This document shows positions 1 to 64,000 of a stretch of DNA of 64,000 nt, one piece after another. Numbering within the stretch: the stretch's first letter is position 1; each line of letters opens with the position of its first letter. The stretch is from Arthrobacter endolithicus. GTDB taxonomy: Bacteria; Actinomycetota; Actinomycetes; Actinomycetales; Micrococcaceae. The stretch lies in the NCBI RefSeq assembly GCF_026627425.1, contig NZ_JAPNLH010000004.1, positions 62,001 to 126,000 of the forward strand, given 5' to 3'. The position numbers and the translations under genes are program-made. Below the pieces are notes generated by a model. That model searched no databases, was not told where the DNA came from, and was given only the letters and a program-made list of their open reading frames with translations.

Positions 1-619
1 TGGCGCTCACCGTGAAGGTGACGCCGGATTCGGACGGGACGACCGAAACCTGCGCGGTTTCGGTCCCGTTGGCGCGGCTGAAATCCTTGGCGGCGACCGA
101 GCCAACTGCGTCTCCTGGGAGGGGGGTGAAACCCTGGTCCTGAAACGCCTTGGTGTAGTAGGCCAGGACATCGGTACTGGTCGCGCTGATGGCAGCGGTG
201 ACAGAGGCCGTTGCGGGCGTCTTGGTTCTATCGAAACTCGACGCTTTCACCTTGGCGCCGGGCATGACGGGGAGCAAGGTGGCAGGAAAGTTCGCAACAA
301 GCGCGCCGACGGTCGCAGTGGTGCCCGCCGTAGGGCTGGCTGATGACGACGGCGACGGCGACGTTGTACCAGTTGAAGTGCTGGATGCTGTTGATCCCGC
401 CGATGGCTGAGATCCAGAGGCTTCGGTCACGCTGCTTGGCGCCGCGCTGGTAGTTCCTCCGGAGCCGTCAGCGGATGTGCAACCGGTCAGGAAAAGTGCC
501 GCGGCTAGAACAGCAGTGACGACGACAGCGGCACGGTCTCCATGCGTCCGCATGCCGATAGGTCGGACTGACAGGAGGCCTCCCCGAGGTCGATTCGGGC
601 TTACAGGTCCGTTCAACAT
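1..619 (-). CDS. Lipoprotein, 5' part only (runs off window edge)
   Basis: Reading the minus strand from 619 gives a frame that stays open to the window edge. An N-terminal stretch with a basic residue (THGDRAAVVV) is followed by a hydrophobic segment ending LFLTGC, a good lipobox, so the mature protein should be lipid-anchored at that Cys on the outer face of the membrane. Then comes a Ser/Thr/Pro/Gly-rich linker of about 50 residues and the start of a folded domain (ANFPATLLPVMPG). The start at 619 is preceded by AAGGAAG at a good distance. A second in-frame ATG at 553 would give a more standard signal length but has no clear ribosome binding site. The C-terminus lies outside the window, so no family is assigned. 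Confidence 0.72.
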   Translation of the reverse strand, partial: MLNGPVSPNRPRGGLLSVRPIGMRTHGDRAAVVVTAVLAAALFLTGCTSADGSGGTTSAAPSSVTEASGSQPSAGSTASSTSTGTTSPSPSSSASPTAGTTATVGALVANFPATLLPVMPGAKVKASSFDRTKTPATASVTAAISATSTDVLAYYTKAFQDQGFTPLPGDAVGSVAAKDFSRANGTETAQVSVVPSESGVTFTVSA

Positions 620-844
620 CACTGGCTTCCTTACATGCGGCGGTCTCCAAGAGGTCGTTCCAGTTTAGCGGGGGCGTGGCGCGGCGCAGTCCAGGAGGAT
701 CCGGGCGGTCCGGGAGGGGTTGCGGGCATTTCTGCGCCAAGCTTGCGACTACCGAAAGTTTTTCCTAAGTTCCTTTCCACAGGGGCCTGTTTTGGGGTCT
801 TTTTGTCCTGATGATGTCAGTGCCTGCTCGTAGCCTTGTAGTAG
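620..844. other. Divergent intergenic region
   Basis: This gap separates the minus-strand lipoprotein gene from the plus-strand HNH gene. It should hold both promoters, but I see no convincing pair of hexamers. Near 776-806 there is a G/T-rich stretch ending in five T residues with a short ACAGG/CCTGT inverted repeat, which could be a weak terminator or chance. Confidence 0.3.
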
Positions 845-3502
845 TTGGAGATCAGCGGGATTTCCCGGTTTTTGCCGGTGCAGGTTGCCGGTACGGGTTG
901 TTGGTGCAGGTTGCCGGTACGGGTTGCCGGGTTTGGGTTGCTGGGTTTGTGGGTTGAGAGGTGGTGGGCGGGCGTGGAGATTGATCGGGAGAATCTGGCT
1001 CAGGTGCTGGCCGCGATCACCGCGAAGTATCCGCGCCGGGTCCAGCGCGCAGGCCTCGGCGACAACGGCAGTACTGCCGGGTGCGGGACCGCTCAACCCG
1101 AGGGCAGCGGCGCAGCGAACCCGGCCGCTCCTGCTGCTCCTGCTGCTCCTGCTGGTGCCCCGGCTACTGCCGGTGTTGCTGTTCCTGCGTGTCCCGTTTG
1201 TTCTGTTGATGGTTTTCCTGTTGGTGGTCCGTCGGCGGGGATGGTGGCCCGGTTGGAATTGATTGATTCGTTGTTGGCGGAGGTGTTGGGGACGGATCCG
1301 CAGGCGGTGTCGCCGGAGGCGTGGTTGTCGGTGATTGGTGTGTCTGAGGGGACACGGCGTCGGTTGGATGCGGTGTATTTGCGAAGTGTCGCGGCAGCGG
1401 ATCAGTGTGGGGCCGCGGCGTTGTCGGGGATCGGGACGAAGAACGTGCGCGAGTTCCTGGTTCATGGGGTCGGGGTGGAGCCGGGGCGGGCGAAGGCCGA
1501 GGTGGAAGCGGCCCGCGCCCTCCATACCGGGCCTGGCAGCAGGAATGGTCCCGGTTTTTTGGTGCGTGAGGTGGAGTTGGGGGGCGGGCCGTTGGCGTTG
1601 CTGGGTGCCCGGTTGGCGGCCGGGGATATCACGGCCGGGCATGTGAAGACGGGGGTGCGGGTGTTGGAGAAGGTCCCGGCCCGGATCATTACCGAGGAGA
1701 CGTCGGAGCGGATGGGGGAGTATCTGGCCCGGCAGGCTCCGACGCTGCGTAGTGATGATTTCCGTCGGTTCGCTGAGCAGGTCATCCGGCTTTGCCAGGC
1801 CGATACGGGGGATCATTATGATCCGGAGTCGGTGATGCGTCGTAAGTTCACGATGGGGGTGGATGTGACGGGGATGGTGCATGGTTCGTATCAGCTGGAC
1901 CCGGTCGCGGGGGCGGAGTTGATGGCGATCCTGAACCCGTTATCGGCTCCGCACCCGGATCAGCGGACCCCCGACGGGGACCTGGTCGCCGTTGATCAGC
2001 GGACCGCGGATCAGCGGCGCGCGGACGCGCTCACCGAAATGGCCCGTGCGGCCGGCGCTTACCTCAACCTCACCCACCCACCACGTAACGAGAGCCCCAA
2101 CAGCGCCGGTACCGCCGGCACCGGTGCCAGCGGTGACCACGACAGCGGAAGCGACGGCTCCCCTGAGGGCACTGGCGGCGGTTCTGCTGAAGGCACTGGC
2201 GGCGGTTCTGCTGAGAGCGGCGGTTCTGGTTCTGCCAGTGGTGATGGCGGTTTGGCCGGTGGTGGCGGTGGGTGGGCGCATCCGGAAATGGATGCCTGGG
2301 CCCGGGCAGAGGCTGCCGCGGCCCAGGCCGAGGACCTGTTCTCCCTCACACCAGTGAACGACACCAGGCAGACCGGCACTGGCGAAGGCACGCACAGGGG
2401 TACCGGCACGGAGACCGGTACCGGAAACGGCCAGGACACGGGGAGGAGGAGTACTCGTTGCGGTTCGAGTATAGCCGGCAGGCTCCGCCCGGGCCGGCGG
2501 CCGGCCCGTATGACGATCACGACTACCTTTGACCAGCTCCGCAGCTTCCCGGACAGGGAAGCCTCCATCCTCCGCCACACGCTGTGGAACCAACCAAAAC
2601 CATTAGCACGACCGGAACTAACAGCGCCACGGGAACCACGGGAACCACTGGAACCACTGGAACCACGGGGACCATGGGAATCGGTGGCACAGCTGGCGTT
2701 GACAGCCGGACCGGGGCTGCCGGGGCCAGGAACGCCGGCAGACCCACCCGCACCACCGGACGGTGATGGGTGGCCGGGAGGGATCGGCCCGGCTCCAGAA
2801 AGCGGTTTGGCCGGGGCCGGTGCCGGTTTGGTCGGTGCCGGTGGGTTGACGCCGTTGGATCCGATGCCGTCCTGGTGTGATGGTTTGGGCAGCATCAGCC
2901 CCGGCACCCTGGCCCGAATGGTGTGTGACGCGGCATTCGAGCGGGCCGTCCTGGGGAGCAACGGGGCTCTCCTGGATCTGGGGACCGCGGTCAGGCTCGC
3001 GACCCCCGCGCAGCGCCGGGCCGTGTCCGTCCGGGACGGCGGGTGCGTCCGGCCCGGCTGTAACCGGCCTGCGTCCTGGTGCGATATCCACCACGTTATC
3101 TGGTACTCCCGCGGCGGACCCACCGCCGTCTCCAACATGTGTGCTTTGTGCCCGGGATGTCATTCCCTGGTCCACGCCGGGATCCTGGAAGCCACCATGA
3201 TCAACAAGATCCCCTACCTCCGGTACGGACCCAACGCCCGTCAACGCCCGGGCCTGCACTGCTACAACCGCACCACCGGCACCACCGGCACCACCGGCAC
3301 TACAGGCACCACCGGCACCGGTCTTAACGCGAGGACAGGCACCACCCCAGACGGAGGGCCTGCGGCCGGGTACACGGAGAATCCCTGGATCCGTAACACC
3401 TACCACGACGACCTCAAAGACGCCCAAAACTTCGCCCGCACCATCATCACAGACGTGCAAATCCGAGAGGACGGGCGGAGTGGATACCGCGATGCTGGGT
3501 AG
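845..3502 (+). CDS. DUF222/HNH endonuclease-like protein, repeat-rich
   Basis: This 885-residue frame has the layout of the actinobacterial DUF222 plus HNH (13E12-repeat) family: an alpha-helical DUF222 region at about residues 130-400, a long low-complexity linker, and a C-terminal HNH nuclease-like domain. In the HNH part I see GGCVRPGC, CDIHH and NMCALCPGCHSLVH, with the paired Cys residues and His of a zinc-supported beta-beta-alpha metal fold. The linker holds tandem repeats (24-bp units at 2168-2215, 9-bp units at 2632-2676 and 3272-3316). The biological role of the family is not established. The start is uncertain: 845 is the leftmost TTG, and 845-960 is itself repetitive and not obviously coding, so the in-frame GTG at 974 (VEIDRENLAQ) is a likely true start. 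A paralogue lies at 58588-60321. Confidence 0.8.
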   Translation: MEISGISRFLPVQVAGTGCWCRLPVRVAGFGLLGLWVERWWAGVEIDRENLAQVLAAITAKYPRRVQRAGLGDNGSTAGCGTAQPEGSGAANPAAPAAPAAPAGAPATAGVAVPACPVCSVDGFPVGGPSAGMVARLELIDSLLAEVLGTDPQAVSPEAWLSVIGVSEGTRRRLDAVYLRSVAAADQCGAAALSGIGTKNVREFLVHGVGVEPGRAKAEVEAARALHTGPGSRNGPGFLVREVELGGGPLALLGARLAAGDITAGHVKTGVRVLEKVPARIITEETSERMGEYLARQAPTLRSDDFRRFAEQVIRLCQADTGDHYDPESVMRRKFTMGVDVTGMVHGSYQLDPVAGAELMAILNPLSAPHPDQRTPDGDLVAVDQRTADQRRADALTEMARAAGAYLNLTHPPRNESPNSAGTAGTGASGDHDSGSDGSPEGTGGGSAEGTGGGSAESGGSGSASGDGGLAGGGGGWAHPEMDAWARAEAAAAQAEDLFSLTPVNDTRQTGTGEGTHRGTGTETGTGNGQDTGRRSTRCGSSIAGRLRPGRRPARMTITTTFDQLRSFPDREASILRHTLWNQPKPLARPELTAPREPREPLEPLEPRGPWESVAQLALTAGPGLPGPGTPADPPAPPDGDGWPGGIGPAPESGLAGAGAGLVGAGGLTPLDPMPSWCDGLGSISPGTLARMVCDAAFERAVLGSNGALLDLGTAVRLATPAQRRAVSVRDGGCVRPGCNRPASWCDIHHVIWYSRGGPTAVSNMCALCPGCHSLVHAGILEATMINKIPYLRYGPNARQRPGLHCYNRTTGTTGTTGTTGTTGTGLNARTGTTPDGGPAAGYTENPWIRNTYHDDLKDAQNFARTIITDVQIREDGRSGYRDAG
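2632..2676 (+). repeat. 9-bp tandem repeat in HNH gene (EPL-type)
   Basis: Five 9-bp units of the type GGAACCACN are arranged head to tail. In the gene frame they encode a Pro/Glu/Leu-rich run (PREPLEPLEP). The same kind of nonamer recurs at 3272-3316 in a different frame of the same gene. Confidence 0.85.
3272..3316 (+). repeat. 9-bp tandem repeat in HNH gene (TTG-type)
   Basis: Five copies of ACCACCGGC (one diverged to ACTACAGGC) encode (Thr-Thr-Gly)5 just downstream of the HNH motif, near the C-terminus. The array keeps the reading frame. Confidence 0.88.
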
Positions 3503-3578
3503 TCGAACAAGGGGTTTGAAGCACGAGAAGAGCCGCATGGGCAGAGAAAGACCGGCGGACTGCTTGGGCCGGAGGGGA

Positions 3579-4841
3579 ATGTCGGCTGCTGAACCTAAGA
3601 TGGCTGACATGGAGGCAGACGACAGCAACAGTGGTAACGGGCACCGCAGGAGTCATATTATGCACGTGGATATGGATGCCTTTTACGTTTCCGTGGAGTT
3701 GCGGGATGCCCCCAAGCTGATAGGAAAGCCTGTGGTTGTGGGGAACCCGGAAGGCCGCTCGGTGGTTCTCTCGGCATCCTATGAGGCCCGCGCGGTAGGA
3801 GTACGTTCAGCCATGCCGATGTCCGCAGCCATCCGGATGTGTCCCGGTGCTTTCATTATTGAGCCCCGGCACTGGCTGTACCGTGAAGTGTCCGGACACA
3901 TTATGGAGATCTTTGACTCCATCACGGATTTAGTAGAGCCACTGAGCGTCGACGAGGCATTTTTGGATGTTGCTGGAGCGATGCGCCGCCTCGGCCCACC
4001 ATTGGAGATTGGCCGGTTGATTCGCAGTCGCGTCAGCTCAGAACTGGGAATCACTGCATCGGTGGGAATCGCGTCGACAAAATTTGTAGCCAAGATTGCC
4101 TCCACGCGCTGCAAACCGGACGGAATGCTTTTGATTCCGGCAGAGGAGACCGTTCGCTACCTTCATACGCTTCCTGTGCAGGCGCTGTGGGGTGTAGGGG
4201 CGAAGACCGTCCAGGTTCTGGCCCGGCTGGGAATTCATTCGGTGGCCGACGTAGCCGGTACGCCCTTACCGGTGCTGCGCCGGGCTCTTGGAGCAACGGG
4301 GGAGCAAGTCTATCGACTCTCGCACGGTGTTGATCCACGGCGGGTGACACCCGTCAGAGTAGAAAAGAGCATCGGTGCGGAGCAGACCTTTGTGGCAGAT
4401 ACGTCAGATGCCGAAATCCTGAGGCGTGAGTTGCTGGCACTGGCACACAGGACTGGCGCCAGGCTTAGGCAATCCGGAATGGTCGCACGGACCGTGTCTT
4501 TAAAACTTCGGTATTCGGACTTCTCAACGGTGAGTAGGTCTCACACCGTTGCAACGCCGGTCGACAGTGCCCAACTTCTCTACGCCACCGCCGTGCAGCT
4601 GCTGGAATCGTTGGGACCCCGACCCATGAGCGTTCGGCTGCTGGGTCTGCGGGCGGAACAATTGGAAGACGCCGGTCAATCCTTCCTGCAGCTGAGCTTG
4701 GATCGCCGCGATGACAATTGGCGCACCGCTGAGGCGGCTCTAGACGCCGTAACCGCTAAGTTTGGGTCGCGGAAAATTATGCCCGCGAGATTGCTCGACG
4801 GCAGGACAGCGCGGTCCGTCCCTGGGGCCAAGGAGTCCTGA
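3579..4841 (+). CDS. dinB: DNA polymerase IV (Y family)
   Basis: The product is a translesion DNA polymerase. The N-terminus carries the Y-family palm signature MHVDMDAFYVSVE with its first catalytic acidic residues, then SYEARAVGVRSAMPM and the second acidic motif PLSVDEAFLDV. A helix-hairpin-helix thumb (LWGVGAKTVQVLARLGI) and the little-finger domain (EKSIGAEQTF onward) follow. With the chosen start it is 420 residues, usual for the family. Several starts are possible: GTG 3480 would overlap the HNH gene, and ATG 3579 follows GGAGGGG at a rather short distance. I chose 3579 because family homology begins shortly afterwards. It probably acts in damage tolerance. No perfect LexA box is visible. 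Confidence 0.93.
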   Translation: MSAAEPKMADMEADDSNSGNGHRRSHIMHVDMDAFYVSVELRDAPKLIGKPVVVGNPEGRSVVLSASYEARAVGVRSAMPMSAAIRMCPGAFIIEPRHWLYREVSGHIMEIFDSITDLVEPLSVDEAFLDVAGAMRRLGPPLEIGRLIRSRVSSELGITASVGIASTKFVAKIASTRCKPDGMLLIPAEETVRYLHTLPVQALWGVGAKTVQVLARLGIHSVADVAGTPLPVLRRALGATGEQVYRLSHGVDPRRVTPVRVEKSIGAEQTFVADTSDAEILRRELLALAHRTGARLRQSGMVARTVSLKLRYSDFSTVSRSHTVATPVDSAQLLYATAVQLLESLGPRPMSVRLLGLRAEQLEDAGQSFLQLSLDRRDDNWRTAEAALDAVTAKFGSRKIMPARLLDGRTARSVPGAKES

Positions 4842-5065
4842 TCATAGGCCGAATCAGCTAGCGGGAGATCCCTTATGGGAGCGGCGTCGGCAAGGGTTTC
4901 AGTTCTGCGAAAACCAGCCTATTCTTAAGGCACGGAGTTATCTGAAGGCGACTTCGCAGGTAGCAGTACACCCAGCAGCGGGAGTTGGCGATGTTGGGAA
5001 CTAAATGGCCTGCGTGGCTCGTTGACAGGGTAGACGCCCACGGCAAGGACCTGAAGGAGGTCGAG

Positions 5066-5437
5066 ATGCCCCTTTCGGAGCACGAGCAACGGCTACTGGA
5101 TCAGCTCGAACAGCAGTTGCATGCGGAGGATCCAAAGTTCGCCCACACTTTGGGGTCTGATCCGGCAAATTCTTTCTCAACCCGCCATGTAGTGATCGGC
5201 GTGTTGATAGCTATTGTCGGGATTATTGTTCTGCTGGCCGGCGTAGCTGGGCAGTTGATCCCATTAGGTGTCGGGGGATTCGTGCTGATGGGGGGCGGTG
5301 TCTACTTCGCCACGCTGCGCAAAGGATCTCCCCGTTCTGGCGCTGGGAATTCTACATCGGGGCAGAGCAAACGGTCGAAGAGTTCCTTTATGAGCAGCCT
5401 CGAAGAGCGCTGGGATGAGCGCCGACACGGCCAGTAA
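5066..5437 (+). CDS. DUF3040 membrane protein
   Basis: This 123-residue protein matches the actinobacterial DUF3040 family. It opens with MPLSEHEQRLLDQLEQQL and an acidic EDPKFA stretch. Two hydrophobic segments at about residues 40-60 and 63-83 (VVIGVLIAIVGIIVLLAGV and LIPLGVGGFVLMGGGVYF) look membrane-spanning, and the tail is basic and Ser-rich. The start is fixed by AAGGAGG five nucleotides upstream of ATG 5066, with the family N-terminus beginning exactly there. A longer in-frame reading exists but has no support. The gene habitually lies just upstream of mraZ in this group. Its function is unknown. Confidence 0.88.
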   Translation: MPLSEHEQRLLDQLEQQLHAEDPKFAHTLGSDPANSFSTRHVVIGVLIAIVGIIVLLAGVAGQLIPLGVGGFVLMGGGVYFATLRKGSPRSGAGNSTSGQSKRSKSSFMSSLEERWDERRHGQ

Positions 5438-5853
5438 CGGTGCAGACCTCGTCATCCTGAAGCGACTTTGAAACGAACCCGTTGCTCCGATGGTTTCCGA
5501 CTCCGCCTCGCGCGGGCCGTACAGCTCCTTGGCCACCGAATCAGGAGCCAAACGGAGGCCTGTAGACCACTTGTGAGAGTAGTTACCGCCACTATTTTCC
5601 AAGGCACCAGCGCCCGTGCCCGCCGATCCTCATCTTGCCGGGAGCCTTCGGCACTGACAGCACCACGACCACTACCTAAAGACGCTAACCGAGTGCCGTG
5701 AATAGCGGCACAATCGGTCAAGAGGTCCGCCACCGCGGACCTCTTCGCATTTAAGGCGAATTTTTCCTCCACTTGCTCCCACGCGTGAGAGCCGCGCCAT
5801 CCCGCGGGTGTTTCCCGCAACATGGGCGAAGGGGCACACTTTTGGCGTTGACG
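5438..5853. other. Long intergenic region before mraZ
   Basis: About 415 bases hold no convincing gene. Frames present on both strands lack family resemblance and ribosome binding sites, and the longest minus-strand one runs into mraZ. The only clear structure is the hairpin at 5720-5745. Confidence 0.5.
5720..5745 (+). terminator. Hairpin, probable terminator upstream of mraZ
   Basis: AAGAGGTCCGC at 5720-5730 pairs perfectly with GCGGACCTCTT at 5735-5745 across a 4-base loop. The T-tract after it is poor, as is common in high-GC actinobacteria. It would insulate the dcw cluster from upstream transcription. Confidence 0.6.
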
Positions 5854-5879
5854 GTGGGGAATTGTGGAGTAAAGTGGAG
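5854..5879 (+). promoter_or_regulatory. MraZ operator: three 6-bp repeats at 10-bp spacing
   Basis: GTGGGG (5854-5859), GTGGAG (5864-5869) and GTGGAG (5874-5879) are spaced exactly 10 bp apart, upstream of mraZ. MraZ is known to bind direct repeats of this kind, spaced one helical turn apart, in its own promoter. A TAGTAA at 5880-5885 could be part of the -10 element. Confidence 0.85.
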
Positions 5880-5939
5880 CTAGTAAGAGGGTAGTGGCAA
5901 TGGGGTATTGCAGATCCCCGCAACAGCTAGGCGGTGGAC

Positions 5940-6371
5940 ATGTTTCTCGGAACACATTCACCGCGCCTTGATGAGAAGGGCAGAATCTTCTTGCCAGCCA
6001 AATTCCGGGAGGAATTGGCGGATGGGCTTGTCCTGACAAGGGGGCAGGAGCGGTGTATTTACGTCTTCAGCCAGAGCGAATTTGAAAAAGTTCATGAGGA
6101 GATGCGCCGGTCTCCACTTTCCTCCCGCCAGGCGCGCGATTACAGCAGAGTTTTTCTTTCCGGGGCTTCGGATGAGGTGCCGGACAAGCAGGGGAGGGTC
6201 ACTATACCTGCGGTTCTTCGCACGTACGCCGGGCTGGGACGCGAGCTGGCAGTGATCGGAGCGGGCAGCCGGGCAGAAATCTGGGATGCGAAAGCCTGGG
6301 AGGACTACCTGGAGGAGAAGGAGAACGCTTTCTCAGAAAGGGATGAGGAAACGCTACCCGGCACCGATTGA
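5940..6371 (+). CDS. mraZ: Transcriptional regulator MraZ
   Basis: MraZ is the first gene of the dcw cluster and represses or tunes its own operon. The 143-residue product has the two AbrB-like SpoVT/MraZ half-domains: [23 protein letters not shown] at the N-terminus and [18 protein letters not shown] at about residues 80-98. The ATG at 5940 matches the family start exactly; a GTG six bases earlier would only add two residues. The stretch GGCGGTGG just before the ATG can serve as ribosome binding site. Direct repeats matching MraZ operators lie at 5854-5879, so autoregulation is likely. The acidic C-terminus ([19 protein letters not shown]) is ordinary. Confidence 0.96.
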
Positions 6372-6760
6372 GCCAACAGTAGAACGAGTGCAACTGCAAC
6401 ATAAGTCAGGAGGTAACGAGGGCCGAAGCCCGACTGCCGGGGGTCTTTTGAAGCAGTGATTTTTGATGCAGCGATTTTCCGAAGAAGATTTTTCCGAAGC
6501 CGTGAACGACCAAGCAGCGGGTTCTTGAATAAGATCTCCAGCCGCCCGGCATTGACTACCTGGCTCACCTTCCCCGGTGCCAGGCAGGGATGCATCCGGC
6601 GCGGATGGGGATCTGGTTTAAGAAACCAAAGGACGCAGACTGCAGACCATGCAGGCCGCAAAGCACGATGAGCACAGCAATGAGACGCACAAAGTATTAG
6701 CACTGAACGCAGGACCGGTACTTTGACCGACAAGCGGAAACGGAGAGGGAGGATGCGTCG
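6372..6760. other. Unusual 389-base gap between mraZ and rsmH
   Basis: mraZ and rsmH are normally adjacent, but here 389 bases separate them. A 71-codon frame (6456-6671) has no recognisable features and no good ribosome binding site. A weak CCCG/CGGG hairpin with TCTTTT after it lies near 6429-6449. I see no RNA gene. A second promoter for rsmH is possible. Confidence 0.4.
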
Positions 6761-7762
6761 ATGACGTCTGACGATAACGCCACGCCGCCCACTTCCACCC
6801 GCCATGTGCCTGTATTAAGGGACCGTTGCATCAACCTGCTGGCGCCTGCTTTTGACCGAGCCGTTTCCGCTGGCACGACTCCGGTAGTAGTAGATGCGAC
6901 TCTCGGCATGGGCGGCCACAGCGAGGCCATGTTGTTGCGCTTCCCTACGTTGCATCTGGTCGGCATAGACAGGGATACCGAGGCCCTCGCGCTGGCCGGC
7001 GAGAGGCTATCCACTTTTGCCGCGCGGATGGATTTGGTCCACGCCGTATATGACGAAATTGCTGACGTTGTGGCGGATCTGGGTTTCCACGAAGTTCACG
7101 GTGTCCTGATGGATCTGGGTGTGTCTTCCCTCCAGCTCGATGAACGGGAGCGCGGCTTCGCTTACTCGTATGACGCACCATTGGACATGCGCATGGACAC
7201 CACCCGGGGCCAGACAGCGGCGGACGTTGTGAACAAGTACAGCGAACAGGACCTGCTGCGCGTTATCCGCAAATGGGGTGAAGAAAAGTTTGCCGGCCGA
7301 ATTGCCAACCGGATCGTGGCCGCCCGGGAGGTGAAGCCATTCTCTACAACCGGGGAGTTGGTGGAGCAGATTCGCCAGGTCGTGCCAGCTGCCGCTTCCC
7401 GAACGGGCGGGCATCCGGCAAAACGGACGTTCCAGGCACTGCGCATTGAGGTCAATGAGGAACTCGAAGTGCTGGAAGCGGCGGTTCCTGCGGCCGTTGG
7501 TTCGCTGGCCCTGCACGGACGCTGCGTGGTCATGTCTTACCATTCGCTGGAAGACAAGATCGTCAAATCCGTTTTTGCCGCCGGTTCGAAGTCCTCCGCT
7601 CCGCTAGGGTTTCCGGTTGAACTGGAGGAGCACAAGGCCGATTTGAAGTTGTTGACCAGGGGGACCGAGGTTCCCACCGAGGCGGAAATAGCCGAAAATC
7701 CGCGGGCCGCATCGGCACGGCTACGGGCAGTAGAACGAGTTCGAATCAGGAGAGCAGTATGA
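6761..7762 (+). CDS. rsmH: 16S rRNA m4C1402 methyltransferase RsmH
   Basis: RsmH (MraW) is an S-adenosylmethionine-dependent methyltransferase that N4-methylates C1402 of 16S rRNA. The sequence shows [13 protein letters not shown] at the N-terminus, the SAM-binding stretch [16 protein letters not shown], then [10 protein letters not shown] and the family motif [30 protein letters not shown] and [13 protein letters not shown] in the C-terminal half are also typical. The length of 333 residues is normal. A GGGAGG lies about ten bases ahead of the ATG. Its stop overlaps the next start (ATGA), so it is translationally linked to ftsL. Confidence 0.97.
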
Positions 7763-8445
7763 GCGCAGCGGTCCAGGATGACTTTGAACCTACCGAGGGA
7801 AATACCGCCCGTGCGCTTTCCCGTTCTATGCCTTCGGCTTCGGAACCGGCGCGGGAGCGCCGCTCCAGGTCTCCGCTTTCATTGGTGGTTAGCCAGCCGC
7901 GCAAGCGTCGCACGCCCTTTGTCGTGTTCTGTTTCCTCACCCTCGTAGCTGCGCTGGCTACGGTTCTGGTGCTGAACATTTCTGTCTCAAGCGGCCAGTA
8001 CCAATTGGTGGAGCTGCGCGCCAATCAGGTCGACCTGGTGAAATCGAATCAGGATCTGACGCAGCAGGTGCAGGCCGCGCAGGCTCCACAGAATTTGGTC
8101 GCAAAAGCCACGGAACTCGGCATGGTCACGTCCACCTCGATGGGCCAAATAAATGTGGAGTCCAAGACCGTTAGTGGTACGCCGAAGGCCGCCGTCGCGG
8201 GAGACAAGCCGTTGGCCGTAATCGCACCGCCGGCGGTGAGCGGGCAGCCCAGGGAGTCCCACGTAACACCCGCTGCCCCAACAACGGACGCACAGAAGAT
8301 TCCCGTGGCGCCGGGCGGGCCGTCCAAGGCAGGAGCGGCGGCGGCACCCGCTGAAGTTCCCGCCGCTCCGTCTCAGGTTGCCGCGCCACCGGCGGCCGAT
8401 CTCAATGGCGGCACAATCCCTGCACCCAAGCAAAAGAACGGTTAA
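7759..8445 (+). CDS. ftsL: FtsL-like division protein
   Basis: Its place between rsmH and ftsI and its topology make this the actinobacterial FtsL. It is a bitopic membrane protein: a basic cytoplasmic N-terminus of about 55 residues (ending QPRKRRTPF), one membrane segment ([20 protein letters not shown]), and an outer region with a short coiled-coil stretch ([22 protein letters not shown]) of the kind that pairs with FtsB/DivIC-type partners. A Pro/Ala-rich tail follows. At 228 residues it resembles other actinobacterial FtsL proteins and is longer than the E. coli protein. The start overlaps the rsmH stop by four bases. Confidence 0.85.
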
Positions 8446-8524
8446 CGGTAAACTCTCTGGGGCAATCGGACGGCACGGCGGAGCGGCCGCGGCGCTATAA
8501 GGGCAACGCACAAAGGAACAGCAC

Positions 8525-10351
8525 GTGGCAGAAAATACCGGCAAGGACCCCAAGACTACGAAAACTCCCGGCCAGAACCGGCTTCGCCTCCGGGTGGGCC
8601 TGGGGTTTGTCCTCGCGTTGTTGTTGATCATCTCCGGCAAATTGTTCATGATTCAGGGCTTGGACGCGGGCTCCATGGCGGAGGCGGCAGTCATGCAACG
8701 CACGGTTGTCACGAAGCTGCCGGCCACGCGGGGTGAGATCTTAGATGCCACTGGCAAGGTTTTGGCGCAAAGCATAATCAGATACAACATCACGGTGTCC
8801 CCGAAGAACAACACCACGGCGGGTGAACTAAAGACCGGTGAATTTAAGCGCCTGAACCCGGCGACCGGCAAAGTCGAGGATGTCAGTCGGGACAAGGGTC
8901 TGCAGGAGTTGGCAGACGTCCTTGGCCTGAAGGTTGAGGATGTGCGCAAGCAGGCCACCGGCACGGGGGACTTTGCGTACATCACTAAAGATGTAACGCC
9001 CGGAGTGGAAGCTAAGGTAATGGCTTTAGGCCTGCCGGGCATATATTCGGAGCCGACCAGCCGGCGGACTTATCCGCTCGGAGCCGTCGGCGGGAGCATC
9101 GTCGGCTTCATCGGACCAGATTCCAGCGGAGCGGCCACCGGCGGCGGCTCGGGTATTGAACAGACGCTGAACGCCAAGCTGCAGGGCACCGACGGCAGCC
9201 GTACTTACCAGCGCGGAGCGAATGGGATCGTGATCCCCACCGCGCCGGAGGAAAACAAGGCCGCGGTGGACGGTGAGACCGTCAAGCTGACGATTAACAG
9301 TGATCTCCAGTACTACGCGCAGCAGGCAATCTCCAACCAGGTCAAGAAGCTGGGCGCGCAGTGGGGCAATATTGTGGTGGTGCAGGCTAAGACCGGCAAG
9401 GTCGTGGCGATGGCGGAGGATTCCTCGGTTGACCCGAACCAGCCCGGGAAAACTGCGGCGGCTAACCGGGGCGCCCGTTCGGTGACCGCAGCGATTGAGC
9501 CGGGCTCTACTGAGAAGACTGTCACTGCAGCGGCCGCTATCCAGGAGGGCAAGGTCTCACCGCTTTCCCACGTTCTGGTACCGCCAACGTATACAGTCAA
9601 CGGTCAGACGTTTTCCGACGCGTTCACGCACGGGACGGAACAGCGGACCTTTGCGGGCATCATTGGGGATTCGATGAATACCGGTACGGTAATGGTCGGT
9701 GAACGGTTGAGTAAGCAGCAGCGCTACGATTATCTGCATAACTTCGGCATCGGACAGTCCACGGGGATCCCGCTTCCAGGCGAAAACAAGGGGATTTTAG
9801 CGCCGCCGGAGACGTGGGACGGGAGGCAGGAGTTCACCGTGCTCTTTGGCCAGGGCGTTTCGCAGACGCCGCTGCAGACTGCGATGATCTACCAGGCGAT
9901 CGCTAATAATGGTGTTCGGCTACAGCCACAGCTCATCGATTCCTACATCGATCCGGACGGCACGGAACACAAGGTGGAACAGGCCCCGGGCACCGAGGTA
10001 GTCAGTCCGCAGACCGCGGGGGACGTCAAAGACCTGTTGGAGAGCGTGGTCACCGCCGCGGATGCGAAGGACATCTCTGTGCCCGGCTACCGGGTTGGCG
10101 GCAAGACCGGTACAGCGGAGGCTGTCAAGGACGACGGATCCGGGTTCCAGGGCTACACCGCGTCGTTCGTGGGCATGGCGCCGATGGAAGACCCGCAGTA
10201 TGTTGTGCTGGTCACGGTCCAACGTCCGCAAGGTGATATTTACGGCATCTCCCAGGCCCCCGTGTTTAACTCCGTGATGAGCCAGGTCCTGCACGCCAAC
10301 AATGTGCCGCCGTCCACCACGCCCTCTGTTGCACTGCCGCAGAAATACTAG
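8525..10351 (+). CDS. ftsI: Septal penicillin-binding protein (class B PBP)
   Basis: This is the division-specific transpeptidase that cross-links septal peptidoglycan. One membrane segment lies near the N-terminus (LGFVLALLLIISGKLFMIQGL, about residues 27-47), followed by the PBP dimerisation domain (TRGEILDATGKVLA) and the transpeptidase domain. The three active-site motifs are in place: STEK with nucleophile Ser328 and Lys331, SMN at 383-385, and KTGT at 527-530. The length of 608 residues is normal, and no PASTA domain is visible. The GTG start is preceded by AAAGGAA. It pairs with FtsW encoded downstream. Confidence 0.96.
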   Translation: MAENTGKDPKTTKTPGQNRLRLRVGLGFVLALLLIISGKLFMIQGLDAGSMAEAAVMQRTVVTKLPATRGEILDATGKVLAQSIIRYNITVSPKNNTTAGELKTGEFKRLNPATGKVEDVSRDKGLQELADVLGLKVEDVRKQATGTGDFAYITKDVTPGVEAKVMALGLPGIYSEPTSRRTYPLGAVGGSIVGFIGPDSSGAATGGGSGIEQTLNAKLQGTDGSRTYQRGANGIVIPTAPEENKAAVDGETVKLTINSDLQYYAQQAISNQVKKLGAQWGNIVVVQAKTGKVVAMAEDSSVDPNQPGKTAAANRGARSVTAAIEPGSTEKTVTAAAAIQEGKVSPLSHVLVPPTYTVNGQTFSDAFTHGTEQRTFAGIIGDSMNTGTVMVGERLSKQQRYDYLHNFGIGQSTGIPLPGENKGILAPPETWDGRQEFTVLFGQGVSQTPLQTAMIYQAIANNGVRLQPQLIDSYIDPDGTEHKVEQAPGTEVVSPQTAGDVKDLLESVVTAADAKDISVPGYRVGGKTGTAEAVKDDGSGFQGYTASFVGMAPMEDPQYVVLVTVQRPQGDIYGISQAPVFNSVMSQVLHANNVPPSTTPSVALPQKY

Positions 10352-10369
10352 ATTTTTGGAGCCAGCTGC

Positions 10370-12136
10370 ATGAGTACCACTGAACCACCGTCCCCCGGCA
10401 CGAAGCCGTCCGGCGTTGAACCCTCGCTCCGTCCGGCCCGGGTCACCCCCGTTCCGCTGTCCGCGCTTGCAGAACTAATTGGTGCTCCGTTGCAGGAGTC
10501 TGGGACTGTCCTGCTGACCGGCGTCAGCCTTGACTCGCGCGCCGTCGAGCCTTCTGATCTGTATTTGGCGCTCCCCGGTGCCAGCGCGCACGGTGCGCAA
10601 TATGCCGGTCAGGCAGTGGCGGCGGGAGCTGTGGCGATCGTGACGGACGACGACGGCGCACGACTTTTGCGCGATCTGCCGGAGATTGTCCGTGTTCCGG
10701 TTCTGGTGGTTCCGTCCCCGCGTAGCATTGTCGGTACGGCGGCGGCCTTCGTCTACGGCACCCGCCACGCTGCGTCGGACGATCCCGCTTCGCGCGATCC
10801 CTCCGCAGCCGACATGGAGCTGTATGCGGTGACCGGAACGAACGGCAAAACAACTACTACGTATTTCATCAATTCCCTGCTCCGGGCCTTGGACTTCACG
10901 CCCGGACTGATTGGAACTATTGAAATCCTGGCCGGAGTCGGGGCTGTGCCCAGCAGGCTGACCACGCCGGAATCGACGGATGTGCATGCCCTGCTGGCGC
11001 TGATGCGTGAGCGCGGGCTGGACGCTGCTGCTATGGAAGTGTCTTCGCATGCCTTGTCCTTCCACCGCGTCGACGGCGTGGTCTTCGATATCGCCGGCTT
11101 CACCAACCTGACACAGGACCATCTGGATCTGCACGGGACCATGGAAGAATATTTTTCCACTAAGGCCCAACTGTTCGGTCCTCGCAGAGCGCGACGGGCC
11201 GTGGTCACTGTGGACGATGTCTGGGGACAACGGCTGGCGCAGGAGGCGGCCATACCGGTTACTACGCTGCGGACGGTTGAAGCAGGCACGGTTGAAGCAG
11301 GCACGGTTGAAGAAGGCACGGTTGAAGAAGGCACGGTTGAAGCCAACCGATCGCGGGAAACCGACGAACAGCCCGATTGGCAGGTCACCCGGGTCAGGAA
11401 ACAGGGATTGGGCAGCTCCTTCGTATTGGCTGCCGCAGATGGCCGCTCGCTGAGCGTTTCGACGGGGCTGCCTGGAACTTTCAACATCGCGAACGCGGCC
11501 TTGGCCGTTCTGATGGTGTTGCAGCTGCAGCTGCAGGACGGCAGTGCGGGCCCGGTGGTTTTGCAACGCGTTCAGTCCGCGTTGGACAGCCATGACCCGT
11601 TCACGCTGGCAGTGCCTGGACGGATGCAATTAGTGGGGAAGTCGCCGGCGGCAATCGTTGATTTTGCGCATAATCCTGATGCCCTCGAGCGCGCCCTGCT
11701 GGCAGTTCGGTCCCCGGAGCCTGATTCAAAGGTGATCGTTGTTTTCGGCGCAACGGGGCAGCGGGACGCAGGCAAGCGCCCGAAAATGGGAGCTGTGGTG
11801 GCTCGGCTGGCAGATGTGGTGATTATCACCGATGACGATCCGCATGACGAGGATGCGGCGGCGATCCGAGCGGACGTGCTGCTGGGCGCCCGCCAGGCCA
11901 ACGACGAACAAGCCCTGGGACATGAGATCCTGGAGGTTTTTCCGCGCGCTGACGCCATTGTCCGTGCGGTTGAACTGGCCAGGGCCCAGGACGTTATCCT
12001 GGTGGCCGGGCGAGGTCACGAAGTCTGGCAGGAAGTGAAAGGGATCAATTATTCCTTGGATGACAGGGCCGAACTCCGCGCTGCCCTTCGCCGCTGCGGA
12101 TTCACCCCGGAGCCCGTTCCCGGGATAGAGTCCTAA
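10370..12136 (+). CDS. murE: UDP-MurNAc-tripeptide synthetase MurE
   Basis: MurE adds the third stem-peptide residue to UDP-MurNAc-L-Ala-D-Glu. The Mur ligase order is intact: an N-terminal UDP-binding domain (VSLDSRAVEPSDLYLALPG), the ATP loop TGTNGKTTTT (Lys160) and a C-terminal domain with DFAHNPDALERAL and VVFGATGQRDAGKRPKMG. Where diaminopimelate-adding enzymes carry DNPR, this one reads TDDDPHDED; lack of that Arg fits L-lysine addition, as expected in Micrococcaceae. That is inference from a motif. Residues 303-322 are a (VEAGT/VEEGT)4 repeat that the fold does not need. At 588 residues it is longer than usual partly because of that insert. The next gene follows after six bases. Confidence 0.95.
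   Translation: MSTTEPPSPGTKPSGVEPSLRPARVTPVPLSALAELIGAPLQESGTVLLTGVSLDSRAVEPSDLYLALPGASAHGAQYAGQAVAAGAVAIVTDDDGARLLRDLPEIVRVPVLVVPSPRSIVGTAAAFVYGTRHAASDDPASRDPSAADMELYAVTGTNGKTTTTYFINSLLRALDFTPGLIGTIEILAGVGAVPSRLTTPESTDVHALLALMRERGLDAAAMEVSSHALSFHRVDGVVFDIAGFTNLTQDHLDLHGTMEEYFSTKAQLFGPRRARRAVVTVDDVWGQRLAQEAAIPVTTLRTVEAGTVEAGTVEEGTVEEGTVEANRSRETDEQPDWQVTRVRKQGLGSSFVLAAADGRSLSVSTGLPGTFNIANAALAVLMVLQLQLQDGSAGPVVLQRVQSALDSHDPFTLAVPGRMQLVGKSPAAIVDFAHNPDALERALLAVRSPEPDSKVIVVFGATGQRDAGKRPKMGAVVARLADVVIITDDDPHDEDAAAIRADVLLGARQANDEQALGHEILEVFPRADAIVRAVELARAQDVILVAGRGHEVWQEVKGINYSLDDRAELRAALRRCGFTPEPVPGIES
11276..11335 (+). repeat. 15-bp tandem repeat (x4) inside murE
   Basis: Two copies of GTTGAAGCAGGCACG and two of GTTGAAGAAGGCACG stand head to tail, followed by a fifth partial copy. 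They encode VEAGT VEAGT VEEGT VEEGT. Near-identical copies imply recent expansion. Confidence 0.95.
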
Positions 12137-12142
12137 ACCGAG

Positions 12143-13732
12143 ATGATTGAACTGACAGCGGCGCAACTCGCCGCGCTAACCCACGGCCACCTGACATCCA
12201 CAGCAGAACCCGGGCTCGTCGTCGCCCTGGGCTTTCTCGTGACAGATTCCCGCGATGCATTTCCCGGCTGCGTTTACGTCGCCAAGCCTGGGGAGTCAGC
12301 GGATGGCCACGACTTCATTAGTGATGCCGTCGCTGCGGGAGCCATCCTGGTGCTGGCAGAGCGGGAGGTCTCCGATCCGACGGGCAGCGCTTACCCGGCG
12401 GTGGTCGTTGCCGATGCCGTTTTGGCTCTCGGTGCCCTGGCCGCGGAAGCCGTGCGGATGATTCGTGCTGCGGGGGAGCTGACTGTCATTGGCATTACCG
12501 GTTCAGCAGGGAAGACCACCACCAAGGACCTGCTGGCGGATATTCTCTCCCGGCTCGGTCCCACCGTGGCACCCAAGGGCTCCTACAACGGCGAGGTGGG
12601 CGTCCCGTTGACCGTCTTTGGCGCCGATGGTTCCACCCGATATCTGATCATCGAAATGGGGGCCACCGGGATCGGCCACATCGAGTACCTGGCGTCCTTG
12701 GTCAAGCCGGACATCGGAGTTGTGCTCGGCGTGGGAACGGCCCATGCCGGTGGATTCGGCTCCATTGAAAACACCGCGCAGGCCAAGGGCGAATTAGTAG
12801 AAGCCTTAGCTGCCAACGGAACCGCTGTACTGAACGCCGATGACGCCCGGGTCCGGGCCATGGCCTCGCGCACCGCGGCTCGGATTGTCAATTTCGGGAC
12901 CGGTGATCGGCAGGCAGAACGGAATCAAGGCCTGGTGCGTGGTGTGGATGTCACGACCAACGACGAGGGGCAGCCCGAGTTCACCCTGCAGTTCGTCGCC
13001 GAGGCAGGCGAGGCCGACAGGGCCGACAGAGCGGCCCAGGCAGGCCCGCCCGGCGTCGGCCAGGCCGACGGGACCGACGGGACAGGGACGAAGGACGAAG
13101 TAGCCACCGGCACGTCCTGGCCCATCACCAGCGGTCTCTTGGGCCTGCATCAGGTTTCCAATCTGCTGGCAGCAGCCGCAGCCGCTCACGCCGCGGGTGC
13201 CCCGCCGGCCGTGATTGCGCAGTCCCTGCGCGGGCAGAAGGCGCTCAGCCGGTGGCGAATGGAACGTACGGTTCGCGGCGATGGAGTGACCGTCATCAAT
13301 GATGCCTACAACGCAAATCCCGAGTCCATGCGGGCCGCGTTGCGCACCCTTGCGGAACTGGGACGAGGCAGTGACGGGGCCGAACACAGGACGTGGGCCG
13401 TCCTTGGGGCGATGCTGGAGCTCGGGCCGGATTCGATCCATGAACACGACGCCATTGGCCGAGTCGCGGTCCGGCTGAATATTTCCCGGCTGGTTGTGGT
13501 CGGGCAACAGGCCCGCGCCATGCACGTCGCGGCTGTAATGGAGGGCTCCTGGGGTGAGGAATCCGTCTTTGTCCCGGACGTGGACGCGGCCTATGCCCTG
13601 CTGCGCGCAGAGCTCCGTCCGGGCGACGTAGTTCTGTTCAAATCCTCCAACGGCGCCGGACTGAGATTTTTGGGCGATCGGATAGCATTACCAACTGACG
13701 GCACCGATGAAGGAAGGACACAGATCCAATGA
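12143..13732 (+). CDS. murF: UDP-MurNAc-pentapeptide synthetase MurF
   Basis: MurF adds D-Ala-D-Ala to complete the cytoplasmic pentapeptide precursor. It has the N-terminal TDSRDAFPGCVYVA stretch, the ATP loop TGSAGKTTTK (Lys124), KGSYNGEVGVPLT and MGATGIGHIEYL, and the C-terminal DAYNANPESMRAAL and AVLGAMLELG motifs. At 529 residues it is long; an extra Ala/Asp/Arg/Gly-rich segment at about residues 290-320 (EADRADRAAQAG then GQADGTDGTGT) looks like a degenerate repeat insert. It starts six bases after murE and its stop overlaps the mraY start as ATGA. Confidence 0.95.
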   Translation: MIELTAAQLAALTHGHLTSTAEPGLVVALGFLVTDSRDAFPGCVYVAKPGESADGHDFISDAVAAGAILVLAEREVSDPTGSAYPAVVVADAVLALGALAAEAVRMIRAAGELTVIGITGSAGKTTTKDLLADILSRLGPTVAPKGSYNGEVGVPLTVFGADGSTRYLIIEMGATGIGHIEYLASLVKPDIGVVLGVGTAHAGGFGSIENTAQAKGELVEALAANGTAVLNADDARVRAMASRTAARIVNFGTGDRQAERNQGLVRGVDVTTNDEGQPEFTLQFVAEAGEADRADRAAQAGPPGVGQADGTDGTGTKDEVATGTSWPITSGLLGLHQVSNLLAAAAAAHAAGAPPAVIAQSLRGQKALSRWRMERTVRGDGVTVINDAYNANPESMRAALRTLAELGRGSDGAEHRTWAVLGAMLELGPDSIHEHDAIGRVAVRLNISRLVVVGQQARAMHVAAVMEGSWGEESVFVPDVDAAYALLRAELRPGDVVLFKSSNGAGLRFLGDRIALPTDGTDEGRTQIQ

Positions 13733-14841
13733 TCGGATTGCTCATGGGCGCCGGGTTGGGCCTGTCCTTTGCCATGATCGGCACGCCGCTGTTCATCAGG
13801 TTGCTGGTGAACAAGGGGTATGGCCAGTTCATCCGTGATGACGGTCCTACCTCGCACCACACCAAGCGCGGCACGCCCACAATGGGCGGCGCCGTGGTGG
13901 TCGGCGCCGTGGTTTTTGCCTACCTGATCACCCATTTGGTGCTCCGGCTGCTGGACCCACGCTCCCCGGGGCCTAGCGTTTCGGCCTGGCTCATGCTTTT
14001 TCTGATGGTCGGCATGGGGCTGGTCGGCTTTTTGGATGACTTCATTAAAATCTCCAAACAGCGCAGCCTGGGCCTGAACGCGAAAGCCAAACTCGTTCTG
14101 CAGGCCGCCGTGGGGATAACCTTCGCCGTGCTGGCATTGAACTTCCCCAATGACTACGGACTGACGCCGGCCACCACCAAGGTTTCCTTTGCACGCGACA
14201 TTCCGGGTCTGGACCTGGCCTTCGCCGGCGCCGGTGTCGGGGTGGTGCTGTTCATTATTTGGTCCAACCTGATTGTCACCGCCGCGACGAACGGGGTGAA
14301 CCTCACGGATGGCCTTGACGGGCTCGCCGCCGGAGCCTCGGTGATGGTCTTCGGCGCCTACACTCTGATGGGCATTTGGCAGAGCAATCAGGGCTGCGGG
14401 TCGCCACGGGCGGTCTCCGATACGATCTGCTACAACGTCCGGGACCCCTTGGACCTGGCGTTGCTGTCCGTCATTATTTTTGGTGCCTTGATCGGGTTTT
14501 TGTGGTGGAATACCTCGCCCGCGAAAATTTTCATGGGGGATACGGGCTCGCTGGCTATCGGCGGCGCGATCGCCGGGTTCGCGATTCTTTCCCGAACGGA
14601 GATCCTGCTGGCCATCATCGGCGGTCTGTTCGTGCTGATCTCTCTCTCGGTCATTATTCAGGTGGGCTTCTTCAAACTCAGCGGCGGCAAGCGCGTGTTC
14701 AAGATGGCCCCGCTGCAGCATCATTTTGAGTTGAAGGGCTGGGCGGAGGTCACCGTGGTGGTCCGGTTCTGGATACTCTGTGGGCTCATGGTGGCTGTGG
14801 GCCTAGGGGCCTTTTACGCGGAATGGATCGTTCAGTTGTGA
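13729..14841 (+). CDS. mraY: Phospho-MurNAc-pentapeptide transferase MraY
   Basis: MraY is an integral membrane enzyme that transfers phospho-MurNAc-pentapeptide to undecaprenyl phosphate, making lipid I. I see about ten hydrophobic segments and the conserved loops: DDGPTSHHTKRGTPTMGG, the catalytic GFLDDFIK, NLTDGLDGLA, and the His-rich APLQHHFELKGW near the C-terminus. The length of 370 residues is typical. The start overlaps the murF stop and its own stop overlaps the murD start, placing it inside a tightly coupled operon. Confidence 0.97.
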   Translation: MIGLLMGAGLGLSFAMIGTPLFIRLLVNKGYGQFIRDDGPTSHHTKRGTPTMGGAVVVGAVVFAYLITHLVLRLLDPRSPGPSVSAWLMLFLMVGMGLVGFLDDFIKISKQRSLGLNAKAKLVLQAAVGITFAVLALNFPNDYGLTPATTKVSFARDIPGLDLAFAGAGVGVVLFIIWSNLIVTAATNGVNLTDGLDGLAAGASVMVFGAYTLMGIWQSNQGCGSPRAVSDTICYNVRDPLDLALLSVIIFGALIGFLWWNTSPAKIFMGDTGSLAIGGAIAGFAILSRTEILLAIIGGLFVLISLSVIIQVGFFKLSGGKRVFKMAPLQHHFELKGWAEVTVVVRFWILCGLMVAVGLGAFYAEWIVQL

Positions 14842-16418
14842 TGGACAATCAATCGGGCGCCCCGACGGAGCAGACACAAGCAGCTCATCGGCTCTCCACG
14901 CTGACCAGTTGGGATGCGGACTGGACCGGACTGCGGGTAGTGGTCACCGGCATTACCAAAACCGGCTTCTCCGCCGCGGACACGCTGGCTGAACTGGGCG
15001 CGCGGGTGGTGGTGGTCGCCGCGTCGGACGACGACGAAGCCCGCCGCAACGCCGATACCTTGCGGATCGTGGGTGTTGTTGACGTGCTCCTGGGTGAAGA
15101 TTCGTCCACCCAGCTGCCGCTGGTGGACGGGAAACCGGCCGATCTGGTGGTCACGTCGCCTGGCATGCGCCCGGCCCATCCGCTGCTGATGGCTGCGTCC
15201 GCCGCCGCCATACCGGTCTGGGGGGATATTGAGCTGGCGTGGCGGGTGCGTACTCGGGCGGGTCGTAAGACCGCCGACTGGATTACGATCACCGGCACCA
15301 ACGGCAAGACCACAACGACGAGCATGGTGGAGTTGATGCTGCAGGCCGGCGGCCTGCGCGCCATTGCCGCGGGGAATATCGGCACGCCGATCCTGGACGC
15401 GGTCAGGGATCCCCAGGGCTACGACGTCCTCGCGGTGGAGCTCTCCAGCTTCCAGCTGCATTGGTCGCACTCCGTCTCGCCGGCGGTGAGTGTTTGCCTG
15501 AACCTGGCCGAGGACCATGTGGATTGGCACGGTTCCTTCGCCGCTTATGCGCAGGACAAGGCGAAGATCTACGCCAAGACCCGGATTGCCTGCGTCTACA
15601 ACGCCGAAGAACCGCAGACAGAGCGGATGGTCGAAGATGCCGACGTCGTTGCCGGTTGCCGAGCCGTCGGGTTCACGACCGGCGTGCCTGCCATCAGCAT
15701 GGTCGGCGTCGTTGACGGCCTGCTGGTGGACCGGGCCTTCATCGCCGAACGCAAGGATTCCGCCGTCGAACTGGCCAAAGTCTCCGACATCGCGGATCTG
15801 GTGCCGAAGCATCTGGCGGCCAACGCGCTGGCAGCCGCGGCTCTGGTCCGGGCCTATGGCCTTGCACCCGAAGCGGTGCGGGACGGACTGCGCAGCTATC
15901 ACAGCGGTGAGCACCGGATCCAACCAGTGGCCACAATCGACGGCGTGCTCTGGGTCAACGACTCCAAGGCGACAAACGCACACGCCGCAGCCGCGTCGTT
16001 GGCGGCCTTCGACCCGGTGGTCTGGATCGCCGGCGGTCTGTCCAAAGGCGTTGATTACGACGAGCTGGTGCGCATGCACAGCGCCCGGCTCAGGGCCGTC
16101 ATATTGATCGGCACCGACAGCGCTGCCCTGCGCGGCTCATTGCAGCGACACGCACCCGATGTGCCCGTGATAGAGCCCGGTACGCGTCAGACTGAAATGG
16201 TACAAAGAGCCGGAGGCGGTCACATCGATGGTGCCGCCGTGATGACGTGGGCGGTGGCCGCGGCCGCTGGCATTGCCCTGGGGGGCGACACCGTGCTGAT
16301 GGCTCCGGCATCCGCATCGATGGATCAGTTTTCTTCCTACGCTCACCGGGGCGACGCTTTTATCAGCGCCGTCCGCGGGCTCGTGGAAGGGCAGGCGAAG
16401 GCCGGCAAGGAGTTCTAA
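14841..16418 (+). CDS. murD: UDP-MurNAc-L-alanine:D-glutamate ligase MurD
   Basis: MurD adds D-glutamate to UDP-MurNAc-L-Ala in the cytoplasm. Motifs in order are LRVVVTGITKTGFSAADTL, the ATP loop TGTNGKTTTT (Lys156), ELSSFQLHW, NLAEDHVDWH, HRIQPVATIDGVLWVNDSKATN and the terminal LMAPASASMDQF. I chose ATG 14841 because it overlaps the mraY stop as TGATG, the coupling used throughout this cluster; another in-frame ATG lies 18 bases upstream. At 525 residues it is somewhat long owing to a polar N-terminal extension of about 30 residues. Confidence 0.95.
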   Translation: MDNQSGAPTEQTQAAHRLSTLTSWDADWTGLRVVVTGITKTGFSAADTLAELGARVVVVAASDDDEARRNADTLRIVGVVDVLLGEDSSTQLPLVDGKPADLVVTSPGMRPAHPLLMAASAAAIPVWGDIELAWRVRTRAGRKTADWITITGTNGKTTTTSMVELMLQAGGLRAIAAGNIGTPILDAVRDPQGYDVLAVELSSFQLHWSHSVSPAVSVCLNLAEDHVDWHGSFAAYAQDKAKIYAKTRIACVYNAEEPQTERMVEDADVVAGCRAVGFTTGVPAISMVGVVDGLLVDRAFIAERKDSAVELAKVSDIADLVPKHLAANALAAAALVRAYGLAPEAVRDGLRSYHSGEHRIQPVATIDGVLWVNDSKATNAHAAAASLAAFDPVVWIAGGLSKGVDYDELVRMHSARLRAVILIGTDSAALRGSLQRHAPDVPVIEPGTRQTEMVQRAGGGHIDGAAVMTWAVAAAAGIALGGDTVLMAPASASMDQFSSYAHRGDAFISAVRGLVEGQAKAGKEF

Positions 16419-17722
16419 TGGTCAGCACGCCCGCGCGTCCTACCCGCCAATCACGGGTCCGACGGTTTTTCCGAGAGTTCTGGCCCCGCGTGGAGGGCAG
16501 CAACCGTCCCAGCAATGGGTCCAGCTACTATCTCATTTTGGGTTCAACGATTGCGCTGACCTGCATTGGCTTGATGATGGTCCTGTCCTCCTCCGCAGTG
16601 GAATCGATTTCCCAGGGCGTAGATCCTTATCAGCTCTTCCTGCGGCAGAGTATCTTCGGTGTCATCGGTGTGGTGCTGATGATCGTCTTGTCCCGGCTCA
16701 GGATTTCAACGCTGAAGCACCTGGCCTGGCCGGCGCTGATCATCGGCATATTCCTGCTGCTGTTGGTTTTTACCCCGTTGGGCTTCGCCGTGGGTGGTAA
16801 CCGGAACTGGATTTCCATCGGCGGTGTCACGGCCCAGCCGTCGGAAGCCGCCAAGCTGGCCCTCGCGCTGTGGATGGGCGCCGTGCTCGCCCGCAAGCAT
16901 GCCCTGCTGGGACAGTTCAAGCACGCCTTTATTCCTGTCGTCCCGTTGGGTGGACTGGTGATTGCGCTGGTGCTGCTGGGGCACGACTTGGGCACGTCGG
17001 TGATCATAATGGCGATCATGGCCGCCGGCCTGTTTTTCGCCGGTGTCGGGGCCAGGCTTTTTATTCCGGTCGGGGTCGTCGGGGCACTCGCGGCGCTGAT
17101 CCTGGCACTGAGCAGCGGAAACAGAATGTCTCGCATTTCCGGCTGGCAGGGCAACTGCAACGACGGAAACGATCTTTGCCTGCAGGCGCAAAACGGCATT
17201 TACGCGCTGGCTTCCGGCGGCTGGTGGGGCGTCGGGCTGGGCCAGGGGCGGCAGAAGTGGAACTGGATCCCGGAAGCACACAACGATTTTATCTTTGCCA
17301 TTATCGGTGAGGAGTTTGGCCTGCTGGGCACCTTAGTGATCGTACTGCTCTACGGAATCATTGCGTTGGCAATCTTCCGCGTCATTGTCCGGCACACCGA
17401 TCCCTTCATTCGGATCGTCTCCGGCTGCATCCTCACCTGGATCATCGGCCAGGCATTCGTGAACATCGCCATGGTCACCGGTCTGCTGCCGGTTATCGGT
17501 GTCCCACTGCCGCTGATTTCTTCCGGTGGTACGGCGTTGACGCTGGTGCTCGCTGCCCTTGGCGTCGTGCTCTCCTTTGCCCGCGCCATCCCTGTGGAAG
17601 GTCGCGCCACGCGATTAGCTCCCTTGAAACGGATCGCTCCCCGTAGGCCGCCTGCTCTCCGGAGACGAACAGGGCCTGTCAAACAAGCAACAATACGGAA
17701 AGAGACATCGCACCATGGCTGA
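16418..17722 (+). CDS. ftsW: Septal peptidoglycan glycosyltransferase FtsW
   Basis: FtsW is the SEDS-family glycosyltransferase that polymerises lipid II at the septum together with FtsI. The 434-residue protein has about ten membrane segments and the SEDS signatures [44 protein letters not shown] and [16 protein letters not shown]. The ATG at 16418 overlaps the last base of the murD stop (TAATG); an upstream in-frame extension would read far into murD and is rejected. The C-terminal tail is basic and cytoplasmic. Confidence 0.96.
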
Positions 17723-18881
17723 CCCTGCCACACCTAAGAGTGCTCCCTCCGCAACGGCGAGGCGGCTGTCGGCGGAGGCACTTGCGGCCGAGGGCTTTTC
17801 AGTGGTGCTCGCCGGAGGTGGATCCGCCGGGCATATCAGCCCGCTGCTCGCGATTGCTGCTGCGTTGCGGGCGGCCGATCCCCACGTCCGTCTGCTGGCT
17901 GTCGGCACGGCTGATGGAATGGAAACCCGACTTGTCCCCGCCGCCGGAGTGGAGCTCGCCGTCGTCGACCGTGTTCCGCTGCCGCGCAAGCCAACAGCAG
18001 ATCTTTTCCGGCTCCCCGGCAGGATGCTCCGGGCCGTGCGCCAGGCCGCTGAAATCCTGGACGGTGCCAACGCATCCGTGCTGGTGGGCGTTGGCGGCTA
18101 TGTGTGCACGCCGATGTACCTGGCGGCCCGGCGTCGCGGAATTCCGATCGTGATTCACGAAGCGAACAGCAAAGCCGGACTGGCCAATAGGCTTGGCGCA
18201 CGCTTCACAGCCTTTGTGGGGACGGCCTTCGCGCAGACCCGGATACGGCACGGCCAGATCGTCGGGATGCCCATGCGTCGGCAGATTTCGGGACTGGATC
18301 GGAGCGCCGCGAGGATGGCGGCGCGGACTGCCTTGGGTCTGGATCCGGTACTGCCCACGCTGATTGTCACCGGCGGCTCGCTCGGTGCCCTGCGGATCAA
18401 CCAAACGGTTGCGCAATCCCTTCCCGCACTGCACGCCGCCGGTCTGCAGGTTTTGCATATCACCGGACGGGGCAAAAGGATTATGGCCGACGACGGTACG
18501 GAACTGATTGCGCAACGGTACCGGCAGGTGGAGTACGTCGATGCCATGGAGGATGTCTACGCTGCCGCGGATCTGCTGCTCTGCCGGGCAGGGGCCGGGA
18601 CAGTGTCCGAACTTGCGGCCGTCGGTCTACCGGCCGTGGTCATACCGCTACCGGTGGGCAACGGCGAACAGGCACTCAACGCGGCGCCTCTGGTTGCTGC
18701 GGGCGGGGCCGTGCTGGTGCAGGACTCCGACTTCACGGTGGACTGGCTGGAGCGTGAACTTCTGCCCCTGCTGAAGGACCCGCAGCGGTTGGAAAGTATG
18801 GGCCGGGCGGGGCGGGAATTGGGAATACGGAACGCGGATGTACGAATGGCAAAGATGGTCAGGGAAGCGGCAGGACAATGA
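17715..18881 (+). CDS. murG: Lipid II synthase MurG (GlcNAc transferase)
   Basis: MurG transfers GlcNAc from UDP-GlcNAc to lipid I on the cytoplasmic membrane face. The first Gly-rich loop [15 protein letters not shown] is near residue 34, followed by [35 protein letters not shown] and the C-terminal nucleotide-sugar motifs [41 protein letters not shown] and [13 protein letters not shown]. The length of 388 residues is normal with a short N-terminal extension. The start lies inside the ftsW stop region and the stop overlaps the murC start. Confidence 0.96.
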
Positions 18882-20386
18882 CGGCAGCCTCAGGAAGCAG
18901 TATCGACAGTGTCTTTTCCGGCGGAGCCGTGGCCGCGTTGGGACGCGTACATTTCATCGGTATCGGCGGAGCCGGGATGTCAGCTATCGCACGGATTCTG
19001 CTGGCCCGAGGCGTGGACGTGAGCGGATCAGATGCCGTGCAATCCGCCCAGCTCATCGAGCTAGGCGCGTTGGGGGCCCGCATACACGTGGGGCATGATT
19101 CTGCCGTGGCCGCAGCGGCCGATACCGTCGTGGTGTCCTCCGCGATCCGTGAGACGGACCCCGAACTGGTGGCAGCCAGGGGCGCGGGACTGCGGGTGCT
19201 GCACCGATCGTCGGCCCTTGCTGCGGCGATGACGGGCAACACCGTTGTGGCGGTCGCGGGAACACACGGTAAGACGACGACCACCGCGATGATTGCCGTT
19301 CTGCTGCGCGCGGTGGGACGGGATCCTTCCTTTGCCATCGGCGGGACCGTTCCGGCTCTCGGTGTCAATGCAGCCCATGGAAGCTCCGGCGTCTTCGTTG
19401 CGGAGGCGGATGAATCCGACGGCTCTTTCCTGAACTACCGGCCGCAGATCGCTGTGGTGACCAATGCCGAGCCGGACCATCTGGACCACTATGGCAATGC
19501 CGAAGCGGTCTACCGGGCCTTCGACGAATTTGCGGCATTGCTGCCGGCGGATGGCCTGCTGGTTGCCTGCGCGGACGATGCCGGCGCACTGGAGCTGGCG
19601 CGCAAAGCGCGGGCACGCGGAACCCGCGTGGTGCTGTACGGGCACGGCGACGCGGCGGATCTGCGGCTCGCCGATGACATGACCAGCAGCGGTGTCGGCA
19701 CCGTGACTACGTTGACGATGCCTGCCTGGACGGGATCCGAAGGTCTTCGGACCGAGGGCCCGCGGGAGGTGTCCTTGGCTCTGCAGGTCCCCGGGCTGCA
19801 TAATGCCCGCAATGCCGTGGCAGCCCTGGCCGTGGCCCTTGAACTCGGCGTTGCGCCGGAAGCAGCAGTCGCGGCACTGGGCACGTTCTCGGGTGCGTCC
19901 CGCCGGTTTGAAGCCAAGGGAGAGGCCGCCGGCGTTCGTGTTTTCGACGATTACGCACATCACCCCACGGAGGTGTCGGCGGCCTTGGCGGCAGCGCGGG
20001 CCGTCGCGGGGGAGCACCGCGTCCACGTAATGTTCCAACCGCATCTGTTCTCCCGGACCCGGGAATTTGCCGCCGGGTTCAGGCACGCACTCTCTCAGGC
20101 AGACACCGTCGCGGTGCTGGACATTTATCCGGCCCGCGAGGATCCCATTTCCGGGGTCAGCAGCGAACTGATCACCGCGGGCCTGGACCGACCCGGCGGG
20201 CATATCGTGGACCCGTCAGCGGCCGTACAGCTGCTGGCGGAAGCTGCCGCCCCTGGAGACATAATCCTCACTGTGGGCGCCGGGGACGTCACGCAATACG
20301 GCCCGGTAATAGTGCGGGCCCTAGTGGAAAAGGGTGCGCTGCGCGACGGACGACAGGATGAGCCGGGCGGGCGACATGGCGCCTAG
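18878..20386 (+). CDS. murC: UDP-MurNAc:L-alanine ligase MurC
   Basis: MurC attaches the first residue, L-alanine, to UDP-MurNAc. It shows the dinucleotide-like fold [19 protein letters not shown], the ATP loop [10 protein letters not shown] (Lys132), [51 protein letters not shown] and [11 protein letters not shown]. The length of 502 residues is usual. Its ATG overlaps the murG stop and its end overlaps the ftsQ start region, so murG, murC and ftsQ are probably translated in a coupled way. Confidence 0.96.
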
Positions 20387-21713
20387 ACGGAAACCTCCGG
20401 TCATCCGGACCGACCCCAATAAGCCGGGAACCGGTTTTCGCGACCGTAAACGGGAACGCAGCGACGGCACGGCCACAAGCAGCGCGGTCCATTCAGCAAA
20501 GGTCACCTCAGCAAGGATTGATCCCGCCGGCGGTGGTTTCGCAAATGTTGATGCCGGGCGCAGTAACCCAGGCGAGAGGCAAGGCGGCGACGAACAGATG
20601 GGCGGCGCTGCGCCTGGCATAAATGTCCCCGGCGCCAAGGTTCCCGGCACTGAGGCCCCCGGCGCCAAGGTTCCCGGCACGGAGGCCCCCGGCGCCAAGG
20701 TTCCCGGCACGGAGGCTCCCGGCACGGAGGCCCCCGGTACGGAGGTTCCTGTGACGAAGGTCTCTGTGACGTCGGCGAAGGTCTCCGTCCTCCGGCTGTC
20801 TACGGCATCGGAACCGGCAGCCTTGATCCGGCCGGGGCGTCGGGTGCAGCCGTCGGGCCCGCCACGTGCCGGCACAGACGCTGAAAATCCGGGAGCTGAG
20901 ACGCCAGGCCGCTCAGATCCAGACACAGCTGATCCGTCTGCCGCGACGACGGGTGGTGACGGCTCGTCGGCGAAGGTCTTAGTCTTTCCGGGCGTCCAGC
21001 GGAGGCGGCACAAACGCAATCTATGGATCACCGTCGCCGCCGTGGCCGCACTGATCGCGGTTGTCATGGCTGCCGTCATGTTCTCGCCGTTGCTGGCGTT
21101 GAAGACCATCACCGTGGACGGCAACAAACTGGCAACGACCCAGGCCATCCAGGCAGCACTGGCGCCGTTGTTGGACAAGCCGCTGCCGCAAATCGATCAG
21201 GCGCAGGTGCAAAAGCTGCTGACGCCGTTGCAGCAGATCCGATCGGTCTCCGTACAGGCGAGGCCGCCGTCGTCGTTGTTGGTGCAGATAGTGGAGCGCG
21301 AGCCGGTGGCCCTGCTCAAAACCGACCAGCAATACATTATGGTCGATCCCGACGGAGTGCAGCTCGGTGTTACATCCGATCCGGCCGCTGTTGCACTACC
21401 ACTGATCGACGGCGGCACGGCCGCGATCGGTAAGGAAACGTTTAAAGCCATGACTGCCGTGCTGGCTGCTTTGCCGCAGAGTGTGCTCGGTAAACTGCAG
21501 CATGCTTCAGCGGCGTCCCCGGATGCCGTTGAGCTCACCCTCAATGACGGTAAAACCATCGTCTGGGGCAACGCCAGTGAAAAGGAGTTGAAGGCCAAGG
21601 TGTTGGAGGCACTGCTCAACGCACCAGCGCCGAGCCCCTCGGCCGGTAAGCCGCTGCCGGCGCCTGTGCAGGTCTACGATGTCAGCACGCCCCGGCATCC
21701 GGTGACCCGGTAA
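20358..21713 (+). CDS. ftsQ: Division protein FtsQ (POTRA), with repeat insert
   Basis: FtsQ is a bitopic division protein. The long cytoplasmic N-terminus (about 220 residues) is basic, then Pro/Gly/Thr-rich, and includes the (GAKVPGTEAP) repeats from residue 92. One membrane segment (WITVAAVAALIAVVMAAVMF) is followed directly by the POTRA domain (LLALKTITVDGNKLATTQAI) and the FtsQ beta domain (SVSVQARPPSSLLVQIVEREPVAL). At 451 residues it is clearly longer than many FtsQ proteins, all because of the N-terminal region. ATG 20358 is used here; GTG 20334 or ATG 20376 (MAPRRK) are alternatives. Confidence 0.9.
   Translation: MSRAGDMAPRRKPPVIRTDPNKPGTGFRDRKRERSDGTATSSAVHSAKVTSARIDPAGGGFANVDAGRSNPGERQGGDEQMGGAAPGINVPGAKVPGTEAPGAKVPGTEAPGAKVPGTEAPGTEAPGTEVPVTKVSVTSAKVSVLRLSTASEPAALIRPGRRVQPSGPPRAGTDAENPGAETPGRSDPDTADPSAATTGGDGSSAKVLVFPGVQRRRHKRNLWITVAAVAALIAVVMAAVMFSPLLALKTITVDGNKLATTQAIQAALAPLLDKPLPQIDQAQVQKLLTPLQQIRSVSVQARPPSSLLVQIVEREPVALLKTDQQYIMVDPDGVQLGVTSDPAAVALPLIDGGTAAIGKETFKAMTAVLAALPQSVLGKLQHASAASPDAVELTLNDGKTIVWGNASEKELKAKVLEALLNAPAPSPSAGKPLPAPVQVYDVSTPRHPVTR
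20631..20750 (+). repeat. 30/15-bp tandem repeat inside ftsQ
   Basis: Three 30-bp units encoding GAKVPGTEAP run from 20631 to 20720, followed by two 15-bp units encoding GTEAP and GTEVP. The 30-bp unit is itself two related 15-bp halves. Copies differ by only a few bases. Confidence 0.95.
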
Positions 21714-22010
21714 GCAGTCATCTCAGCCGCAGCGGAATCAGATAATTTGCACCGATTTATCCGACACGCCCCGGCGGTAATTGCATGCTGGAGCTATGCC
21801 CCATAGCGTCACAACAAGAGTTACTTGACATAACTATAACCTTCAAGTTGAGGGTTAGGCTCCAGAGCTTCAATCAGTAGTAGAGAGTTTAGGGCTCACG
21901 TACAGCGTTTAAGTACAGAGTCTGAGTACAAAGTTTTCGTTACCGGCTTTGCCTTCCGCCCCGCGGGGTACAAAGATTTTCAGACAGCACACGAACAAGG
22001 GACACGTAAC
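21714..22010 (+). promoter_or_regulatory. ftsZ upstream region with promoter and palindrome
   Basis: This 297-base gap separates ftsQ from ftsZ, so ftsZ can be transcribed independently. TTGACA at 21825-21830 is a perfect -35 consensus, but no good -10 lies 17 bases on. TATAAC at 21835-21840 is another -10-like hexamer. At 21837-21857 a near-perfect inverted repeat (arms TAACCTTCAA and TTGAGGGTTA around one central G, one mismatched pair) overlaps the promoter region. The remaining leader of about 150 bases shows no other obvious structure. Confidence 0.55.
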
Positions 22011-23201
22011 GTGGCAGCACCCCAGAATTACCTGGCCGTCATCAAGGTCGTCGGCATCGGCGGCGGTGGCGTCAACGCAATCAACCGGATGATCGATGTC
22101 GGTCTTCGCGGTGTGGAGTTTATCGCCGTCAACACCGACGCGCAGGCTCTGTTGATGTCCGATGCCGACGTCAAACTCGACATAGGCCGTGAACTCACCC
22201 GCGGGCTCGGCGCAGGTGCAAATCCAGAGGTGGGGCGCCAGGCTGCCGAGGATCATGCCGACGAGCTCGAAGAAGTGATGCGCGGAGCCGACATGGTCTT
22301 CGTTACTGCAGGCGAAGGTGGCGGCACCGGTACCGGCGGCGCACCCGTCGTTGCCCGCATCGCCCGCTCACTCGGCGCGTTGACCATCGGCGTCGTCACC
22401 CGTCCCTTCACGTTCGAGGGACGCCGCCGGGCCACCAGCGCCGAAAACGGCATTGACTCCTTGCGCGACGAGGTCGACACGCTCATCGTCATTCCGAACG
22501 ACCGACTGCTCTCCATCAGCGACCGGAACGTTTCGGTCCTTGATGCCTTCCGTTCCGCGGACCAGGTTCTGCTGTCCGGTGTCCAGGGCATCACCGACTT
22601 GATCACGACACCGGGCTTGATCAACCTCGACTTCGCGGATGTAAAGTCCGTGATGCAGGGTGCGGGGTCGGCTCTGATGGGTATTGGCTCGGCCCGCGGT
22701 GAGGACCGTGCCGTCAAGGCCGCGGAGCTCGCGATCGCCTCGCCATTGCTGGAAGCTTCGATCGACGGCGCCCACGGCGTGCTGCTGTCCATCCAGGGCG
22801 GTTCCGATCTCGGGCTGTTCGAGATCAACGAGGCCGCCCGCCTGGTCCAGGAAGTGGCGCACCCCGAGGCAAACATCATTTTTGGTGCCGTCATTGACGA
22901 TGCCCTGGGAGATGAGGCCCGCGTGACGGTCATCGCCGCAGGGTTTGACAACGTGGATGTTACCTCCGCCAAGGCGGAGCCGGCGCTGCCGGCACAGGTG
23001 GCCGCTCCCGCGGTTCCGACTGCCGCTCCGGTTGGCGTGCCCGTGTCGGTTCCCTCCGCCGGGACTCACCACTGGGGCCAGCAGCCCAGCCATCACGTCC
23101 CCGCGGACGCCGGCTTTGACGTAGATCTGCCAGCCGTCGTCGAGCCGGATCTTTCCGGTCGTCGGATGGATGACCTGGATGTGCCGGACTTCCTGAAGTA
23201 G
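22011..23201 (+). CDS. ftsZ: Cell division GTPase FtsZ
   Basis: FtsZ is the tubulin-like GTPase that forms the division ring. The 396-residue protein has the N-terminal [18 protein letters not shown], the GTP signature GGGTGTG at 103-109, NDRLL and the synergy-loop region [12 protein letters not shown]. After a Pro/Ala/Val-rich linker it ends in the conserved C-terminal peptide [10 protein letters not shown] that binds partners such as SepF. The GTG start follows an A/C-rich leader with GGGACACGTAAC. It has its own upstream region with a palindrome. Confidence 0.98.
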
Positions 23202-23222
23202 CGGACAGGAGGCCAGGTCGCC

Positions 23223-24029
23223 GTGTTTTGGTGGAACCGTGAAGTCAGCCCGGGGATCCGGGTGGGGTTCACGGACACGGGAGCCGGTAACCTGGCCTTT
23301 CACGTAGGTGGAGGCGATCCGCTCCATAAGGAGGCTGTCAGCCGGAACCGCGCGAGGCTGCAGCGGGAACTAGGGTGCGGAGCCGGACCTGTGCGGTTTA
23401 TGAACCAGGTGCATGGTTCCACCGTATTCCAGGTGCGCGGCGTGGACGCGAGCGGCAGTCAACTCGGCTACGCCGGCGCGAGCGGCAGTCATCACAGGGT
23501 CGACGGGTTAAGCCCCGCGCAGGGTGCCGGTCAGGCAGCAGTGCCGACGGCGGACGCCATGGTTTCCGTCGACGCCGCCCTGGCTGTGCTGGTGGCCGAT
23601 TGTGTTCCTGTGGTGCTGTTGGGCGAACGTGCCTGTGGTGGTCCCGTGCTCGCCGTTGCCCACGCGGGCAGGGCTGGCGTTGCGGCGAAGGTGGTCCTGA
23701 AGACCGTGGCTGCCATGCGTGATCGCGGCGCTGTGCGGATCCGTGCCTGGCTGGGCCCTTCGGTCTGCGGAAATTGTTATGAGGTTCCAGCCCAGCTTCG
23801 GGACGAGGTGGCAGCGGTTGAGCCGTCAGCTTTTGCCGCCACGAGCCGGCGGACGCCGGCCCTGGATCTCCCCGCCGGCGTCATGGCCCAGCTCGCCGCC
23901 GAGGGCGTACTGGCCGAACGGGTGCCCGGCTGCACTATGGAGGAACCGGATCTGTTTTCACACCGCAGGGATACCGCACGGAAGCGTCCGCAGGGCCGAT
24001 TCGCAGGAGTAATCTATGTCAGTGGATGA
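23223..24029 (+). CDS. pgeF: Peptidoglycan editing factor PgeF (YfiH family)
   Basis: This is the multicopper-oxidase-like YfiH/PgeF family, habitually placed right after ftsZ in actinobacteria; its members cut mis-incorporated residues from peptidoglycan precursors or oxidise phenols. I see GVRFTD-type GIRVGFTDTGAGN, FMNQVHGST, VADCVPVVLL, AVAHAGRAGVAAKVV and GPSVCGNCYEV, which carry the conserved His/Cys metal ligands. A non-conserved stretch at residues 77-100 has a duplicated ASGS element (14 bases repeated). The GTG start follows AGGAGG. Its end overlaps yggS by 14 bases. Confidence 0.9.
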   Translation: MFWWNREVSPGIRVGFTDTGAGNLAFHVGGGDPLHKEAVSRNRARLQRELGCGAGPVRFMNQVHGSTVFQVRGVDASGSQLGYAGASGSHHRVDGLSPAQGAGQAAVPTADAMVSVDAALAVLVADCVPVVLLGERACGGPVLAVAHAGRAGVAAKVVLKTVAAMRDRGAVRIRAWLGPSVCGNCYEVPAQLRDEVAAVEPSAFAATSRRTPALDLPAGVMAQLAAEGVLAERVPGCTMEEPDLFSHRRDTARKRPQGRFAGVIYVSG

Positions 24030-24813
24030 GCAACCACGTCAAGAGCAGCCGGTCGATCAACGCAGGAGCTCAGAGCTGGGAAGGAATCTGGAGCAGGTGC
24101 GGTTTCGGATCGCCAGCGCTGCCGATAAGCGCCCGGCTGGGATGGCCGATCCGGAGCTGATCGTGGTGACGAAGTTCCACAGCGCCGCGGATGTTCTCTT
24201 GCTCGCGGGACTTGGCGTTCGGGACGTAGGGGAGAACAAGGATCAGGAAGCGGCGGCTAAGTCGGCCGAGGTTTCGCAGCGAAACACGGGAGCCATCATG
24301 CGCTGGCATTTTATTGGCCAGCTGCAGTCCAATAAGGCGAAATCGGTGGCTGCCTATGCGTACTCCGTCCACTCCGTAGACCGACCGGGGCTAGTAAAGG
24401 CACTGAGCACGGCTGTCACCGCGGAACAGCAGCGCACCGGCCGGGCTGATTTGCTGTGTTTCGTACAGGTGAACCTGGATCCGGCATTGGCAGCAGTGCC
24501 AGGAACGGCAGTGCCCGGAACGGCGTCCCGGGGTGGGGTGCCGGCAGAGGGCGTGCTGGCTCTGGCAGAACTCATTGAACTGGCTCCCGGCCTTCGGCTG
24601 GCAGGTGTGATGGCTGTGGCACCGCACGACGGTGACGCCGGCGAAGCCTTTGCACGACTGGCCAAGGTATCTGCCGTCGTCGTCCAGCGCTTTCCGCAGG
24701 CAACGGCCATTTCAGCCGGCATGAGCCAGGATCTGGAACGTGCCATCGCCGCAGGAGCGACACACCTGCGTGTCGGATCCGATATCCTCGGCCCGCGGCA
24801 GGCCTTGAGGTAG
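24016..24813 (+). CDS. YggS-family PLP homeostasis protein
   Basis: This is a pyridoxal-phosphate-binding TIM-barrel protein of the YggS/PLPBP family, which buffers PLP and affects amino acid balance. The PLP lysine is Lys53 in VVTKFH; GVRDVGENKDQEA, WHFIGQLQSNKAK, VHSVDR and the C-terminal SAGMSQDLERAIAAGATHLRVGSDILG are all family motifs. Residues 160-169 are a duplicated AVPGT pair (15-bp units at 24493-24522) not needed by the fold. It overlaps pgeF by 14 bases and precedes sepF. Confidence 0.94.
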   Translation: MSVDEQPRQEQPVDQRRSSELGRNLEQVRFRIASAADKRPAGMADPELIVVTKFHSAADVLLLAGLGVRDVGENKDQEAAAKSAEVSQRNTGAIMRWHFIGQLQSNKAKSVAAYAYSVHSVDRPGLVKALSTAVTAEQQRTGRADLLCFVQVNLDPALAAVPGTAVPGTASRGGVPAEGVLALAELIELAPGLRLAGVMAVAPHDGDAGEAFARLAKVSAVVVQRFPQATAISAGMSQDLERAIAAGATHLRVGSDILGPRQALR

Positions 24814-24874
24814 CGTCGAAGCCGTTGGGAACAAACCCTATGACCTGCAGCTAATTTATCTATGAGGAGCTACC

Positions 24875-25432
24875 ATGGCTGGCGCTCTGCGCAAGACAAT
24901 GATCTATCTTGGGCTCGCCGATGGTGAGGAGCACTACGAGGCTGAGCTCCCTCAGTCTGGACACAAGAATGAGGACTATTCAGTGGACTACGACAGGGAT
25001 GTACAAAATCGGGATGGCGCCAGCCGGGAAGTACACGGCCGCGTTGATACCGCGCCCGAGCCCGCTGCTGCAAAGGCAACCGTCGACGAATACCGTGCTC
25101 CGGTGACGCCGATCAAGCGAGCAGCCTCGAGTCGCGAAAGTACGTCCGGCCTGCGCCAGATCACAACGGTGCACCCTCGTTCCTACAACGACGCCAAGGT
25201 GATCGGGGAAAGCTTTCGCGAGGGCATCCCCGTCATCATGAACGTCACGGATATGGGTGAAGCCGATGCCAAGCGCTTGGTCGACTTTTCCGCAGGCCTC
25301 GTCTTTGGCCTGCATGGCAGCATTGAGCGCGTGACCAACAAGGTCTTCCTGCTTTCGCCCTCGTACATTGAGGTTCTCGGAGACGACAAGAAGGCCTCGG
25401 ACACACAAGCCAGTTTCTTTAACCAGAGCTAA
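24875..25432 (+). CDS. sepF: Cell division protein SepF
   Basis: SepF is the membrane-binding FtsZ anchor that replaces FtsA in actinobacteria. The N-terminal amphipathic helix [16 protein letters not shown] is present, then a variable acidic linker, then the conserved domain [31 protein letters not shown] and [29 protein letters not shown]. The length of 185 residues is normal. A strong GAGGAG precedes the ATG. It interacts with the C-terminal peptide of FtsZ encoded 1.7 kb upstream. A good terminator follows. Confidence 0.96.
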
Positions 25433-25439
25433 GCGAGAC

Positions 25440-25467
25440 AAGGTCCGGCCGCGTGGCCGGGCCTTTT
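25440..25467 (+). terminator. Intrinsic terminator after sepF
   Basis: An 11-bp stem (AAGGTCCGGCC with GGCCGGGCCTT, one G-T wobble) closes a GCGT loop and runs into TTTT. It lies just after the sepF stop and before yggT. Confidence 0.85.
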
Positions 25468-25535
25468 CACGTCCGGGGAAGGTATTGTTGATTTCTCCAC
25501 CTGCCGACTTCGGATAAGGATCGTGTCTGACCGCC

Positions 25536-25826
25536 GTGTCAATTGTTTTCGCGTTGCTTTACCTGCTGCTGTTCCTGTTCTTTCTGGCGCTCATGGTGCG
25601 CCTTGTTTTCGATTGGGTACAGGTGTTCGCCCGCGGCTGGCGTCCGAAGTCCATGGCGCTTGTGGCCGCGTCGGGAGTGTATTCGGTGACGGATCCACCG
25701 CTGAAACTGCTCCGGCGCTGGATCCCGCCGCTGCAACTCGGCGGCATGTCACTTGACCTCGGATTCATGCTCCTGCTGATCCTCGTCGGCATAGCCATGT
25801 CGCTCACTCAGGGCTTCGCCATGTAG
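25536..25826 (+). CDS. YggT-family membrane protein
   Basis: This 96-residue protein has two strongly hydrophobic segments, FALLYLLLFLFFLALMVRLVF at the N-terminus and LGFMLLLILVGIAMSL at the C-terminus, with a conserved middle (SGVYSVTDPPLKLLRRWIPPLQLGG). That is the YggT/CcmS-type family found between sepF and divIVA in actinobacteria. The exact role is unknown; linkage suggests envelope growth or division. The GTG start at 25536 is the family start; a GTG 13 bases earlier is in another frame. Confidence 0.88.
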   Translation: MSIVFALLYLLLFLFFLALMVRLVFDWVQVFARGWRPKSMALVAASGVYSVTDPPLKLLRRWIPPLQLGGMSLDLGFMLLLILVGIAMSLTQGFAM

Positions 25827-26009
25827 CACGGGAGTAACCAAATTGTCTTTTCCAGCGAGGTACTGCTCGTGACGTTAGTCAGTGCACGAGAAAAGCTATA
25901 CTGTAAATTCGATAGACCCTGAACTATGGATCGTGAGGTCCATATTAGGTACCGCAGTTGAGAGCGCTCCCGGGCGGTCTGGACTAACTTAGATCAACGA
26001 GGTGACTAG
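25827..26009 (+). promoter_or_regulatory. divIVA promoter region
   Basis: TATACT at 25897-25902 is a good -10 hexamer. The -35 side (TTAGTC at 25875-25880) is weak. The resulting leader is about 100 bases, ending with GAGGTG before the divIVA ATG. divIVA therefore probably has its own promoter. Confidence 0.45.
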
Positions 26010-26795
26010 ATGGCGCTCACGCCAGAAGATGTTGTCAACAAGCGGTTTCAGCCAACTAAATTCCGTGAAGGCTATGACCAGGACGAAGTCGACGACTTTC
26101 TTGACGAGATCGTTGTTGAACTCCGCCGATTGACCCAGGAAAACGAGGAGCTCCGCAAGAAACTCGCCGCGCAGCCTGCGGGTTCCGCATCCGCCGCCTC
26201 TGTGCCGGCACCGATTGTGGAAAAGATTCCGGCCGGAGACAGCAAGAGCGATGACGTCAAGGCCGAGACGAAGGCCGCTAAGTCCGTCGGCAAGGGCAGT
26301 GACATCAAGGGCACTGACATCAAAGGCAGCGCCTCGCCCAAGAGTGACGCCGCATCCACAAGCCCGGTTCCGCCAGTGGATACCAAGGCTGCTTCTGCCG
26401 AAGCGACCCCAGCACCCGCTGCTGCCGCACCTGCCGCCACCGCGCCGACCGCCAACGCCGCCGGCATCGATTCCGCTGCCGGGGTGCTGGCAATGGCCCA
26501 GCGTCTGCACGACGAATACGTCAACGCCGGCGTTGAGCAGCGCGATAAGATCATAGCCGAGGCTCAGGTGGAAGCCAGCTCGCTGGTCAACGACGCGCAG
26601 GAGAAAAGCCGGAAAACTCTTGGGGCGCTGGAACAGCAGCGCTCCGTGCTGGAGCGCAAGGTCGAGCAGCTTCGCGGCTTCGAACGCGATTACCGAGCCC
26701 GACTGAAGGCCTACATCGAAGGCCAGCTGCGCGATCTGGACGCCCGCGGCTCGGTCGCATCAGCGGACGTCTCGGACAGCAACGCCGATTCCTGA
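26010..26795 (+). CDS. divIVA: Polar growth protein DivIVA (Wag31)
   Basis: DivIVA/Wag31 is the coiled-coil protein that marks curved membrane at poles and directs polar wall growth. The N-terminal membrane-binding domain is clear (MALTPEDVVNKRFQPTKFREGYDQDEVDDFLDEI), followed by a first coiled coil (VVELRRLTQENEELRKKL), a long Ala/Lys/Ser-rich linker with (GSDIK)(GTDIK) repeats at 26295-26330, and a second coiled coil (AQRLHDEYV to LKAYIEGQL). The length of 261 residues is in range. A strong terminator follows. Confidence 0.96.
   Translation: MALTPEDVVNKRFQPTKFREGYDQDEVDDFLDEIVVELRRLTQENEELRKKLAAQPAGSASAASVPAPIVEKIPAGDSKSDDVKAETKAAKSVGKGSDIKGTDIKGSASPKSDAASTSPVPPVDTKAASAEATPAPAAAAPAATAPTANAAGIDSAAGVLAMAQRLHDEYVNAGVEQRDKIIAEAQVEASSLVNDAQEKSRKTLGALEQQRSVLERKVEQLRGFERDYRARLKAYIEGQLRDLDARGSVASADVSDSNADS
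26295..26330 (+). repeat. 15-bp tandem repeat inside divIVA linker
   Basis: GGCAGTGACATCAAG and GGCACTGACATCAAA are adjacent 15-bp copies followed by a third partial GGCAGC, encoding GSDIK GTDIK GS in the linker. Confidence 0.85.
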
Positions 26796-26807
26796 ACTGC
26801 ATAACGC

Positions 26808-26845
26808 AAAACCGGCGGCCGGGGATATCCCCGGTTGCCGGTTTT
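26808..26845 (+). terminator. Intrinsic terminator after divIVA
   Basis: AAAACCGG at 26808-26815 pairs with CCGGTTTT at 26838-26845, with an inner CCGGGGATATCCCCGG palindrome. The run of A on one side and T on the other makes it usable on both strands. It closes the division cluster. Confidence 0.85.
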
Positions 26846-26909
26846 CGGCCTTAACACGCCGGCTTCCGGCATTGAGATGGTCCCCTTCCAGCGACACGAT
26901 GAAAGCATT

Positions 26910-27608
26910 ATGAACGACGATCCAGCCCGCGGCGCTGCCGCATCCCAACCATCCCCGCGCCAGCAGGCTCCCGCAGCAGCCCCGCTCCCGTCGGCTCCCG
27001 CCCCGTCGGCACCGGCTCCGGTGGCCGCGGAGCCAAGTGCGGATGCGAGTGCCGCGGCGGGTCGTCTCGGACGCCGCCGTGGCCCCCTGACGCTGACGCT
27101 GGCCGGATTTGCGGTGCTGGCGTATGTGTTGGATCAGCTGACCAAATGGTGGGTCTCCAGCACCATGACGGATGGGCAGATCACCCAAGTGTTCCCTCCG
27201 GTGCTGAGCTGGCATTACATCCGTAATTCCGGAGCTGCGTTCTCCATCGGGGAAAACGTCACTTGGCTGTTCACCATCGTGATGGCGGCGGTGGCCATCG
27301 GCATCGTGGTGCAGGCCCGCAAGCTGGGCTCCGTCTGGTGGTCCGTGGCCATGGGCATGCTGCTCGGCGGCGCGCTGGGGAATCTCACCGACCGTCTGTT
27401 CCGTGAGCCCTCCTTTGGCATGGGACACGTGGTCGATTTCATCGCGCTGCCCAATTTTGCCATCTTCAACGTCGCTGATTCCGCTGTTGTTGGTTCGGTG
27501 ATCCTGATCTGCATTCTGACGCTCAAGGGGATCCCCTTCGGTGGCAAGGTTCCACCGGCTGACGCCGCAACGGTGGATTCCGCGGCTGCCGAGCGCCCCG
27601 ATGTCTGA
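26910..27608 (+). CDS. lspA: Lipoprotein signal peptidase II
   Basis: LspA is the membrane aspartyl protease that cleaves lipoprotein signal peptides before the lipidated Cys. Four hydrophobic segments are visible, with the motifs [31 protein letters not shown] (Asp161) and [12 protein letters not shown] (Asp190); the two Asp residues are the catalytic pair. An Ala/Pro-rich extension of about 60 residues with [11 protein letters not shown] precedes the core. ATG 26910 is the chosen start; in-frame starts further up lie within the divIVA terminator. It overlaps the next gene by eight bases. Confidence 0.94.
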
Positions 27609-28527
27609 GCAGGTGCACGTCCCGGTGGATCTGGCCGGGGAACGAGTCGACTCCGCACTGGCCCACCTGCTGGGGATGTCCCGGTCGTCAGCGGCGCTGC
27701 TTTGTTCCGAGGGTAACGTCCGGCTCGACGGAGCCGCCTTGGCCAAGGCGGACAAACTCCGTGCGGGTTCGCTGCTGGAGGTGACTATCCCTGTACGCAG
27801 GGACCCGCTGGCCGTCGTCGTCGAGCCCGTGGAGGACCTGAAGATCCTGCTCGACGACGAATCCTTCGTTGTCATCGATAAGCCCGTCGGCGTTGCTGCG
27901 CACCCTTCGCCGGGCTGGGTGGGGCCGACGGTCGTCGGGGCGCTGGCTGCAGCAGGCTACCGTATCTCCACCTCGGGTGCGCAGGAGCGGGCCGGCATTG
28001 TGCACCGGCTCGACGTCGGCACGTCCGGGGCGATGGTGGTGGCCAAGACCGAGGCTGCCTACACGGTGCTTAAACGGGCGTTCAAGGAGCGGACGGTGGA
28101 GAAGGTCTATCACGCCGTCGTGCAGGGCCTGCCCGACCCGCTTCGGGGGACCATCGACGCACCCATCGGTCGGCACCCAGGCCATGACTGGCGTTTCGCG
28201 GTGATCGACGACGGCCGTCCCTCGATCACGCACTATGAAGTGCTGGAGGCCTTTGGCCGGGCTGCCTTGGTGGAGGTTCATCTGGAAACCGGGCGGACGC
28301 ACCAAATCAGGGTGCATTTTTCCGCTTTGCGCCATCCGTGTGCCGGGGATCTGACGTATGGAGCGGACCCGAAATTTGCAGCCGAGCTGGGGCTGACGCG
28401 GCAATGGCTGCACGCCCGCCAGCTGGGCTTCAGCCATCCCCGGACCGGTGATTGGGTTGAGGTTGTCAGCGAGTACCCCGAGGATCTTTCCTATGCGCTG
28501 AATGCGCTGCAGTCTGGCCTGCACTAG
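27601..28527 (+). CDS. RluD-family 23S rRNA pseudouridine synthase
   Basis: The product converts uridine to pseudouridine in RNA, most likely 23S rRNA. An N-terminal S4 RNA-binding domain ([31 protein letters not shown]) is followed by the RsuA/RluA catalytic domain with [16 protein letters not shown], in which Asp138 is the catalytic residue, then [17 protein letters not shown] and [10 protein letters not shown]. At 308 residues it fits RluD. ATG 27601 overlaps the lspA stop region, so translation is probably coupled. The lspA-rluD pairing is widespread. The exact target uridines cannot be read from sequence. Confidence 0.94.
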
Positions 28528-28594
28528 GCCGTTCTTTTCCTCCCTGACGCGTTACGGCACGCCCCATGGTCGGGGAATCACGGCCAGCACGGCC

Positions 28595-28606
28595 TAGAAT
28601 GTACGG
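28595..28606 (+). promoter_or_regulatory. Leaderless-type promoter of dnaE
   Basis: TAGAAT at 28595-28600 is followed by six bases and then the GTG start, so transcription should begin at the start codon. No Shine-Dalgarno sequence is visible. Confidence 0.65.
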
Positions 28607-31600
28607 GTGGCTAGCTCCGATTCCTTTGTTCATCTGCACAATCACACCGAGTATTCGATGCTGGACGGTGCCGCCCGGCTGACCGACCTGTTCAGTCATG
28701 CAGGCGAACTCGGCATGACTTCCCTGGCCACCACAGACCATGGCTTCGTCTTCGGTGCCTTCGACTTCTGGGCCAAGGCGAAGGCCGCTGGCATCAAACC
28801 CATCATCGGCGTCGAGGCCTATCTGACACCCGGCACGGCGCGTCAGGACCGCACTCGCGTCCAGTGGGGTGGGGGCGGGCGCGACGACGTCTCCGGAGCC
28901 GGTGCCTACACGCACCTAACGATGTGGTCCGAAAGCACCGAGGGCATGCACAACCTCTTCAGGATGTCTTCGAAGGCCTCGCTGGAAGGGTACCTGTATA
29001 AGCCCAGGATGGACCGGGACCTGCTCCAGACCTACGGCAAGGGGCTCATTGCCAGCACCGGCTGCCCATCGGGGGAGGTTCAGACCAAGCTCCGGCTGGG
29101 AATGTACAAGGAAGCCGTTCAGGCCGCCTCGGACTTCCGGGACATCTTCGGCAAGGACAATTATTTTTGTGAATTGATGGACCATGGTCTGGACATCGAA
29201 CGCAATGTCTCCTCGGATCTGCACAAGCTGGCCAAGGAACTGGGTCTTCCCCTGCTGGCCACCAACGATTTGCACTACACGCATCCAGAAGACGCAGCCT
29301 CGCATGCGGCCCTGCTATGTGTGCAGTCCGGGTCCACCATGGCCGACCCGAAACGCTTCAAATTTGATGCCGATGAGTTCTATCTGAAATCACCGCAGGA
29401 AATGCGGCTGCTCTTCCGGGACTATCCCGAGGCCTGCGATAACACCCTGCTGATCGCCGAGCGTTGCAGCGTGGACTTCAATACCAGTGCCAGCTACATG
29501 CCGGTGTTCCCCGTGCCGGAGGGCGAGGATGAGCATTCCTGGTTCATCAAAGAGGTGGAAGCGGGACTGCACTATCGGTACCCGGCCGGAATTCCGGACG
29601 AGGTGCGCAAGCAGGCCGAGTTCGAGGTCGGCGTCATCACCCAGATGGGCTTTCCGGGATACTTTCTGGTCGTGGCGGACTTTATCAACTGGGCCAAGAA
29701 CAACGGCATCAGGGTAGGACCGGGACGTGGCTCCGGCGCCGGTTCCATGGTGGCCTACGCCATGCGCATCACGGACCTGGATCCGCTGCGGCACGGACTG
29801 ATCTTTGAGCGCTTCCTCAACCCGGAGCGTGTTTCCATGCCCGACTTCGACGTGGATTTCGATGATCGGCGCCGCTCCGAGGTTATCCGCTACGTCACGG
29901 AGAAGTATGGCGACGAGCGGGTGGCCATGATTGTCACCTACGGCACCATCAAGGCCAAGCAGGCGCTGAAGGACTCCTCCCGGGTGCAGGGCTATCCGTT
30001 CTCCACCGGTGAGCGCCTGACGAAGGCGATGCCGCCAGACGTCATGGGCAAGGGCATGCTGCTGACCGAGGTGCATAACAAAGAGGCAAAGCGGTACTCC
30101 GAGGCCGAGGAGCTCCGGGAGATTCTGCGCACGGATCCGGACTCACAGCGGGTCTTTGATATGGCTTTGGGGCTGGAGGGCCTCAAACGCCAGTGGGGTG
30201 TGCACGCCGCGGGTGTCATTATGTCCTCGGACCCGCTGATCGACATTGTCCCGATCATGCGCCGGGAGCAGGACGGCCAGGTCATCACCCAGTTTGATTA
30301 CCCCACCTGTGAGGGCCTGGGCCTGATCAAGATGGACTTTCTGGGGCTGCGTAACCTGACCATCATTACCGACGCGGTGGAGAACATTAAGGCCAATGCC
30401 GGCGTCGACCTGGTGCTCGAGGATCTGGAACTTGATGACAAGGAGTCCTACGAGCTGCTGGCCCGCGGTGACACCCTCGGCGTTTTCCAGCTCGACGGCG
30501 GCCCGATGCGCGCGCTGCTCAAGCAGATGCGCCCGGATAACTTCGAGGACATCTCCGCCGTCATCGCGCTCTACCGCCCGGGGCCGATGGGCGCCAACTC
30601 GCACACGAATTACGCCCTGCGCAAGACCGGTCTGCAGAACATTGACCCGATTCACAAGGAACTAGAGGAGCCGCTGGCCGAGATTCTTGGCGGCACCTAC
30701 GGCCTGATCGTGTATCAGGAGCAGGTAATGGCGATTGCGCAAAAGGTGGCCGGGTTCACCCTGGGCCAGGCCGATATTCTGCGCCGCGCCATGGGTAAGA
30801 AGAAGAAGTCCGAGCTGGACAAGCAGTACGCCGGCTTTGAACAGGGGATGAAGGACAACGGCTACTCAGCCGCGGCCGTCAAAACACTCTGGGACATCCT
30901 GCTGCCGTTCTCCGACTACGCCTTCAATAAGGCCCACTCGGCCGCGTACGGGATGATCTCCTACTGGACGGCCTTCCTGAAAGCGCATTATCCGGCCGAA
31001 TATATGGCGGCGCTGCTGACCAGCGTGGGCGATGACAAGGACAAACTCGCGCTGTACCTGAACGAGTGCCGGCGGATGGGCATCACGGTGCTGCCGCCGG
31101 ATGTCAATGAATCCAGTGTGAACTTCACTCCGGTCGGGCACGACATCCGATTCGGTATGGCAGCGATCCGTAATGTCGGCGTCAACGTCGTTGAAGCCAT
31201 GGTTACCGCCCGGGGAGAAGCGGGCGATTTCACGTCCTTTAAGGACTACCTGCTGAAGGTTCCCGCCGTCGTCTGCAATAAGCGGACCATCGAATCCCTG
31301 ATCAAGGCCGGTGCCTTCGATTCCCTCGGCCATCCGCGCCGTGCGCTGGCGATGGTGCACGAGGAGGCCATCGATTCGGTGATCGTCCTCAAGCGCAATG
31401 AGGCCGTCGGTCAGTTCGACCTTTTCGCCGGTTTCGCCGAGGAGGAGCCCGAGGCGAGCCTTGCCCTGGATATTCCGGAGCTGCCCGAATGGGAGAAGAA
31501 GGACAAACTTGCCTTCGAACGGGACATGCTGGGTCTATACGTATCGGACCATCCCCTGCAGGGGCTGGCGGGTGTGCTCAGCCAGCACGCCGACCAGACG

Positions 31601-32134
31601 ATTACGGCCCTGATCGGCGAGGACGGTCCGGCCGACGGCGCCATCGTCACCATCGCCGGGATGATCACCTCCTTGTCCCGGCGCATCGCCAAGGCCAGCG
31701 GCAATGCCTATGCCCGGGCAGAGGTGGAGGATCTGGGCGCCTCGATCGAGGTGATGTTCTTTGGCCAGGTGTACGGGCCGATCGCCACCGTTCTGGCGGA
31801 AGACCTGATCGTGGTGGTCAAGGGCAGGCTGCAGAAACGCGACGACGGCGCGATCGCCTTGAACGCGATGGAGCTGACGGTTCCCGACCTCAGCGACGGC
31901 CATTCCGGACCGGTCGTTATCTCGCTGCCGAGCTTCAAGGCCACCGAACACGTGGTCACTGCCCTGGGCGACGTTCTGCAGACGCACCCGGGAACCACGG
32001 AAGTGCAGGTGCGGCTGGCCGGATCCCGCACCGTGGAGGTAATGAAACTCGGACTCCACCTGCGCGTGAACCCGAGTCCGGCGCTCTTCGGGGACCTCAA
32101 GGTCCTGTTGGGCCCGGCATGCCTGGAGGTGTGA
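28607..32134 (+). CDS. dnaE: DNA polymerase III alpha subunit
   Basis: DnaE is the replicative polymerase. The N-terminal PHP domain begins FVHLHNHTEYSMLDGAARL, with GFVFGAFDFWAKAK after it. The C-family palm carries GRGSGAGSMVAYA and the catalytic acidic triad region PDFDVDFDDRRR at about 411-422, then VGPGRGSG-type and YGLIVYQEQVMAIAQKVAGF motifs, a tandem HhH, and an OB-fold toward the C-terminus (IVTIAGMITSLSRRIAKASG). At 1175 residues it matches DnaE1-type actinobacterial enzymes, whose PHP domain supplies proofreading in some relatives. Expression appears leaderless. Confidence 0.98.
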   Translation: MASSDSFVHLHNHTEYSMLDGAARLTDLFSHAGELGMTSLATTDHGFVFGAFDFWAKAKAAGIKPIIGVEAYLTPGTARQDRTRVQWGGGGRDDVSGAGAYTHLTMWSESTEGMHNLFRMSSKASLEGYLYKPRMDRDLLQTYGKGLIASTGCPSGEVQTKLRLGMYKEAVQAASDFRDIFGKDNYFCELMDHGLDIERNVSSDLHKLAKELGLPLLATNDLHYTHPEDAASHAALLCVQSGSTMADPKRFKFDADEFYLKSPQEMRLLFRDYPEACDNTLLIAERCSVDFNTSASYMPVFPVPEGEDEHSWFIKEVEAGLHYRYPAGIPDEVRKQAEFEVGVITQMGFPGYFLVVADFINWAKNNGIRVGPGRGSGAGSMVAYAMRITDLDPLRHGLIFERFLNPERVSMPDFDVDFDDRRRSEVIRYVTEKYGDERVAMIVTYGTIKAKQALKDSSRVQGYPFSTGERLTKAMPPDVMGKGMLLTEVHNKEAKRYSEAEELREILRTDPDSQRVFDMALGLEGLKRQWGVHAAGVIMSSDPLIDIVPIMRREQDGQVITQFDYPTCEGLGLIKMDFLGLRNLTIITDAVENIKANAGVDLVLEDLELDDKESYELLARGDTLGVFQLDGGPMRALLKQMRPDNFEDISAVIALYRPGPMGANSHTNYALRKTGLQNIDPIHKELEEPLAEILGGTYGLIVYQEQVMAIAQKVAGFTLGQADILRRAMGKKKKSELDKQYAGFEQGMKDNGYSAAAVKTLWDILLPFSDYAFNKAHSAAYGMISYWTAFLKAHYPAEYMAALLTSVGDDKDKLALYLNECRRMGITVLPPDVNESSVNFTPVGHDIRFGMAAIRNVGVNVVEAMVTARGEAGDFTSFKDYLLKVPAVVCNKRTIESLIKAGAFDSLGHPRRALAMVHEEAIDSVIVLKRNEAVGQFDLFAGFAEEEPEASLALDIPELPEWEKKDKLAFERDMLGLYVSDHPLQGLAGVLSQHADQTITALIGEDGPADGAIVTIAGMITSLSRRIAKASGNAYARAEVEDLGASIEVMFFGQVYGPIATVLAEDLIVVVKGRLQKRDDGAIALNAMELTVPDLSDGHSGPVVISLPSFKATEHVVTALGDVLQTHPGTTEVQVRLAGSRTVEVMKLGLHLRVNPSPALFGDLKVLLGPACLEV

Positions 32135-32228
32135 GCGGCGCCGGCGCCGATGCCAGGGACTTCGATGGCGGACCCTGCAGTGTCACGAGTTGCCTAACCG
32201 GACGGATTTGGCGCGCTGTTTCGTTTGC

Positions 32229-32240
32229 TAGCGTAGAACC
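32229..32240 (+). promoter_or_regulatory. Leaderless-type promoter of small membrane protein gene
   Basis: TAGCGT at 32229-32234 lies exactly six bases before the ATG at 32241, the same arrangement as at dnaE and hisD. Confidence 0.55.
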
Positions 32241-32783
32241 ATGACCCAACCGCCCAACACCGGCGCAGCACAGTACCCGCCCGCCGTTTACGCGCAGGCC
32301 GTTCCGGGCGACCTCACCAGCGCCCCGCCGGCGTCGCTGCTGCGCTGGTTTTCCCTCACCGCAGCCGCAGGCATCGTGGTGGGGGTCCTCTGGTGGTTGC
32401 TGGCACCCGGCGGTGCGCTCTACGGGTCAGGGGCTGACACCGCAACCTGGCTTCCACGGGATCTTGTCCTGGGCACACTGGGACTGGTAGCCGGCATCGT
32501 CGTCGCGGCCATCCTGCTGCCACAACGCCGTCGTGCCGGTTCGTTCGCAAAGGTGCTCGCCGCCGTGGTCGGTTCCGCAGCAGGCTCGGTTGTCGCATGG
32601 CAGATCGGCACCCTGGCCGGAGCGCTCTTCGGCCACACCCCCGACCACCCGGCGAGTGAGAGCATCTCCTTCTCGCTGCGTTCCCTCGGCGTACTCGCGC
32701 TTTGGCCGGCCGTTTGTTCGCTGATCGTTTTTGCCGTGACCTTGGTCAGCCTGCTGCGCGCCGGTCCGTCCCACGAACAGTGA
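32241..32783 (+). CDS. Small membrane protein of unknown function
   Basis: This 180-residue protein has a Pro/Ala-rich cytoplasmic-looking N-terminus and four hydrophobic segments: FSLTAAAGIVVGVLWWLLA, LVLGTLGLVAGIVVAAIL, VLAAVVGSAAGSVVAWQIG and SLGVLALWPAVCSLIVFAVTLVSLL. Small charged or basic loops separate them (PQRRRAGS). It resembles the loosely defined DUF2567-like four-helix proteins of actinobacteria, but I cannot confirm the family. It sits alone between dnaE and hisD with its own leaderless-type promoter. Confidence 0.8.
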   Translation: MTQPPNTGAAQYPPAVYAQAVPGDLTSAPPASLLRWFSLTAAAGIVVGVLWWLLAPGGALYGSGADTATWLPRDLVLGTLGLVAGIVVAAILLPQRRRAGSFAKVLAAVVGSAAGSVVAWQIGTLAGALFGHTPDHPASESISFSLRSLGVLALWPAVCSLIVFAVTLVSLLRAGPSHEQ

Positions 32784-32874
32784 AGTGCCACATTCCACGA
32801 TCGGGTGCCCGTACTCCTCAGGTGCTGATTAGTCCCAGGTGTTGGCTGGCTCCGGTCCACAGCGCGCCAGACGG

Positions 32875-32886
32875 TAAACTGCAAGA
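32875..32886 (+). promoter_or_regulatory. Leaderless-type promoter of hisD
   Basis: TAAACT at 32875-32880 is followed by six bases and GTG 32887, with no ribosome binding site between. Confidence 0.65.
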
Positions 32887-34287
32887 GTGACTAGCAGCCA
32901 GGTTCAAGGTTCCCGCCCCACCGATGCCCTCACCTTCCGCACGATTGACCTGCGCGGCAGGGAACTGGGCGCCGCCGGGCTCCGGCGCGTAGTGCCCAGG
33001 GCCGCACCGGCCGACGCTGCCGATGCCGAGGCCAAGGTCCAGCAGATCATCGACGACGTGCGGCGGCGCGGTTTTGCCGCACTCAGCGAGATGGCGGAAC
33101 GGTTCGATGGCGTCACCCAACGGCACCCGCGCGTCCCGGCGGCTGCGCTGGCCGAGGCTCTGGCCGGGCTCGCTCCGGACGTACGGGCGGCACTGGAGGA
33201 GTCAATTGACCGGGTCAGGAGAGTCGCCACTGCCCAGCGCCCGGCCGATGCTGACGTCGAACTGGCCGATGGTGCCGTGGTGGGCCAAAAGTGGCTGCCG
33301 ATGGGCCGCGTCGGGCTGTATGTTCCCGGCGGCCTGGCCGTGTATCCATCCTCCGTCGTGATGTCCGTCGTGCCCGCCCAGGTAGCTGGGGTCGGTTCCA
33401 TTGCGCTCGCGTCACCACCGCAGAAGTCGTTCAACGGGCGCCCGCACCCGACGATTCTGGCGGCCGCTGCCTTGCTCGGCATCGAGGAGGTTTATGCCAT
33501 CGGTGGCGCCCAGGCCATCGCGGCCTTCGCCTACGGCATTTCCGCCGGGGACGACGGGGCAGCCGGGCTGGATCCCGTGGATGTGATCACCGGGCCGGGG
33601 AATATATTTGTTGCCACCGCCAAGCGGCTGGTGCGCGGGGTGGTCGGCATCGATTCGGAGGCCGGGCCTACGGAGATCGCAATCCTGGCCGACGCTGGGG
33701 CTAATCCCGTTCTGGTGGCCGCGGACCTGATCAGTCAGGCCGAGCATGATCCACAGGCGGGAGCGGTCCTGGTCACAGCCTCGCCGGAACTTGCCCTGGC
33801 AGTCGAGGGCGAACTGCAGGTCCAGGGTGCGGCAACCCGGCACCGTGACCGAGTGGCTCAGGCGCTCTCCGGCCGGCAGTCCGGCGTCGTGCTGGTGGAT
33901 TCGCTGGAACAGGGCATCGCCGTCTGCGATGCCTACGCGGCCGAACATCTGGAAATCATGACCGAGGACGCTCCCGCGGTGGCTGCCAGGATCAGCAACG
34001 CCGGTGCCATCTTTGTCGGCGAGTACAGCCCGGTGAGCCTGGGGGACTACTGTGCAGGGTCTAACCATGTGCTCCCTACCGGGGGTACCGCGGCGTTCTC
34101 CTCGGGACTGAATGTCACGACGTTCCTGCGCGCCGTCCAGGTGATTAACTACGGCAAGGCGGCACTGGCGCAGGTGGCTGAGCACATCGGCGCGTTATCC
34201 GCTGCGGAGAACCTTCCCGCGCATGCAGATGCGGTGCGGGCCCGCTTCGGCCAGACCGTGACCGCCGGCAGCGGGACACTGCGCTGA
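32887..34287 (+). CDS. hisD: Histidinol dehydrogenase
   Basis: HisD oxidises L-histidinol to L-histidine in two NAD-dependent steps, ending the histidine pathway. It has [74 protein letters not shown], and the signature region EHLEIM with [16 protein letters not shown]; conserved Glu and His residues there bind zinc and catalyse. The length of 466 residues is a little above usual from an N-terminal extension. No other his gene follows within the window, so it is separated here from the rest of the pathway. Confidence 0.97.
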
Positions 34288-34306
34288 CGCTGCAAGCGAT
34301 GCCGAC

Positions 34307-34353
34307 CACTACATATGGTAATGACGTTGTTGTAGTTCAACCAGATGTAGTCC
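34307..34353 (+). promoter_or_regulatory. Paired NrdR-box-like operator and promoter of nrdR
   Basis: Two AT-rich 16-bp sites, CACTACATATGGTAAT (34307-34322) and CAACCAGATGTAGTCC (34338-34353), are offset by 31 bp, about three helical turns, as paired NrdR boxes usually are. TAGACT at 34354-34359 just after them is a -10 candidate, so the sites would overlap the promoter. The match to the NrdR consensus is partial. Confidence 0.6.
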
Positions 34354-34406
34354 TAGACTGGAGTCGATCGGTCACGACTGTGTGACTAACGCGAGAAGGG
34401 TGAGGC

Positions 34407-34922
34407 ATGTACTGTCCGTTTTGCCGGAACCCCGATTCTCGGGTGGTCGACAGCCGAATGACCGACGACGGCGCAGCCATCAAGCGCCGCAGGCAGTGTC
34501 CGGAGTGCGGTCGCCGGTTCAGCACAGTGGAAGCGGCCAGCCTTTCGGTGATTAAACGCTCCGGAGTCGGTGAACCATTCAGCCGGAGCAAGGTCATCAG
34601 CGGCGTGCGCAAGGCATGCCAGGGCCGCCCGGTCACCGAAGATGATCTGGCTTTACTGGCCCAGGAAGTTGAAGAAGCCATTCGTGCCAGCGGGGCAGCT
34701 GAAATCCAAGCCCACGAGGTCGGCCTGTCCATTCTGGGCCCGCTGCAGAAACTGGATCAGATCGCCTACCTGCGGTTCGCGAGTGTTTATCAGGACTTTG
34801 AGTCGCTGGAGGACTTCGAAAAGGCCATCGCGGTTCTTCGGCAGGATCGGAACCCCAGCCTGGACGGGGCGGTACCGGCCGGCAACTCACCCGGCGCCTC
34901 AGCCGCAGGCCCCGGCACCTGA
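34407..34922 (+). CDS. nrdR: Ribonucleotide reductase repressor NrdR
   Basis: NrdR represses ribonucleotide reductase genes in response to nucleotides. The zinc ribbon MYCPFC with a second CPECGRRF pair, and the following [18 protein letters not shown], form the DNA-binding part. The ATP-cone domain follows ([29 protein letters not shown]). At 171 residues it carries a short disordered tail. The ATG follows GAGAAGGGTGAG. Paired box-like sites upstream suggest autoregulation. No nrd reductase gene is in this window. Confidence 0.97.
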
Positions 34923-34940
34923 GGGCGGCAGCCCATCTGA

Positions 34941-34997
34941 GGCAGGATAGCGTATCTGGGGCCGGATAGCATATCTGAGGCCGGATAGCATATCTGA
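34941..34997 (+). repeat. 19-bp tandem repeat (x3) between nrdR and ppgK
   Basis: Two identical units GGCCGGATAGCATATCTGA and one diverged unit stand in tandem in the 3' intergenic space. Each contains GATA-GCA-TATC, a small inverted repeat. Partial copies flank the array on both sides. Confidence 0.9.
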
Positions 34998-35018
34998 GGC
35001 CGGAGTGCACAGTAGACT

Positions 35019-35058
35019 CCGGTGGCGGCCGGGGAGGGGAAGCCCGGGCCGCCACCGG
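35019..35058. terminator. Bidirectional terminator between nrdR and ppgK
   Basis: CCGGTGGCGGCC at 35019-35030 pairs perfectly over 12 bp with GGCCGCCACCGG at 35047-35058. It lies between two convergent genes, just beyond the ppgK stop. Confidence 0.75.
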
Positions 35059-35067
35059 CACCACCGG

Positions 35068-35862
35068 TTACTTGACGAGCTTGAAGTGCATTGCGGCCTG
35101 CAGAGCTCCGCCGACGATCCCCGCGTTGTTCTGCAGCTGCGCCGGGATGATTTCGGTTTCCAGGTGCAAGGCCGGCAGGAAGTCTTCGGTGCGTTTGGAG
35201 ATGCCGCCGCCAATGATGAACAGTTCAGGGGAGAAGATAAATTCGAGGTGGCCGAAGTAGCGTTGCAGTCGCTCGGCGTAGTCGGGCCAGCTGAGATTTT
35301 CCCGTTGGCGGGCAGCTGCCGAAGCACGGGATTCGGCGTCGGCGCCGTCGAGCTCAAGATGGCCGAGTTCGGCGTTGGGCACCAGCTTGCCGTTGAAGAT
35401 GAAGGCCGAACCAATGCCGGTTCCCAGGGTGATAACCAGTACCGTACCTTTGACCCCGCGCCCGGCGCCGTAGCGGGCCTCGGCCAGTCCGGCGGCGTCC
35501 GCATCGTTTATGACCTGAACGTCCCGGCCTAGTTCCTTCGTTAGCAGGGCGTCGACGTCCGTGCCTTTCCAGCCTTTATCCACGTTGGCAGCCGATTTGG
35601 CGACGCCATGGGCAATGATGGCCGGAAAGGTGACGCCCACCGGCGCGTCCTTGTCCGGCGCGCCGTCGCGGGTCATCAGCTCAGCCACAATGGCGCCGAC
35701 AACCTTGGCCACAGCCTCTGGAGTTGAGGGCTGCGGAGTGTCGATGCGGAACCTGTCGCCGACCAGCTTGCCCTTGTCCAGATTGACGATGCCGCCCTTG
35801 ATGCCGGTGCCGCCAATGTCAATGCCGATGACATTGGAATGCGAATGGGACTTTTTCGACAT
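35068..35862 (-). CDS. ppgK: Polyphosphate glucokinase (ROK family)
   Basis: This 264-residue ROK kinase phosphorylates glucose, in this family using polyphosphate and often ATP. The phosphate loop VIGIDIGGTGIKGGIV begins near residue 11; VTFPAII, NDADAAGLAEARYGAG and the second phosphate motif VLVITLGTGIGSAFIFNGKLVPNAELGHLELDG follow, with GGGISKR near the end. Those features match actinobacterial PpgK enzymes. The choice of polyphosphate as donor is inferred from family. The ATG is preceded by CCGGAG. It converges on nrdR. Confidence 0.92.
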   Translation of the reverse strand: MSKKSHSHSNVIGIDIGGTGIKGGIVNLDKGKLVGDRFRIDTPQPSTPEAVAKVVGAIVAELMTRDGAPDKDAPVGVTFPAIIAHGVAKSAANVDKGWKGTDVDALLTKELGRDVQVINDADAAGLAEARYGAGRGVKGTVLVITLGTGIGSAFIFNGKLVPNAELGHLELDGADAESRASAAARQRENLSWPDYAERLQRYFGHLEFIFSPELFIIGGGISKRTEDFLPALHLETEIIPAQLQNNAGIVGGALQAAMHFKLVK

Positions 35863-35924
35863 GGTGACTCCGGAAGGGTTGAGGGTTGGGTAGGGGGACC
35901 GCGGGTGGTGCAGAGTTTCCAGCC

Positions 35925-36803
35925 TCAGGGAAGGGTAAGGACTTCGGCGCCCGAATCGGTAACCAGCAGGGTGTGCTCGAACTGTGCCGTTCGCTTGCGG
36001 TCACGTGTAACGACCGTCCAGTCATCGTCCCACATGTCCCACTCGACGGTGCCGAGCGTAAGCATCGGTTCGATGGTAAACACCATTCCCGTTTCGATCA
36101 CAGTGCTGTAAGCAGGGGCGGCGTCATAGTGGGGAATAATCAGTCCGGTGTGGAAGGCCTCGCCGACCCCATGGCCGGTGAAATCACGGACCACTCCATA
36201 GCCGAACCGCTTTGCATAGGACTCGATCGTGCGTCCGATGACATTGATTTCGCGCCCCGGCGCCACCGCGCGGATGGCCCTTGCCAGGGATTCCTGGGTG
36301 CGCTCCACCAGCAGCCGCGACTCCTCGTCAACGTCGCCGCAGAGGAAGGTGTAATTAGTGTCGCCGTGCACGCCGTTAATGTAAGCGGTGATATCGATGT
36401 TGATGATGTCGCCGTCCTGCACAACGGTGCTGTCCGGGATGCCATGGCAGATGACTTCGTTGAGCGAGGAGCACAGCGACTTGGGGAAACCACGATAGCC
36501 CAGCGTCGACGGATAGGACTTGTGGTCCAGCAGGAATTCGTGGCCTACCCGATCCAACTCATCCGTGGTGACGCCTGGGACAATATGTTTGCCCACTTCC
36601 ACGATGGCGCCGGCGGCAATTTTGGACGCCACGCGGATTCGCTCCACGGTCTCAGGGGACTTGACCTCCGTCCCGGTGAACTTGGCCGGGGCGGACTTTC
36701 CCACGTACTCGGGGCGGGCAATGGAAGCCGGCACCGGTAATTGCGGGCTGACGGTTCCTTGCATAAGAGTTCCGACGGGGGCGGTGGTAGCGTACGCAGG
36801 CAT
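35925..36803 (-). CDS. map: Methionine aminopeptidase, type I
   Basis: Map removes N-terminal methionine from new proteins. The pita-bread fold motifs are present: [12 protein letters not shown], then the metal ligands in [42 protein letters not shown] and [13 protein letters not shown], with the final [10 protein letters not shown] carrying the last Glu ligand. At 292 residues it has an N-terminal extension ([23 protein letters not shown]) common in actinobacteria that can bind SH3-like partners of the ribosome. The ATG lies exactly six bases from TAGGAT, so the mRNA looks leaderless. It is divergent from the SPOR-like gene. Confidence 0.96.
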
Positions 36804-36815
36804 GGTCCTATCCTA
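36804..36815 (-). promoter_or_regulatory. Leaderless-type promoter of map
   Basis: On the minus strand TAGGAT (36815-36810) precedes the ATG at 36803 by exactly six bases with no Shine-Dalgarno. Confidence 0.65.
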
Positions 36816-36874
36816 TAAGGAGTCACCGGAGGCGTTGCGGTCAGCAGCGTTTCGGATCAACCGAAGGAGCAGCA

Positions 36875-37039
36875 ATGCCGCAGTTCTGGTACAACGTCAA
36901 CACCCACCAGGTCGAAGAGGACGCGATGAGCGACTACACGCAGCTGATCGGCCCGTACAACAGCCGTGAGGAGGCAGAACTGGCGCTGCAGAAGGTTAAG
37001 GCCCGCAATGAGTCCTGGGAAGCGGGCGACGACGACTGA
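36875..37039 (+). CDS. Short SPOR-like protein, 54 residues
   Basis: The sequence ATG CCG CAG TTC TGG starts a 54-residue protein: it opens MPQFWYNVNTHQVEED, contains YTQLIGPYNSREEAELALQK, and ends in WEAGDDD. The stretch IGPYNSREEAELAL is the signature of SPOR-type repeats, and very small SPOR-like proteins of this kind are known from Micrococcaceae. The ATG follows AAGGAGC at a good distance. It has no signal peptide or membrane segment, so a cytoplasmic role is likely. It diverges from map and converges on panB. The function is unknown. Confidence 0.85.
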   Translation: MPQFWYNVNTHQVEEDAMSDYTQLIGPYNSREEAELALQKVKARNESWEAGDDD

Positions 37040-37058
37040 CCGGTTCCGCCGGCCGGTC
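37038..37058. terminator. Weak hairpin between the SPOR-like gene and panB
   Basis: GACCGG (37038-37043) pairs with CCGGTC (37053-37058) across a 9-base loop between two convergent genes. No T-tract is visible. Confidence 0.35.
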
Positions 37059-37105
37059 CCGGTTTCCGTGGTGCAGCGAAAATCCGGCGAGCGGGAGCTC
37101 GGGGG

Positions 37106-38026
37106 CTAAAAGGAGTGTTCCGGTCCCGGGAACGTCCCCTTGCGGACGTCATCGCCAAACGCCGCGGCGGCATTGGCGAGTACGCTGTGCAGATCCGCAT
37201 ACTGCTTGACGAACTTGGCGATGTGTCCGGTCCGCAGACCGGCCATGTCCTGCCAGACGAGCACCTGGCCGGTGGTCGAATTTCCCGCCCCGATGCCGAC
37301 GGTCGGCACCCGCACGGCGGCGTCGACGGCGGCCGCGGCCTCGGCCGGCACCATTTCCATCAGGACGCAGAACGCGCCCGCTTCGGCCAGGGCGACGGCG
37401 TCGTCAATGAGTGCCTGCTGGGCCGCACCGCGGCCCTGCACACGGTACCCGCCCAAGGCGTGCTCGCTTTGTGGAGTGAAGCCGATGTGCGCCATCACGG
37501 GAATGCCGGCGGCCGTCAGGGCCCGCACCGTTTCCGCATAGTAGGCGCCACCTTCCATCTTGACCGCGTGCACCCCGCCTTCTTTCATCAGCCGGACGGA
37601 GGACCCGATGGCTTGGGCCGGGGAGGCCTCGTAGCTGCCGAAGGGCAGGTCAGCGACGATGAGGGCGCGGTGGGCGGCGGTGCTGACCGCGCGGGAAAAG
37701 ATGACCATTTCATCCATCGTGATCGGCAGCGACGTCTGGTACCCCAGGACGTTGTTCGCTGCGGAATCACCGATCAGCAGCACCTCGATCCCCGCCTCGT
37801 CAAAAATTTGCGCGGCGTACTGGTCGTAGGCGGTGAGCATGGCGAATTTGCTGCCGCTGTCCTTGGCTGCCTGGAGATGGTGGGTGCGCACCCGCTTAAT
37901 CGGGGCCGCACGGGTGGTCTGCGGGTCCGTAGAAGCCGCCGGCGGACCAGCGGCGCGTGGCCCGGAGCCGTACGGCGCGGGGAGTTCGGTGGCGGGCGAC
38001 GGATCGGGAGTGCTTGCGGAGGCCAT
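37106..38026 (-). CDS. panB: Ketopantoate hydroxymethyltransferase
   Basis: PanB transfers a hydroxymethyl group from methylene-tetrahydrofolate to alpha-ketoisovalerate, the first committed step to pantothenate and CoA. The TIM-barrel motifs are clear: KFAMLTAYDQYAAQIFDEAG, LLIGDSAANNVLGYQ, DLPFGSYEASPAQA, AVKMEGGAY, PVMAHIGFTPQSEHALGG and PTVGIGAGNSTTGQVLVWQDMAG. The first 50 residues are a variable Pro/Ala-rich extension. TAAGCT lies exactly six bases before the ATG, so the message appears leaderless. It is divergent from glnA2. Confidence 0.96.
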   Translation of the reverse strand: MASASTPDPSPATELPAPYGSGPRAAGPPAASTDPQTTRAAPIKRVRTHHLQAAKDSGSKFAMLTAYDQYAAQIFDEAGIEVLLIGDSAANNVLGYQTSLPITMDEMVIFSRAVSTAAHRALIVADLPFGSYEASPAQAIGSSVRLMKEGGVHAVKMEGGAYYAETVRALTAAGIPVMAHIGFTPQSEHALGGYRVQGRGAAQQALIDDAVALAEAGAFCVLMEMVPAEAAAAVDAAVRVPTVGIGAGNSTTGQVLVWQDMAGLRTGHIAKFVKQYADLHSVLANAAAAFGDDVRKGTFPGPEHSF

Positions 38027-38038
38027 GCTTTGAGCTTA
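38027..38038 (-). promoter_or_regulatory. Leaderless-type promoter of panB
   Basis: On the minus strand TAAGCT (38038-38033) is followed by six bases (CAAAGC) and the ATG at 38026. Confidence 0.6.
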
Positions 38039-38123
38039 ATGCCGGGCGGGAGAGGATGGCGATTTACTTAGTACAGTATGTAGTGCCCCGAAGATGCGCT
38101 ACCGAGTCAGAAATGAGGGCGTC

Positions 38124-39464
38124 TTGGATCGCCAGCAGGAATTCGTACTTCGCACCATCGAAGAGCGCGACGTGCGCTTTGTGCGCATGTGGTTCACCGA
38201 CGTCGTCGGCTCGCTAAAATCCGTCGCCCTGGCGCCCGCCGAGGTGGAGGGCGCCTTCGAGGAGGGACTCGGTTTTGACGGCTCCGCGATCGAAGGTCTG
38301 GCCCGGGTTTTTGAGTCTGACATGCTGGCCCAGCCCGATCCATCCACCTTCCAGATTTTGCCGTGGCGAGGGGAGAAGGACCAGACGTCGCGGATGTTCT
38401 GCGACATTCTCACACCCGACGGCGAACCGTCGGCCGCTGATCCGCGCAATGTGCTCAAGCGGACGCTGGCGAAGGCCGCGGACATGGGGTTCACCTGTTA
38501 TACCCATCCGGAGATCGAGTTTTACCTGCTCAAGTCCCAGGATCTGGGACCGGACGGCATTCCGGTACCGGTGGATCAGGCGGGGTATTTTGATCACGTT
38601 CCCGGCGGTGCGGCGCAGGACTTCCGCCGTACGGCGGTGACCATGCTGGAAAACGTAGGCATTTCCGTGGAATTCAGCCACCATGAGGGCGGCCCCGGGC
38701 AGAATGAGATCGATCTGCGCTATGCGGATGCCCTGCAGACCGCGGACAACATCATGACGTTCCGGACGGTGATTAAGGAGGTCGCGCTCCAGCAGGGCAC
38801 CTATGCGACGTTCATGCCCAAGCCTTTCTCCGAGCATCCCGGCTCCGGAATGCACACACATTTCTCCCTTTTTGAAGGCGATACCAACGCGTTCTACGAA
38901 GCAGGGGCGGAATTCCAGCTCTCCTTGACCGCCCGGCAATTCATCGCCGGCGTACTGCGCCACGCGCCCGAATTCACCGCCGTGACGAACCAGTTTGTCA
39001 ATTCTTATAAGCGGCTCTGGGGCGGGGGAGAGGCGCCGAGCTACCTGTCCTGGGGGCACAATAACCGTTCAGCTCTGGTACGGGTGCCGTTGTATAAGCC
39101 CGGCAAGGGCCAGTCAGCGAGGATCGAGTACCGCGGCATCGACTCGGCAGCCAACCCGTACTTGGCCTATGCCGTGTTGCTCGGCGCTGGCCTTAAGGGC
39201 ATCGAAGAGGGCTATGAACTGCCCGCGGCGGCCGAAGATGACATCGAGTCCCTGACCGCCGGCGAGCGACGGGCGATGGGTCACGATCCGCTGCCCTCCA
39301 GCCTGCACGACGCAGTCCGGCAGATGGAGGACTCCGAGCTGCTGCCGCAGATCCTGGGCGAGCAGGTCTTTGAGCACTTCCTGCGCAATAAGCGCGCCGA
39401 ATGGCAGGAATACCGCCTGCAGGTGACCCGCTATGAGCTGCAGCGCTATCTGGGCATCCTGTAA
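38124..39464 (+). CDS. glnA2: Glutamine synthetase GlnA2-type
   Basis: This second glutamine synthetase resembles actinobacterial GlnA2. It opens MDRQQEFVLRTIEERDVRFVRMWFTD and shows FDGSAIEGLARVFESDM, then HTHFSLFEG, NQFVNSYKRL and RIEYRGIDSAANPYLAYAVLLGAG. I chose TTG 38124 because the family start (MDRQ) falls exactly there, giving 446 residues, and GAGGG lies four bases upstream; ATG 38094 would add ten unmatched residues. It lacks the adenylylation Tyr context seen in GlnA, so direct GlnE control is less likely. It stands beside glnE. Confidence 0.94.
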   Translation: MDRQQEFVLRTIEERDVRFVRMWFTDVVGSLKSVALAPAEVEGAFEEGLGFDGSAIEGLARVFESDMLAQPDPSTFQILPWRGEKDQTSRMFCDILTPDGEPSAADPRNVLKRTLAKAADMGFTCYTHPEIEFYLLKSQDLGPDGIPVPVDQAGYFDHVPGGAAQDFRRTAVTMLENVGISVEFSHHEGGPGQNEIDLRYADALQTADNIMTFRTVIKEVALQQGTYATFMPKPFSEHPGSGMHTHFSLFEGDTNAFYEAGAEFQLSLTARQFIAGVLRHAPEFTAVTNQFVNSYKRLWGGGEAPSYLSWGHNNRSALVRVPLYKPGKGQSARIEYRGIDSAANPYLAYAVLLGAGLKGIEEGYELPAAAEDDIESLTAGERRAMGHDPLPSSLHDAVRQMEDSELLPQILGEQVFEHFLRNKRAEWQEYRLQVTRYELQRYLGIL

Positions 39465-39505
39465 GCCGTGTCCATGACGGTGCCGAACACAGCAGGGGAA
39501 CGCAG

Positions 39506-42500
39506 GTGATAAGCCTGCAGCGCACGCTCATTGCCAACGGCTTCGCGGATCTGGACAAGAGCGAGAGGTTCCTAAACGCGCCGGAACTTCACGGCATAAC
39601 GGAACCGGTGCTTTTTGACGGCCTGGCCATGGCTGCGGATCCTGACCTGGCGCTGCAGTCCCTGGTCCGGCTGTTGAGCCATAACCCGGCACTGCGGACG
39701 CTGATCGACGACGGTGTGCAGCGCTCCGAACCGCTGTTCCGGCTGCTCGGAGCGTCCGAGGCGCTGGCCGAATTTCTGATGCGTCATCCCGAACACCTGG
39801 ACGTGCTCAATGCCGCCGTCAGCCCCGAGCCCAGGGCCAGGGACGGCGCTGAGTTACGGCGGTCGCTGCTGCAGTCTGTGGGGGCGGATCCGCAGGCCGA
39901 CCTGCCCGTGGCGCAGCTGCACGGCGCCGAGGCGTACATCGCGCTGCGCACCCGGTACCGCCGGCACCTGACCGAACTGGCCATTCGTGACCTGTGTGCG
40001 GCGTCCCCGCAGGACTTCATGCCGGACGCGGCCGCGGAGCTGGCAGACCTGGCCGGAGCCGCGCTCGAGGCTGCGCTGGCCGTGTCCCGGTGCGAACTGG
40101 CCGCAACGGTAAGTCCCAGCGAAGTCGCCGGCGTGCGGCTGTCGGTGATTGGCATGGGCAAGTGCGGGGCACGGGAACTGAACTATATTTCCGACGTCGA
40201 CGTCATCTACGTCATTGATGCCCCCGGTATGGAGGAGTCCCTGGCCGTCACCATTGGAAACCGGCTTGCCGCCGGAATCTCGCATGCCATCAACGCTCCC
40301 GGCCGGGAGCCTGGTTTGTGGGACGTCGATGCCAACCTCCGCCCGGAGGGCAAGGACGGCCCCTTGGTGCGGACGCTGGAATCGCACCTGACTTACTACC
40401 AGCGCTGGGCCCAGAGCTGGGAGTTCCAGGCGCTGCTCAAGGCCCGCAGCATCGCCGGAGACCCGGCCCTCGGGGCGCGCTATGAGGACGCCGTGGCGCC
40501 CCTGGTCTGGCAGTCCTCCGAACGGGACGGTTTTGTTGAATCGGTGCAAAGCATGCGCCGCAGGGTCACGGACAATATTCCCGGCACGGAAGAGGGCCGG
40601 CAGATCAAACTTGGCAAGGGCGGCCTGCGCGACGTCGAGTTCACCGTCCAGCTGCTCCAGCTGGTCCATGCCAAGGCCGACGCTGCGCTGCGCTGCCGGG
40701 ACACGACGTCGGCCATCGCAGCGTTGTCCAGCGCCGGGTACATCGGCCGCACGGATGCCCGCGGTTTCGATGCAGCCTACCGCTACCTGCGGGTGCTGGA
40801 GCATCGGATCCAGCTGGTGCAGCTGCGCCGCACGCACCTGATGCCCACTAAGGACAGCGCCTTGCGGGCGCTCGCGAAGTCGCTGGCCGGCCCGCTGAGC
40901 ACCGGGCGCCCCACGGGAGATTCACTGCTGGCGCAGTGGCAGAAGATCAAGCGCGACGTCCGTAGCCTGCATGAGCGGATTTTTTACCGGCCGCTGCTGA
41001 CGACGGCGGCGCACCTGAGTGCCGACGACGTCCGGCTCACGTCCGAGGCGGCGCAGGGAAGGCTGGGCGCGCTGGGCTATCGGGACACCGCCGGTGCCAT
41101 CCGCCACATCGAGGCCCTGACTTCGGGGGTGAGCAGGCGCGCGGCGCTGCAGCGCCAGCTGCTGCCGGTGCTGCTGGACTGGCTGGCCGACGGCGTTGAT
41201 CCCGATGCCGGGCTCCTCGGCTTCCGGCGGGTAAGCGAGGCCTTGGGCACAACACATTGGTATCTGGGCATGCTCCGGGATTCGCAGGCGGCGGCGGAAC
41301 GGCTCTGCCATGTTCTCTCCAGCTCCAGACTTATCACTGATCTGCTGGAGGTTTCGCCCGAATCGACGGCGTGGCTCGGCTCGAACAAGGAACTGGTGCC
41401 GCTGACTTTTGAGGCGCAATGGCAGGAGATCCGGGCCAAAATGTCCCGGCACCCGGCCGCGACCGAGGCGATGCGGCTGATTCGGCTGATCCGCCGGCGC
41501 GAGGTCCTGCGGATTGCCATCGCGGACAGTTCCGGACTGCTGCGCCAGGACGAAGTCGGCCATGCGCTGGCGGATGTGGATCGTGCAGCCGTACTCGGCG
41601 CTTTGAACGTGGCCGAAGCGGAGGCCTATGCTGCCGAAGGCGCGAAAACGGAGCTGCTGGTGGTGGCAATGGGCCGTCAGGGAGGGCGCGAAATCGGCTA
41701 TGGTTCGGACGCGGACGTCATCTACGTGCACAGGCCATTGCCGGGCGTACCGGCGTCTGCGGCGCAGCAGCAGGCCGAATCCATGGTGTCCCGGCTCTCC
41801 GGGTTACTGACGCAGCCGCTTAAGCCGGCCATTCCGGCCGAGCGGGTGCTGAGCATCGACGCGGATCTTCGCCCAGAGGGAAAGAACGGGCCGATGGTCA
41901 GGTCGCTGGAGTCCTACCGGGAGTACTACCAGCGGTGGTCCCTCATCTGGGAGGCACAGGCGCTGCTGCGGGCCCGGCCGATGGCCGGCCCCGACGAGCT
42001 GGCCGCCGATTTCACTGCGCTGATCGATCCGGTGCGCTACCCTGCGGCAGTGACGGAAGCGGATCTGCGCGAGGTGCGCCGGGTCAAGGCGAGAGTCGAA
42101 TCCGAGCGGCTGCCGCGCGGGGCCGACCCGGCACGGCACGTGAAGCTGGGCCGTGGCGGACTGAGCGACGTCGAGTGGCTGGTGCAGCTGTGGCAACTCC
42201 AACACGCACACCATGAACCCGCGCTGCGCACCACGTCCACTCTGGGTGCGCTGCAAGCAGCCCAGGAACTGGGCCTGGTGAACGCCGAGGACGCCGGACT
42301 GCTGGCCGGGAGCTGGCGGCTGGCCAGCAGGATCCGCTCGGCCAATGTGATCTGGAGCGGAAAATCGTCGGATGTATTGCCGTCTTCCCGCCGGGATCTG
42401 GAGGCGGTGGCCCGCTGGTGCGGATACGAAGGGGGTCAGGCGGCGCAGCTCGAAGATGACTACCTTGGCCTGACGAGGCGCGCCCGAGCCGTCTTTGAAC

Positions 42501-42520
42501 GGCTTTTTTACGGGTACTGA
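39506..42520 (+). CDS. glnE: Glutamine synthetase adenylyltransferase/deadenylase
   Basis: GlnE adds and removes AMP on the Tyr of glutamine synthetase to tune its activity. The 1004-residue protein has two nucleotidyltransferase halves. The N-terminal, deadenylylating half reads GMGKCGARELNYISDVDVIYV and DANLRPEGKDGPLVRTLESHLTYYQRW. The C-terminal, adenylylating half reads AMGRQGGREIGYGSDADVIYV and DADLRPEGKNGPMVRSLESYREYYQRW. Each half ends in a helical GlnD-PII-like region. Both acidic pairs are intact. The target is most likely glnA at 46107-47531. GTG start with GGGGAACG upstream. Confidence 0.97.
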   Translation: MISLQRTLIANGFADLDKSERFLNAPELHGITEPVLFDGLAMAADPDLALQSLVRLLSHNPALRTLIDDGVQRSEPLFRLLGASEALAEFLMRHPEHLDVLNAAVSPEPRARDGAELRRSLLQSVGADPQADLPVAQLHGAEAYIALRTRYRRHLTELAIRDLCAASPQDFMPDAAAELADLAGAALEAALAVSRCELAATVSPSEVAGVRLSVIGMGKCGARELNYISDVDVIYVIDAPGMEESLAVTIGNRLAAGISHAINAPGREPGLWDVDANLRPEGKDGPLVRTLESHLTYYQRWAQSWEFQALLKARSIAGDPALGARYEDAVAPLVWQSSERDGFVESVQSMRRRVTDNIPGTEEGRQIKLGKGGLRDVEFTVQLLQLVHAKADAALRCRDTTSAIAALSSAGYIGRTDARGFDAAYRYLRVLEHRIQLVQLRRTHLMPTKDSALRALAKSLAGPLSTGRPTGDSLLAQWQKIKRDVRSLHERIFYRPLLTTAAHLSADDVRLTSEAAQGRLGALGYRDTAGAIRHIEALTSGVSRRAALQRQLLPVLLDWLADGVDPDAGLLGFRRVSEALGTTHWYLGMLRDSQAAAERLCHVLSSSRLITDLLEVSPESTAWLGSNKELVPLTFEAQWQEIRAKMSRHPAATEAMRLIRLIRRREVLRIAIADSSGLLRQDEVGHALADVDRAAVLGALNVAEAEAYAAEGAKTELLVVAMGRQGGREIGYGSDADVIYVHRPLPGVPASAAQQQAESMVSRLSGLLTQPLKPAIPAERVLSIDADLRPEGKNGPMVRSLESYREYYQRWSLIWEAQALLRARPMAGPDELAADFTALIDPVRYPAAVTEADLREVRRVKARVESERLPRGADPARHVKLGRGGLSDVEWLVQLWQLQHAHHEPALRTTSTLGALQAAQELGLVNAEDAGLLAGSWRLASRIRSANVIWSGKSSDVLPSSRRDLEAVARWCGYEGGQAAQLEDDYLGLTRRARAVFERLFYGY

Positions 42521-42633
42521 CATCAGGGGCGCGGCTGACGCGTTTTCGCGCAGCCGCACAGAGCGGGTAGCGTAGCTGCGTACTTTATCGGCGTTCAAAC
42601 CCGCCGGTCGTGAACTATGAGGGGTTGTATTAG

Positions 42634-44184
42634 ATGCAGAGGCTACCGATAGCCCGACGAACCCGGCGCGGCGGCTTCGCCGTAATGGGCGTGTTATTGA
42701 CCGTCTTGGCCATGTTTTTCGGTGTCAGTGGTGCTTGGGCACAGGGTCCGTCTGCCCAGCCGAAAGCTGCCCAGGCGCTCGCTGCGTCGTCGTCGAACGT
42801 TGCGCCGTCGTCGAACGTTGGGTCGTCGAAAGTCGAGGGCAAAACCTTCACTATCGGCACCGACACCACGTTTGCCCCGTTTGAGTTCCGCGACAGCAGC
42901 GGCGAACTGGTCGGCATTGACATGGATATTATCCGGGCCGTAGCCAAAAGCCAGGGTTTCACCGTGGAGGTGAAGTCGCTCGGATTCGCCGCGGCATTGC
43001 AGGCACTGTCGTCGAAGCAGGTGGACGGGGTCATCGCTGCAATGTCCATCACGGACGAGAGGAAAAAGGTCTACGACTTCTCCGATCCGTATTTCGATTC
43101 CGGTGTGCAGATGGCCGTCGCCAAGGACAACACGGATATCAAGGGCTATGCGGACCTAAAGGGAAAGACGGTCACCGCCAAAACCGGCAGCGAAGGGGAG
43201 ACGTTCGCAAAATCCATTGCGGCCAAGTACGGCTTCACTATCAAGGCGCTTGACCAATCGGCGACCATGTATGAACTGGTCAAATCCGGCAATGCCGCCG
43301 CTGTCTTTGACGACTATCCCGTGCTGGCCTACGGCGTCAGCCAGAACAACGGACTGAAAACGGTAACCGCAAAGGAGGCCGGCGGATCCTATGGATTCGC
43401 GGTCAACAAGGGGCAGAATGCGGACCTGATGGCCGCCTTCAACACCGGGCTGGCGGAGCTGAAGGACAATGGCCAGTACCAGAAAATCCTGGATAAGTAC
43501 CTCAAATCCCCGCAGGACACTGTATCGGCGGACAGCAGTTTCTGGGCGCTGCTGGTCCAAAGCATGCCCGCGCTGCTGAAGGGTCTGCAGAACACCGTCG
43601 TTGTGACGCTGATTTCCTTCGCATTCGCCATGCTTCTTGGACTGTTTTTTGGCTTCCTGAAGGTCTCCCACAACATTGTCATGCGTGGTGCAGCCACCAC
43701 CTTCGTGAACATATTCCGCGGTACTCCGCTGCTGGTGCAGGCGTTTTTCTTCTACTTCGGACTGCCGCAGATCATCGGCCAACCGGTCAATATCTGGGTT
43801 GCCGGTGTGCTGACCCTGAGCCTGAACTCTGCCGCCTACGTCACCGAGATCGTCCGCGGCGGCATCCAGTCGGTGGATCCCGGCCAGCTGGAAGCCAGCC
43901 GCAGCCTTGGGCTTGGCTACGGCACCTCGATGCGTCGCGTCGTGGTTCCTCAGGCCTTCAAAATCATGACTCCGTCGCTGATCAACCAACTGGTCATCCT
44001 GCTCAAGGACAGCTCCCTGCTGCTGGCCATCGGTTTCGCCGAGTTGCTGTACCAGGGACAGCAGATCTACTCCAATAACTTCCGCATCAGCGAAACGCTG
44101 CTGATTGTGGCCGCGATGTACTTTATCGTGATCATGATCCTGACGAAGCTGTCCAACATCGTGGATAAGAGGTTCAACAAATGA
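42634..44184 (+). CDS. Fused amino acid ABC binding protein-permease
   Basis: One polypeptide of 516 residues joins a solute-binding domain to its permease. The N-terminus has a signal or anchor segment ([22 protein letters not shown]), then a Ser/Asn linker with an 18-bp repeat ([12 protein letters not shown]), the binding domain ([28 protein letters not shown], about residues 70-290), and a permease with about five membrane segments ([22 protein letters not shown] onward) holding the EAA loop ([25 protein letters not shown]). This fits polar amino acid uptake of the glutamine/glutamate type. The fused arrangement occurs in some Gram-positive bacteria. It couples by ATGA overlap to the ATPase. 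Confidence 0.93.
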
Positions 44185-44978
44185 GCGAGCAGGCACAGGC
44201 GGCGCAGCCGGGCGAAGGATCCGGCCCGGGATCCACCGGCACAAACCGCAGCAGCAAAATCTCCGTCAGGGGGCTGAAGAAGAGTTTCGGCACCAACGAG
44301 GTCCTCAAGGGCATCGATGTGGAGGTCGCGGACGGTGAAGTGGTGTGTGTGATAGGTCCCTCCGGTTCCGGGAAGTCGACGTTCCTGCGCTGCCTGAACA
44401 AGCTGGAGGACATCACCGCCGGGTCGGTGCTGGTCGGGGGCACCGACCTGACGGAACCTAAAGTGGATCTTAACAAAGTCCGCCAGCAGATCGGTATGGT
44501 CTTCCAGCATTTCAACCTCTTCCCGCACATGACTGTGCTGGAGAACATCACCCTGGCCCCCGTGGAGCTGAAGAAGCAGACCAAGGAACAGGCCCGCCAG
44601 AGCGGAATGAACCTGCTCCAGCGCGTCGGCCTGGCCGAGAAAGCGGATGCCCGGCCCGCGTCCCTTTCCGGTGGCCAAAAGCAGCGCGTTGCCATCGCGA
44701 GGGCGCTGGCCATGAACCCCGGGATTATGCTGTTCGATGAAGCCACCAGCGCGCTGGATCCGGAAATGGTGGGCGAGGTGCTCCAGGTCATTCGGGACCT
44801 GGCCGCCGAGGGGATGACCATGGTTGTGGTGACCCATGAAATGGGGTTTGCCCGCGAAGTGGCAGATCGGGTGATCTTCATGGCCGACGGCGTCATCTGC
44901 GAGCAGGGAAGCCCCGAGGACATTTTTGCCCACGCGCAGCAGCCGCGCCTGCAGGACTTCCTGGCCAAAGTTCTCTGA
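44181..44978 (+). CDS. Amino acid ABC transporter ATPase (GlnQ type)
   Basis: This is the ATP-hydrolysing partner of the fused transporter upstream. It has the Walker [20 protein letters not shown]-loop [11 protein letters not shown], signature [15 protein letters not shown], Walker [15 protein letters not shown] and H-loop VVTHEMGF. At 265 residues it is typical. The start overlaps the permease stop by four bases, so the two subunits should be made together. Substrate (glutamine, glutamate or another polar amino acid) is inferred from family and neighbours. Confidence 0.96.
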
Positions 44979-45096
44979 GGTTCTGTGCGCTAGGGTGCCT
45001 GTCCGTTAGGGTGCTGTGCTTTCACGGACTTCCATGGCGACGTTAAGCACCCTTGATGGCCGGGGAGAACGCACCGCAAGACAGGAGAACCCACGC

Positions 45097-46008
45097 ATGG
45101 ATATTCAGAATCTGCTCGAAGAGATCGCCGGCACAGTGCGCCCCGTGGCGGCCGCGGGTGAGGTGGCAAACTACATCCCCGGGCTGAGCTCGGTCAGCGC
45201 CGATCACTTCGGCATTTGCGTAGCGACGGCCGACGGCGAAATTTACGGCGCCGGGGAGTGGGCCAGCAAGTTCTCCATCCAAAGTATTTCCAAGGTCTTC
45301 AGCCTAGCTCTGGTGCTGGCCGGCGACGGCGATCGTATCTGGCAGCGCGTTTTCCGGGAGCCGTCCGGTACCCCGTTTAATTCACTGGTTCAGCTGGAAT
45401 CCGAAGAGGGCATACCCCGCAATCCTTTTATCAACGCCGGGGCGTTGGTAGTGACGGATCGGCTGATCACCCTCACCGGCGACGCGGGAGCGGCCGTGCG
45501 GGATCTGCTCCGCCGCGAGAGCGGCAACCCGGAGGTCGCCGTTGATCCGCTGGTGGCGGCGTCGGAGGCGGAATATGGGCACCGGAACTCCTCCCTGGCG
45601 CATCTTTTGGCCAGTTACGGAAATCTGGAAAATTCGGTGGACCTGGTCCTCGAGCAGTATTTTGACCAGTGTGCCCTGGAGATGAGCTGCCGGGATTTAG
45701 CCGTGGGAGCCCGCTTCCTCTCCCGCAACGGTGTGGCTGCGGACGGCTCGCAGTTCCTCTCGCCCAGCCAGACCAAGCGGATCAACGCCGTGATGCTCAC
45801 CTGCGGCACCTATGATGCTGCTGGTGAATTCGCCTACCGCGTTGGGCTGCCGGGCAAAAGCGGCGTCGGCGGCGGAATCGTTGCCGTGGTACCGGGCCGT
45901 TGTACCATCTGTGTCTGGAGTCCGGGACTGAGCAAATCGGGCAACTCGCTGGCCGGCATGGCCGCGTTAGACGAATTCACCACCCGGACCGGCTGGTCCA
46001 TCTTCTAG
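45097..46008 (+). CDS. glsA: Glutaminase
   Basis: Glutaminase hydrolyses glutamine to glutamate and ammonia. The beta-lactamase-like fold motifs are visible: FSIQSISKVFSLALVL, where SISK holds the catalytic Ser-x-x-Lys, then NPFINAGALVVTDRL, AEYGHRNSSLAHLLASYGNLEN and MLTCGTYDAAGEFAYRVGLPGKSGVGGGI. With ATG 45097, preceded by AGGAG, it is 303 residues, the usual bacterial length; a longer in-frame reading has no support. It lies between a transporter and glnA, so it probably works in the same glutamine cycle. Confidence 0.95.
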   Translation: MDIQNLLEEIAGTVRPVAAAGEVANYIPGLSSVSADHFGICVATADGEIYGAGEWASKFSIQSISKVFSLALVLAGDGDRIWQRVFREPSGTPFNSLVQLESEEGIPRNPFINAGALVVTDRLITLTGDAGAAVRDLLRRESGNPEVAVDPLVAASEAEYGHRNSSLAHLLASYGNLENSVDLVLEQYFDQCALEMSCRDLAVGARFLSRNGVAADGSQFLSPSQTKRINAVMLTCGTYDAAGEFAYRVGLPGKSGVGGGIVAVVPGRCTICVWSPGLSKSGNSLAGMAALDEFTTRTGWSIF

Positions 46009-46038
46009 TCCTCTGCCGCCGGAAATTCCTTACAAGCC

Positions 46039-46076
46039 CGACGGCGGCCCGCACCATCAGGTGCAGGCCGCCGTCG
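46039..46076. terminator. Bidirectional terminator between glsA and glnA
   Basis: CGACGGCGGCC pairs with GGCCGCCGTCG, enclosing a second inner stem GCACC/GGTGC. It lies between convergent genes and works in either direction. Confidence 0.8.
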
Positions 46077-46106
46077 TCGTTCTGTCAGCGACACGTGCTG
46101 CGGACG

Positions 46107-47531
46107 CTACACCCCGTAGTAGAGCTCGAACTCGTACGGATTCGGGCGCAGGGACAGCGGCCGGATCTCGTATTCGTACTTGTACTCGATCCAGGTGTCG
46201 ATCAGGTCCTGGGTAAAGACCCCTCCGGCCTGCAGGAACTCGTTGTCATCGGCCAGAGCCTGCAGCGCTTCCTCAAGGGAGCCCGGAGCCTTGGGGATGT
46301 CCTTGGCCTCCTCGGCGGGCAGCTCGTAGAGGTCCTTGTCAATCGGTGCCGGCGGTTCGATCCTGTTCTTAATCCCGTCAAGCCCGGCCATCAGCTGCGC
46401 GGCGAACGCCAGGTACGGATTGGACGAGGCATCAGGGGCACGGAACTCCAGGCGCTTGGCCTTCGGGTTGGAACCGGTAATCGGAATGCGGATACCGGCC
46501 GAACGGTTGCCCTGCGAATACACCATATTCACCGGGGCCTCGAAACCCTTGACCAGGCGGCGATAGGAGTTCACCGTCGGGTTGGTGAAGGCCAGCACGG
46601 CGGAGGAATGCTTGAGCAAGCCGCCAATGTACCAGCGCGCCAGGTCGGACAGTCCCGCATAGCCCTTCTCATCGTAGAACAGCGGCTCGCCGCCATTCCA
46701 CAGTGACTGGTGGCAGTGCATGCCGGAGCCATTGTCACCAAAGACCGGCTTGGGCATGAACGTCACGGACTTGTTCCACTGCCACGCGGTGTTCTTGATG
46801 ACGTATTTGAACTTCTGCAGATCGTCCGCGGCATGGACCAGAGTGTTGAACTTATAGTTGATCTCGGCCTGGCCGGCAGCGCCGACCTCATGGTGGGAGC
46901 GCTCCACCTCCAGATCAACATTGTCCAATTCGATGCACATCGCATCGCGCAGATCTGCCTGGTGGTCAACGGGTGCTACTGGGAAGTAGCCGCCCTTGGT
47001 GGGCGTCTTATATCCGAGGTTGCCGCCTTCTTCCTTGCGGCCGCTGTTCCACGGCGCCTCCACGGAATCGATCTTGTAGAACGAACCCTGCGGGGAGGAC
47101 TCAAACTGGACGTTGTCGAAGACGAAGAACTCCGCTTCGGAGCCAAAGAACGCGGTGTCTGCGATCCCGGTGGAGGCCAGGTAGGCCTCAGCCTTCTCGG
47201 CAACCCCGCGGGGATCCCGGTGGTACGGATCCCCGGTGCGCGGATTAACAATGGAAAAGTTCAATGCCAGCGTCTTTTCGAGCCGGAAGGCGTCCACGAA
47301 GGCGGTGGTCACATCAGGGATCAGCTGCATGTCGGACTCGGCAATGCCCTGGAAACCGCGGATGGAGGAACCATCGAACAGCTGCCCGTGGACGAAGAAG
47401 TCCGCGTCGACGCTTTTCGCGGGAACATTGAAATGCTGCTGGACCCCCGGGAGATCGGTGAATCGGATATCGACGAATTTAACGTCTTCGTCCTTGATGT
47501 ATTTGAGGACTTCGTCCGCGTTCTTGAACAT
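46107..47531 (-). CDS. glnA: Glutamine synthetase type I, adenylylatable
   Basis: GlnA makes glutamine from glutamate, ammonia and ATP and is the main nitrogen-entry enzyme. The 474-residue protein has [61 protein letters not shown] and [30 protein letters not shown]. Near position 400 the context [12 protein letters not shown] marks the Tyr that GlnE adenylylates, which fits glnE being nearby. The ATG follows AAGGAG at the standard distance. Confidence 0.97.
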
Positions 47532-47714
47532 CTATGCTCCTTACGCATAAGGGGTTTCCGGCCGCAGCGGGCCGTGTAGTGCAACTGCAACTGTTACCAG
47601 ACTAAGCACACGGGATTACCCGGGAGTGTCTGCAGTGTTTCGGAGAGGTTTCGCACTCGCCGCTGCCTTTAGTCTAGCGGCGGTGCCGGGTCCGGCCCGC
47701 ACCCGTGACGCGGG
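47532..47714. other. Divergent promoter region of glnA and RDD gene
   Basis: The minus strand carries the glnA leader with AAGGAG near its ATG and a TAGTCT -10 candidate about 70 bases up. GTAAC and GTTGC elements lie nearby but do not form a clear GlnR site. The plus-strand promoter is listed separately. Confidence 0.4.
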
Positions 47715-47726
47715 TAGGCTTGTTAC
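47715..47726 (+). promoter_or_regulatory. Leaderless-type promoter of RDD gene
   Basis: TAGGCT at 47715-47720 stands exactly six bases before GTG 47727; no Shine-Dalgarno is present. Confidence 0.6.
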
Positions 47727-48164
47727 GTGGTAGATCGCAAAGACATCGGTTCCTGGCTCGGTGGCCCGGATACCTCGGGAATTTCCAAATATCCGGGGGA
47801 ACGGCTCGGCTTGCCCGAATCCGGCCCCGGCTCGATGGCCCGGGCCGGGCGGCGAATCCTGGCCATCTGCATTGACTGGGGACTGTGCTACCTGATAGCG
47901 CACCTGCTGTTGAACGGAAACTCCGCTGGAATCCTGGGTATTTTCATCCTGGAACAAATTCTCCTGGTGGGCACGCTGGGTTACAGCATTGGTCACCGGA
48001 TTGCCGGCATCCACGTGACAAGGCTCGACGGCGGCCCGGCCGGCCCGCTGGCCGCAGTAGTCCGCACCCTGCTGCTGGCCCTGGTGATCCCCGTCGCTGT
48101 TGTGGACGCCGATCACCGCGGCCTCCACGACCAGGCGTTCAACACCAAACTCGTCCGGATGTAG
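47727..48164 (+). CDS. RDD-family membrane protein
   Basis: This 145-residue protein has the RDD family pattern: MARAGRRILAICIDWGLCYLIAHLLL with the Arg and Asp of the family name, then GIFILEQILLVGTLGYSIGHRIAGIHVTRLDGGPAGPLAAVVRTLLLALVIPVAVVDADHRGLHDQAFNTKLV, with three hydrophobic segments. RDD proteins are membrane proteins of mostly unknown role, sometimes linked to ion exchange or transport. It faces DUF4191 and lies beside glnA. Its leaderless-type promoter sets the GTG start. Confidence 0.9.
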   Translation: MVDRKDIGSWLGGPDTSGISKYPGERLGLPESGPGSMARAGRRILAICIDWGLCYLIAHLLLNGNSAGILGIFILEQILLVGTLGYSIGHRIAGIHVTRLDGGPAGPLAAVVRTLLLALVIPVAVVDADHRGLHDQAFNTKLVRM

Positions 48165-48371
48165 CGCTCGATCATTACCGGCCTGGGGGCACGAGGAGCA
48201 TGATCGGTTAACGTCGGACTGTCCCGGCGTCCAGCCATGCCCGGGTGGCGAACGGCTGCATTTCCTCGCCGCTCAAGCCATCGCCGGCATGAACAACCGC
48301 CAACGTAGCAGGAGAGGAATTCCCTGTTGCCGGAGATGGTGCGGCAGGCAAAGGCTGGATCGGGAAGGATG

Positions 48372-48410
48372 AAAGAGGTGCCGCCCCAAGGGACGGCACC
48401 TCTGTCATCT
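48372..48410. terminator. Bidirectional terminator between RDD and DUF4191 genes
   Basis: AGAGGTGCCG (48374-48383) pairs with CGGCACCTCT (48394-48403), with extra inner CCC/GGG pairing. It lies between convergent genes. The 48165-48371 stretch before it holds nothing else I can support. Confidence 0.75.
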
Positions 48411-48433
48411 TTCCCGGATTTGCTGTCTGTGGG

Positions 48434-49204
48434 TCAGCGGCCCCGGGCGGCCTTGCGGTCTGGCCGGGCTTTGTTGGGGTCGATGCCCTTAGGGATCGGC
48501 AGCTTGTTCCCCAAGGAAGAGATACGTTTGTTGACCGCCCCGACCTCGGTCTTCGTCAGCTCCGGCTTGAACTTTCGCAGCTTCTTGGTCAGCTTCTGCA
48601 GCTTTACCTGACCTTCGTCGCGGCCCGTTTCGATCACATGTACGGTGACGTTAGGGAGAATGCGCTTCAAGCGCTTGCGCTCGGAGTCCACCAGGGTGCG
48701 CACCCTGATGGAGGGGCCCTCGGTGATCAGCACAATGCCCGGCCGGCCAACGGCACGGAAGACGACATCCTGCGTCCTCGGGTTGACGGCTACCGGCTGC
48801 TCATCAATGATCCAACCGCGTTTGAGCGTGTTCAACGCAGCCCCCGCGGCACCGGGCTTGCCTTCGATCTGGGCAAAAGCTGCGCTCTCGGCACGTCGGG
48901 ACAGGACCAGCAATGCGCCAAGCAGTCCGAGCGCGATGCCCAGGATCAGCCCGGTAATCCAGTTCCCGCCGAAGACGAAGATTCCCAGAACCAGTGCCAC
49001 AATGATGGCCCCGAGGAAGACCAACAGCATGAGCCACGCCACGTTCGGGTCGTGGCGGCGGGTTATCTTGAAGATTTCCACCATCTGTTTGACGCGTCCC
49101 TGTTTCTTAGGGACGGCCGTGGCACCACCTTTGGCACGACGGGTAAACACCTTGCGCTTTGGCGCGTCGGGGCTGGTGGCTGCGGAGCTAGAGGATTTGG
49201 CCAT
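48434..49204 (-). CDS. DUF4191 membrane protein
   Basis: This 256-residue protein matches the DUF4191 family that lies next to lipA in actinobacteria. It has a basic Ser/Ala-rich N-terminus (APKRKVFTRRAKGG), two adjacent membrane segments (LMLLVFLGAIIVALVLGIFVF and WITGLILGIALGLLGALLVL), and a cytoplasmic basic C-terminal domain of about 150 residues (RGWIIDEQPVAVNPRTQDVVFRAVGRPGIVLI). The start ATG 49204 gives the family length; an in-frame extension upstream overlaps the lipA end. TAGAAT lies about ten bases before the start. The function is unknown. Confidence 0.9.
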   Translation of the reverse strand: MAKSSSSAATSPDAPKRKVFTRRAKGGATAVPKKQGRVKQMVEIFKITRRHDPNVAWLMLLVFLGAIIVALVLGIFVFGGNWITGLILGIALGLLGALLVLSRRAESAAFAQIEGKPGAAGAALNTLKRGWIIDEQPVAVNPRTQDVVFRAVGRPGIVLITEGPSIRVRTLVDSERKRLKRILPNVTVHVIETGRDEGQVKLQKLTKKLRKFKPELTKTEVGAVNKRISSLGNKLPIPKGIDPNKARPDRKAARGR

Positions 49205-49236
49205 AGTGGAACTAATTCTAACCGTAATTGGAGCGC

Positions 49237-50241
49237 TTAGTGTGCGGCCAGAAGGGTCGCCGCCTCCTGGCGGGTGGATCCCGAATCGGCGATGTGCGCC
49301 AGTTCTTCCGGTATCGTCAGGCCCTTCTTGCGCATCGCCGTCGCCCAAAGCCGACCGGCGCGGTAGGACGAGCGCACCAACGGTCCTGCCATGACGCCGA
49401 GAAACCCGATTTCCTCCGCTTCCTGCGCCAGTTCCACGAATTCCTGCGGCTTGACCCAGCGGTCCACCGGGTGGTGACGCTCACTGGGGCGCAGGTACTG
49501 GTTAATAGTGATCAGATCGCAACCGGCCTCGTGCAGATCGCGCAACGCCGAGGAGACTTCCTCCCGCGTTTCCCCCATGCCGAGGATCAAATTCGATTTA
49601 GTGACCATGCCCAGATCGCGTCCCTGCGTGATGACTCCGAGCGACCGCTCGTAGCGGAACGCCGGTCTGATGCTCTTGAAAATACGCGGAACAGTCTCGA
49701 CGTTGTGCGCGAAGACTTCCGGCCGCGAGTCACAGATGGCCCCTATGTGCTCGGGTTTGCCGGAGAAATCCGGAATGAGGATTTCGACGCCGGTGCCGGG
49801 GTTCAGCTCGTGGATCTTGCGGATCGTTTCGGCGTACAGCCAGACTCCCTCGTCCGGGAGATCATCGCGCGCCACTCCGGTGACAGTGGCGTAGCGCAGC
49901 TCCATTGCCTTGACCGAACGGGCCACCTTGGTGGGCTCAAAGCGGTCCAGCGGAGAGGGCTTCCCGGTATCGATCTGACAGAAATCGCAGCGGCGGGTGC
50001 ACTGCGCCCCACCGATCAGGAACGTAGCCTCTTTGTCTTCCCAGCACTCAAAAATGTTAGGGCAGCCCGCTTCCTCACAGACCGTATGCAACCCCTCCTT
50101 TTTGACCAGGTTCTTCAGGCCGATGTATTCCGGGCCCATCTTGACCTTCGCCTTGATCCAATCGGGCTTACGCTCAACGGGCGTTTCGGAGTTGCGCTGT
50201 TCAATGCGCAACATCTTGCGGCCTTCGGGTGCCAAGGTCAC
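49237..50241 (-). CDS. lipA: Lipoyl synthase
   Basis: LipA is a radical-SAM enzyme that inserts two sulphur atoms into protein-bound octanoyl groups. The auxiliary cluster Cys residues lie in [12 protein letters not shown], and the radical SAM motif [10 protein letters not shown] follows; [19 protein letters not shown] and [15 protein letters not shown] are further family motifs. GTG 50241 is preceded by AAGGAG and overlaps the lipB stop as GTGA, giving 334 residues. It follows lipB in an operon and modifies the lipoyl domains of sucB encoded 11 kb away. Confidence 0.97.
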
Positions 50242-50954
50242 AGTAGAACTCCTTCTGCCGGTGCCGGTCCGGTGGGGCCGCATCCGCTCGCGTCATGATG
50301 AACGTCCGGGGCAACGAGCGCCCCTTCGTACTTGTAAAATTCCTCTTTGATCCTTGCGGTCAGATCCGCCGGGCGAACGTCCAGACCTGTCTCCGCCGCA
50401 ATGGACGTGGTGCCTGCGTCCGTGATCCCGCAGGCAATGATCATTGAATACGGAGTCAGATCATTGTTGCAGTTAATGGCAAAGCCGTGCATTGTGACGC
50501 CCTCATGAACGCGAATGCCGATGGCCGCAATCTTGCGCGTCGGCCCCTTGCTGTCGGCCTCGATCCAGATCCCGGCGCGGCCTTCAACCCGGCTGACCAG
50601 CAGCGAATAGCCGCTCAGTACATTGATGATGATTTCCTCGAGGATGCGGACGTACTGGCGGATACCATGCGGATCCCGTAACGCCAGGATCGGATACCCC
50701 ACCAGCTGCCCTGGACCGTGCCAGGTCAGCTTTCCGCCGCGGTCGACCGCAATCACCGGCGTGCCGTCAAAGGGCCTCTCGTGGTCTTCGGTCCGCTTGC
50801 CCGCGGTGTAAACGGCCGCGTGTTCAAGTAACAGGACAGTGCTGGGTGCACGGGAGGCCAGGACGTCACCGTGCAGCGTGCGCTGCAGATCCCACGCCTG
50901 TGTGTAATCTACGAAGTCCGGTGCGAAACCGACCTCAGCGAACTCAAGAGTCAT
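50238..50954 (-). CDS. lipB: Octanoyltransferase LipB
   Basis: LipB moves an octanoyl group from acyl carrier protein to lipoyl domains, the first step before LipA. The product (238 residues) shows [48 protein letters not shown] with the active Lys and [22 protein letters not shown] with the catalytic Cys. The ATG at 50954 matches the family start. TACCCT lies seven bases upstream, so the message is nearly leaderless. It overlaps lipA by four bases. The 105 bases up to the kinase-like gene hold a divergent promoter pair. Confidence 0.95.
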
Positions 50955-51047
50955 GAACTCAAGGGTAGACCTCTTGAACCGCAGGCCTAAATCCATCCGG
51001 GAACAGGCAACCTGTGGATAACTTCTGCGGTCCGGCTGGATTTGGGC

Positions 51048-51059
51048 TATTCCTGAGGT
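51048..51059 (+). promoter_or_regulatory. Possible leaderless-type promoter of kinase-like gene
   Basis: TATTCC at 51048-51053 ends six bases before ATG 51060, matching the spacing elsewhere, but its last base is C not T. Confidence 0.4.
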
Positions 51060-53141
51060 ATGGATAGTTTCGGCCGGGATGACGCCGCCAGGACCGGGGT
51101 CGATGACGCCGCCAGGACCGGGGTCGACGATGGATTGGCAGCCGGGTTCGACGACAGACTGGCAGCCGGGTTCGACGACGGACTGGTTGCCACCCCTGTC
51201 CTGCCGGGCTACCGTTCCGAGCGGCTGCTCGGCACCGGGGCAAGCGCGCAAGTTTGGTTGGTCCAGCATGAAGGAACCGGCGAACTCCTGGCGGCGAAGT
51301 GCTTCCCGCCCGTCGTTGCAGATGTGGAAGCTGCAGGCGTGGCAGCTACAGGCGTGGAAGCTGGAAGTGTGGAAGCTGGAGGCGTGGAAGCCGCAGACGC
51401 GGGCGCCACGGGTGCGGGCGGGAACGCCGGTGGTGCCGCAGTTGCCGGAGTCGCCGGGCCGGGAGTTGCGGGCCCACTAAATGCGGCACCTGGCTTATGT
51501 TCCGGCCCGGCATTGCTGCGCGAACTGCGTATCCTGGGAAATTTTAGCCACGAACACCTGCTCACAGCCCGGGGCGTCGTTGGACTGTCCGGCAGCTGGC
51601 GCGGCGGTAGAGCGCTGCTGATGGACTATGCACCAGGCGGATCCTTGGCGGGTCTGGTCGCCATCCGCGGGCGGATCAGCGTTGGCGAGGCCGTCACCGT
51701 CCTCACGCCGCTGGCCCAGGTGTTAGGTTACCTGCACGGCGAGGGTGTTGCGCACGGTGATGTTTCCCCGGGCAATGTGCTCTTCAGCGCTCAGGGCAAA
51801 CCGATGCTGGCCGATTTTGGCGTCGCGAGAATGGTGGGCGAGGCCGGGCGGCCCCAATTCGGGACCCCGGGATTCTTTGCAGCAGCCCGCCGCGATCCGG
51901 AGTCCCGAAGGCCTGGTGGTACCGCCGAGTTCGATGATCCCCTTCGCGATGGTCCCCTTCGCGGTGATCCACTCAGTGATCAACTTCATGGTGATCCCCT
52001 TCATGGTGATCCCCTTCACGGTGATCTCCTACGCGGTGATGCCGACCTGGCTTTGGATACCACGGGCGATGTGTATGCAGCCGCGGCCGTAGGTTGGTAT
52101 GCCCTAACCGGGCAAGTGCCCGGGGATACGGACTCTCGGCCGCCGCTTTCGGCCTTCGTGCCGGGCGTGCCGGAGGAGCTTGCTGCCGCCCTCGAAGCAG
52201 GATTACAGGAGGCTCCCTCACGGCGCCCCACGGCGATGGAATTTGCCCAGGCCGTGTACCGCAGCGCGCCGGCTGCGCCCATCGATCTGTCCAGCGCAGT
52301 TCACCCCAGTGTCCTCCCCGACCTGCTGACGCGTCGAAAGGTGCGGGCGCCGCGCGCCCGCTGGTACAAGCCGGGAGACTGGCTCAGCCGGCCCTTCGCT
52401 GCCGGTCCACACCTGCCATCAACTCGGCAAGACGGCAGGGGAATCGACCGTGCCCGGGACCGCAGCCACCGGCACAGGGACCTTCGCGGTGGCAATCATC
52501 CGCGCAGGAACAGTCGGGCCGTGGCGGTGGCTGCTGGTGGACGACATCATCTGCGCAGCAGGACCGTCCGAGGGATCCGTGCGGTTGCGGCTGCGCTGGT
52601 CCTGCTGCTGCTGGCGGCGGCATGCATGCTGATGTGGGGGACGATGCCGGCGGGGCCTCTGGCGCCGGCAGACGTCGATACGGAAGCTGTACCACCGCAC
52701 GATGCGCTGCTGTCCTTGGCGGTTCCGGACAGCATTCGGATCAGGCTCGCATCCAACGCCCCCTCAGAAGCCCTCGGTGCCCTGGCCTGGCTGCGGTCCT
52801 ACGCCTTTTCGTCCGGACAGCCCAACATGCTGCAGTTTGTTAACGTCAGCGGTTCGCCCGCCGCGGCAGCGGACGGGGACGTTGCCGCGGCGCTTGAGCA
52901 AAAGGGGCACGTGCTGAGCGGGTTGGAAAGCCAGGTCCTCAACGTCACGGAATTGGCAGACGAGCTTCCCGATTCAGCGGAGCTCAACGCCACCACAGTG
53001 ACCAGCGGTTTCGCCGAACAGGACGGGCAGGGCGTGGTGGTCCGGACGCAACCCGACGCCGTCACACAGCAGCTGTTGTTTGTGCTCCACCGGGAGCAGG
53101 GGCGCTGGCGGATCGCCGAGGTTCACCAGCCCCGCCCATGA
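51060..53141 (+). CDS. Atypical protein kinase-like membrane protein
   Basis: This 693-residue protein has a Ser/Thr-kinase-like domain (about residues 50-410), a low-complexity linker, one membrane segment near 520 (AVAAALVLLLLAAACMLMWG) and an outer domain with no family I recognise. Kinase marks include the Gly loop LLGTGASAQVW, AAK (Lys80), HGDVSPGN (Asp234 and Asn239 kept, but the usual Lys of HRDLKPEN is Ser236) and DFG at 252-254. The activation segment is expanded by a DPLHG repeat array, and an Ala/Gly/Val-rich insert sits between Lys80 and the alphaC region. The APE motif is degenerate. Catalysis is thus uncertain: it may be an active atypical kinase or a pseudokinase. Confidence 0.85.
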   Translation: MDSFGRDDAARTGVDDAARTGVDDGLAAGFDDRLAAGFDDGLVATPVLPGYRSERLLGTGASAQVWLVQHEGTGELLAAKCFPPVVADVEAAGVAATGVEAGSVEAGGVEAADAGATGAGGNAGGAAVAGVAGPGVAGPLNAAPGLCSGPALLRELRILGNFSHEHLLTARGVVGLSGSWRGGRALLMDYAPGGSLAGLVAIRGRISVGEAVTVLTPLAQVLGYLHGEGVAHGDVSPGNVLFSAQGKPMLADFGVARMVGEAGRPQFGTPGFFAAARRDPESRRPGGTAEFDDPLRDGPLRGDPLSDQLHGDPLHGDPLHGDLLRGDADLALDTTGDVYAAAAVGWYALTGQVPGDTDSRPPLSAFVPGVPEELAAALEAGLQEAPSRRPTAMEFAQAVYRSAPAAPIDLSSAVHPSVLPDLLTRRKVRAPRARWYKPGDWLSRPFAAGPHLPSTRQDGRGIDRARDRSHRHRDLRGGNHPRRNSRAVAVAAGGRHHLRSRTVRGIRAVAAALVLLLLAAACMLMWGTMPAGPLAPADVDTEAVPPHDALLSLAVPDSIRIRLASNAPSEALGALAWLRSYAFSSGQPNMLQFVNVSGSPAAAADGDVAAALEQKGHVLSGLESQVLNVTELADELPDSAELNATTVTSGFAEQDGQGVVVRTQPDAVTQQLLFVLHREQGRWRIAEVHQPRP
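51078..51173 (+). repeat. 24-bp repeats at kinase-like N-terminus
   Basis: Two identical 24-bp units encode DDAARTGV (51078-51125), followed by two 24-bp units encoding DDGLAAGF and DDRLAAGF (51126-51173). Confidence 0.9.
51936..52040 (+). repeat. 15-bp repeat array in kinase-like activation segment
   Basis: About seven units of GATCCCCTTCATGGT type (one shortened to 12 bases) encode a DPLHG-like run from residue 293. It lies between the activation loop and the helix that follows (DVYAAAAVGW). Confidence 0.93.
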
Positions 53142-53147
53142 CGTGCG

Positions 53148-54059
53148 CTAAATCACGGTGGATTCTTCCGGGCCGCCTACCCATGCCGCCACGGCCGCCG
53201 CCGTCGGATGCTGGAAGGTGAATCCGTGCTCGAGCAGCACCCCGGGGACCGCGCGGGTGCTGGTCAGCAGCGTTTCCTTCGCCATCTCCCCCAGCAGCGT
53301 GGTCAGGACCACTTTAGGTACACGCAGACGTGACGGCTTTCCGAACGCCTTCCCCAATTCCTCGACCAGCGCCCCGACCTGGGCCGGCTCGGGCGCGCAA
53401 AGGTTCACCGGCCCACGGATTTCGGTCCGCAGTAGGAATTCCATCGCGGCGACGTCATCCGGAAGGGAAATCCATGGCCAGTACTGCTGGCCGCTGCCGA
53501 GTGGACCACCGAGGCCGAGCTTCAGAGGCAGCAGCAGCTTCCCGATCGCACCTCCGCGGCGCGTCACGACGACTCCAGTGCGCATGACGACCGTGCGGAC
53601 CTCCTGGGGGGCGGCAAATGCGGCGTCCTCCCAGCGGCGGCAAATATCGGCCAGCAAAGAATCTTCCGCCGAAGGAAACGACTCGTCGACGGATGTTGAA
53701 TCGGCCTCGCCGTAGTATCCCGTTCCAGATTGGCTGAGGAAGACCGACGGCGGATTCTGCATCCGCGCCATGGCACGAACCAGGGTCCTGGTTGGATCTA
53801 CCCGCGATTCATAGAGCGTTTCAACATAGCCCCGCGTCCACGGGCGGTTGGCCAACCCCGCGCCGGAAAGGTTGATCACCGCGTCGATGCCCTCCAGCCG
53901 ACGCGGATCCAGCTCTTGCCGGGCCGGGTCCCATTGCACTTCGTCCGGCCTCTGTGCCGAACGACGAACGAGTTTTATGACGTGGTGACCGGCGCGGGTC
54001 AGGGCCAGGCTGCTCGCCGAGCCCAGCAGGCCGGAGGCGCCGGAGATTAGGATTCGCAT
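53148..54059 (-). CDS. TIGR01777-family epimerase/oxidoreductase
   Basis: This 303-residue protein has a Rossmann dinucleotide fold: MRILISGASGLLGSASSLALTRAGHHVIKLVRR, then GIDAVINLSGAGLANRPWT and SQSGTGYYGEADS holding the Tyr of the extended SDR family, and a C-terminal domain (LRVPKVVLTTLLGEMAKETLL). That is the TIGR01777/YfcH family, whose substrate is not established. The ATG at 54059 is the family start. It stands alone on the minus strand, with no operon partner here, and converges on the kinase-like gene. Confidence 0.9.
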   Translation of the reverse strand: MRILISGASGLLGSASSLALTRAGHHVIKLVRRSAQRPDEVQWDPARQELDPRRLEGIDAVINLSGAGLANRPWTRGYVETLYESRVDPTRTLVRAMARMQNPPSVFLSQSGTGYYGEADSTSVDESFPSAEDSLLADICRRWEDAAFAAPQEVRTVVMRTGVVVTRRGGAIGKLLLPLKLGLGGPLGSGQQYWPWISLPDDVAAMEFLLRTEIRGPVNLCAPEPAQVGALVEELGKAFGKPSRLRVPKVVLTTLLGEMAKETLLTSTRAVPGVLLEHGFTFQHPTAAAVAAWVGGPEESTVI

Positions 54060-54147
54060 GCGTTCATCACATCACGGAGTCCGCCCGGGCGAAAGACCGG
54101 CAGATGCAGCTCTTCTTCCTTCCTGCAGGCCCCTTTGGGGGTGTGGC

Positions 54148-54159
54148 TAAGATCGGACA
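54148..54159 (+). promoter_or_regulatory. Leaderless-type promoter of tricorn-like gene
   Basis: TAAGAT at 54148-54153 is followed by six bases and ATG 54160. Confidence 0.6.
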
Positions 54160-57100
54160 ATGACCACTTCCAGCTATTTCCGATTTCCGCACGTCCACGC
54201 AGACATGGTCACGTTCGTGGCGGAGGACGACGTTTGGGTGGCGCCGCTGGGTGGCGGCCGGGCGTGGCGGGTGTCGTCCCTTCAGCTCCCGGCAAGGAAC
54301 CCGCGATTCACCCCGGACGGCAGCCACCTGGTGTGGACGGTGATCCAGGGCGCGGCGCCGGAGGTGGTGAGCTCGGCTGTCAACGGCGGTGGCTTCCGCC
54401 GCCTGACGTATTTTGGGCATCCGAGCACGAAGGTCAAAGGGTTTACCGCCGCGGGGGATGTCTTGGTGACGAGCGCATTTGAGCAAGCAGAGAGCCGTCA
54501 TACCTGGGCCTATGCAGTGAAAACAGATGGGGCCAGTCGCAGCCTGCTGCCATACGGCCCGGTAGAATCCGCCGCCTTCGGCCCGGAAATCGGAGACGAG
54601 CGACCCGTCGTCGTCTCTTCCGTATTGTCCCGCGAACCGGCATGGTGGAAGCGGTACCGCGGCGGCACCGGCGGGAAGCTGTGGATCGATGCCCATGGAT
54701 CGGGAGAATTTTCCCGGCTCGTGCCCGGGCTGGACGGCAATTTAACCGATCCCATGTGGATTGGGGACCGCATTGCATTCCTCTCCGATCACGAGGGATA
54801 CGGCAATGTCTACTCCGTCCGGCCCAACGGTGACGGGCTGCAGCGGCACACCGACCACGAGGGGTTCTACGTCCGGCATGCTGCAACGGACGGACAGCGG
54901 GTAGTTTTCGAGTCTTCCGGCAGTCTGTTCCTATTGCCCAGCCTCGATGCCGAGCCGGTCAAGCTGGAGATCACGCTTGGTTCGGCATCCACCGGACGCC
55001 GACCGCGGGCGCTGAACGTCGGCGAGCACCTGGGTCAGATCATGCCCGACGAAACAGGCAGGGCCAGTGCATTGGAGGCCCACGGCACGGCGCATTGGTT
55101 GACGCACCGTGACGGTCCGTCACGGATTCTGGAGGCAGCTCCCGGCGTTCGGGCCCGTCTGGTCCGGCCGCTGGGTAGCGGGAAGGTGATTTACGTTGCC
55201 GATCACGGCGGCGTCGAGGCGCTTTACCTCAAAGACATTACTGGCGGTGTATCAGAGAAGTCCGCAGCTGCGCTGCCCGGGAACGAGAGGACCGGTCAGG
55301 AGCCTGCGGCAGACAGTTCCGGCGCAAGCGGTACTGGCCGCCCGGCGGCAGCTACGCCCCCGGCCCCGCAGGACGAACTGCCGCGGCCCGTCTCGGCCGC
55401 CGCTGTCAGTCAGGACAGTGCGGCAGCTGCCGCACTCCCGGCGCAGGAGGTCGATGCCCCGGACTATGACCCGCGCCCGGGTGGAAAAGGGGCGACTGGG
55501 CGCCCGCCGGTGTCACCAACCGCGGACGGTGCGGCAGCCTGGGCCAGCTCCGCAACGACGACGGACGCTGGATACCCGGCCGTTCCTGGCACATCGACGA
55601 AGCGGATTGATTTTGCGGGCATAACCCGCGCCAGTGAGATCGCCGCGAGTCCGGACGGCCGATTTGCTGCCATCGGAACCGAATTCGGCGCCGTGCTAAT
55701 CCTGGACGTTGCAGCGGAAACCCTGCGCGAGATCGCCAGCACCGACGCCGGAGCAATTGGCGAACTTGTCTTCAGCCCCGACTCAGCCTGGTTACTGTGG
55801 GCGGAACCCGTAGGTGCCGATACCAGCCGTTCCCGGATACGGCTGAGCAGAGTTGGTGACCCCGTTAGGGAAGACACCGTGGGGGAAGACTCCGCTGGGG
55901 ACAACACAGCGCGGATCATCGAACTGACCGATGGACGGTTTGCCGATCACGGTGCTGCTTTCACCCGGGACGGCCGCTTCATCGCATTTTTGTCACAGCG
56001 CAGCTTCGATCCCGTCTATGACACACACGGATTTGATCTCAGTTTCCCCTCCTCAACCAAACCGTTCCTGATCGCGCTGGCCACCAATACGCCGTCGCCC
56101 TTTGGCCCTTCAGTGGAAGGTACCGAGGCCGAGCCGGACGCCATGACAGCTGCCGGCGACGAGCCGCTGGAACTGGTGGTCCACGCGCAGGGCATTGCCG
56201 ACCGGCTCATTCCGGTGCCGGTTCCGCAGGGCAACTACGAAAAGCTCAGTGCGGCGGACGGAGCGTTGCTTTGGCTGGCCGGTGCGGGAGAAGGTGTCAC
56301 AGGCGACGGTCGTGCAGTGACAACGGACGAGCCGACGGCCCAGCGGCTGGAACGGTTCGATATTGCCAAGCGCGAGGTCAGCACTCTGGTACCGACGGCC
56401 AGCGCCTATCGCGTGACCGGGGACGGCAAGCGGGTCCTGGTGGTGCACGAGAACAAGGTTCGTGTGGTCCCGGCGAACGCGAAGGTGGAGGAGAGCGCCC
56501 CGGAGAGTGTCACCGTGGACCTGAGCCGCGTTCGCGTCCAGCTGGAGCCGCTGAAGGTATGGGGCCAGGCGTTTGACGAAGCGTGGCGCCTGCAAAGGGA
56601 TTTCTACTGGACTGCCGACATGGCAGGGATCGACTGGCAGGGTGTTTACGACCGATACCGGCCGCTGGTGGAGAAACTGGGCTCCCACGATGACCTGGTG
56701 GATTTGCTCTGGGAAATGCACGGGGAACTGGGGACCTCGCATGCCTACGTCACGCCGAAACCGGTCACCGAGGTGGACGCTGGCCAGCAGGGGAGGCTCG
56801 GCGCTGATCTGAAGCGTACCGACCAAGGCTGGGAAATTCAACGGGTCCTTCCCGGAGAATCGTCGGATCCGCAGGCCCGTTCGCCATTGACCGCGCCCGG
56901 TGCCGGTGTGCTTCAGGGCGATGTAATCCTGCGAATCGACGGCGAGGACGTGCCTGCAGAAGGACCCGAAACGCTGCTGGTCGGCGCCGCGGAGAAAACC
57001 GTGGAACTAACCGTACGGAACGGCCGCGGGCACGCTGGAGCCGCGAACGACGGCGGCGCGGGCGCGGTGCGCCGGATCGCCGTTGTGCCGATAAAGGATG

Positions 57101-57807
57101 AAGAACGGTTGCGCTACCAGGACTGGGTGCTGGGAAATCGCCGAACAGTGCGGCAGGCATCCGCGGAGCGGTTCGGCTACCTGCATGTTCCGGACATGCA
57201 GGCCCGCGGCTGGGCCCAACTGCACCGCGATCTGGATACGGAAACGGCCCAGGACGGGCTGATTATGGACGTCCGCCGAAATCGTGGTGGCCACACCTCG
57301 CAGCTGGTGGCAGAGCTGATCGGCCGAAAGATGACCGCGTGGACACACGCTCGGGGCCTTAAGCCGGGCATCTACCCCGCTCAGGCACCACGCGGTCCGG
57401 TGGTGGTCCTCACCGACGAATTCGCCGGCTCCGACGGGGATATCATCACTCAGGTGGCTAAACTGCGGGGGATTGGTCCCGTTGTTGGCATGCGGACTTG
57501 GGGCGGTGTCATAGGAATTGACGGAAAGTTCGCATTGGCCGACGGCACTGGAGTGACTCAGCCGCGCTATTCCTTCTGGTTCAGTGGGGGAGTCGGCTGG
57601 AAGGTGGAAAACTATGGCGTCGATCCGGACATCGAGGTGCCCTTCCCACCGCACGCCTATGGCGACGGGTCCGACCCGCAGCTGGAGTATGCCATCGGTG
57701 TGCTCAAGGAAATGCTCGCCGAGATTCCCACGCAGACGCCGCCGCCGCTGAGCGGATATCCCAGCCGGGCCCCCGGCGCTTTGCCGGACCGGCCGCGGCG
57801 CCAGTAG
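54160..57807 (+). CDS. Tricorn-type protease (S41 family)
   Basis: A 1215-residue tricorn-like peptidase degrades oligopeptides, probably from the cytosolic proteolysis pool. The N-terminal half is beta-propeller-like (YFRFPHVHADMVTFVAEDDVWVAPLGGGRAWRVSS, then repeated WD-like blades such as RFTPDGSHLVW and FSPDSAWLLW). A Ser/Ala/Pro-rich insert at about 370-490 separates the two propellers. The core has GELGTSHAYV with catalytic His861, a PDZ-like region, and DEFAGSDGDIITQ with nucleophile Ser1091. A VREDT/VGEDS repeat (15-bp units at 55864-55908) sits in the second propeller. The membrane or signal segment is absent, so it is cytosolic. A hairpin terminator follows. Confidence 0.94.
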   Translation: MTTSSYFRFPHVHADMVTFVAEDDVWVAPLGGGRAWRVSSLQLPARNPRFTPDGSHLVWTVIQGAAPEVVSSAVNGGGFRRLTYFGHPSTKVKGFTAAGDVLVTSAFEQAESRHTWAYAVKTDGASRSLLPYGPVESAAFGPEIGDERPVVVSSVLSREPAWWKRYRGGTGGKLWIDAHGSGEFSRLVPGLDGNLTDPMWIGDRIAFLSDHEGYGNVYSVRPNGDGLQRHTDHEGFYVRHAATDGQRVVFESSGSLFLLPSLDAEPVKLEITLGSASTGRRPRALNVGEHLGQIMPDETGRASALEAHGTAHWLTHRDGPSRILEAAPGVRARLVRPLGSGKVIYVADHGGVEALYLKDITGGVSEKSAAALPGNERTGQEPAADSSGASGTGRPAAATPPAPQDELPRPVSAAAVSQDSAAAAALPAQEVDAPDYDPRPGGKGATGRPPVSPTADGAAAWASSATTTDAGYPAVPGTSTKRIDFAGITRASEIAASPDGRFAAIGTEFGAVLILDVAAETLREIASTDAGAIGELVFSPDSAWLLWAEPVGADTSRSRIRLSRVGDPVREDTVGEDSAGDNTARIIELTDGRFADHGAAFTRDGRFIAFLSQRSFDPVYDTHGFDLSFPSSTKPFLIALATNTPSPFGPSVEGTEAEPDAMTAAGDEPLELVVHAQGIADRLIPVPVPQGNYEKLSAADGALLWLAGAGEGVTGDGRAVTTDEPTAQRLERFDIAKREVSTLVPTASAYRVTGDGKRVLVVHENKVRVVPANAKVEESAPESVTVDLSRVRVQLEPLKVWGQAFDEAWRLQRDFYWTADMAGIDWQGVYDRYRPLVEKLGSHDDLVDLLWEMHGELGTSHAYVTPKPVTEVDAGQQGRLGADLKRTDQGWEIQRVLPGESSDPQARSPLTAPGAGVLQGDVILRIDGEDVPAEGPETLLVGAAEKTVELTVRNGRGHAGAANDGGAGAVRRIAVVPIKDEERLRYQDWVLGNRRTVRQASAERFGYLHVPDMQARGWAQLHRDLDTETAQDGLIMDVRRNRGGHTSQLVAELIGRKMTAWTHARGLKPGIYPAQAPRGPVVVLTDEFAGSDGDIITQVAKLRGIGPVVGMRTWGGVIGIDGKFALADGTGVTQPRYSFWFSGGVGWKVENYGVDPDIEVPFPPHAYGDGSDPQLEYAIGVLKEMLAEIPTQTPPPLSGYPSRAPGALPDRPRRQ

Positions 57808-58031
57808 CGCCGGACCCACTGCTCACACTGTGGTGCGTTGTCTGCGCCCAAGCTAAAAACGTGAGCATGGACGCCCGTCGTGATGGTCCATGACCATTTG
57901 GCGGGGCATACGGGCCAGCGTGTGTTGTCCCCCTACGCGTCGAAGGCCGCGATTCCCCGAGGGGACCGCGGCCTTCGAGTCAGATCTTCCCGACGGGGGG
58001 AGAACCCCATGCGGAGCGCCGGTGGCGCGGG
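57808..58031. other. Intergenic region between tricorn-like gene and OsmC gene
   Basis: The only structure here is the terminator at 57940-57978. No gene is supported. Confidence 0.5.
57940..57978. terminator. Bidirectional terminator, 12-bp stem
   Basis: TCGAAGGCCGCG at 57940-57951 pairs perfectly with CGCGGCCTTCGA at 57967-57978, with a small inner CCCC/GGGG pairing in the loop. Confidence 0.75.
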
Positions 58032-58460
58032 TTAAGACTCCAGCGAGGCCGTCAGCGTAATATTGACGCCAGCCAGTGCCGCAGAGACCGGGCAGCCGGA
58101 CTTTGCGTTGTCGGCAATACGCTGGAAGTCTTCTTCGCTGAGCCCGGGAACCTTCGCCTTGAGCGTCAAGTGGCTGCCGGTGATGCCTTCTCCCGGCTGG
58201 AAGGTCACATCGGCGGTGGTATGAACCTCGTCGGGAGTCTTACCTTCTTCGCCCAGCATGTTGCTGAATGCCATGGAGAAGCAAGCCGAATGAGCGGCGG
58301 CGATCAATTCTTCCGGGCTGGTCTTGCCTTCAGCCTGCTCCGAGCGAGCCTTCCAAGTGACGTCGTAGGTGCCAACGCCGGAAGTATCCAGCGTGACCTG
58401 CCCGGAACCACTGGGCAAATCGCCGTTCCAGACGGTATGGGCTGTGCGTGTAGTAGCCAT
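58032..58460 (-). CDS. OsmC/Ohr-family peroxidase-like protein
   Basis: OsmC-family proteins reduce organic hydroperoxides using two Cys residues. The 142-residue product has both: AAHSACFSMAFSNML and AKSGCPVSAAL. SPEELIAAAHSAC is the family signature. ATG 58460 follows AGGAG and matches the usual start and length of OsmC; an in-frame extension upstream is not needed. It is probably a single-gene unit, with the terminator at 57940-57978 after it. Whether it is OsmC or Ohr proper cannot be settled, but the sequence looks more OsmC-like. Confidence 0.92.
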   Translation of the reverse strand: MATTRTAHTVWNGDLPSGSGQVTLDTSGVGTYDVTWKARSEQAEGKTSPEELIAAAHSACFSMAFSNMLGEEGKTPDEVHTTADVTFQPGEGITGSHLTLKAKVPGLSEEDFQRIADNAKSGCPVSAALAGVNITLTASLES

Positions 58461-58557
58461 GCTAACTCCTAGGGTAGTTGGTGCTGCCAGTAGGCTGTGG
58501 AACTTTGCCGGTACTGGCGGCGGATGTTCCAATACGTCCTTACTGTCCCACCCTATG

Positions 58558-58580
58558 CTGTGCGAAGAGACTTCGCACAG
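58558..58580 (-). terminator. Hairpin terminator of second HNH gene
   Basis: CTGTGCGAAG (58558-58567) pairs perfectly with CTTCGCACAG (58571-58580) across an AGA loop, eight bases beyond the stop codon on the minus strand. Confidence 0.7.
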
Positions 58581-58587
58581 GCCGGCC

Positions 58588-60321
58588 CTAGAAGGGTGGG
58601 GGTTGGGGGTTTTTGGTGTAGGTCCGGCCGGTGGGTGAGGTGTGGATGAAGGTGCCTGGGGTGGGTTGGCTGACGGTCCAGCCGGTGCCTGGGTTGTCTT
58701 TGAGGTGGTGGTCTGTTGTGCAGAGTGGGCCGAGGTTGGTGTCGCTGGTTTCGCCCAGGGGTACGGGTGTGCCGTCGGTGGCGTAGGTTTGCCGGTAGTA
58801 GGGGATGGTGTGGTCGATGTCGCAGTCCCTGGCGGGTTTGTCGCAGCCGATGCCGCGGCAGGTTTGGTCCCGGGTGATGATCCAGCGTTTGAGGTCTGCG
58901 GGCGGGTCGTGTTGGCGGCGTCCGATGGAGAGGATGGTCCCGGTTTCGGGGTCGGTGAGGATCCGTAGCCAGGATGTTGCTTTCCCGGCCAGTAAGCGGG
59001 CGGTCTCGAGGGGGATTGGTCCGTAGCCGTCGAGGACGGCGGGTTTGTCTTCGACGCCGAGGAGGGTCAGGACGGGCACGGTCACGGCGATCTGCGCCGG
59101 CGCCCACCGCCGACCGCGTACCAGGCCGCCCCGGGCCCCGGTATGGGATCCGGCCGCGTCAGCCCGGCCCAGCCCGGCCCTGCCAGTGTTGGAGCTGCCG
59201 GTGTTGGAGCTGCCGGTGTTGGTGGTCCCGGTGCAGGTGGTACGGGTGTTTCCGGGACCGGTCTCAGGGACCGGGGCGGTCTCGGTGTCGGTGCTGGCAT
59301 CAGTGTCGGTGTCGGTGTCGGTGTCGGTATCGGTGTTGGGGTTGGTGGTGGTGTCGAAGATGTCGGTGAAGACGTCGGCGCGGTATTCGTTGATGGCGCG
59401 GGAGGGTTTCCCTCCGGGTGTGGACGCGGTGGTCGGTTCGCCTTCTTGTTGCGCGCGGTGGGCCCAGGCGTCGATGGTCTCGTAGAGCCGGCGGGCATCC
59501 ACGGCGGAAAGGTGCGCGCCGATGTCGGCCATGCCATCGGCTTGCGGGGTGAACCAGACATCACGGGTGGTGCGGGCGCGTTCGAAGCGGGCGGTAAGGG
59601 GTTCGGGATCGAGTTTCTCGGCCATGACCCGGGCGTGGCGTTCCAGTGCTTTCGGTGTCAGGGACGGTGCGGTCCCGGCGATCGCGGCATCGACCCGTGG
59701 CCATAGGTGTGCGGGGGTGGTGGCGAGGCCGGTGAAGATCGCCTGCACCCGTGCTTTGTCTAGGATCCCTTGTTCGTGCAGGGCCAAGGTGGCCGGGAGG
59801 AGCTGGGTGAGGTATTCACTCTGGTCCATCAGCCGTTGCGCGGCGAAGGAGCTCAGATGCAGGACGGCACCGATTTCCGCGGCGGCGTGTTTGGAGCGCT
59901 CGGAAATCCATTCGGACCGGGCCGGGACCGTGGAGCGCCGGGGTGTTTCCTCCGGCAGTGGCGGACGAACGGTCGCGAACGCCGCGACGGCCCGGGCCTG
60001 GACGGCTTGGGCCCAGGAGATCAGTTTCCCGGCGGCGCCGGCGTAATCGAGGAATTCATCGGCTCCGCCGCCGGCGGGATTCAGTTCAGCCAGGGCCGTG
60101 GCCGCCGCGATCGGGTCCAGGGCCGCGGGGTTGTCCTCCCGCGTCAGGGCGGCCAGCAACGCGCGGGGACCGGCCTGCGGGTGCCTGAGGTCCTTCTCGG
60201 TAACGTATTTGGCCGGACCCCAAAACAGCTCCGGCAACCCGGCATCATGAACGTTCCGGGCATGTCCGGGAGCCTCGAGGAATTCCTCCAGAAGCGCCTC
60301 AAAACCCCGACCGGTTCCCAT
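58588..60321 (-). CDS. Second DUF222/HNH endonuclease-like protein
   Basis: This 577-residue protein has the same layout as the gene at 845-3502: an N-terminal alpha-helical DUF222 region, including LLPATLALHEQGILDKARVQAIFTGLATTPAHLWPRVDAAIAGTAPSLTP and MAEKLDPEPLTARFERARTTRDVWFTPQADGMADIGAHLSAVDA, a repetitive linker ((TD)n and SSNTG repeats, 59186-59230 as 15-bp units), and a C-terminal HNH region (DQTCRGIGCDKPARDCDIDHTIPYYR and LCTTDHHLKD). The HNH part differs in detail, so the two are divergent paralogues. ATG 60321 lies six bases after TATGAT, fixing the start. The role is unknown. Confidence 0.9.
   Translation of the reverse strand: MGTGRGFEALLEEFLEAPGHARNVHDAGLPELFWGPAKYVTEKDLRHPQAGPRALLAALTREDNPAALDPIAAATALAELNPAGGGADEFLDYAGAAGKLISWAQAVQARAVAAFATVRPPLPEETPRRSTVPARSEWISERSKHAAAEIGAVLHLSSFAAQRLMDQSEYLTQLLPATLALHEQGILDKARVQAIFTGLATTPAHLWPRVDAAIAGTAPSLTPKALERHARVMAEKLDPEPLTARFERARTTRDVWFTPQADGMADIGAHLSAVDARRLYETIDAWAHRAQQEGEPTTASTPGGKPSRAINEYRADVFTDIFDTTTNPNTDTDTDTDTDTDASTDTETAPVPETGPGNTRTTCTGTTNTGSSNTGSSNTGRAGLGRADAAGSHTGARGGLVRGRRWAPAQIAVTVPVLTLLGVEDKPAVLDGYGPIPLETARLLAGKATSWLRILTDPETGTILSIGRRQHDPPADLKRWIITRDQTCRGIGCDKPARDCDIDHTIPYYRQTYATDGTPVPLGETSDTNLGPLCTTDHHLKDNPGTGWTVSQPTPGTFIHTSPTGRTYTKNPQPPPF
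59186..59230 (-). repeat. 15-bp repeats in second HNH gene
   Basis: Two identical 15-bp copies and one diverged copy, read on the plus strand as GTGTTGGAGCTGCCG, encode SSNTG-type repeats on the minus strand. Confidence 0.88.
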
Positions 60322-60333
60322 ACACCAATCATA
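60322..60333 (-). promoter_or_regulatory. Leaderless-type promoter of second HNH gene
   Basis: On the minus strand TATGAT (60333-60328) is followed by six bases and the ATG at 60321. This is the best -10 hexamer of the leaderless set. Confidence 0.68.
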
Positions 60334-60450
60334 TCCTAACCAATCACCAATTAGAATACTTGAGTCGAACAAATATACGACGGAAGTAGAACGCCGATGG
60401 GCGCCCTTCCTGAATGGAAAGAGCGCCCATCGGCAGTGGCTAACTGGGAG

Positions 60451-62271
60451 TTAGAGGCCCAGCTCCGACTCGAAGTTTCCTTCTTCCAGGCGCGCCCGCA
60501 GTGTCTGCAGGAAACGTCCGGCGTCGGCGCCGTCGACCAGGCGGTGGTCGTACGTCAAGGACAGGTACATCATGGAACGAATCGCGATGGTGTCGTCTCC
60601 GTCAGGACCGGTGATCACGACCGGCCGCTTCACGATGGCACCGGTACCGAGAATCCCGACCTGCGGCTGGTTGATGATTGGCGTGTCGAACAAGGCGCCC
60701 ACGGAACCGATGTTGGTGATGCTGAACGTTCCGCCGGAGAGCTCGTCCGGGCCAATCTTATTATTTCGGGTCCGGGACGCAACGTCGGCAATCTTGGCCG
60801 CCAAACCGGCCAGATTGAGGTTGCCGGCATCGGCGATGACAGGAACCAAGAGACCCTTGTCCGTATCCACAGCAATCGCCAGGTGCTCGGCGTTGTGGTA
60901 CGTGATCTCCTGCTTGTCCTCGTCATAGGCAGCGTTGACCTTCGGGTGCTGCTTCAGGGCCTCGGCGACAGCCTTGGCAATGAACGGCAGGAAGGTGAGC
61001 TTGACGCCGTTCTGAGCCTGGAAGGTACCCTTCGCCGCCGTACGCAGTTTGGCGATCTTGGTCATGTCGACCTCGTGCACCTGCGTCAGCTGAGTGGAAA
61101 CATCCAAGGATTCGCGCATACGACGGGCGATGACCTGCCGGATCCGAGGAGCCTTCTGGACCGTACCGCGCAGCGAGGAGGCCGGAGCACCTGCAGCGGC
61201 CGGGGCTGCAGACGAAGCCGCAGCCGGGGCGGACGGGGCCGCCGCGGGGGCAGCGCTGGGCGCCGGTGCGGCTTTCGCCTCGGCAGCAGCAACGACGTCC
61301 TGCTTGCGGATGCGACCGCCGACGCCGGTGCCGGTGACAGCTGCCAGATCGACTCCGTGCTGGTTGGCCAGCTTGCGGACCAACGGAGTGACGTACCCGG
61401 CTTCACCGCCATCAGAGGGTGCCGTGGTCTTGGCTGCCGAATCCTTGGCCGCAGAAACCGTAGGGGCCGACGCCGGAGGTGCAGAGGGTGCAGCAGAGGG
61501 AACCTCAGCTTCCGGTGCGGGAGCCTCGGTGCCTGCACCCGTTTTGGGAGCAGCCGTATCGACGGGCTTCTGCTGGGTTTGTGTAGAATTGGCATCGGCA
61601 GCCGGCTTGGCCTCAGGGGCGGGTTCGGACGCAGCGGCCGCGCCGGATCCGATGACGGCGAGCACGGAGCCGACTTCGGCGGTCTCGTCCTCGTTGACGC
61701 GGATTTCCTGCAGCGTTCCTGCCACGGGGGACGGGATCTCGGTGTCAACCTTGTCCGTGGAGACCTCAAGAAGGGGTTCATCGACCTCAACGGAATCGCC
61801 CACCGCCTTGAGCCAGCGGGTCACGGTTCCTTCGGTCACGCTCTCGCCCAATGCAGGCAGAATGACGTCGTGCGTCTCGCCGCCACCGGACGAAGCTCCA
61901 TTATCGGGAGCGACAGGTTCACTCTTCGCGGCGGAAGAATCCGAACCGATCGGAGCGTCAGCGGAAGGCGTTGTCGTCTCGGCAGGGGAAACGTTCGCTT
62001 CCGGCGCTGCAGCGTCTTCGGTCGCTGCCGAATCACCGCTGCCGATGCGCACCAGCGGGGCGCCGACCTCTGCCGTCTCGTCCTCGGCAACAAGAATTTC
62101 CTCGATCACACCCGCGATCGGAGAAGGGATCTCGGTGTCAACCTTGTCGGTTGAGACTTCGAGCAGGGGCTCGTCTACCTCAACCCGGTCACCAACCTGC
62201 TTGAGCCAGCGAGTGACGGTACCTTCGGTGACGCTTTCACCAAGGGCGGGTAAGTTCACGGATTCAGACAT
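60451..62271 (-). CDS. sucB: 2-oxoacid dehydrogenase E2, two lipoyl domains
   Basis: This is the dihydrolipoamide acyltransferase core of a 2-oxoacid dehydrogenase complex, most like succinyltransferase (SucB). Two lipoyl domains, each with the lysine in [12 protein letters not shown], lie at about residues 1-80 and 130-210, separated by Ala/Pro/Ser linkers. A peripheral subunit-binding domain ([34 protein letters not shown]) and the catalytic domain follow, ending in the active-site [14 protein letters not shown] with His and Asp. ATG 62271 gives the family N-terminus ([17 protein letters not shown]); AAGGAG lies about 12 bases upstream. Two hairpins precede it. Substrate (succinyl or acetyl) is inferred. 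The pairing with lpdA is typical. Confidence 0.93.
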
Positions 62272-62310
62272 TTCGTCCCCGTTCTCCTTTATCTGCAATG
62301 CGAATTGATA

Positions 62311-62337
62311 GCGGTATTTCTACGCCTGAAATACCGC
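62311..62337 (-). promoter_or_regulatory. Hairpin B in sucB leader
   Basis: GCGGTATTTC at 62311-62320 and GAAATACCGC at 62328-62337 form a perfect 10-bp stem with a 7-base loop, some 20 bases upstream of the sucB ribosome binding site. Confidence 0.75.
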
Positions 62338-62354
62338 TGGGAATACTGCTTTGA

Positions 62355-62393
62355 GCTTAGTGCACCCGGTGCGGAACACCGGGTGCACTAAGC
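62355..62393 (-). terminator. Hairpin A between lpdA and sucB
   Basis: A perfect 17-bp stem (62355-62371 with 62377-62393) closes a five-base loop right after the lpdA stop. No T-tract follows on the minus strand, so it may be an attenuator or mRNA-processing site rather than a plain terminator. Confidence 0.72.
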
Positions 62394-62401
62394 AAGTGTT
62401 A

Positions 62402-63784
62402 CTAGCCGTGCAGCGGATGGCCGGCCAGGGCCATGGCAGCCTCGCCCAGGGCCTCGTTTTGCGTGGGGTGCGCGTGGAGCAGCTGCGCGACGTCTTCGGG
62501 GTAGGCTTCCCAGTTGACAATCAGCTGAGCCTCCCCGATCTGCTCGCCCATGCGTGAACCAATCATGTGAACGCCGACGACGGGGCCGTCCTTTTCGCGG
62601 ACAAACTTCACCAGGCCACCGGTACCGAGAATGGAGCTCTTGCCGTTGCCGGCCAGGTTGTACTCGACGCTTTCGACCTTGTCGTCGCCGAACTTAGCCT
62701 TGGCTGCCTTTTCGCTCAGGCCCACCGACGCGATTTCGGGGTCGCAGTAGGTGACCTTGGGGACGTTGATGTCCTCAACAACCACCGGACTCTTGCCGGC
62801 GATTTCCTCGGCAACGAAGATGCCTTGCTGGAAACCGCGGTGCGCCAGCTGTACGCCGGGGACAATATCGCCGACGGCGTAGATGTTGCCCACACCGGTG
62901 TGCAGGCGTTCGTTGGTGATGACGAAGCCGCGGTCCATCGTGATACCCGCCTCTTCGTAGCCCAGGTTGGCGGTGGAGGGCCCGCGGCCTACGGCGACGA
63001 GCATCAGATCTGCCTCGAACGTCTTGCCGTCGACGAGAGTCACCTTGACGCCGTCGTCGTTCTGCTCCACGCCCTGGAAGAAGGTGCCGGTGCTGAACTT
63101 GATGCCGCGCTTCTTGAAGGTGCGCTCAAGCACCTTGATGATGGCAGCGTCCTCGTTCGGCACCAGCGAGGGCAGGCCCTCGATGATGGTGACGTCAACG
63201 CCGAAGGACTTCCAGACCGAGGCGAATTCAACGCCGATCACGCCGCCGCCAAGGACGATGACGCTCTTAGGCAGGTAATCCATGGTCAGGGCGGTGTCGG
63301 AGGTAATGACCTTCCCGCCGATTTCCAGTCCCGGCAGGCTGCGGGAGTAGGACCCGGTGGCCAGAATTATGTTCTTGCCGGTGTAGGCGGTTCCGTTCAC
63401 CGTGACGGTGTTCTCGGCGGTGAGCTTGCCCTCGCCTTCGATGACGGTGATGCCCTTGCCCTTGATCAGGCCGCTGAGGCCCTTGAACTTGCCGGCAATG
63501 ATGCCGTCCTTGTAGGCATTGACCGCCCTCATGTCAATGGAGTCAAGGGTGACGTTGACGCCGTACTTCGCAGCGTCGCGGGCATGATCGGCGAGTTCCG
63601 CAGAGTGCAGCAGCGCCTTGGTGGGGATACAACCGTTGTGCAGGCAGGTTCCGCCCAACTTGCCTTTCTCGACAAGTCCAACAGTGAAGCCCAGCTGGAC
63701 GGCACGGAGGGCTGCGGCATAGCCGCCGCTCCCAGCCCCGAGAACCAGGATGTCAAATTCTTGCGCAGCTGCCTGATCGGCCAC
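62402..63784 (-). CDS. lpdA: Dihydrolipoamide dehydrogenase
   Basis: LpdA (E3) re-oxidises dihydrolipoyl groups with NAD and FAD. The FAD site FDILVLGAGSGGYAAALRAVQLG and the redox disulphide GGTCLHNGCIPTKALL are near the N-terminus. VIVLGGGVIGVEFASVWKSFG is the NAD site, NIYAVGDIVPGVQLAHRG the second FAD contact, and HAHPTQNEALGEA the catalytic His-Glu. The length of 460 residues is standard. The GTG at 63784 follows GAGGGAG. It shares a transcript or at least orientation with sucB, with a strong hairpin between. Confidence 0.97.
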   Translation of the reverse strand: MADQAAAQEFDILVLGAGSGGYAAALRAVQLGFTVGLVEKGKLGGTCLHNGCIPTKALLHSAELADHARDAAKYGVNVTLDSIDMRAVNAYKDGIIAGKFKGLSGLIKGKGITVIEGEGKLTAENTVTVNGTAYTGKNIILATGSYSRSLPGLEIGGKVITSDTALTMDYLPKSVIVLGGGVIGVEFASVWKSFGVDVTIIEGLPSLVPNEDAAIIKVLERTFKKRGIKFSTGTFFQGVEQNDDGVKVTLVDGKTFEADLMLVAVGRGPSTANLGYEEAGITMDRGFVITNERLHTGVGNIYAVGDIVPGVQLAHRGFQQGIFVAEEIAGKSPVVVEDINVPKVTYCDPEIASVGLSEKAAKAKFGDDKVESVEYNLAGNGKSSILGTGGLVKFVREKDGPVVGVHMIGSRMGEQIGEAQLIVNWEAYPEDVAQLLHAHPTQNEALGEAAMALAGHPLHG

Positions 63785-63872
63785 TTAGACGCTCCCTCGC
63801 GTATCGGTTGACGCGCATAGCCGCGCGCCTTCTTGTTCACTACTTTGTTCACTGCTTTGTTCACTACTGCAA

Positions 63873-64000
63873 CTAAACAACGTGGTCTGACGTACCTGCA
63901 GTGCCGGATTTCTGTGCAGCGACGAATCCAGCAGGCAGACTTTCAGCCTTCACCTTATCGTCCACAGTAACCATGCTCCACCTGCGGGACGCGCAGATGA
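63873..64000 (-). CDS. Possible C-terminus of a protein, cut by window edge
   Basis: A minus-strand frame open from the window edge ends at the TAG at 63873-63875, reading MVTVDDKVKAESLPAGF then VAAQKSGTAGTSDHVV in its last part. I do not recognise it. It may be the end of a gene upstream of lpdA, or a chance frame. Confidence 0.28.
   Translation of the reverse strand, partial: ICASRRWSMVTVDDKVKAESLPAGFVAAQKSGTAGTSDHVV

Follow-up and report, generated by a model that had tools for sequence, protein, structure and literature searches.

In-frame 15-bp tandem arrays in Arthrobacter endolithicus and a possible mutational preference for 14-18-bp tandem duplications

In a 64,000-nucleotide stretch of the Arthrobacter endolithicus genome (the window), arrays with a 15-bp unit were confirmed as real, and we lean, with some reserve, towards reading them as traces of a mutational process that acts across the whole genome and prefers tandem duplications of 14-18 bp, the products of which are then filtered for reading frame within genes. 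Stretches of about this length seem to be duplicated head to tail more often in this genus than in its closest relatives.

Arrays in the window and in related species

Arrays in the window were called with Tandem Repeats Finder (TRF below), while a strict rule (S), under which matched bases must at least equal the unit length and mismatches are penalised heavily, served for the comparisons; P marks Pfam support.

11273..11343, +: 15-bp array, 4.7 copies, 96% matches; murE, within the Mur ligase middle domain (TRF, S, P)
20627..20771, +: 15/30-bp array; ftsQ N-terminal part, ahead of the POTRA domain (TRF, S in part, P)
24493..24524, +: 15-bp duplication, 2.1 copies, 94% matches; yggS-like gene (TRF only)
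26291..26329, +: 15-bp array, 2.6 copies, 87% matches; divIVA (TRF, S)
51324..51396, +: diverged 15-bp array, 4.9 copies, 81% matches; kinase-like gene (TRF, S)
51932..52040, +: 15-bp array, 7.5 copies, 80% matches, 6% indels; kinase-like gene (TRF, S)
55868..55900, +: weak 15-bp duplication with indel, 2.1 copies, 88% matches, 5% indels; tricorn-like protease gene (TRF only)
59180..59233, -: 15-bp array, 3.6 copies, 89% matches; second DUF222 gene (TRF, S, P)
2163..2215, +: 24-bp array, 2.2 copies; first DUF222-HNH gene (TRF, S)
1127..1154, +: 9-bp array; first DUF222-HNH gene (TRF, S)
2627..2680, +: 9-bp array; first DUF222-HNH gene (TRF, S)
3270..3319, +: 9-bp array; first DUF222-HNH gene (TRF, S)
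34935..35004, no strand: 19-bp array, 3.7 copies, unit not divisible by three; outside called genes (TRF, S)
42783..42828, +: 18-bp array, 2.6 copies; ORF 42634-44184 (TRF; absent from strict list)
51078..51127, no strand: 24-bp duplication; overlap of the kinase ORF start with a lipoyl-ligase-like ORF on the opposite strand, which makes its coding assignment ambiguous (TRF, S, P)
63833..63868, no strand: 12-bp array, 3 copies; outside called genes (TRF, S)

A self-match scan of the window at shift 15 returned eight segments with a score of at least 13, compared with none in ten codon-block shuffles of the same DNA; as the shuffled window yields nothing at this spacing, the arrays are real, and the claim of the initial annotation that 15-bp arrays lie in at least seven unrelated genes is borne out. 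The strict rule keeps six coding 15-bp arrays, namely those in murE, ftsQ (in part), divIVA, the kinase-like gene (two) and the second DUF222 gene; the yggS and tricorn arrays do not pass it. Pfam matches agree with the identities of the Mur ligase, FtsQ, DivIVA, protein kinase, tricorn and two DUF222 proteins, and the sole match in the yggS-like gene is Ala_racemase_N. Two genes had been described as HNH genes; both carry DUF222, but Pfam places an HNH domain in the first only.

The units at different loci share no sequence: for 40 units of 15 bp the mean best match was 7.70 of 15 positions, compared with 7.61 in shuffled units. A mobile or dispersed repeat family was therefore rejected, and the earlier proposals that the unit sequences are unrelated and that a shared process acts on many loci both hold. 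Copy number was found to vary between species, with the murE, ftsQ, yggS, divIVA, kinase and tricorn sites differing in length and sequence among relatives. In the sister species G004 the murE array has about 1.7 copies instead of 4.7, the divIVA linker carries its own, longer array of five-residue units, and the kinase site at 51324 holds a diverged array whose period, read off the protein alignment, is similarly five residues; at the 51932 array, G001, G002 and G004 have a gap.

Unit length, reading frame and array boundaries

Unit lengths were counted in about 0.68 Mb of the 3.96-Mb source genome and 0.41 Mb of relatives, with genes called by an in-house codon scorer. Before counting, we excluded L053 (same-genus contig), L070 (Kocuria), and L104, L109 and L120 (non-Actinobacteria), as well as the dcw stretches L142, L143, L145, L147 and L149 and the search loci L001-L031; L176, L177, L182 and L187, picked at ftsQ-like repeat matches, were counted apart and used for gap and sister-site alignments. 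Coding units of 12-30 bp in the source genome and genus numbered 6 at 12 bp, 34 at 15, 14 at 18, 2 at 21, 4 at 24, 3 at 27 and 2 at 30, so that 15 bp exceeds both 18 bp (P=0.003) and 12 bp (P=4e-6). Units of 9 bp, the detection of which demands more copies, numbered 14, and the suggested preference for 15 bp over 9, 12 and 18 bp is thus upheld in the sampled coding DNA. The most frequent unit is 15 bp in the source genome, in the genus and in the other Actinobacteria when pooled; among the six genomes at order level, units of 9 and 12 bp outnumber it.

The units that are not multiples of three point in the same direction. In the source genome and genus, 12 of 20 such units between 10 and 28 bp measure 14, 16 or 17 bp (P=4e-4; P=0.006 with 13 bp included), 17 of the 20 being mixed or outside called genes, and in other actinobacteria 13, 14, 16 or 17 bp account for 10 of 14 (P=0.002). 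Arrays of 14-18 bp are denser outside genes than inside, both in the source genome and genus (97 per Mb, n=13, vs 46, n=32) and in the rest of the family (22 per Mb, n=3, vs 8, n=6). Taken together, the 14-, 16- and 17-bp units and the higher density outside genes suggest a process at the DNA level that favours 14-18 bp, while frame selection in genes would retain the multiples of three and so leave 15 and then 18 bp. Among arrays of at least 12 bp, multiples of three make up 65 of 68 coding cases compared with 13 of 27 non-coding or mixed ones, the latter share exceeding one third, so that some of these are probably coding. The remark of the initial annotation that frame explains the multiples of three and leaves the choice of 15 bp unexplained is accordingly supported, although the preference looks like one for 14-18 bp. 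With so few frame-shifting units in genes, these coding arrays do not bear the signature of phase variation (contingency). Self-complementarity of the units was not raised in 69 arrays (longest stem 3.72 vs 4.25 in shuffled units).

Perfect arrays of two to fewer than three copies (n=37) carry a mean of 4.6 extra matched bases at the boundary, where about 0.8 are expected by chance, and 22 have at least four; this excess suggests that short direct repeats slipped or annealed with one another. In sister species, the alleles matching murE (9 of 10 bases) and one G004 array (4 of 5) have the boundary repeat but lack the additional copies. Among 21 sister-site alignments, few of them readable, the repeat was clear in two and weak in two, and it was absent at the readable site L133:14049. 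Above-chance head-to-tail copies, boundary direct repeats and copy-number change between species, by which arrays arising from slippage at microhomology are recognised, were all observed.

Gaps in protein alignments within the genus show local excesses at five residues (31, 41 and 23 gaps of 4, 5 and 6 residues; P=0.011) and at ten (8, 18 and 5 gaps of 9, 10 and 11; P=0.021), these values coming from overlapping genome pairs; control pairs, compared over dcw genes only, lack them. The disjoint pairs (own-G004 and G002-G001) have no five-residue peak (8, 8 and 4 gaps of 4, 5 and 6 residues), yet the ten-residue class still stands out (1, 6 and 1 for 9, 10 and 11). Only 3 of the 41 five-residue gaps between species were demonstrable as duplications.

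Density in the genus and its possible causes

In a rate test that excluded the window and the dcw stretches, the genus had 45 arrays of 14-18 bp in 827 kb, a density 5.3 times that of 14 further genomes of the family, where 9 were counted in 880 kb (P=1.5e-7 with the counts pooled, P=0.018 with genomes as units). Against the six order-level genomes the difference was only 2.2-fold (54 vs 25 per Mb; P=0.098 with genomes as units), and it may be that the family is low instead of the genus being high. The excess over the family is specific for size, as 9-13 bp gave 20 vs 11 and at least 19 bp gave 6 vs 5, and it persisted at three mismatch penalties; one codon-block shuffle per sample contained no 14-18-bp arrays. 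Exceptions among single genomes were G003 (none in 27 kb) and G014, from outside the genus (three in 40 kb).

None of nine gene families, Ku included, accounts for the genus excess. A loss of mutation-avoidance genes was rejected, since the PolA-type 5'-nuclease, the Exo VII large subunit and NucS were matched in all 29 genomes; MutS was matched in one (G004). Y-family polymerases (29 of 29) and LigD-type primase-polymerases (18 of 29) do not set the genus apart, Piwi had no match in any of the 29, and DUF222, matched in 22, was not followed by array density.

We propose that a strand end would back up by about 15 nt and re-pair where a short direct repeat, roughly 4-8 bp in length, offers a match; the stretch between the repeats would thereby be copied twice, with further copies added by later slippage. 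Purifying selection would then clear most out-of-frame products in genes, and the survivors, mainly of 15 bp and next of 18 bp, would sit in length-tolerant loops and linkers. Such a process would be visible throughout the sampled actinobacteria, at a density in the genus about five times that of other family genomes and twice that of the order-level genomes, for which our preferred candidate cause is an altered replication or repair enzyme that changes how slipped loops form or are removed. A stronger version is tentative and, in our estimate, rather doubtful: that the genus has, through one changed enzyme of this kind, a heritable mutator whose effect is confined to tandem duplications of 14-18 bp and which steadily lengthens the loops and linkers of proteins, essential ones included, with about 15 nt as the enzyme's physical constant and a lower level in other Actinobacteria.

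Duplication at an ordinary rate with slower decay or contraction in the genus, for example because loops of 14-18 nt go unrepaired or purifying selection is weak, is unlikely but deserves weight, as old diverged arrays (51324) exist beside perfect ones; generally slow decay should however raise all lengths, and what was seen is roughly fivefold at 14-18 bp, twofold at 9-13 bp and hardly any change from 19 bp upwards. The loss of a repair step specific for such loops may still fit this pattern. Selection on proteins, under which duplication of DNA has no preferred length and units of five residues are kept for their use as flexible linkers, would fit the position of the genic arrays at places of between-species protein length variation and the shared coding mode of 15 bp in the genus and the pooled others. 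We nevertheless hold it improbable, because arrays of 14-18 bp reach a higher density outside called genes, where units of 14, 16 and 17 bp are present, and because the unit sequences are unrelated.

Two enzymatic sources appear weaker still. Non-homologous end joining (NHEJ), in which Ku and LigD seal staggered breaks after fill-in and the overhang is thereby duplicated, could draw on the Ku found in all five genus genomes; in the rest of the family, however, arrays of at least 12 bp are equally frequent in Ku-positive (10 in 480 kb) and Ku-negative genomes (9 in 400 kb; P=1, a correlation only), and plain fill-in would not be expected to leave 4-5 bp of boundary microhomology, which makes this route very unlikely. 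Least credible of all is nicking about 15 nt apart by the HNH (DUF222) proteins: both such genes in the window bear arrays, but DUF222 matches do not track density, numbering 34 in G008 and 35 in G012, where density is low, and 2 in G001, where it is high.

Relation to known systems

Multi-residue indels are, in our view, a main source of new protein loops, though the mutations behind them are poorly understood in bacteria. If a lineage had a single narrow length class elevated both in and outside genes, it would offer a natural experiment on what sets duplication length. It would also advise caution, since an indel of five residues in such a genome may stem from biased mutation and not from adaptation.

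Among the matches listed, no title or opening of an abstract reported a preference for 14-18-bp tandem duplications in bacteria. Replication slippage at short direct repeats shares the boundary microhomology and the copy-number change; it is not known to have an optimum near 15 nt or a lineage-specific rate of this kind. The arrays of a survey of prokaryotic tandem repeats and coding satellites (PMC6749651) are likewise mostly species-specific, with many coding and with units in multiples of three, but the survey concerns long tandem repeats, and its available passages hold no 14-18-bp preference common to genes and non-coding DNA. The small tandem duplications at breaks that are linked to Pol alpha-primase are likewise short and head to tail, and reportedly form a mutation class of their own that an enzyme brings about; they are described for the human genome (PMC8355091). 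Tandem repeat-mediated mutagenesis of KPC enzymes similarly changes tandem repeats in a bacterial enzyme gene; that case reportedly concerns one resistance gene (PMC12593533), whereas here many unrelated loci in one genome are affected.

Tandem arrays of the window and the sampled genomes

The initial annotation had placed 15-bp repeats at seven loci of the window, all of which were recovered by Tandem Repeats Finder together with the 9-, 18- and 24-bp arrays, and no 15-bp self-match arose in ten codon-block shuffles of the window. Under a strict rule, by which matched bases at least equal the unit length and mismatches are heavily penalized, six 15-bp arrays of the window pass; the yggS and tricorn repeats fail. 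Two ORFs whose true starts are uncertain overlap head to head (~210 bp), in a region with 24-bp repeats:
50238-51269, minus strand, lipoyl-ligase-like ORF
51060-53141, plus strand, kinase ORF

The A. endolithicus genome (3.96 Mb, 72 contigs, 99.97% complete) carries the window on contig C44, and among 80 loci the closest named matches of its MurC are from Arthrobacter and other Micrococcaceae. The strict rule was run on the window plus 40 further stretches of this genome (614,925 bases), on genus relatives (405,727 bases) and on other actinobacteria, the genus panel comprising this genome (G000) and four further ones (G001-G004). Its floor of 12 matched bases compares 12- and 15-bp units fairly, while 9-bp units need a third partial copy. 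Coding calls came from a codon-usage scorer that we wrote, and some assignments will be wrong.

Unit length inside and outside genes

The preference for 15 bp, first proposed from the window, was borne out: among multiples of three from 12 to 30 bp it is the commonest coding unit of the own genome and genus (34, vs 6 at 12 bp and 14 at 18 bp; 21, 24, 27 and 30 bp occur 2, 4, 3 and 2 times, respectively). It is the mode in other groups as well, albeit with no clear lead over 12 bp (P=0.05; 12:21, 15:34, 18:8, and two each at 21, 24, 27 and 30). Coding units of 9 and 12 bp outnumber those of 15 across six order-level genomes (9:12, 12:10, 15:6), and five stretches of E. coli K-12 (250 kb) hold a single array, of unit 12 bp.

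Frame is irrelevant outside genes; there, units of 14, 16, 17 and 19 bp occur alongside 15 and 18. Among non-multiple-of-three units of 10-28 bp in the own genome and genus, three of them called coding, 12/20 measure 14, 16 or 17 bp, where an even spread expects 3 in 13 (P=4e-4; 0.006 with 13 bp included), the length classes having been picked after the data were seen. Units divisible by three make up 65/68 of arrays of at least 12 bp in genes vs 13/27 elsewhere. Were a DNA-level process to generate units centred at 14-18 bp, frame filtering in genes would leave 15 and 18 bp. Three long arrays lie outside called genes:
L184:11304-11488, a stretch of G002, 17-bp unit, ~11 copies
L158:15584-15738, own genome, 18-bp unit, 8.6 diverged copies, called non-coding, which could be an uncalled gene
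L141:16342-16631, at a contig end (G003:C149), 28-bp unit, ~eight copies, adjoined by an offset two-copy array of this unit

Boundary repeats and protein length

Perfect arrays of 2 to <3 copies extend past two full units by a mean of 4.6 bases (at least 4 bases in 22/37), where random flanks would give about 0.8, a pattern left by duplication between short direct repeats. In other actinobacteria, the 25 coding arrays extend to a similar degree (mean 4.0) and the 8 arrays outside genes less (mean 2.0). In murE of the sister species G004 two ten-base stretches 15 bases apart are 9/10 identical, with no further copies; the window has 4.7 copies. At L133:9948, G004 has a duplication where the own genome has one copy and boundary five-mers 4/5 identical. 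Sister alignments gave weak boundary repeats at L136:4332 (3/5) and L171:237 (3/4) and none at L133:14049; the remainder of the 21 sites were too diverged or were arrays themselves.

The array sites, at which relatives are gapped or carry another sequence or another array, are places of variable protein length:
Mur ligase, middle domain
FtsQ, N-terminal part
DivIVA, linker
kinase, two places

Gaps in genus protein alignments, whose genome pairs overlap, peak locally at 5 and 10 residues (4:31, 5:41, 6:23; 9:8, 10:18, 11:5), whereas 51 control pairs, confined to dcw genes, fall off smoothly (218, 136, 105; 45, 36, 25). Two disjoint genus pairs lack the 5-residue peak (8, 8, 4) and keep the 10-residue one (1, 6, 1). 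We take these peaks as supporting evidence only.

Array density in the genus and candidate causes

With dcw regions and the window left out, the genus (G000 counted in) has 45 arrays of 14-18 bp in 827,436 bases, vs 9 in 880,000 bases of 14 other family genomes (P=1.5e-7); the counts are 20 vs 11 for 9-13 bp and 6 vs 5 for at least 19 bp. The 14-18-bp counts are 49:14, 45:9 and 41:8 at mismatch penalties 2, 3 and 5; among stretches of 15 kb or longer, 26/39 from the genus and 7/44 from the family contain such an array, and densities are 46 vs 8 per Mb in genes and 97 vs 22 outside.

None of nine gene families separates the genus by presence or absence among 29 genomes. NucS, 5'-nuclease, Exo VII and Y-family polymerases are matched in all 29, DUF222 in 22, LigD-type primase-polymerase in 18, Ku in 17, MutS in one and Piwi in none. 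The MutS genome is G004, with two MutS_V matches in two ORFs (G004:C6:11300-13314). We therefore favour a 14-18-bp DNA process with a frame filter at moderate confidence.

Per-genome samples are small, and the genome-by-genome test of the excess over the family is weaker than the pooled one (P=0.018; G000 49, G001 71, G002 46, G003 0 and G004 100 per Mb; family range 0-75). Comparison with the six order-level genomes (10 arrays in 400 kb) gives P=0.098 when genomes are the units and 0.021 when counts are pooled. The genus thus ranks above its family in 14-18-bp array density, with other actinobacteria intermediate.
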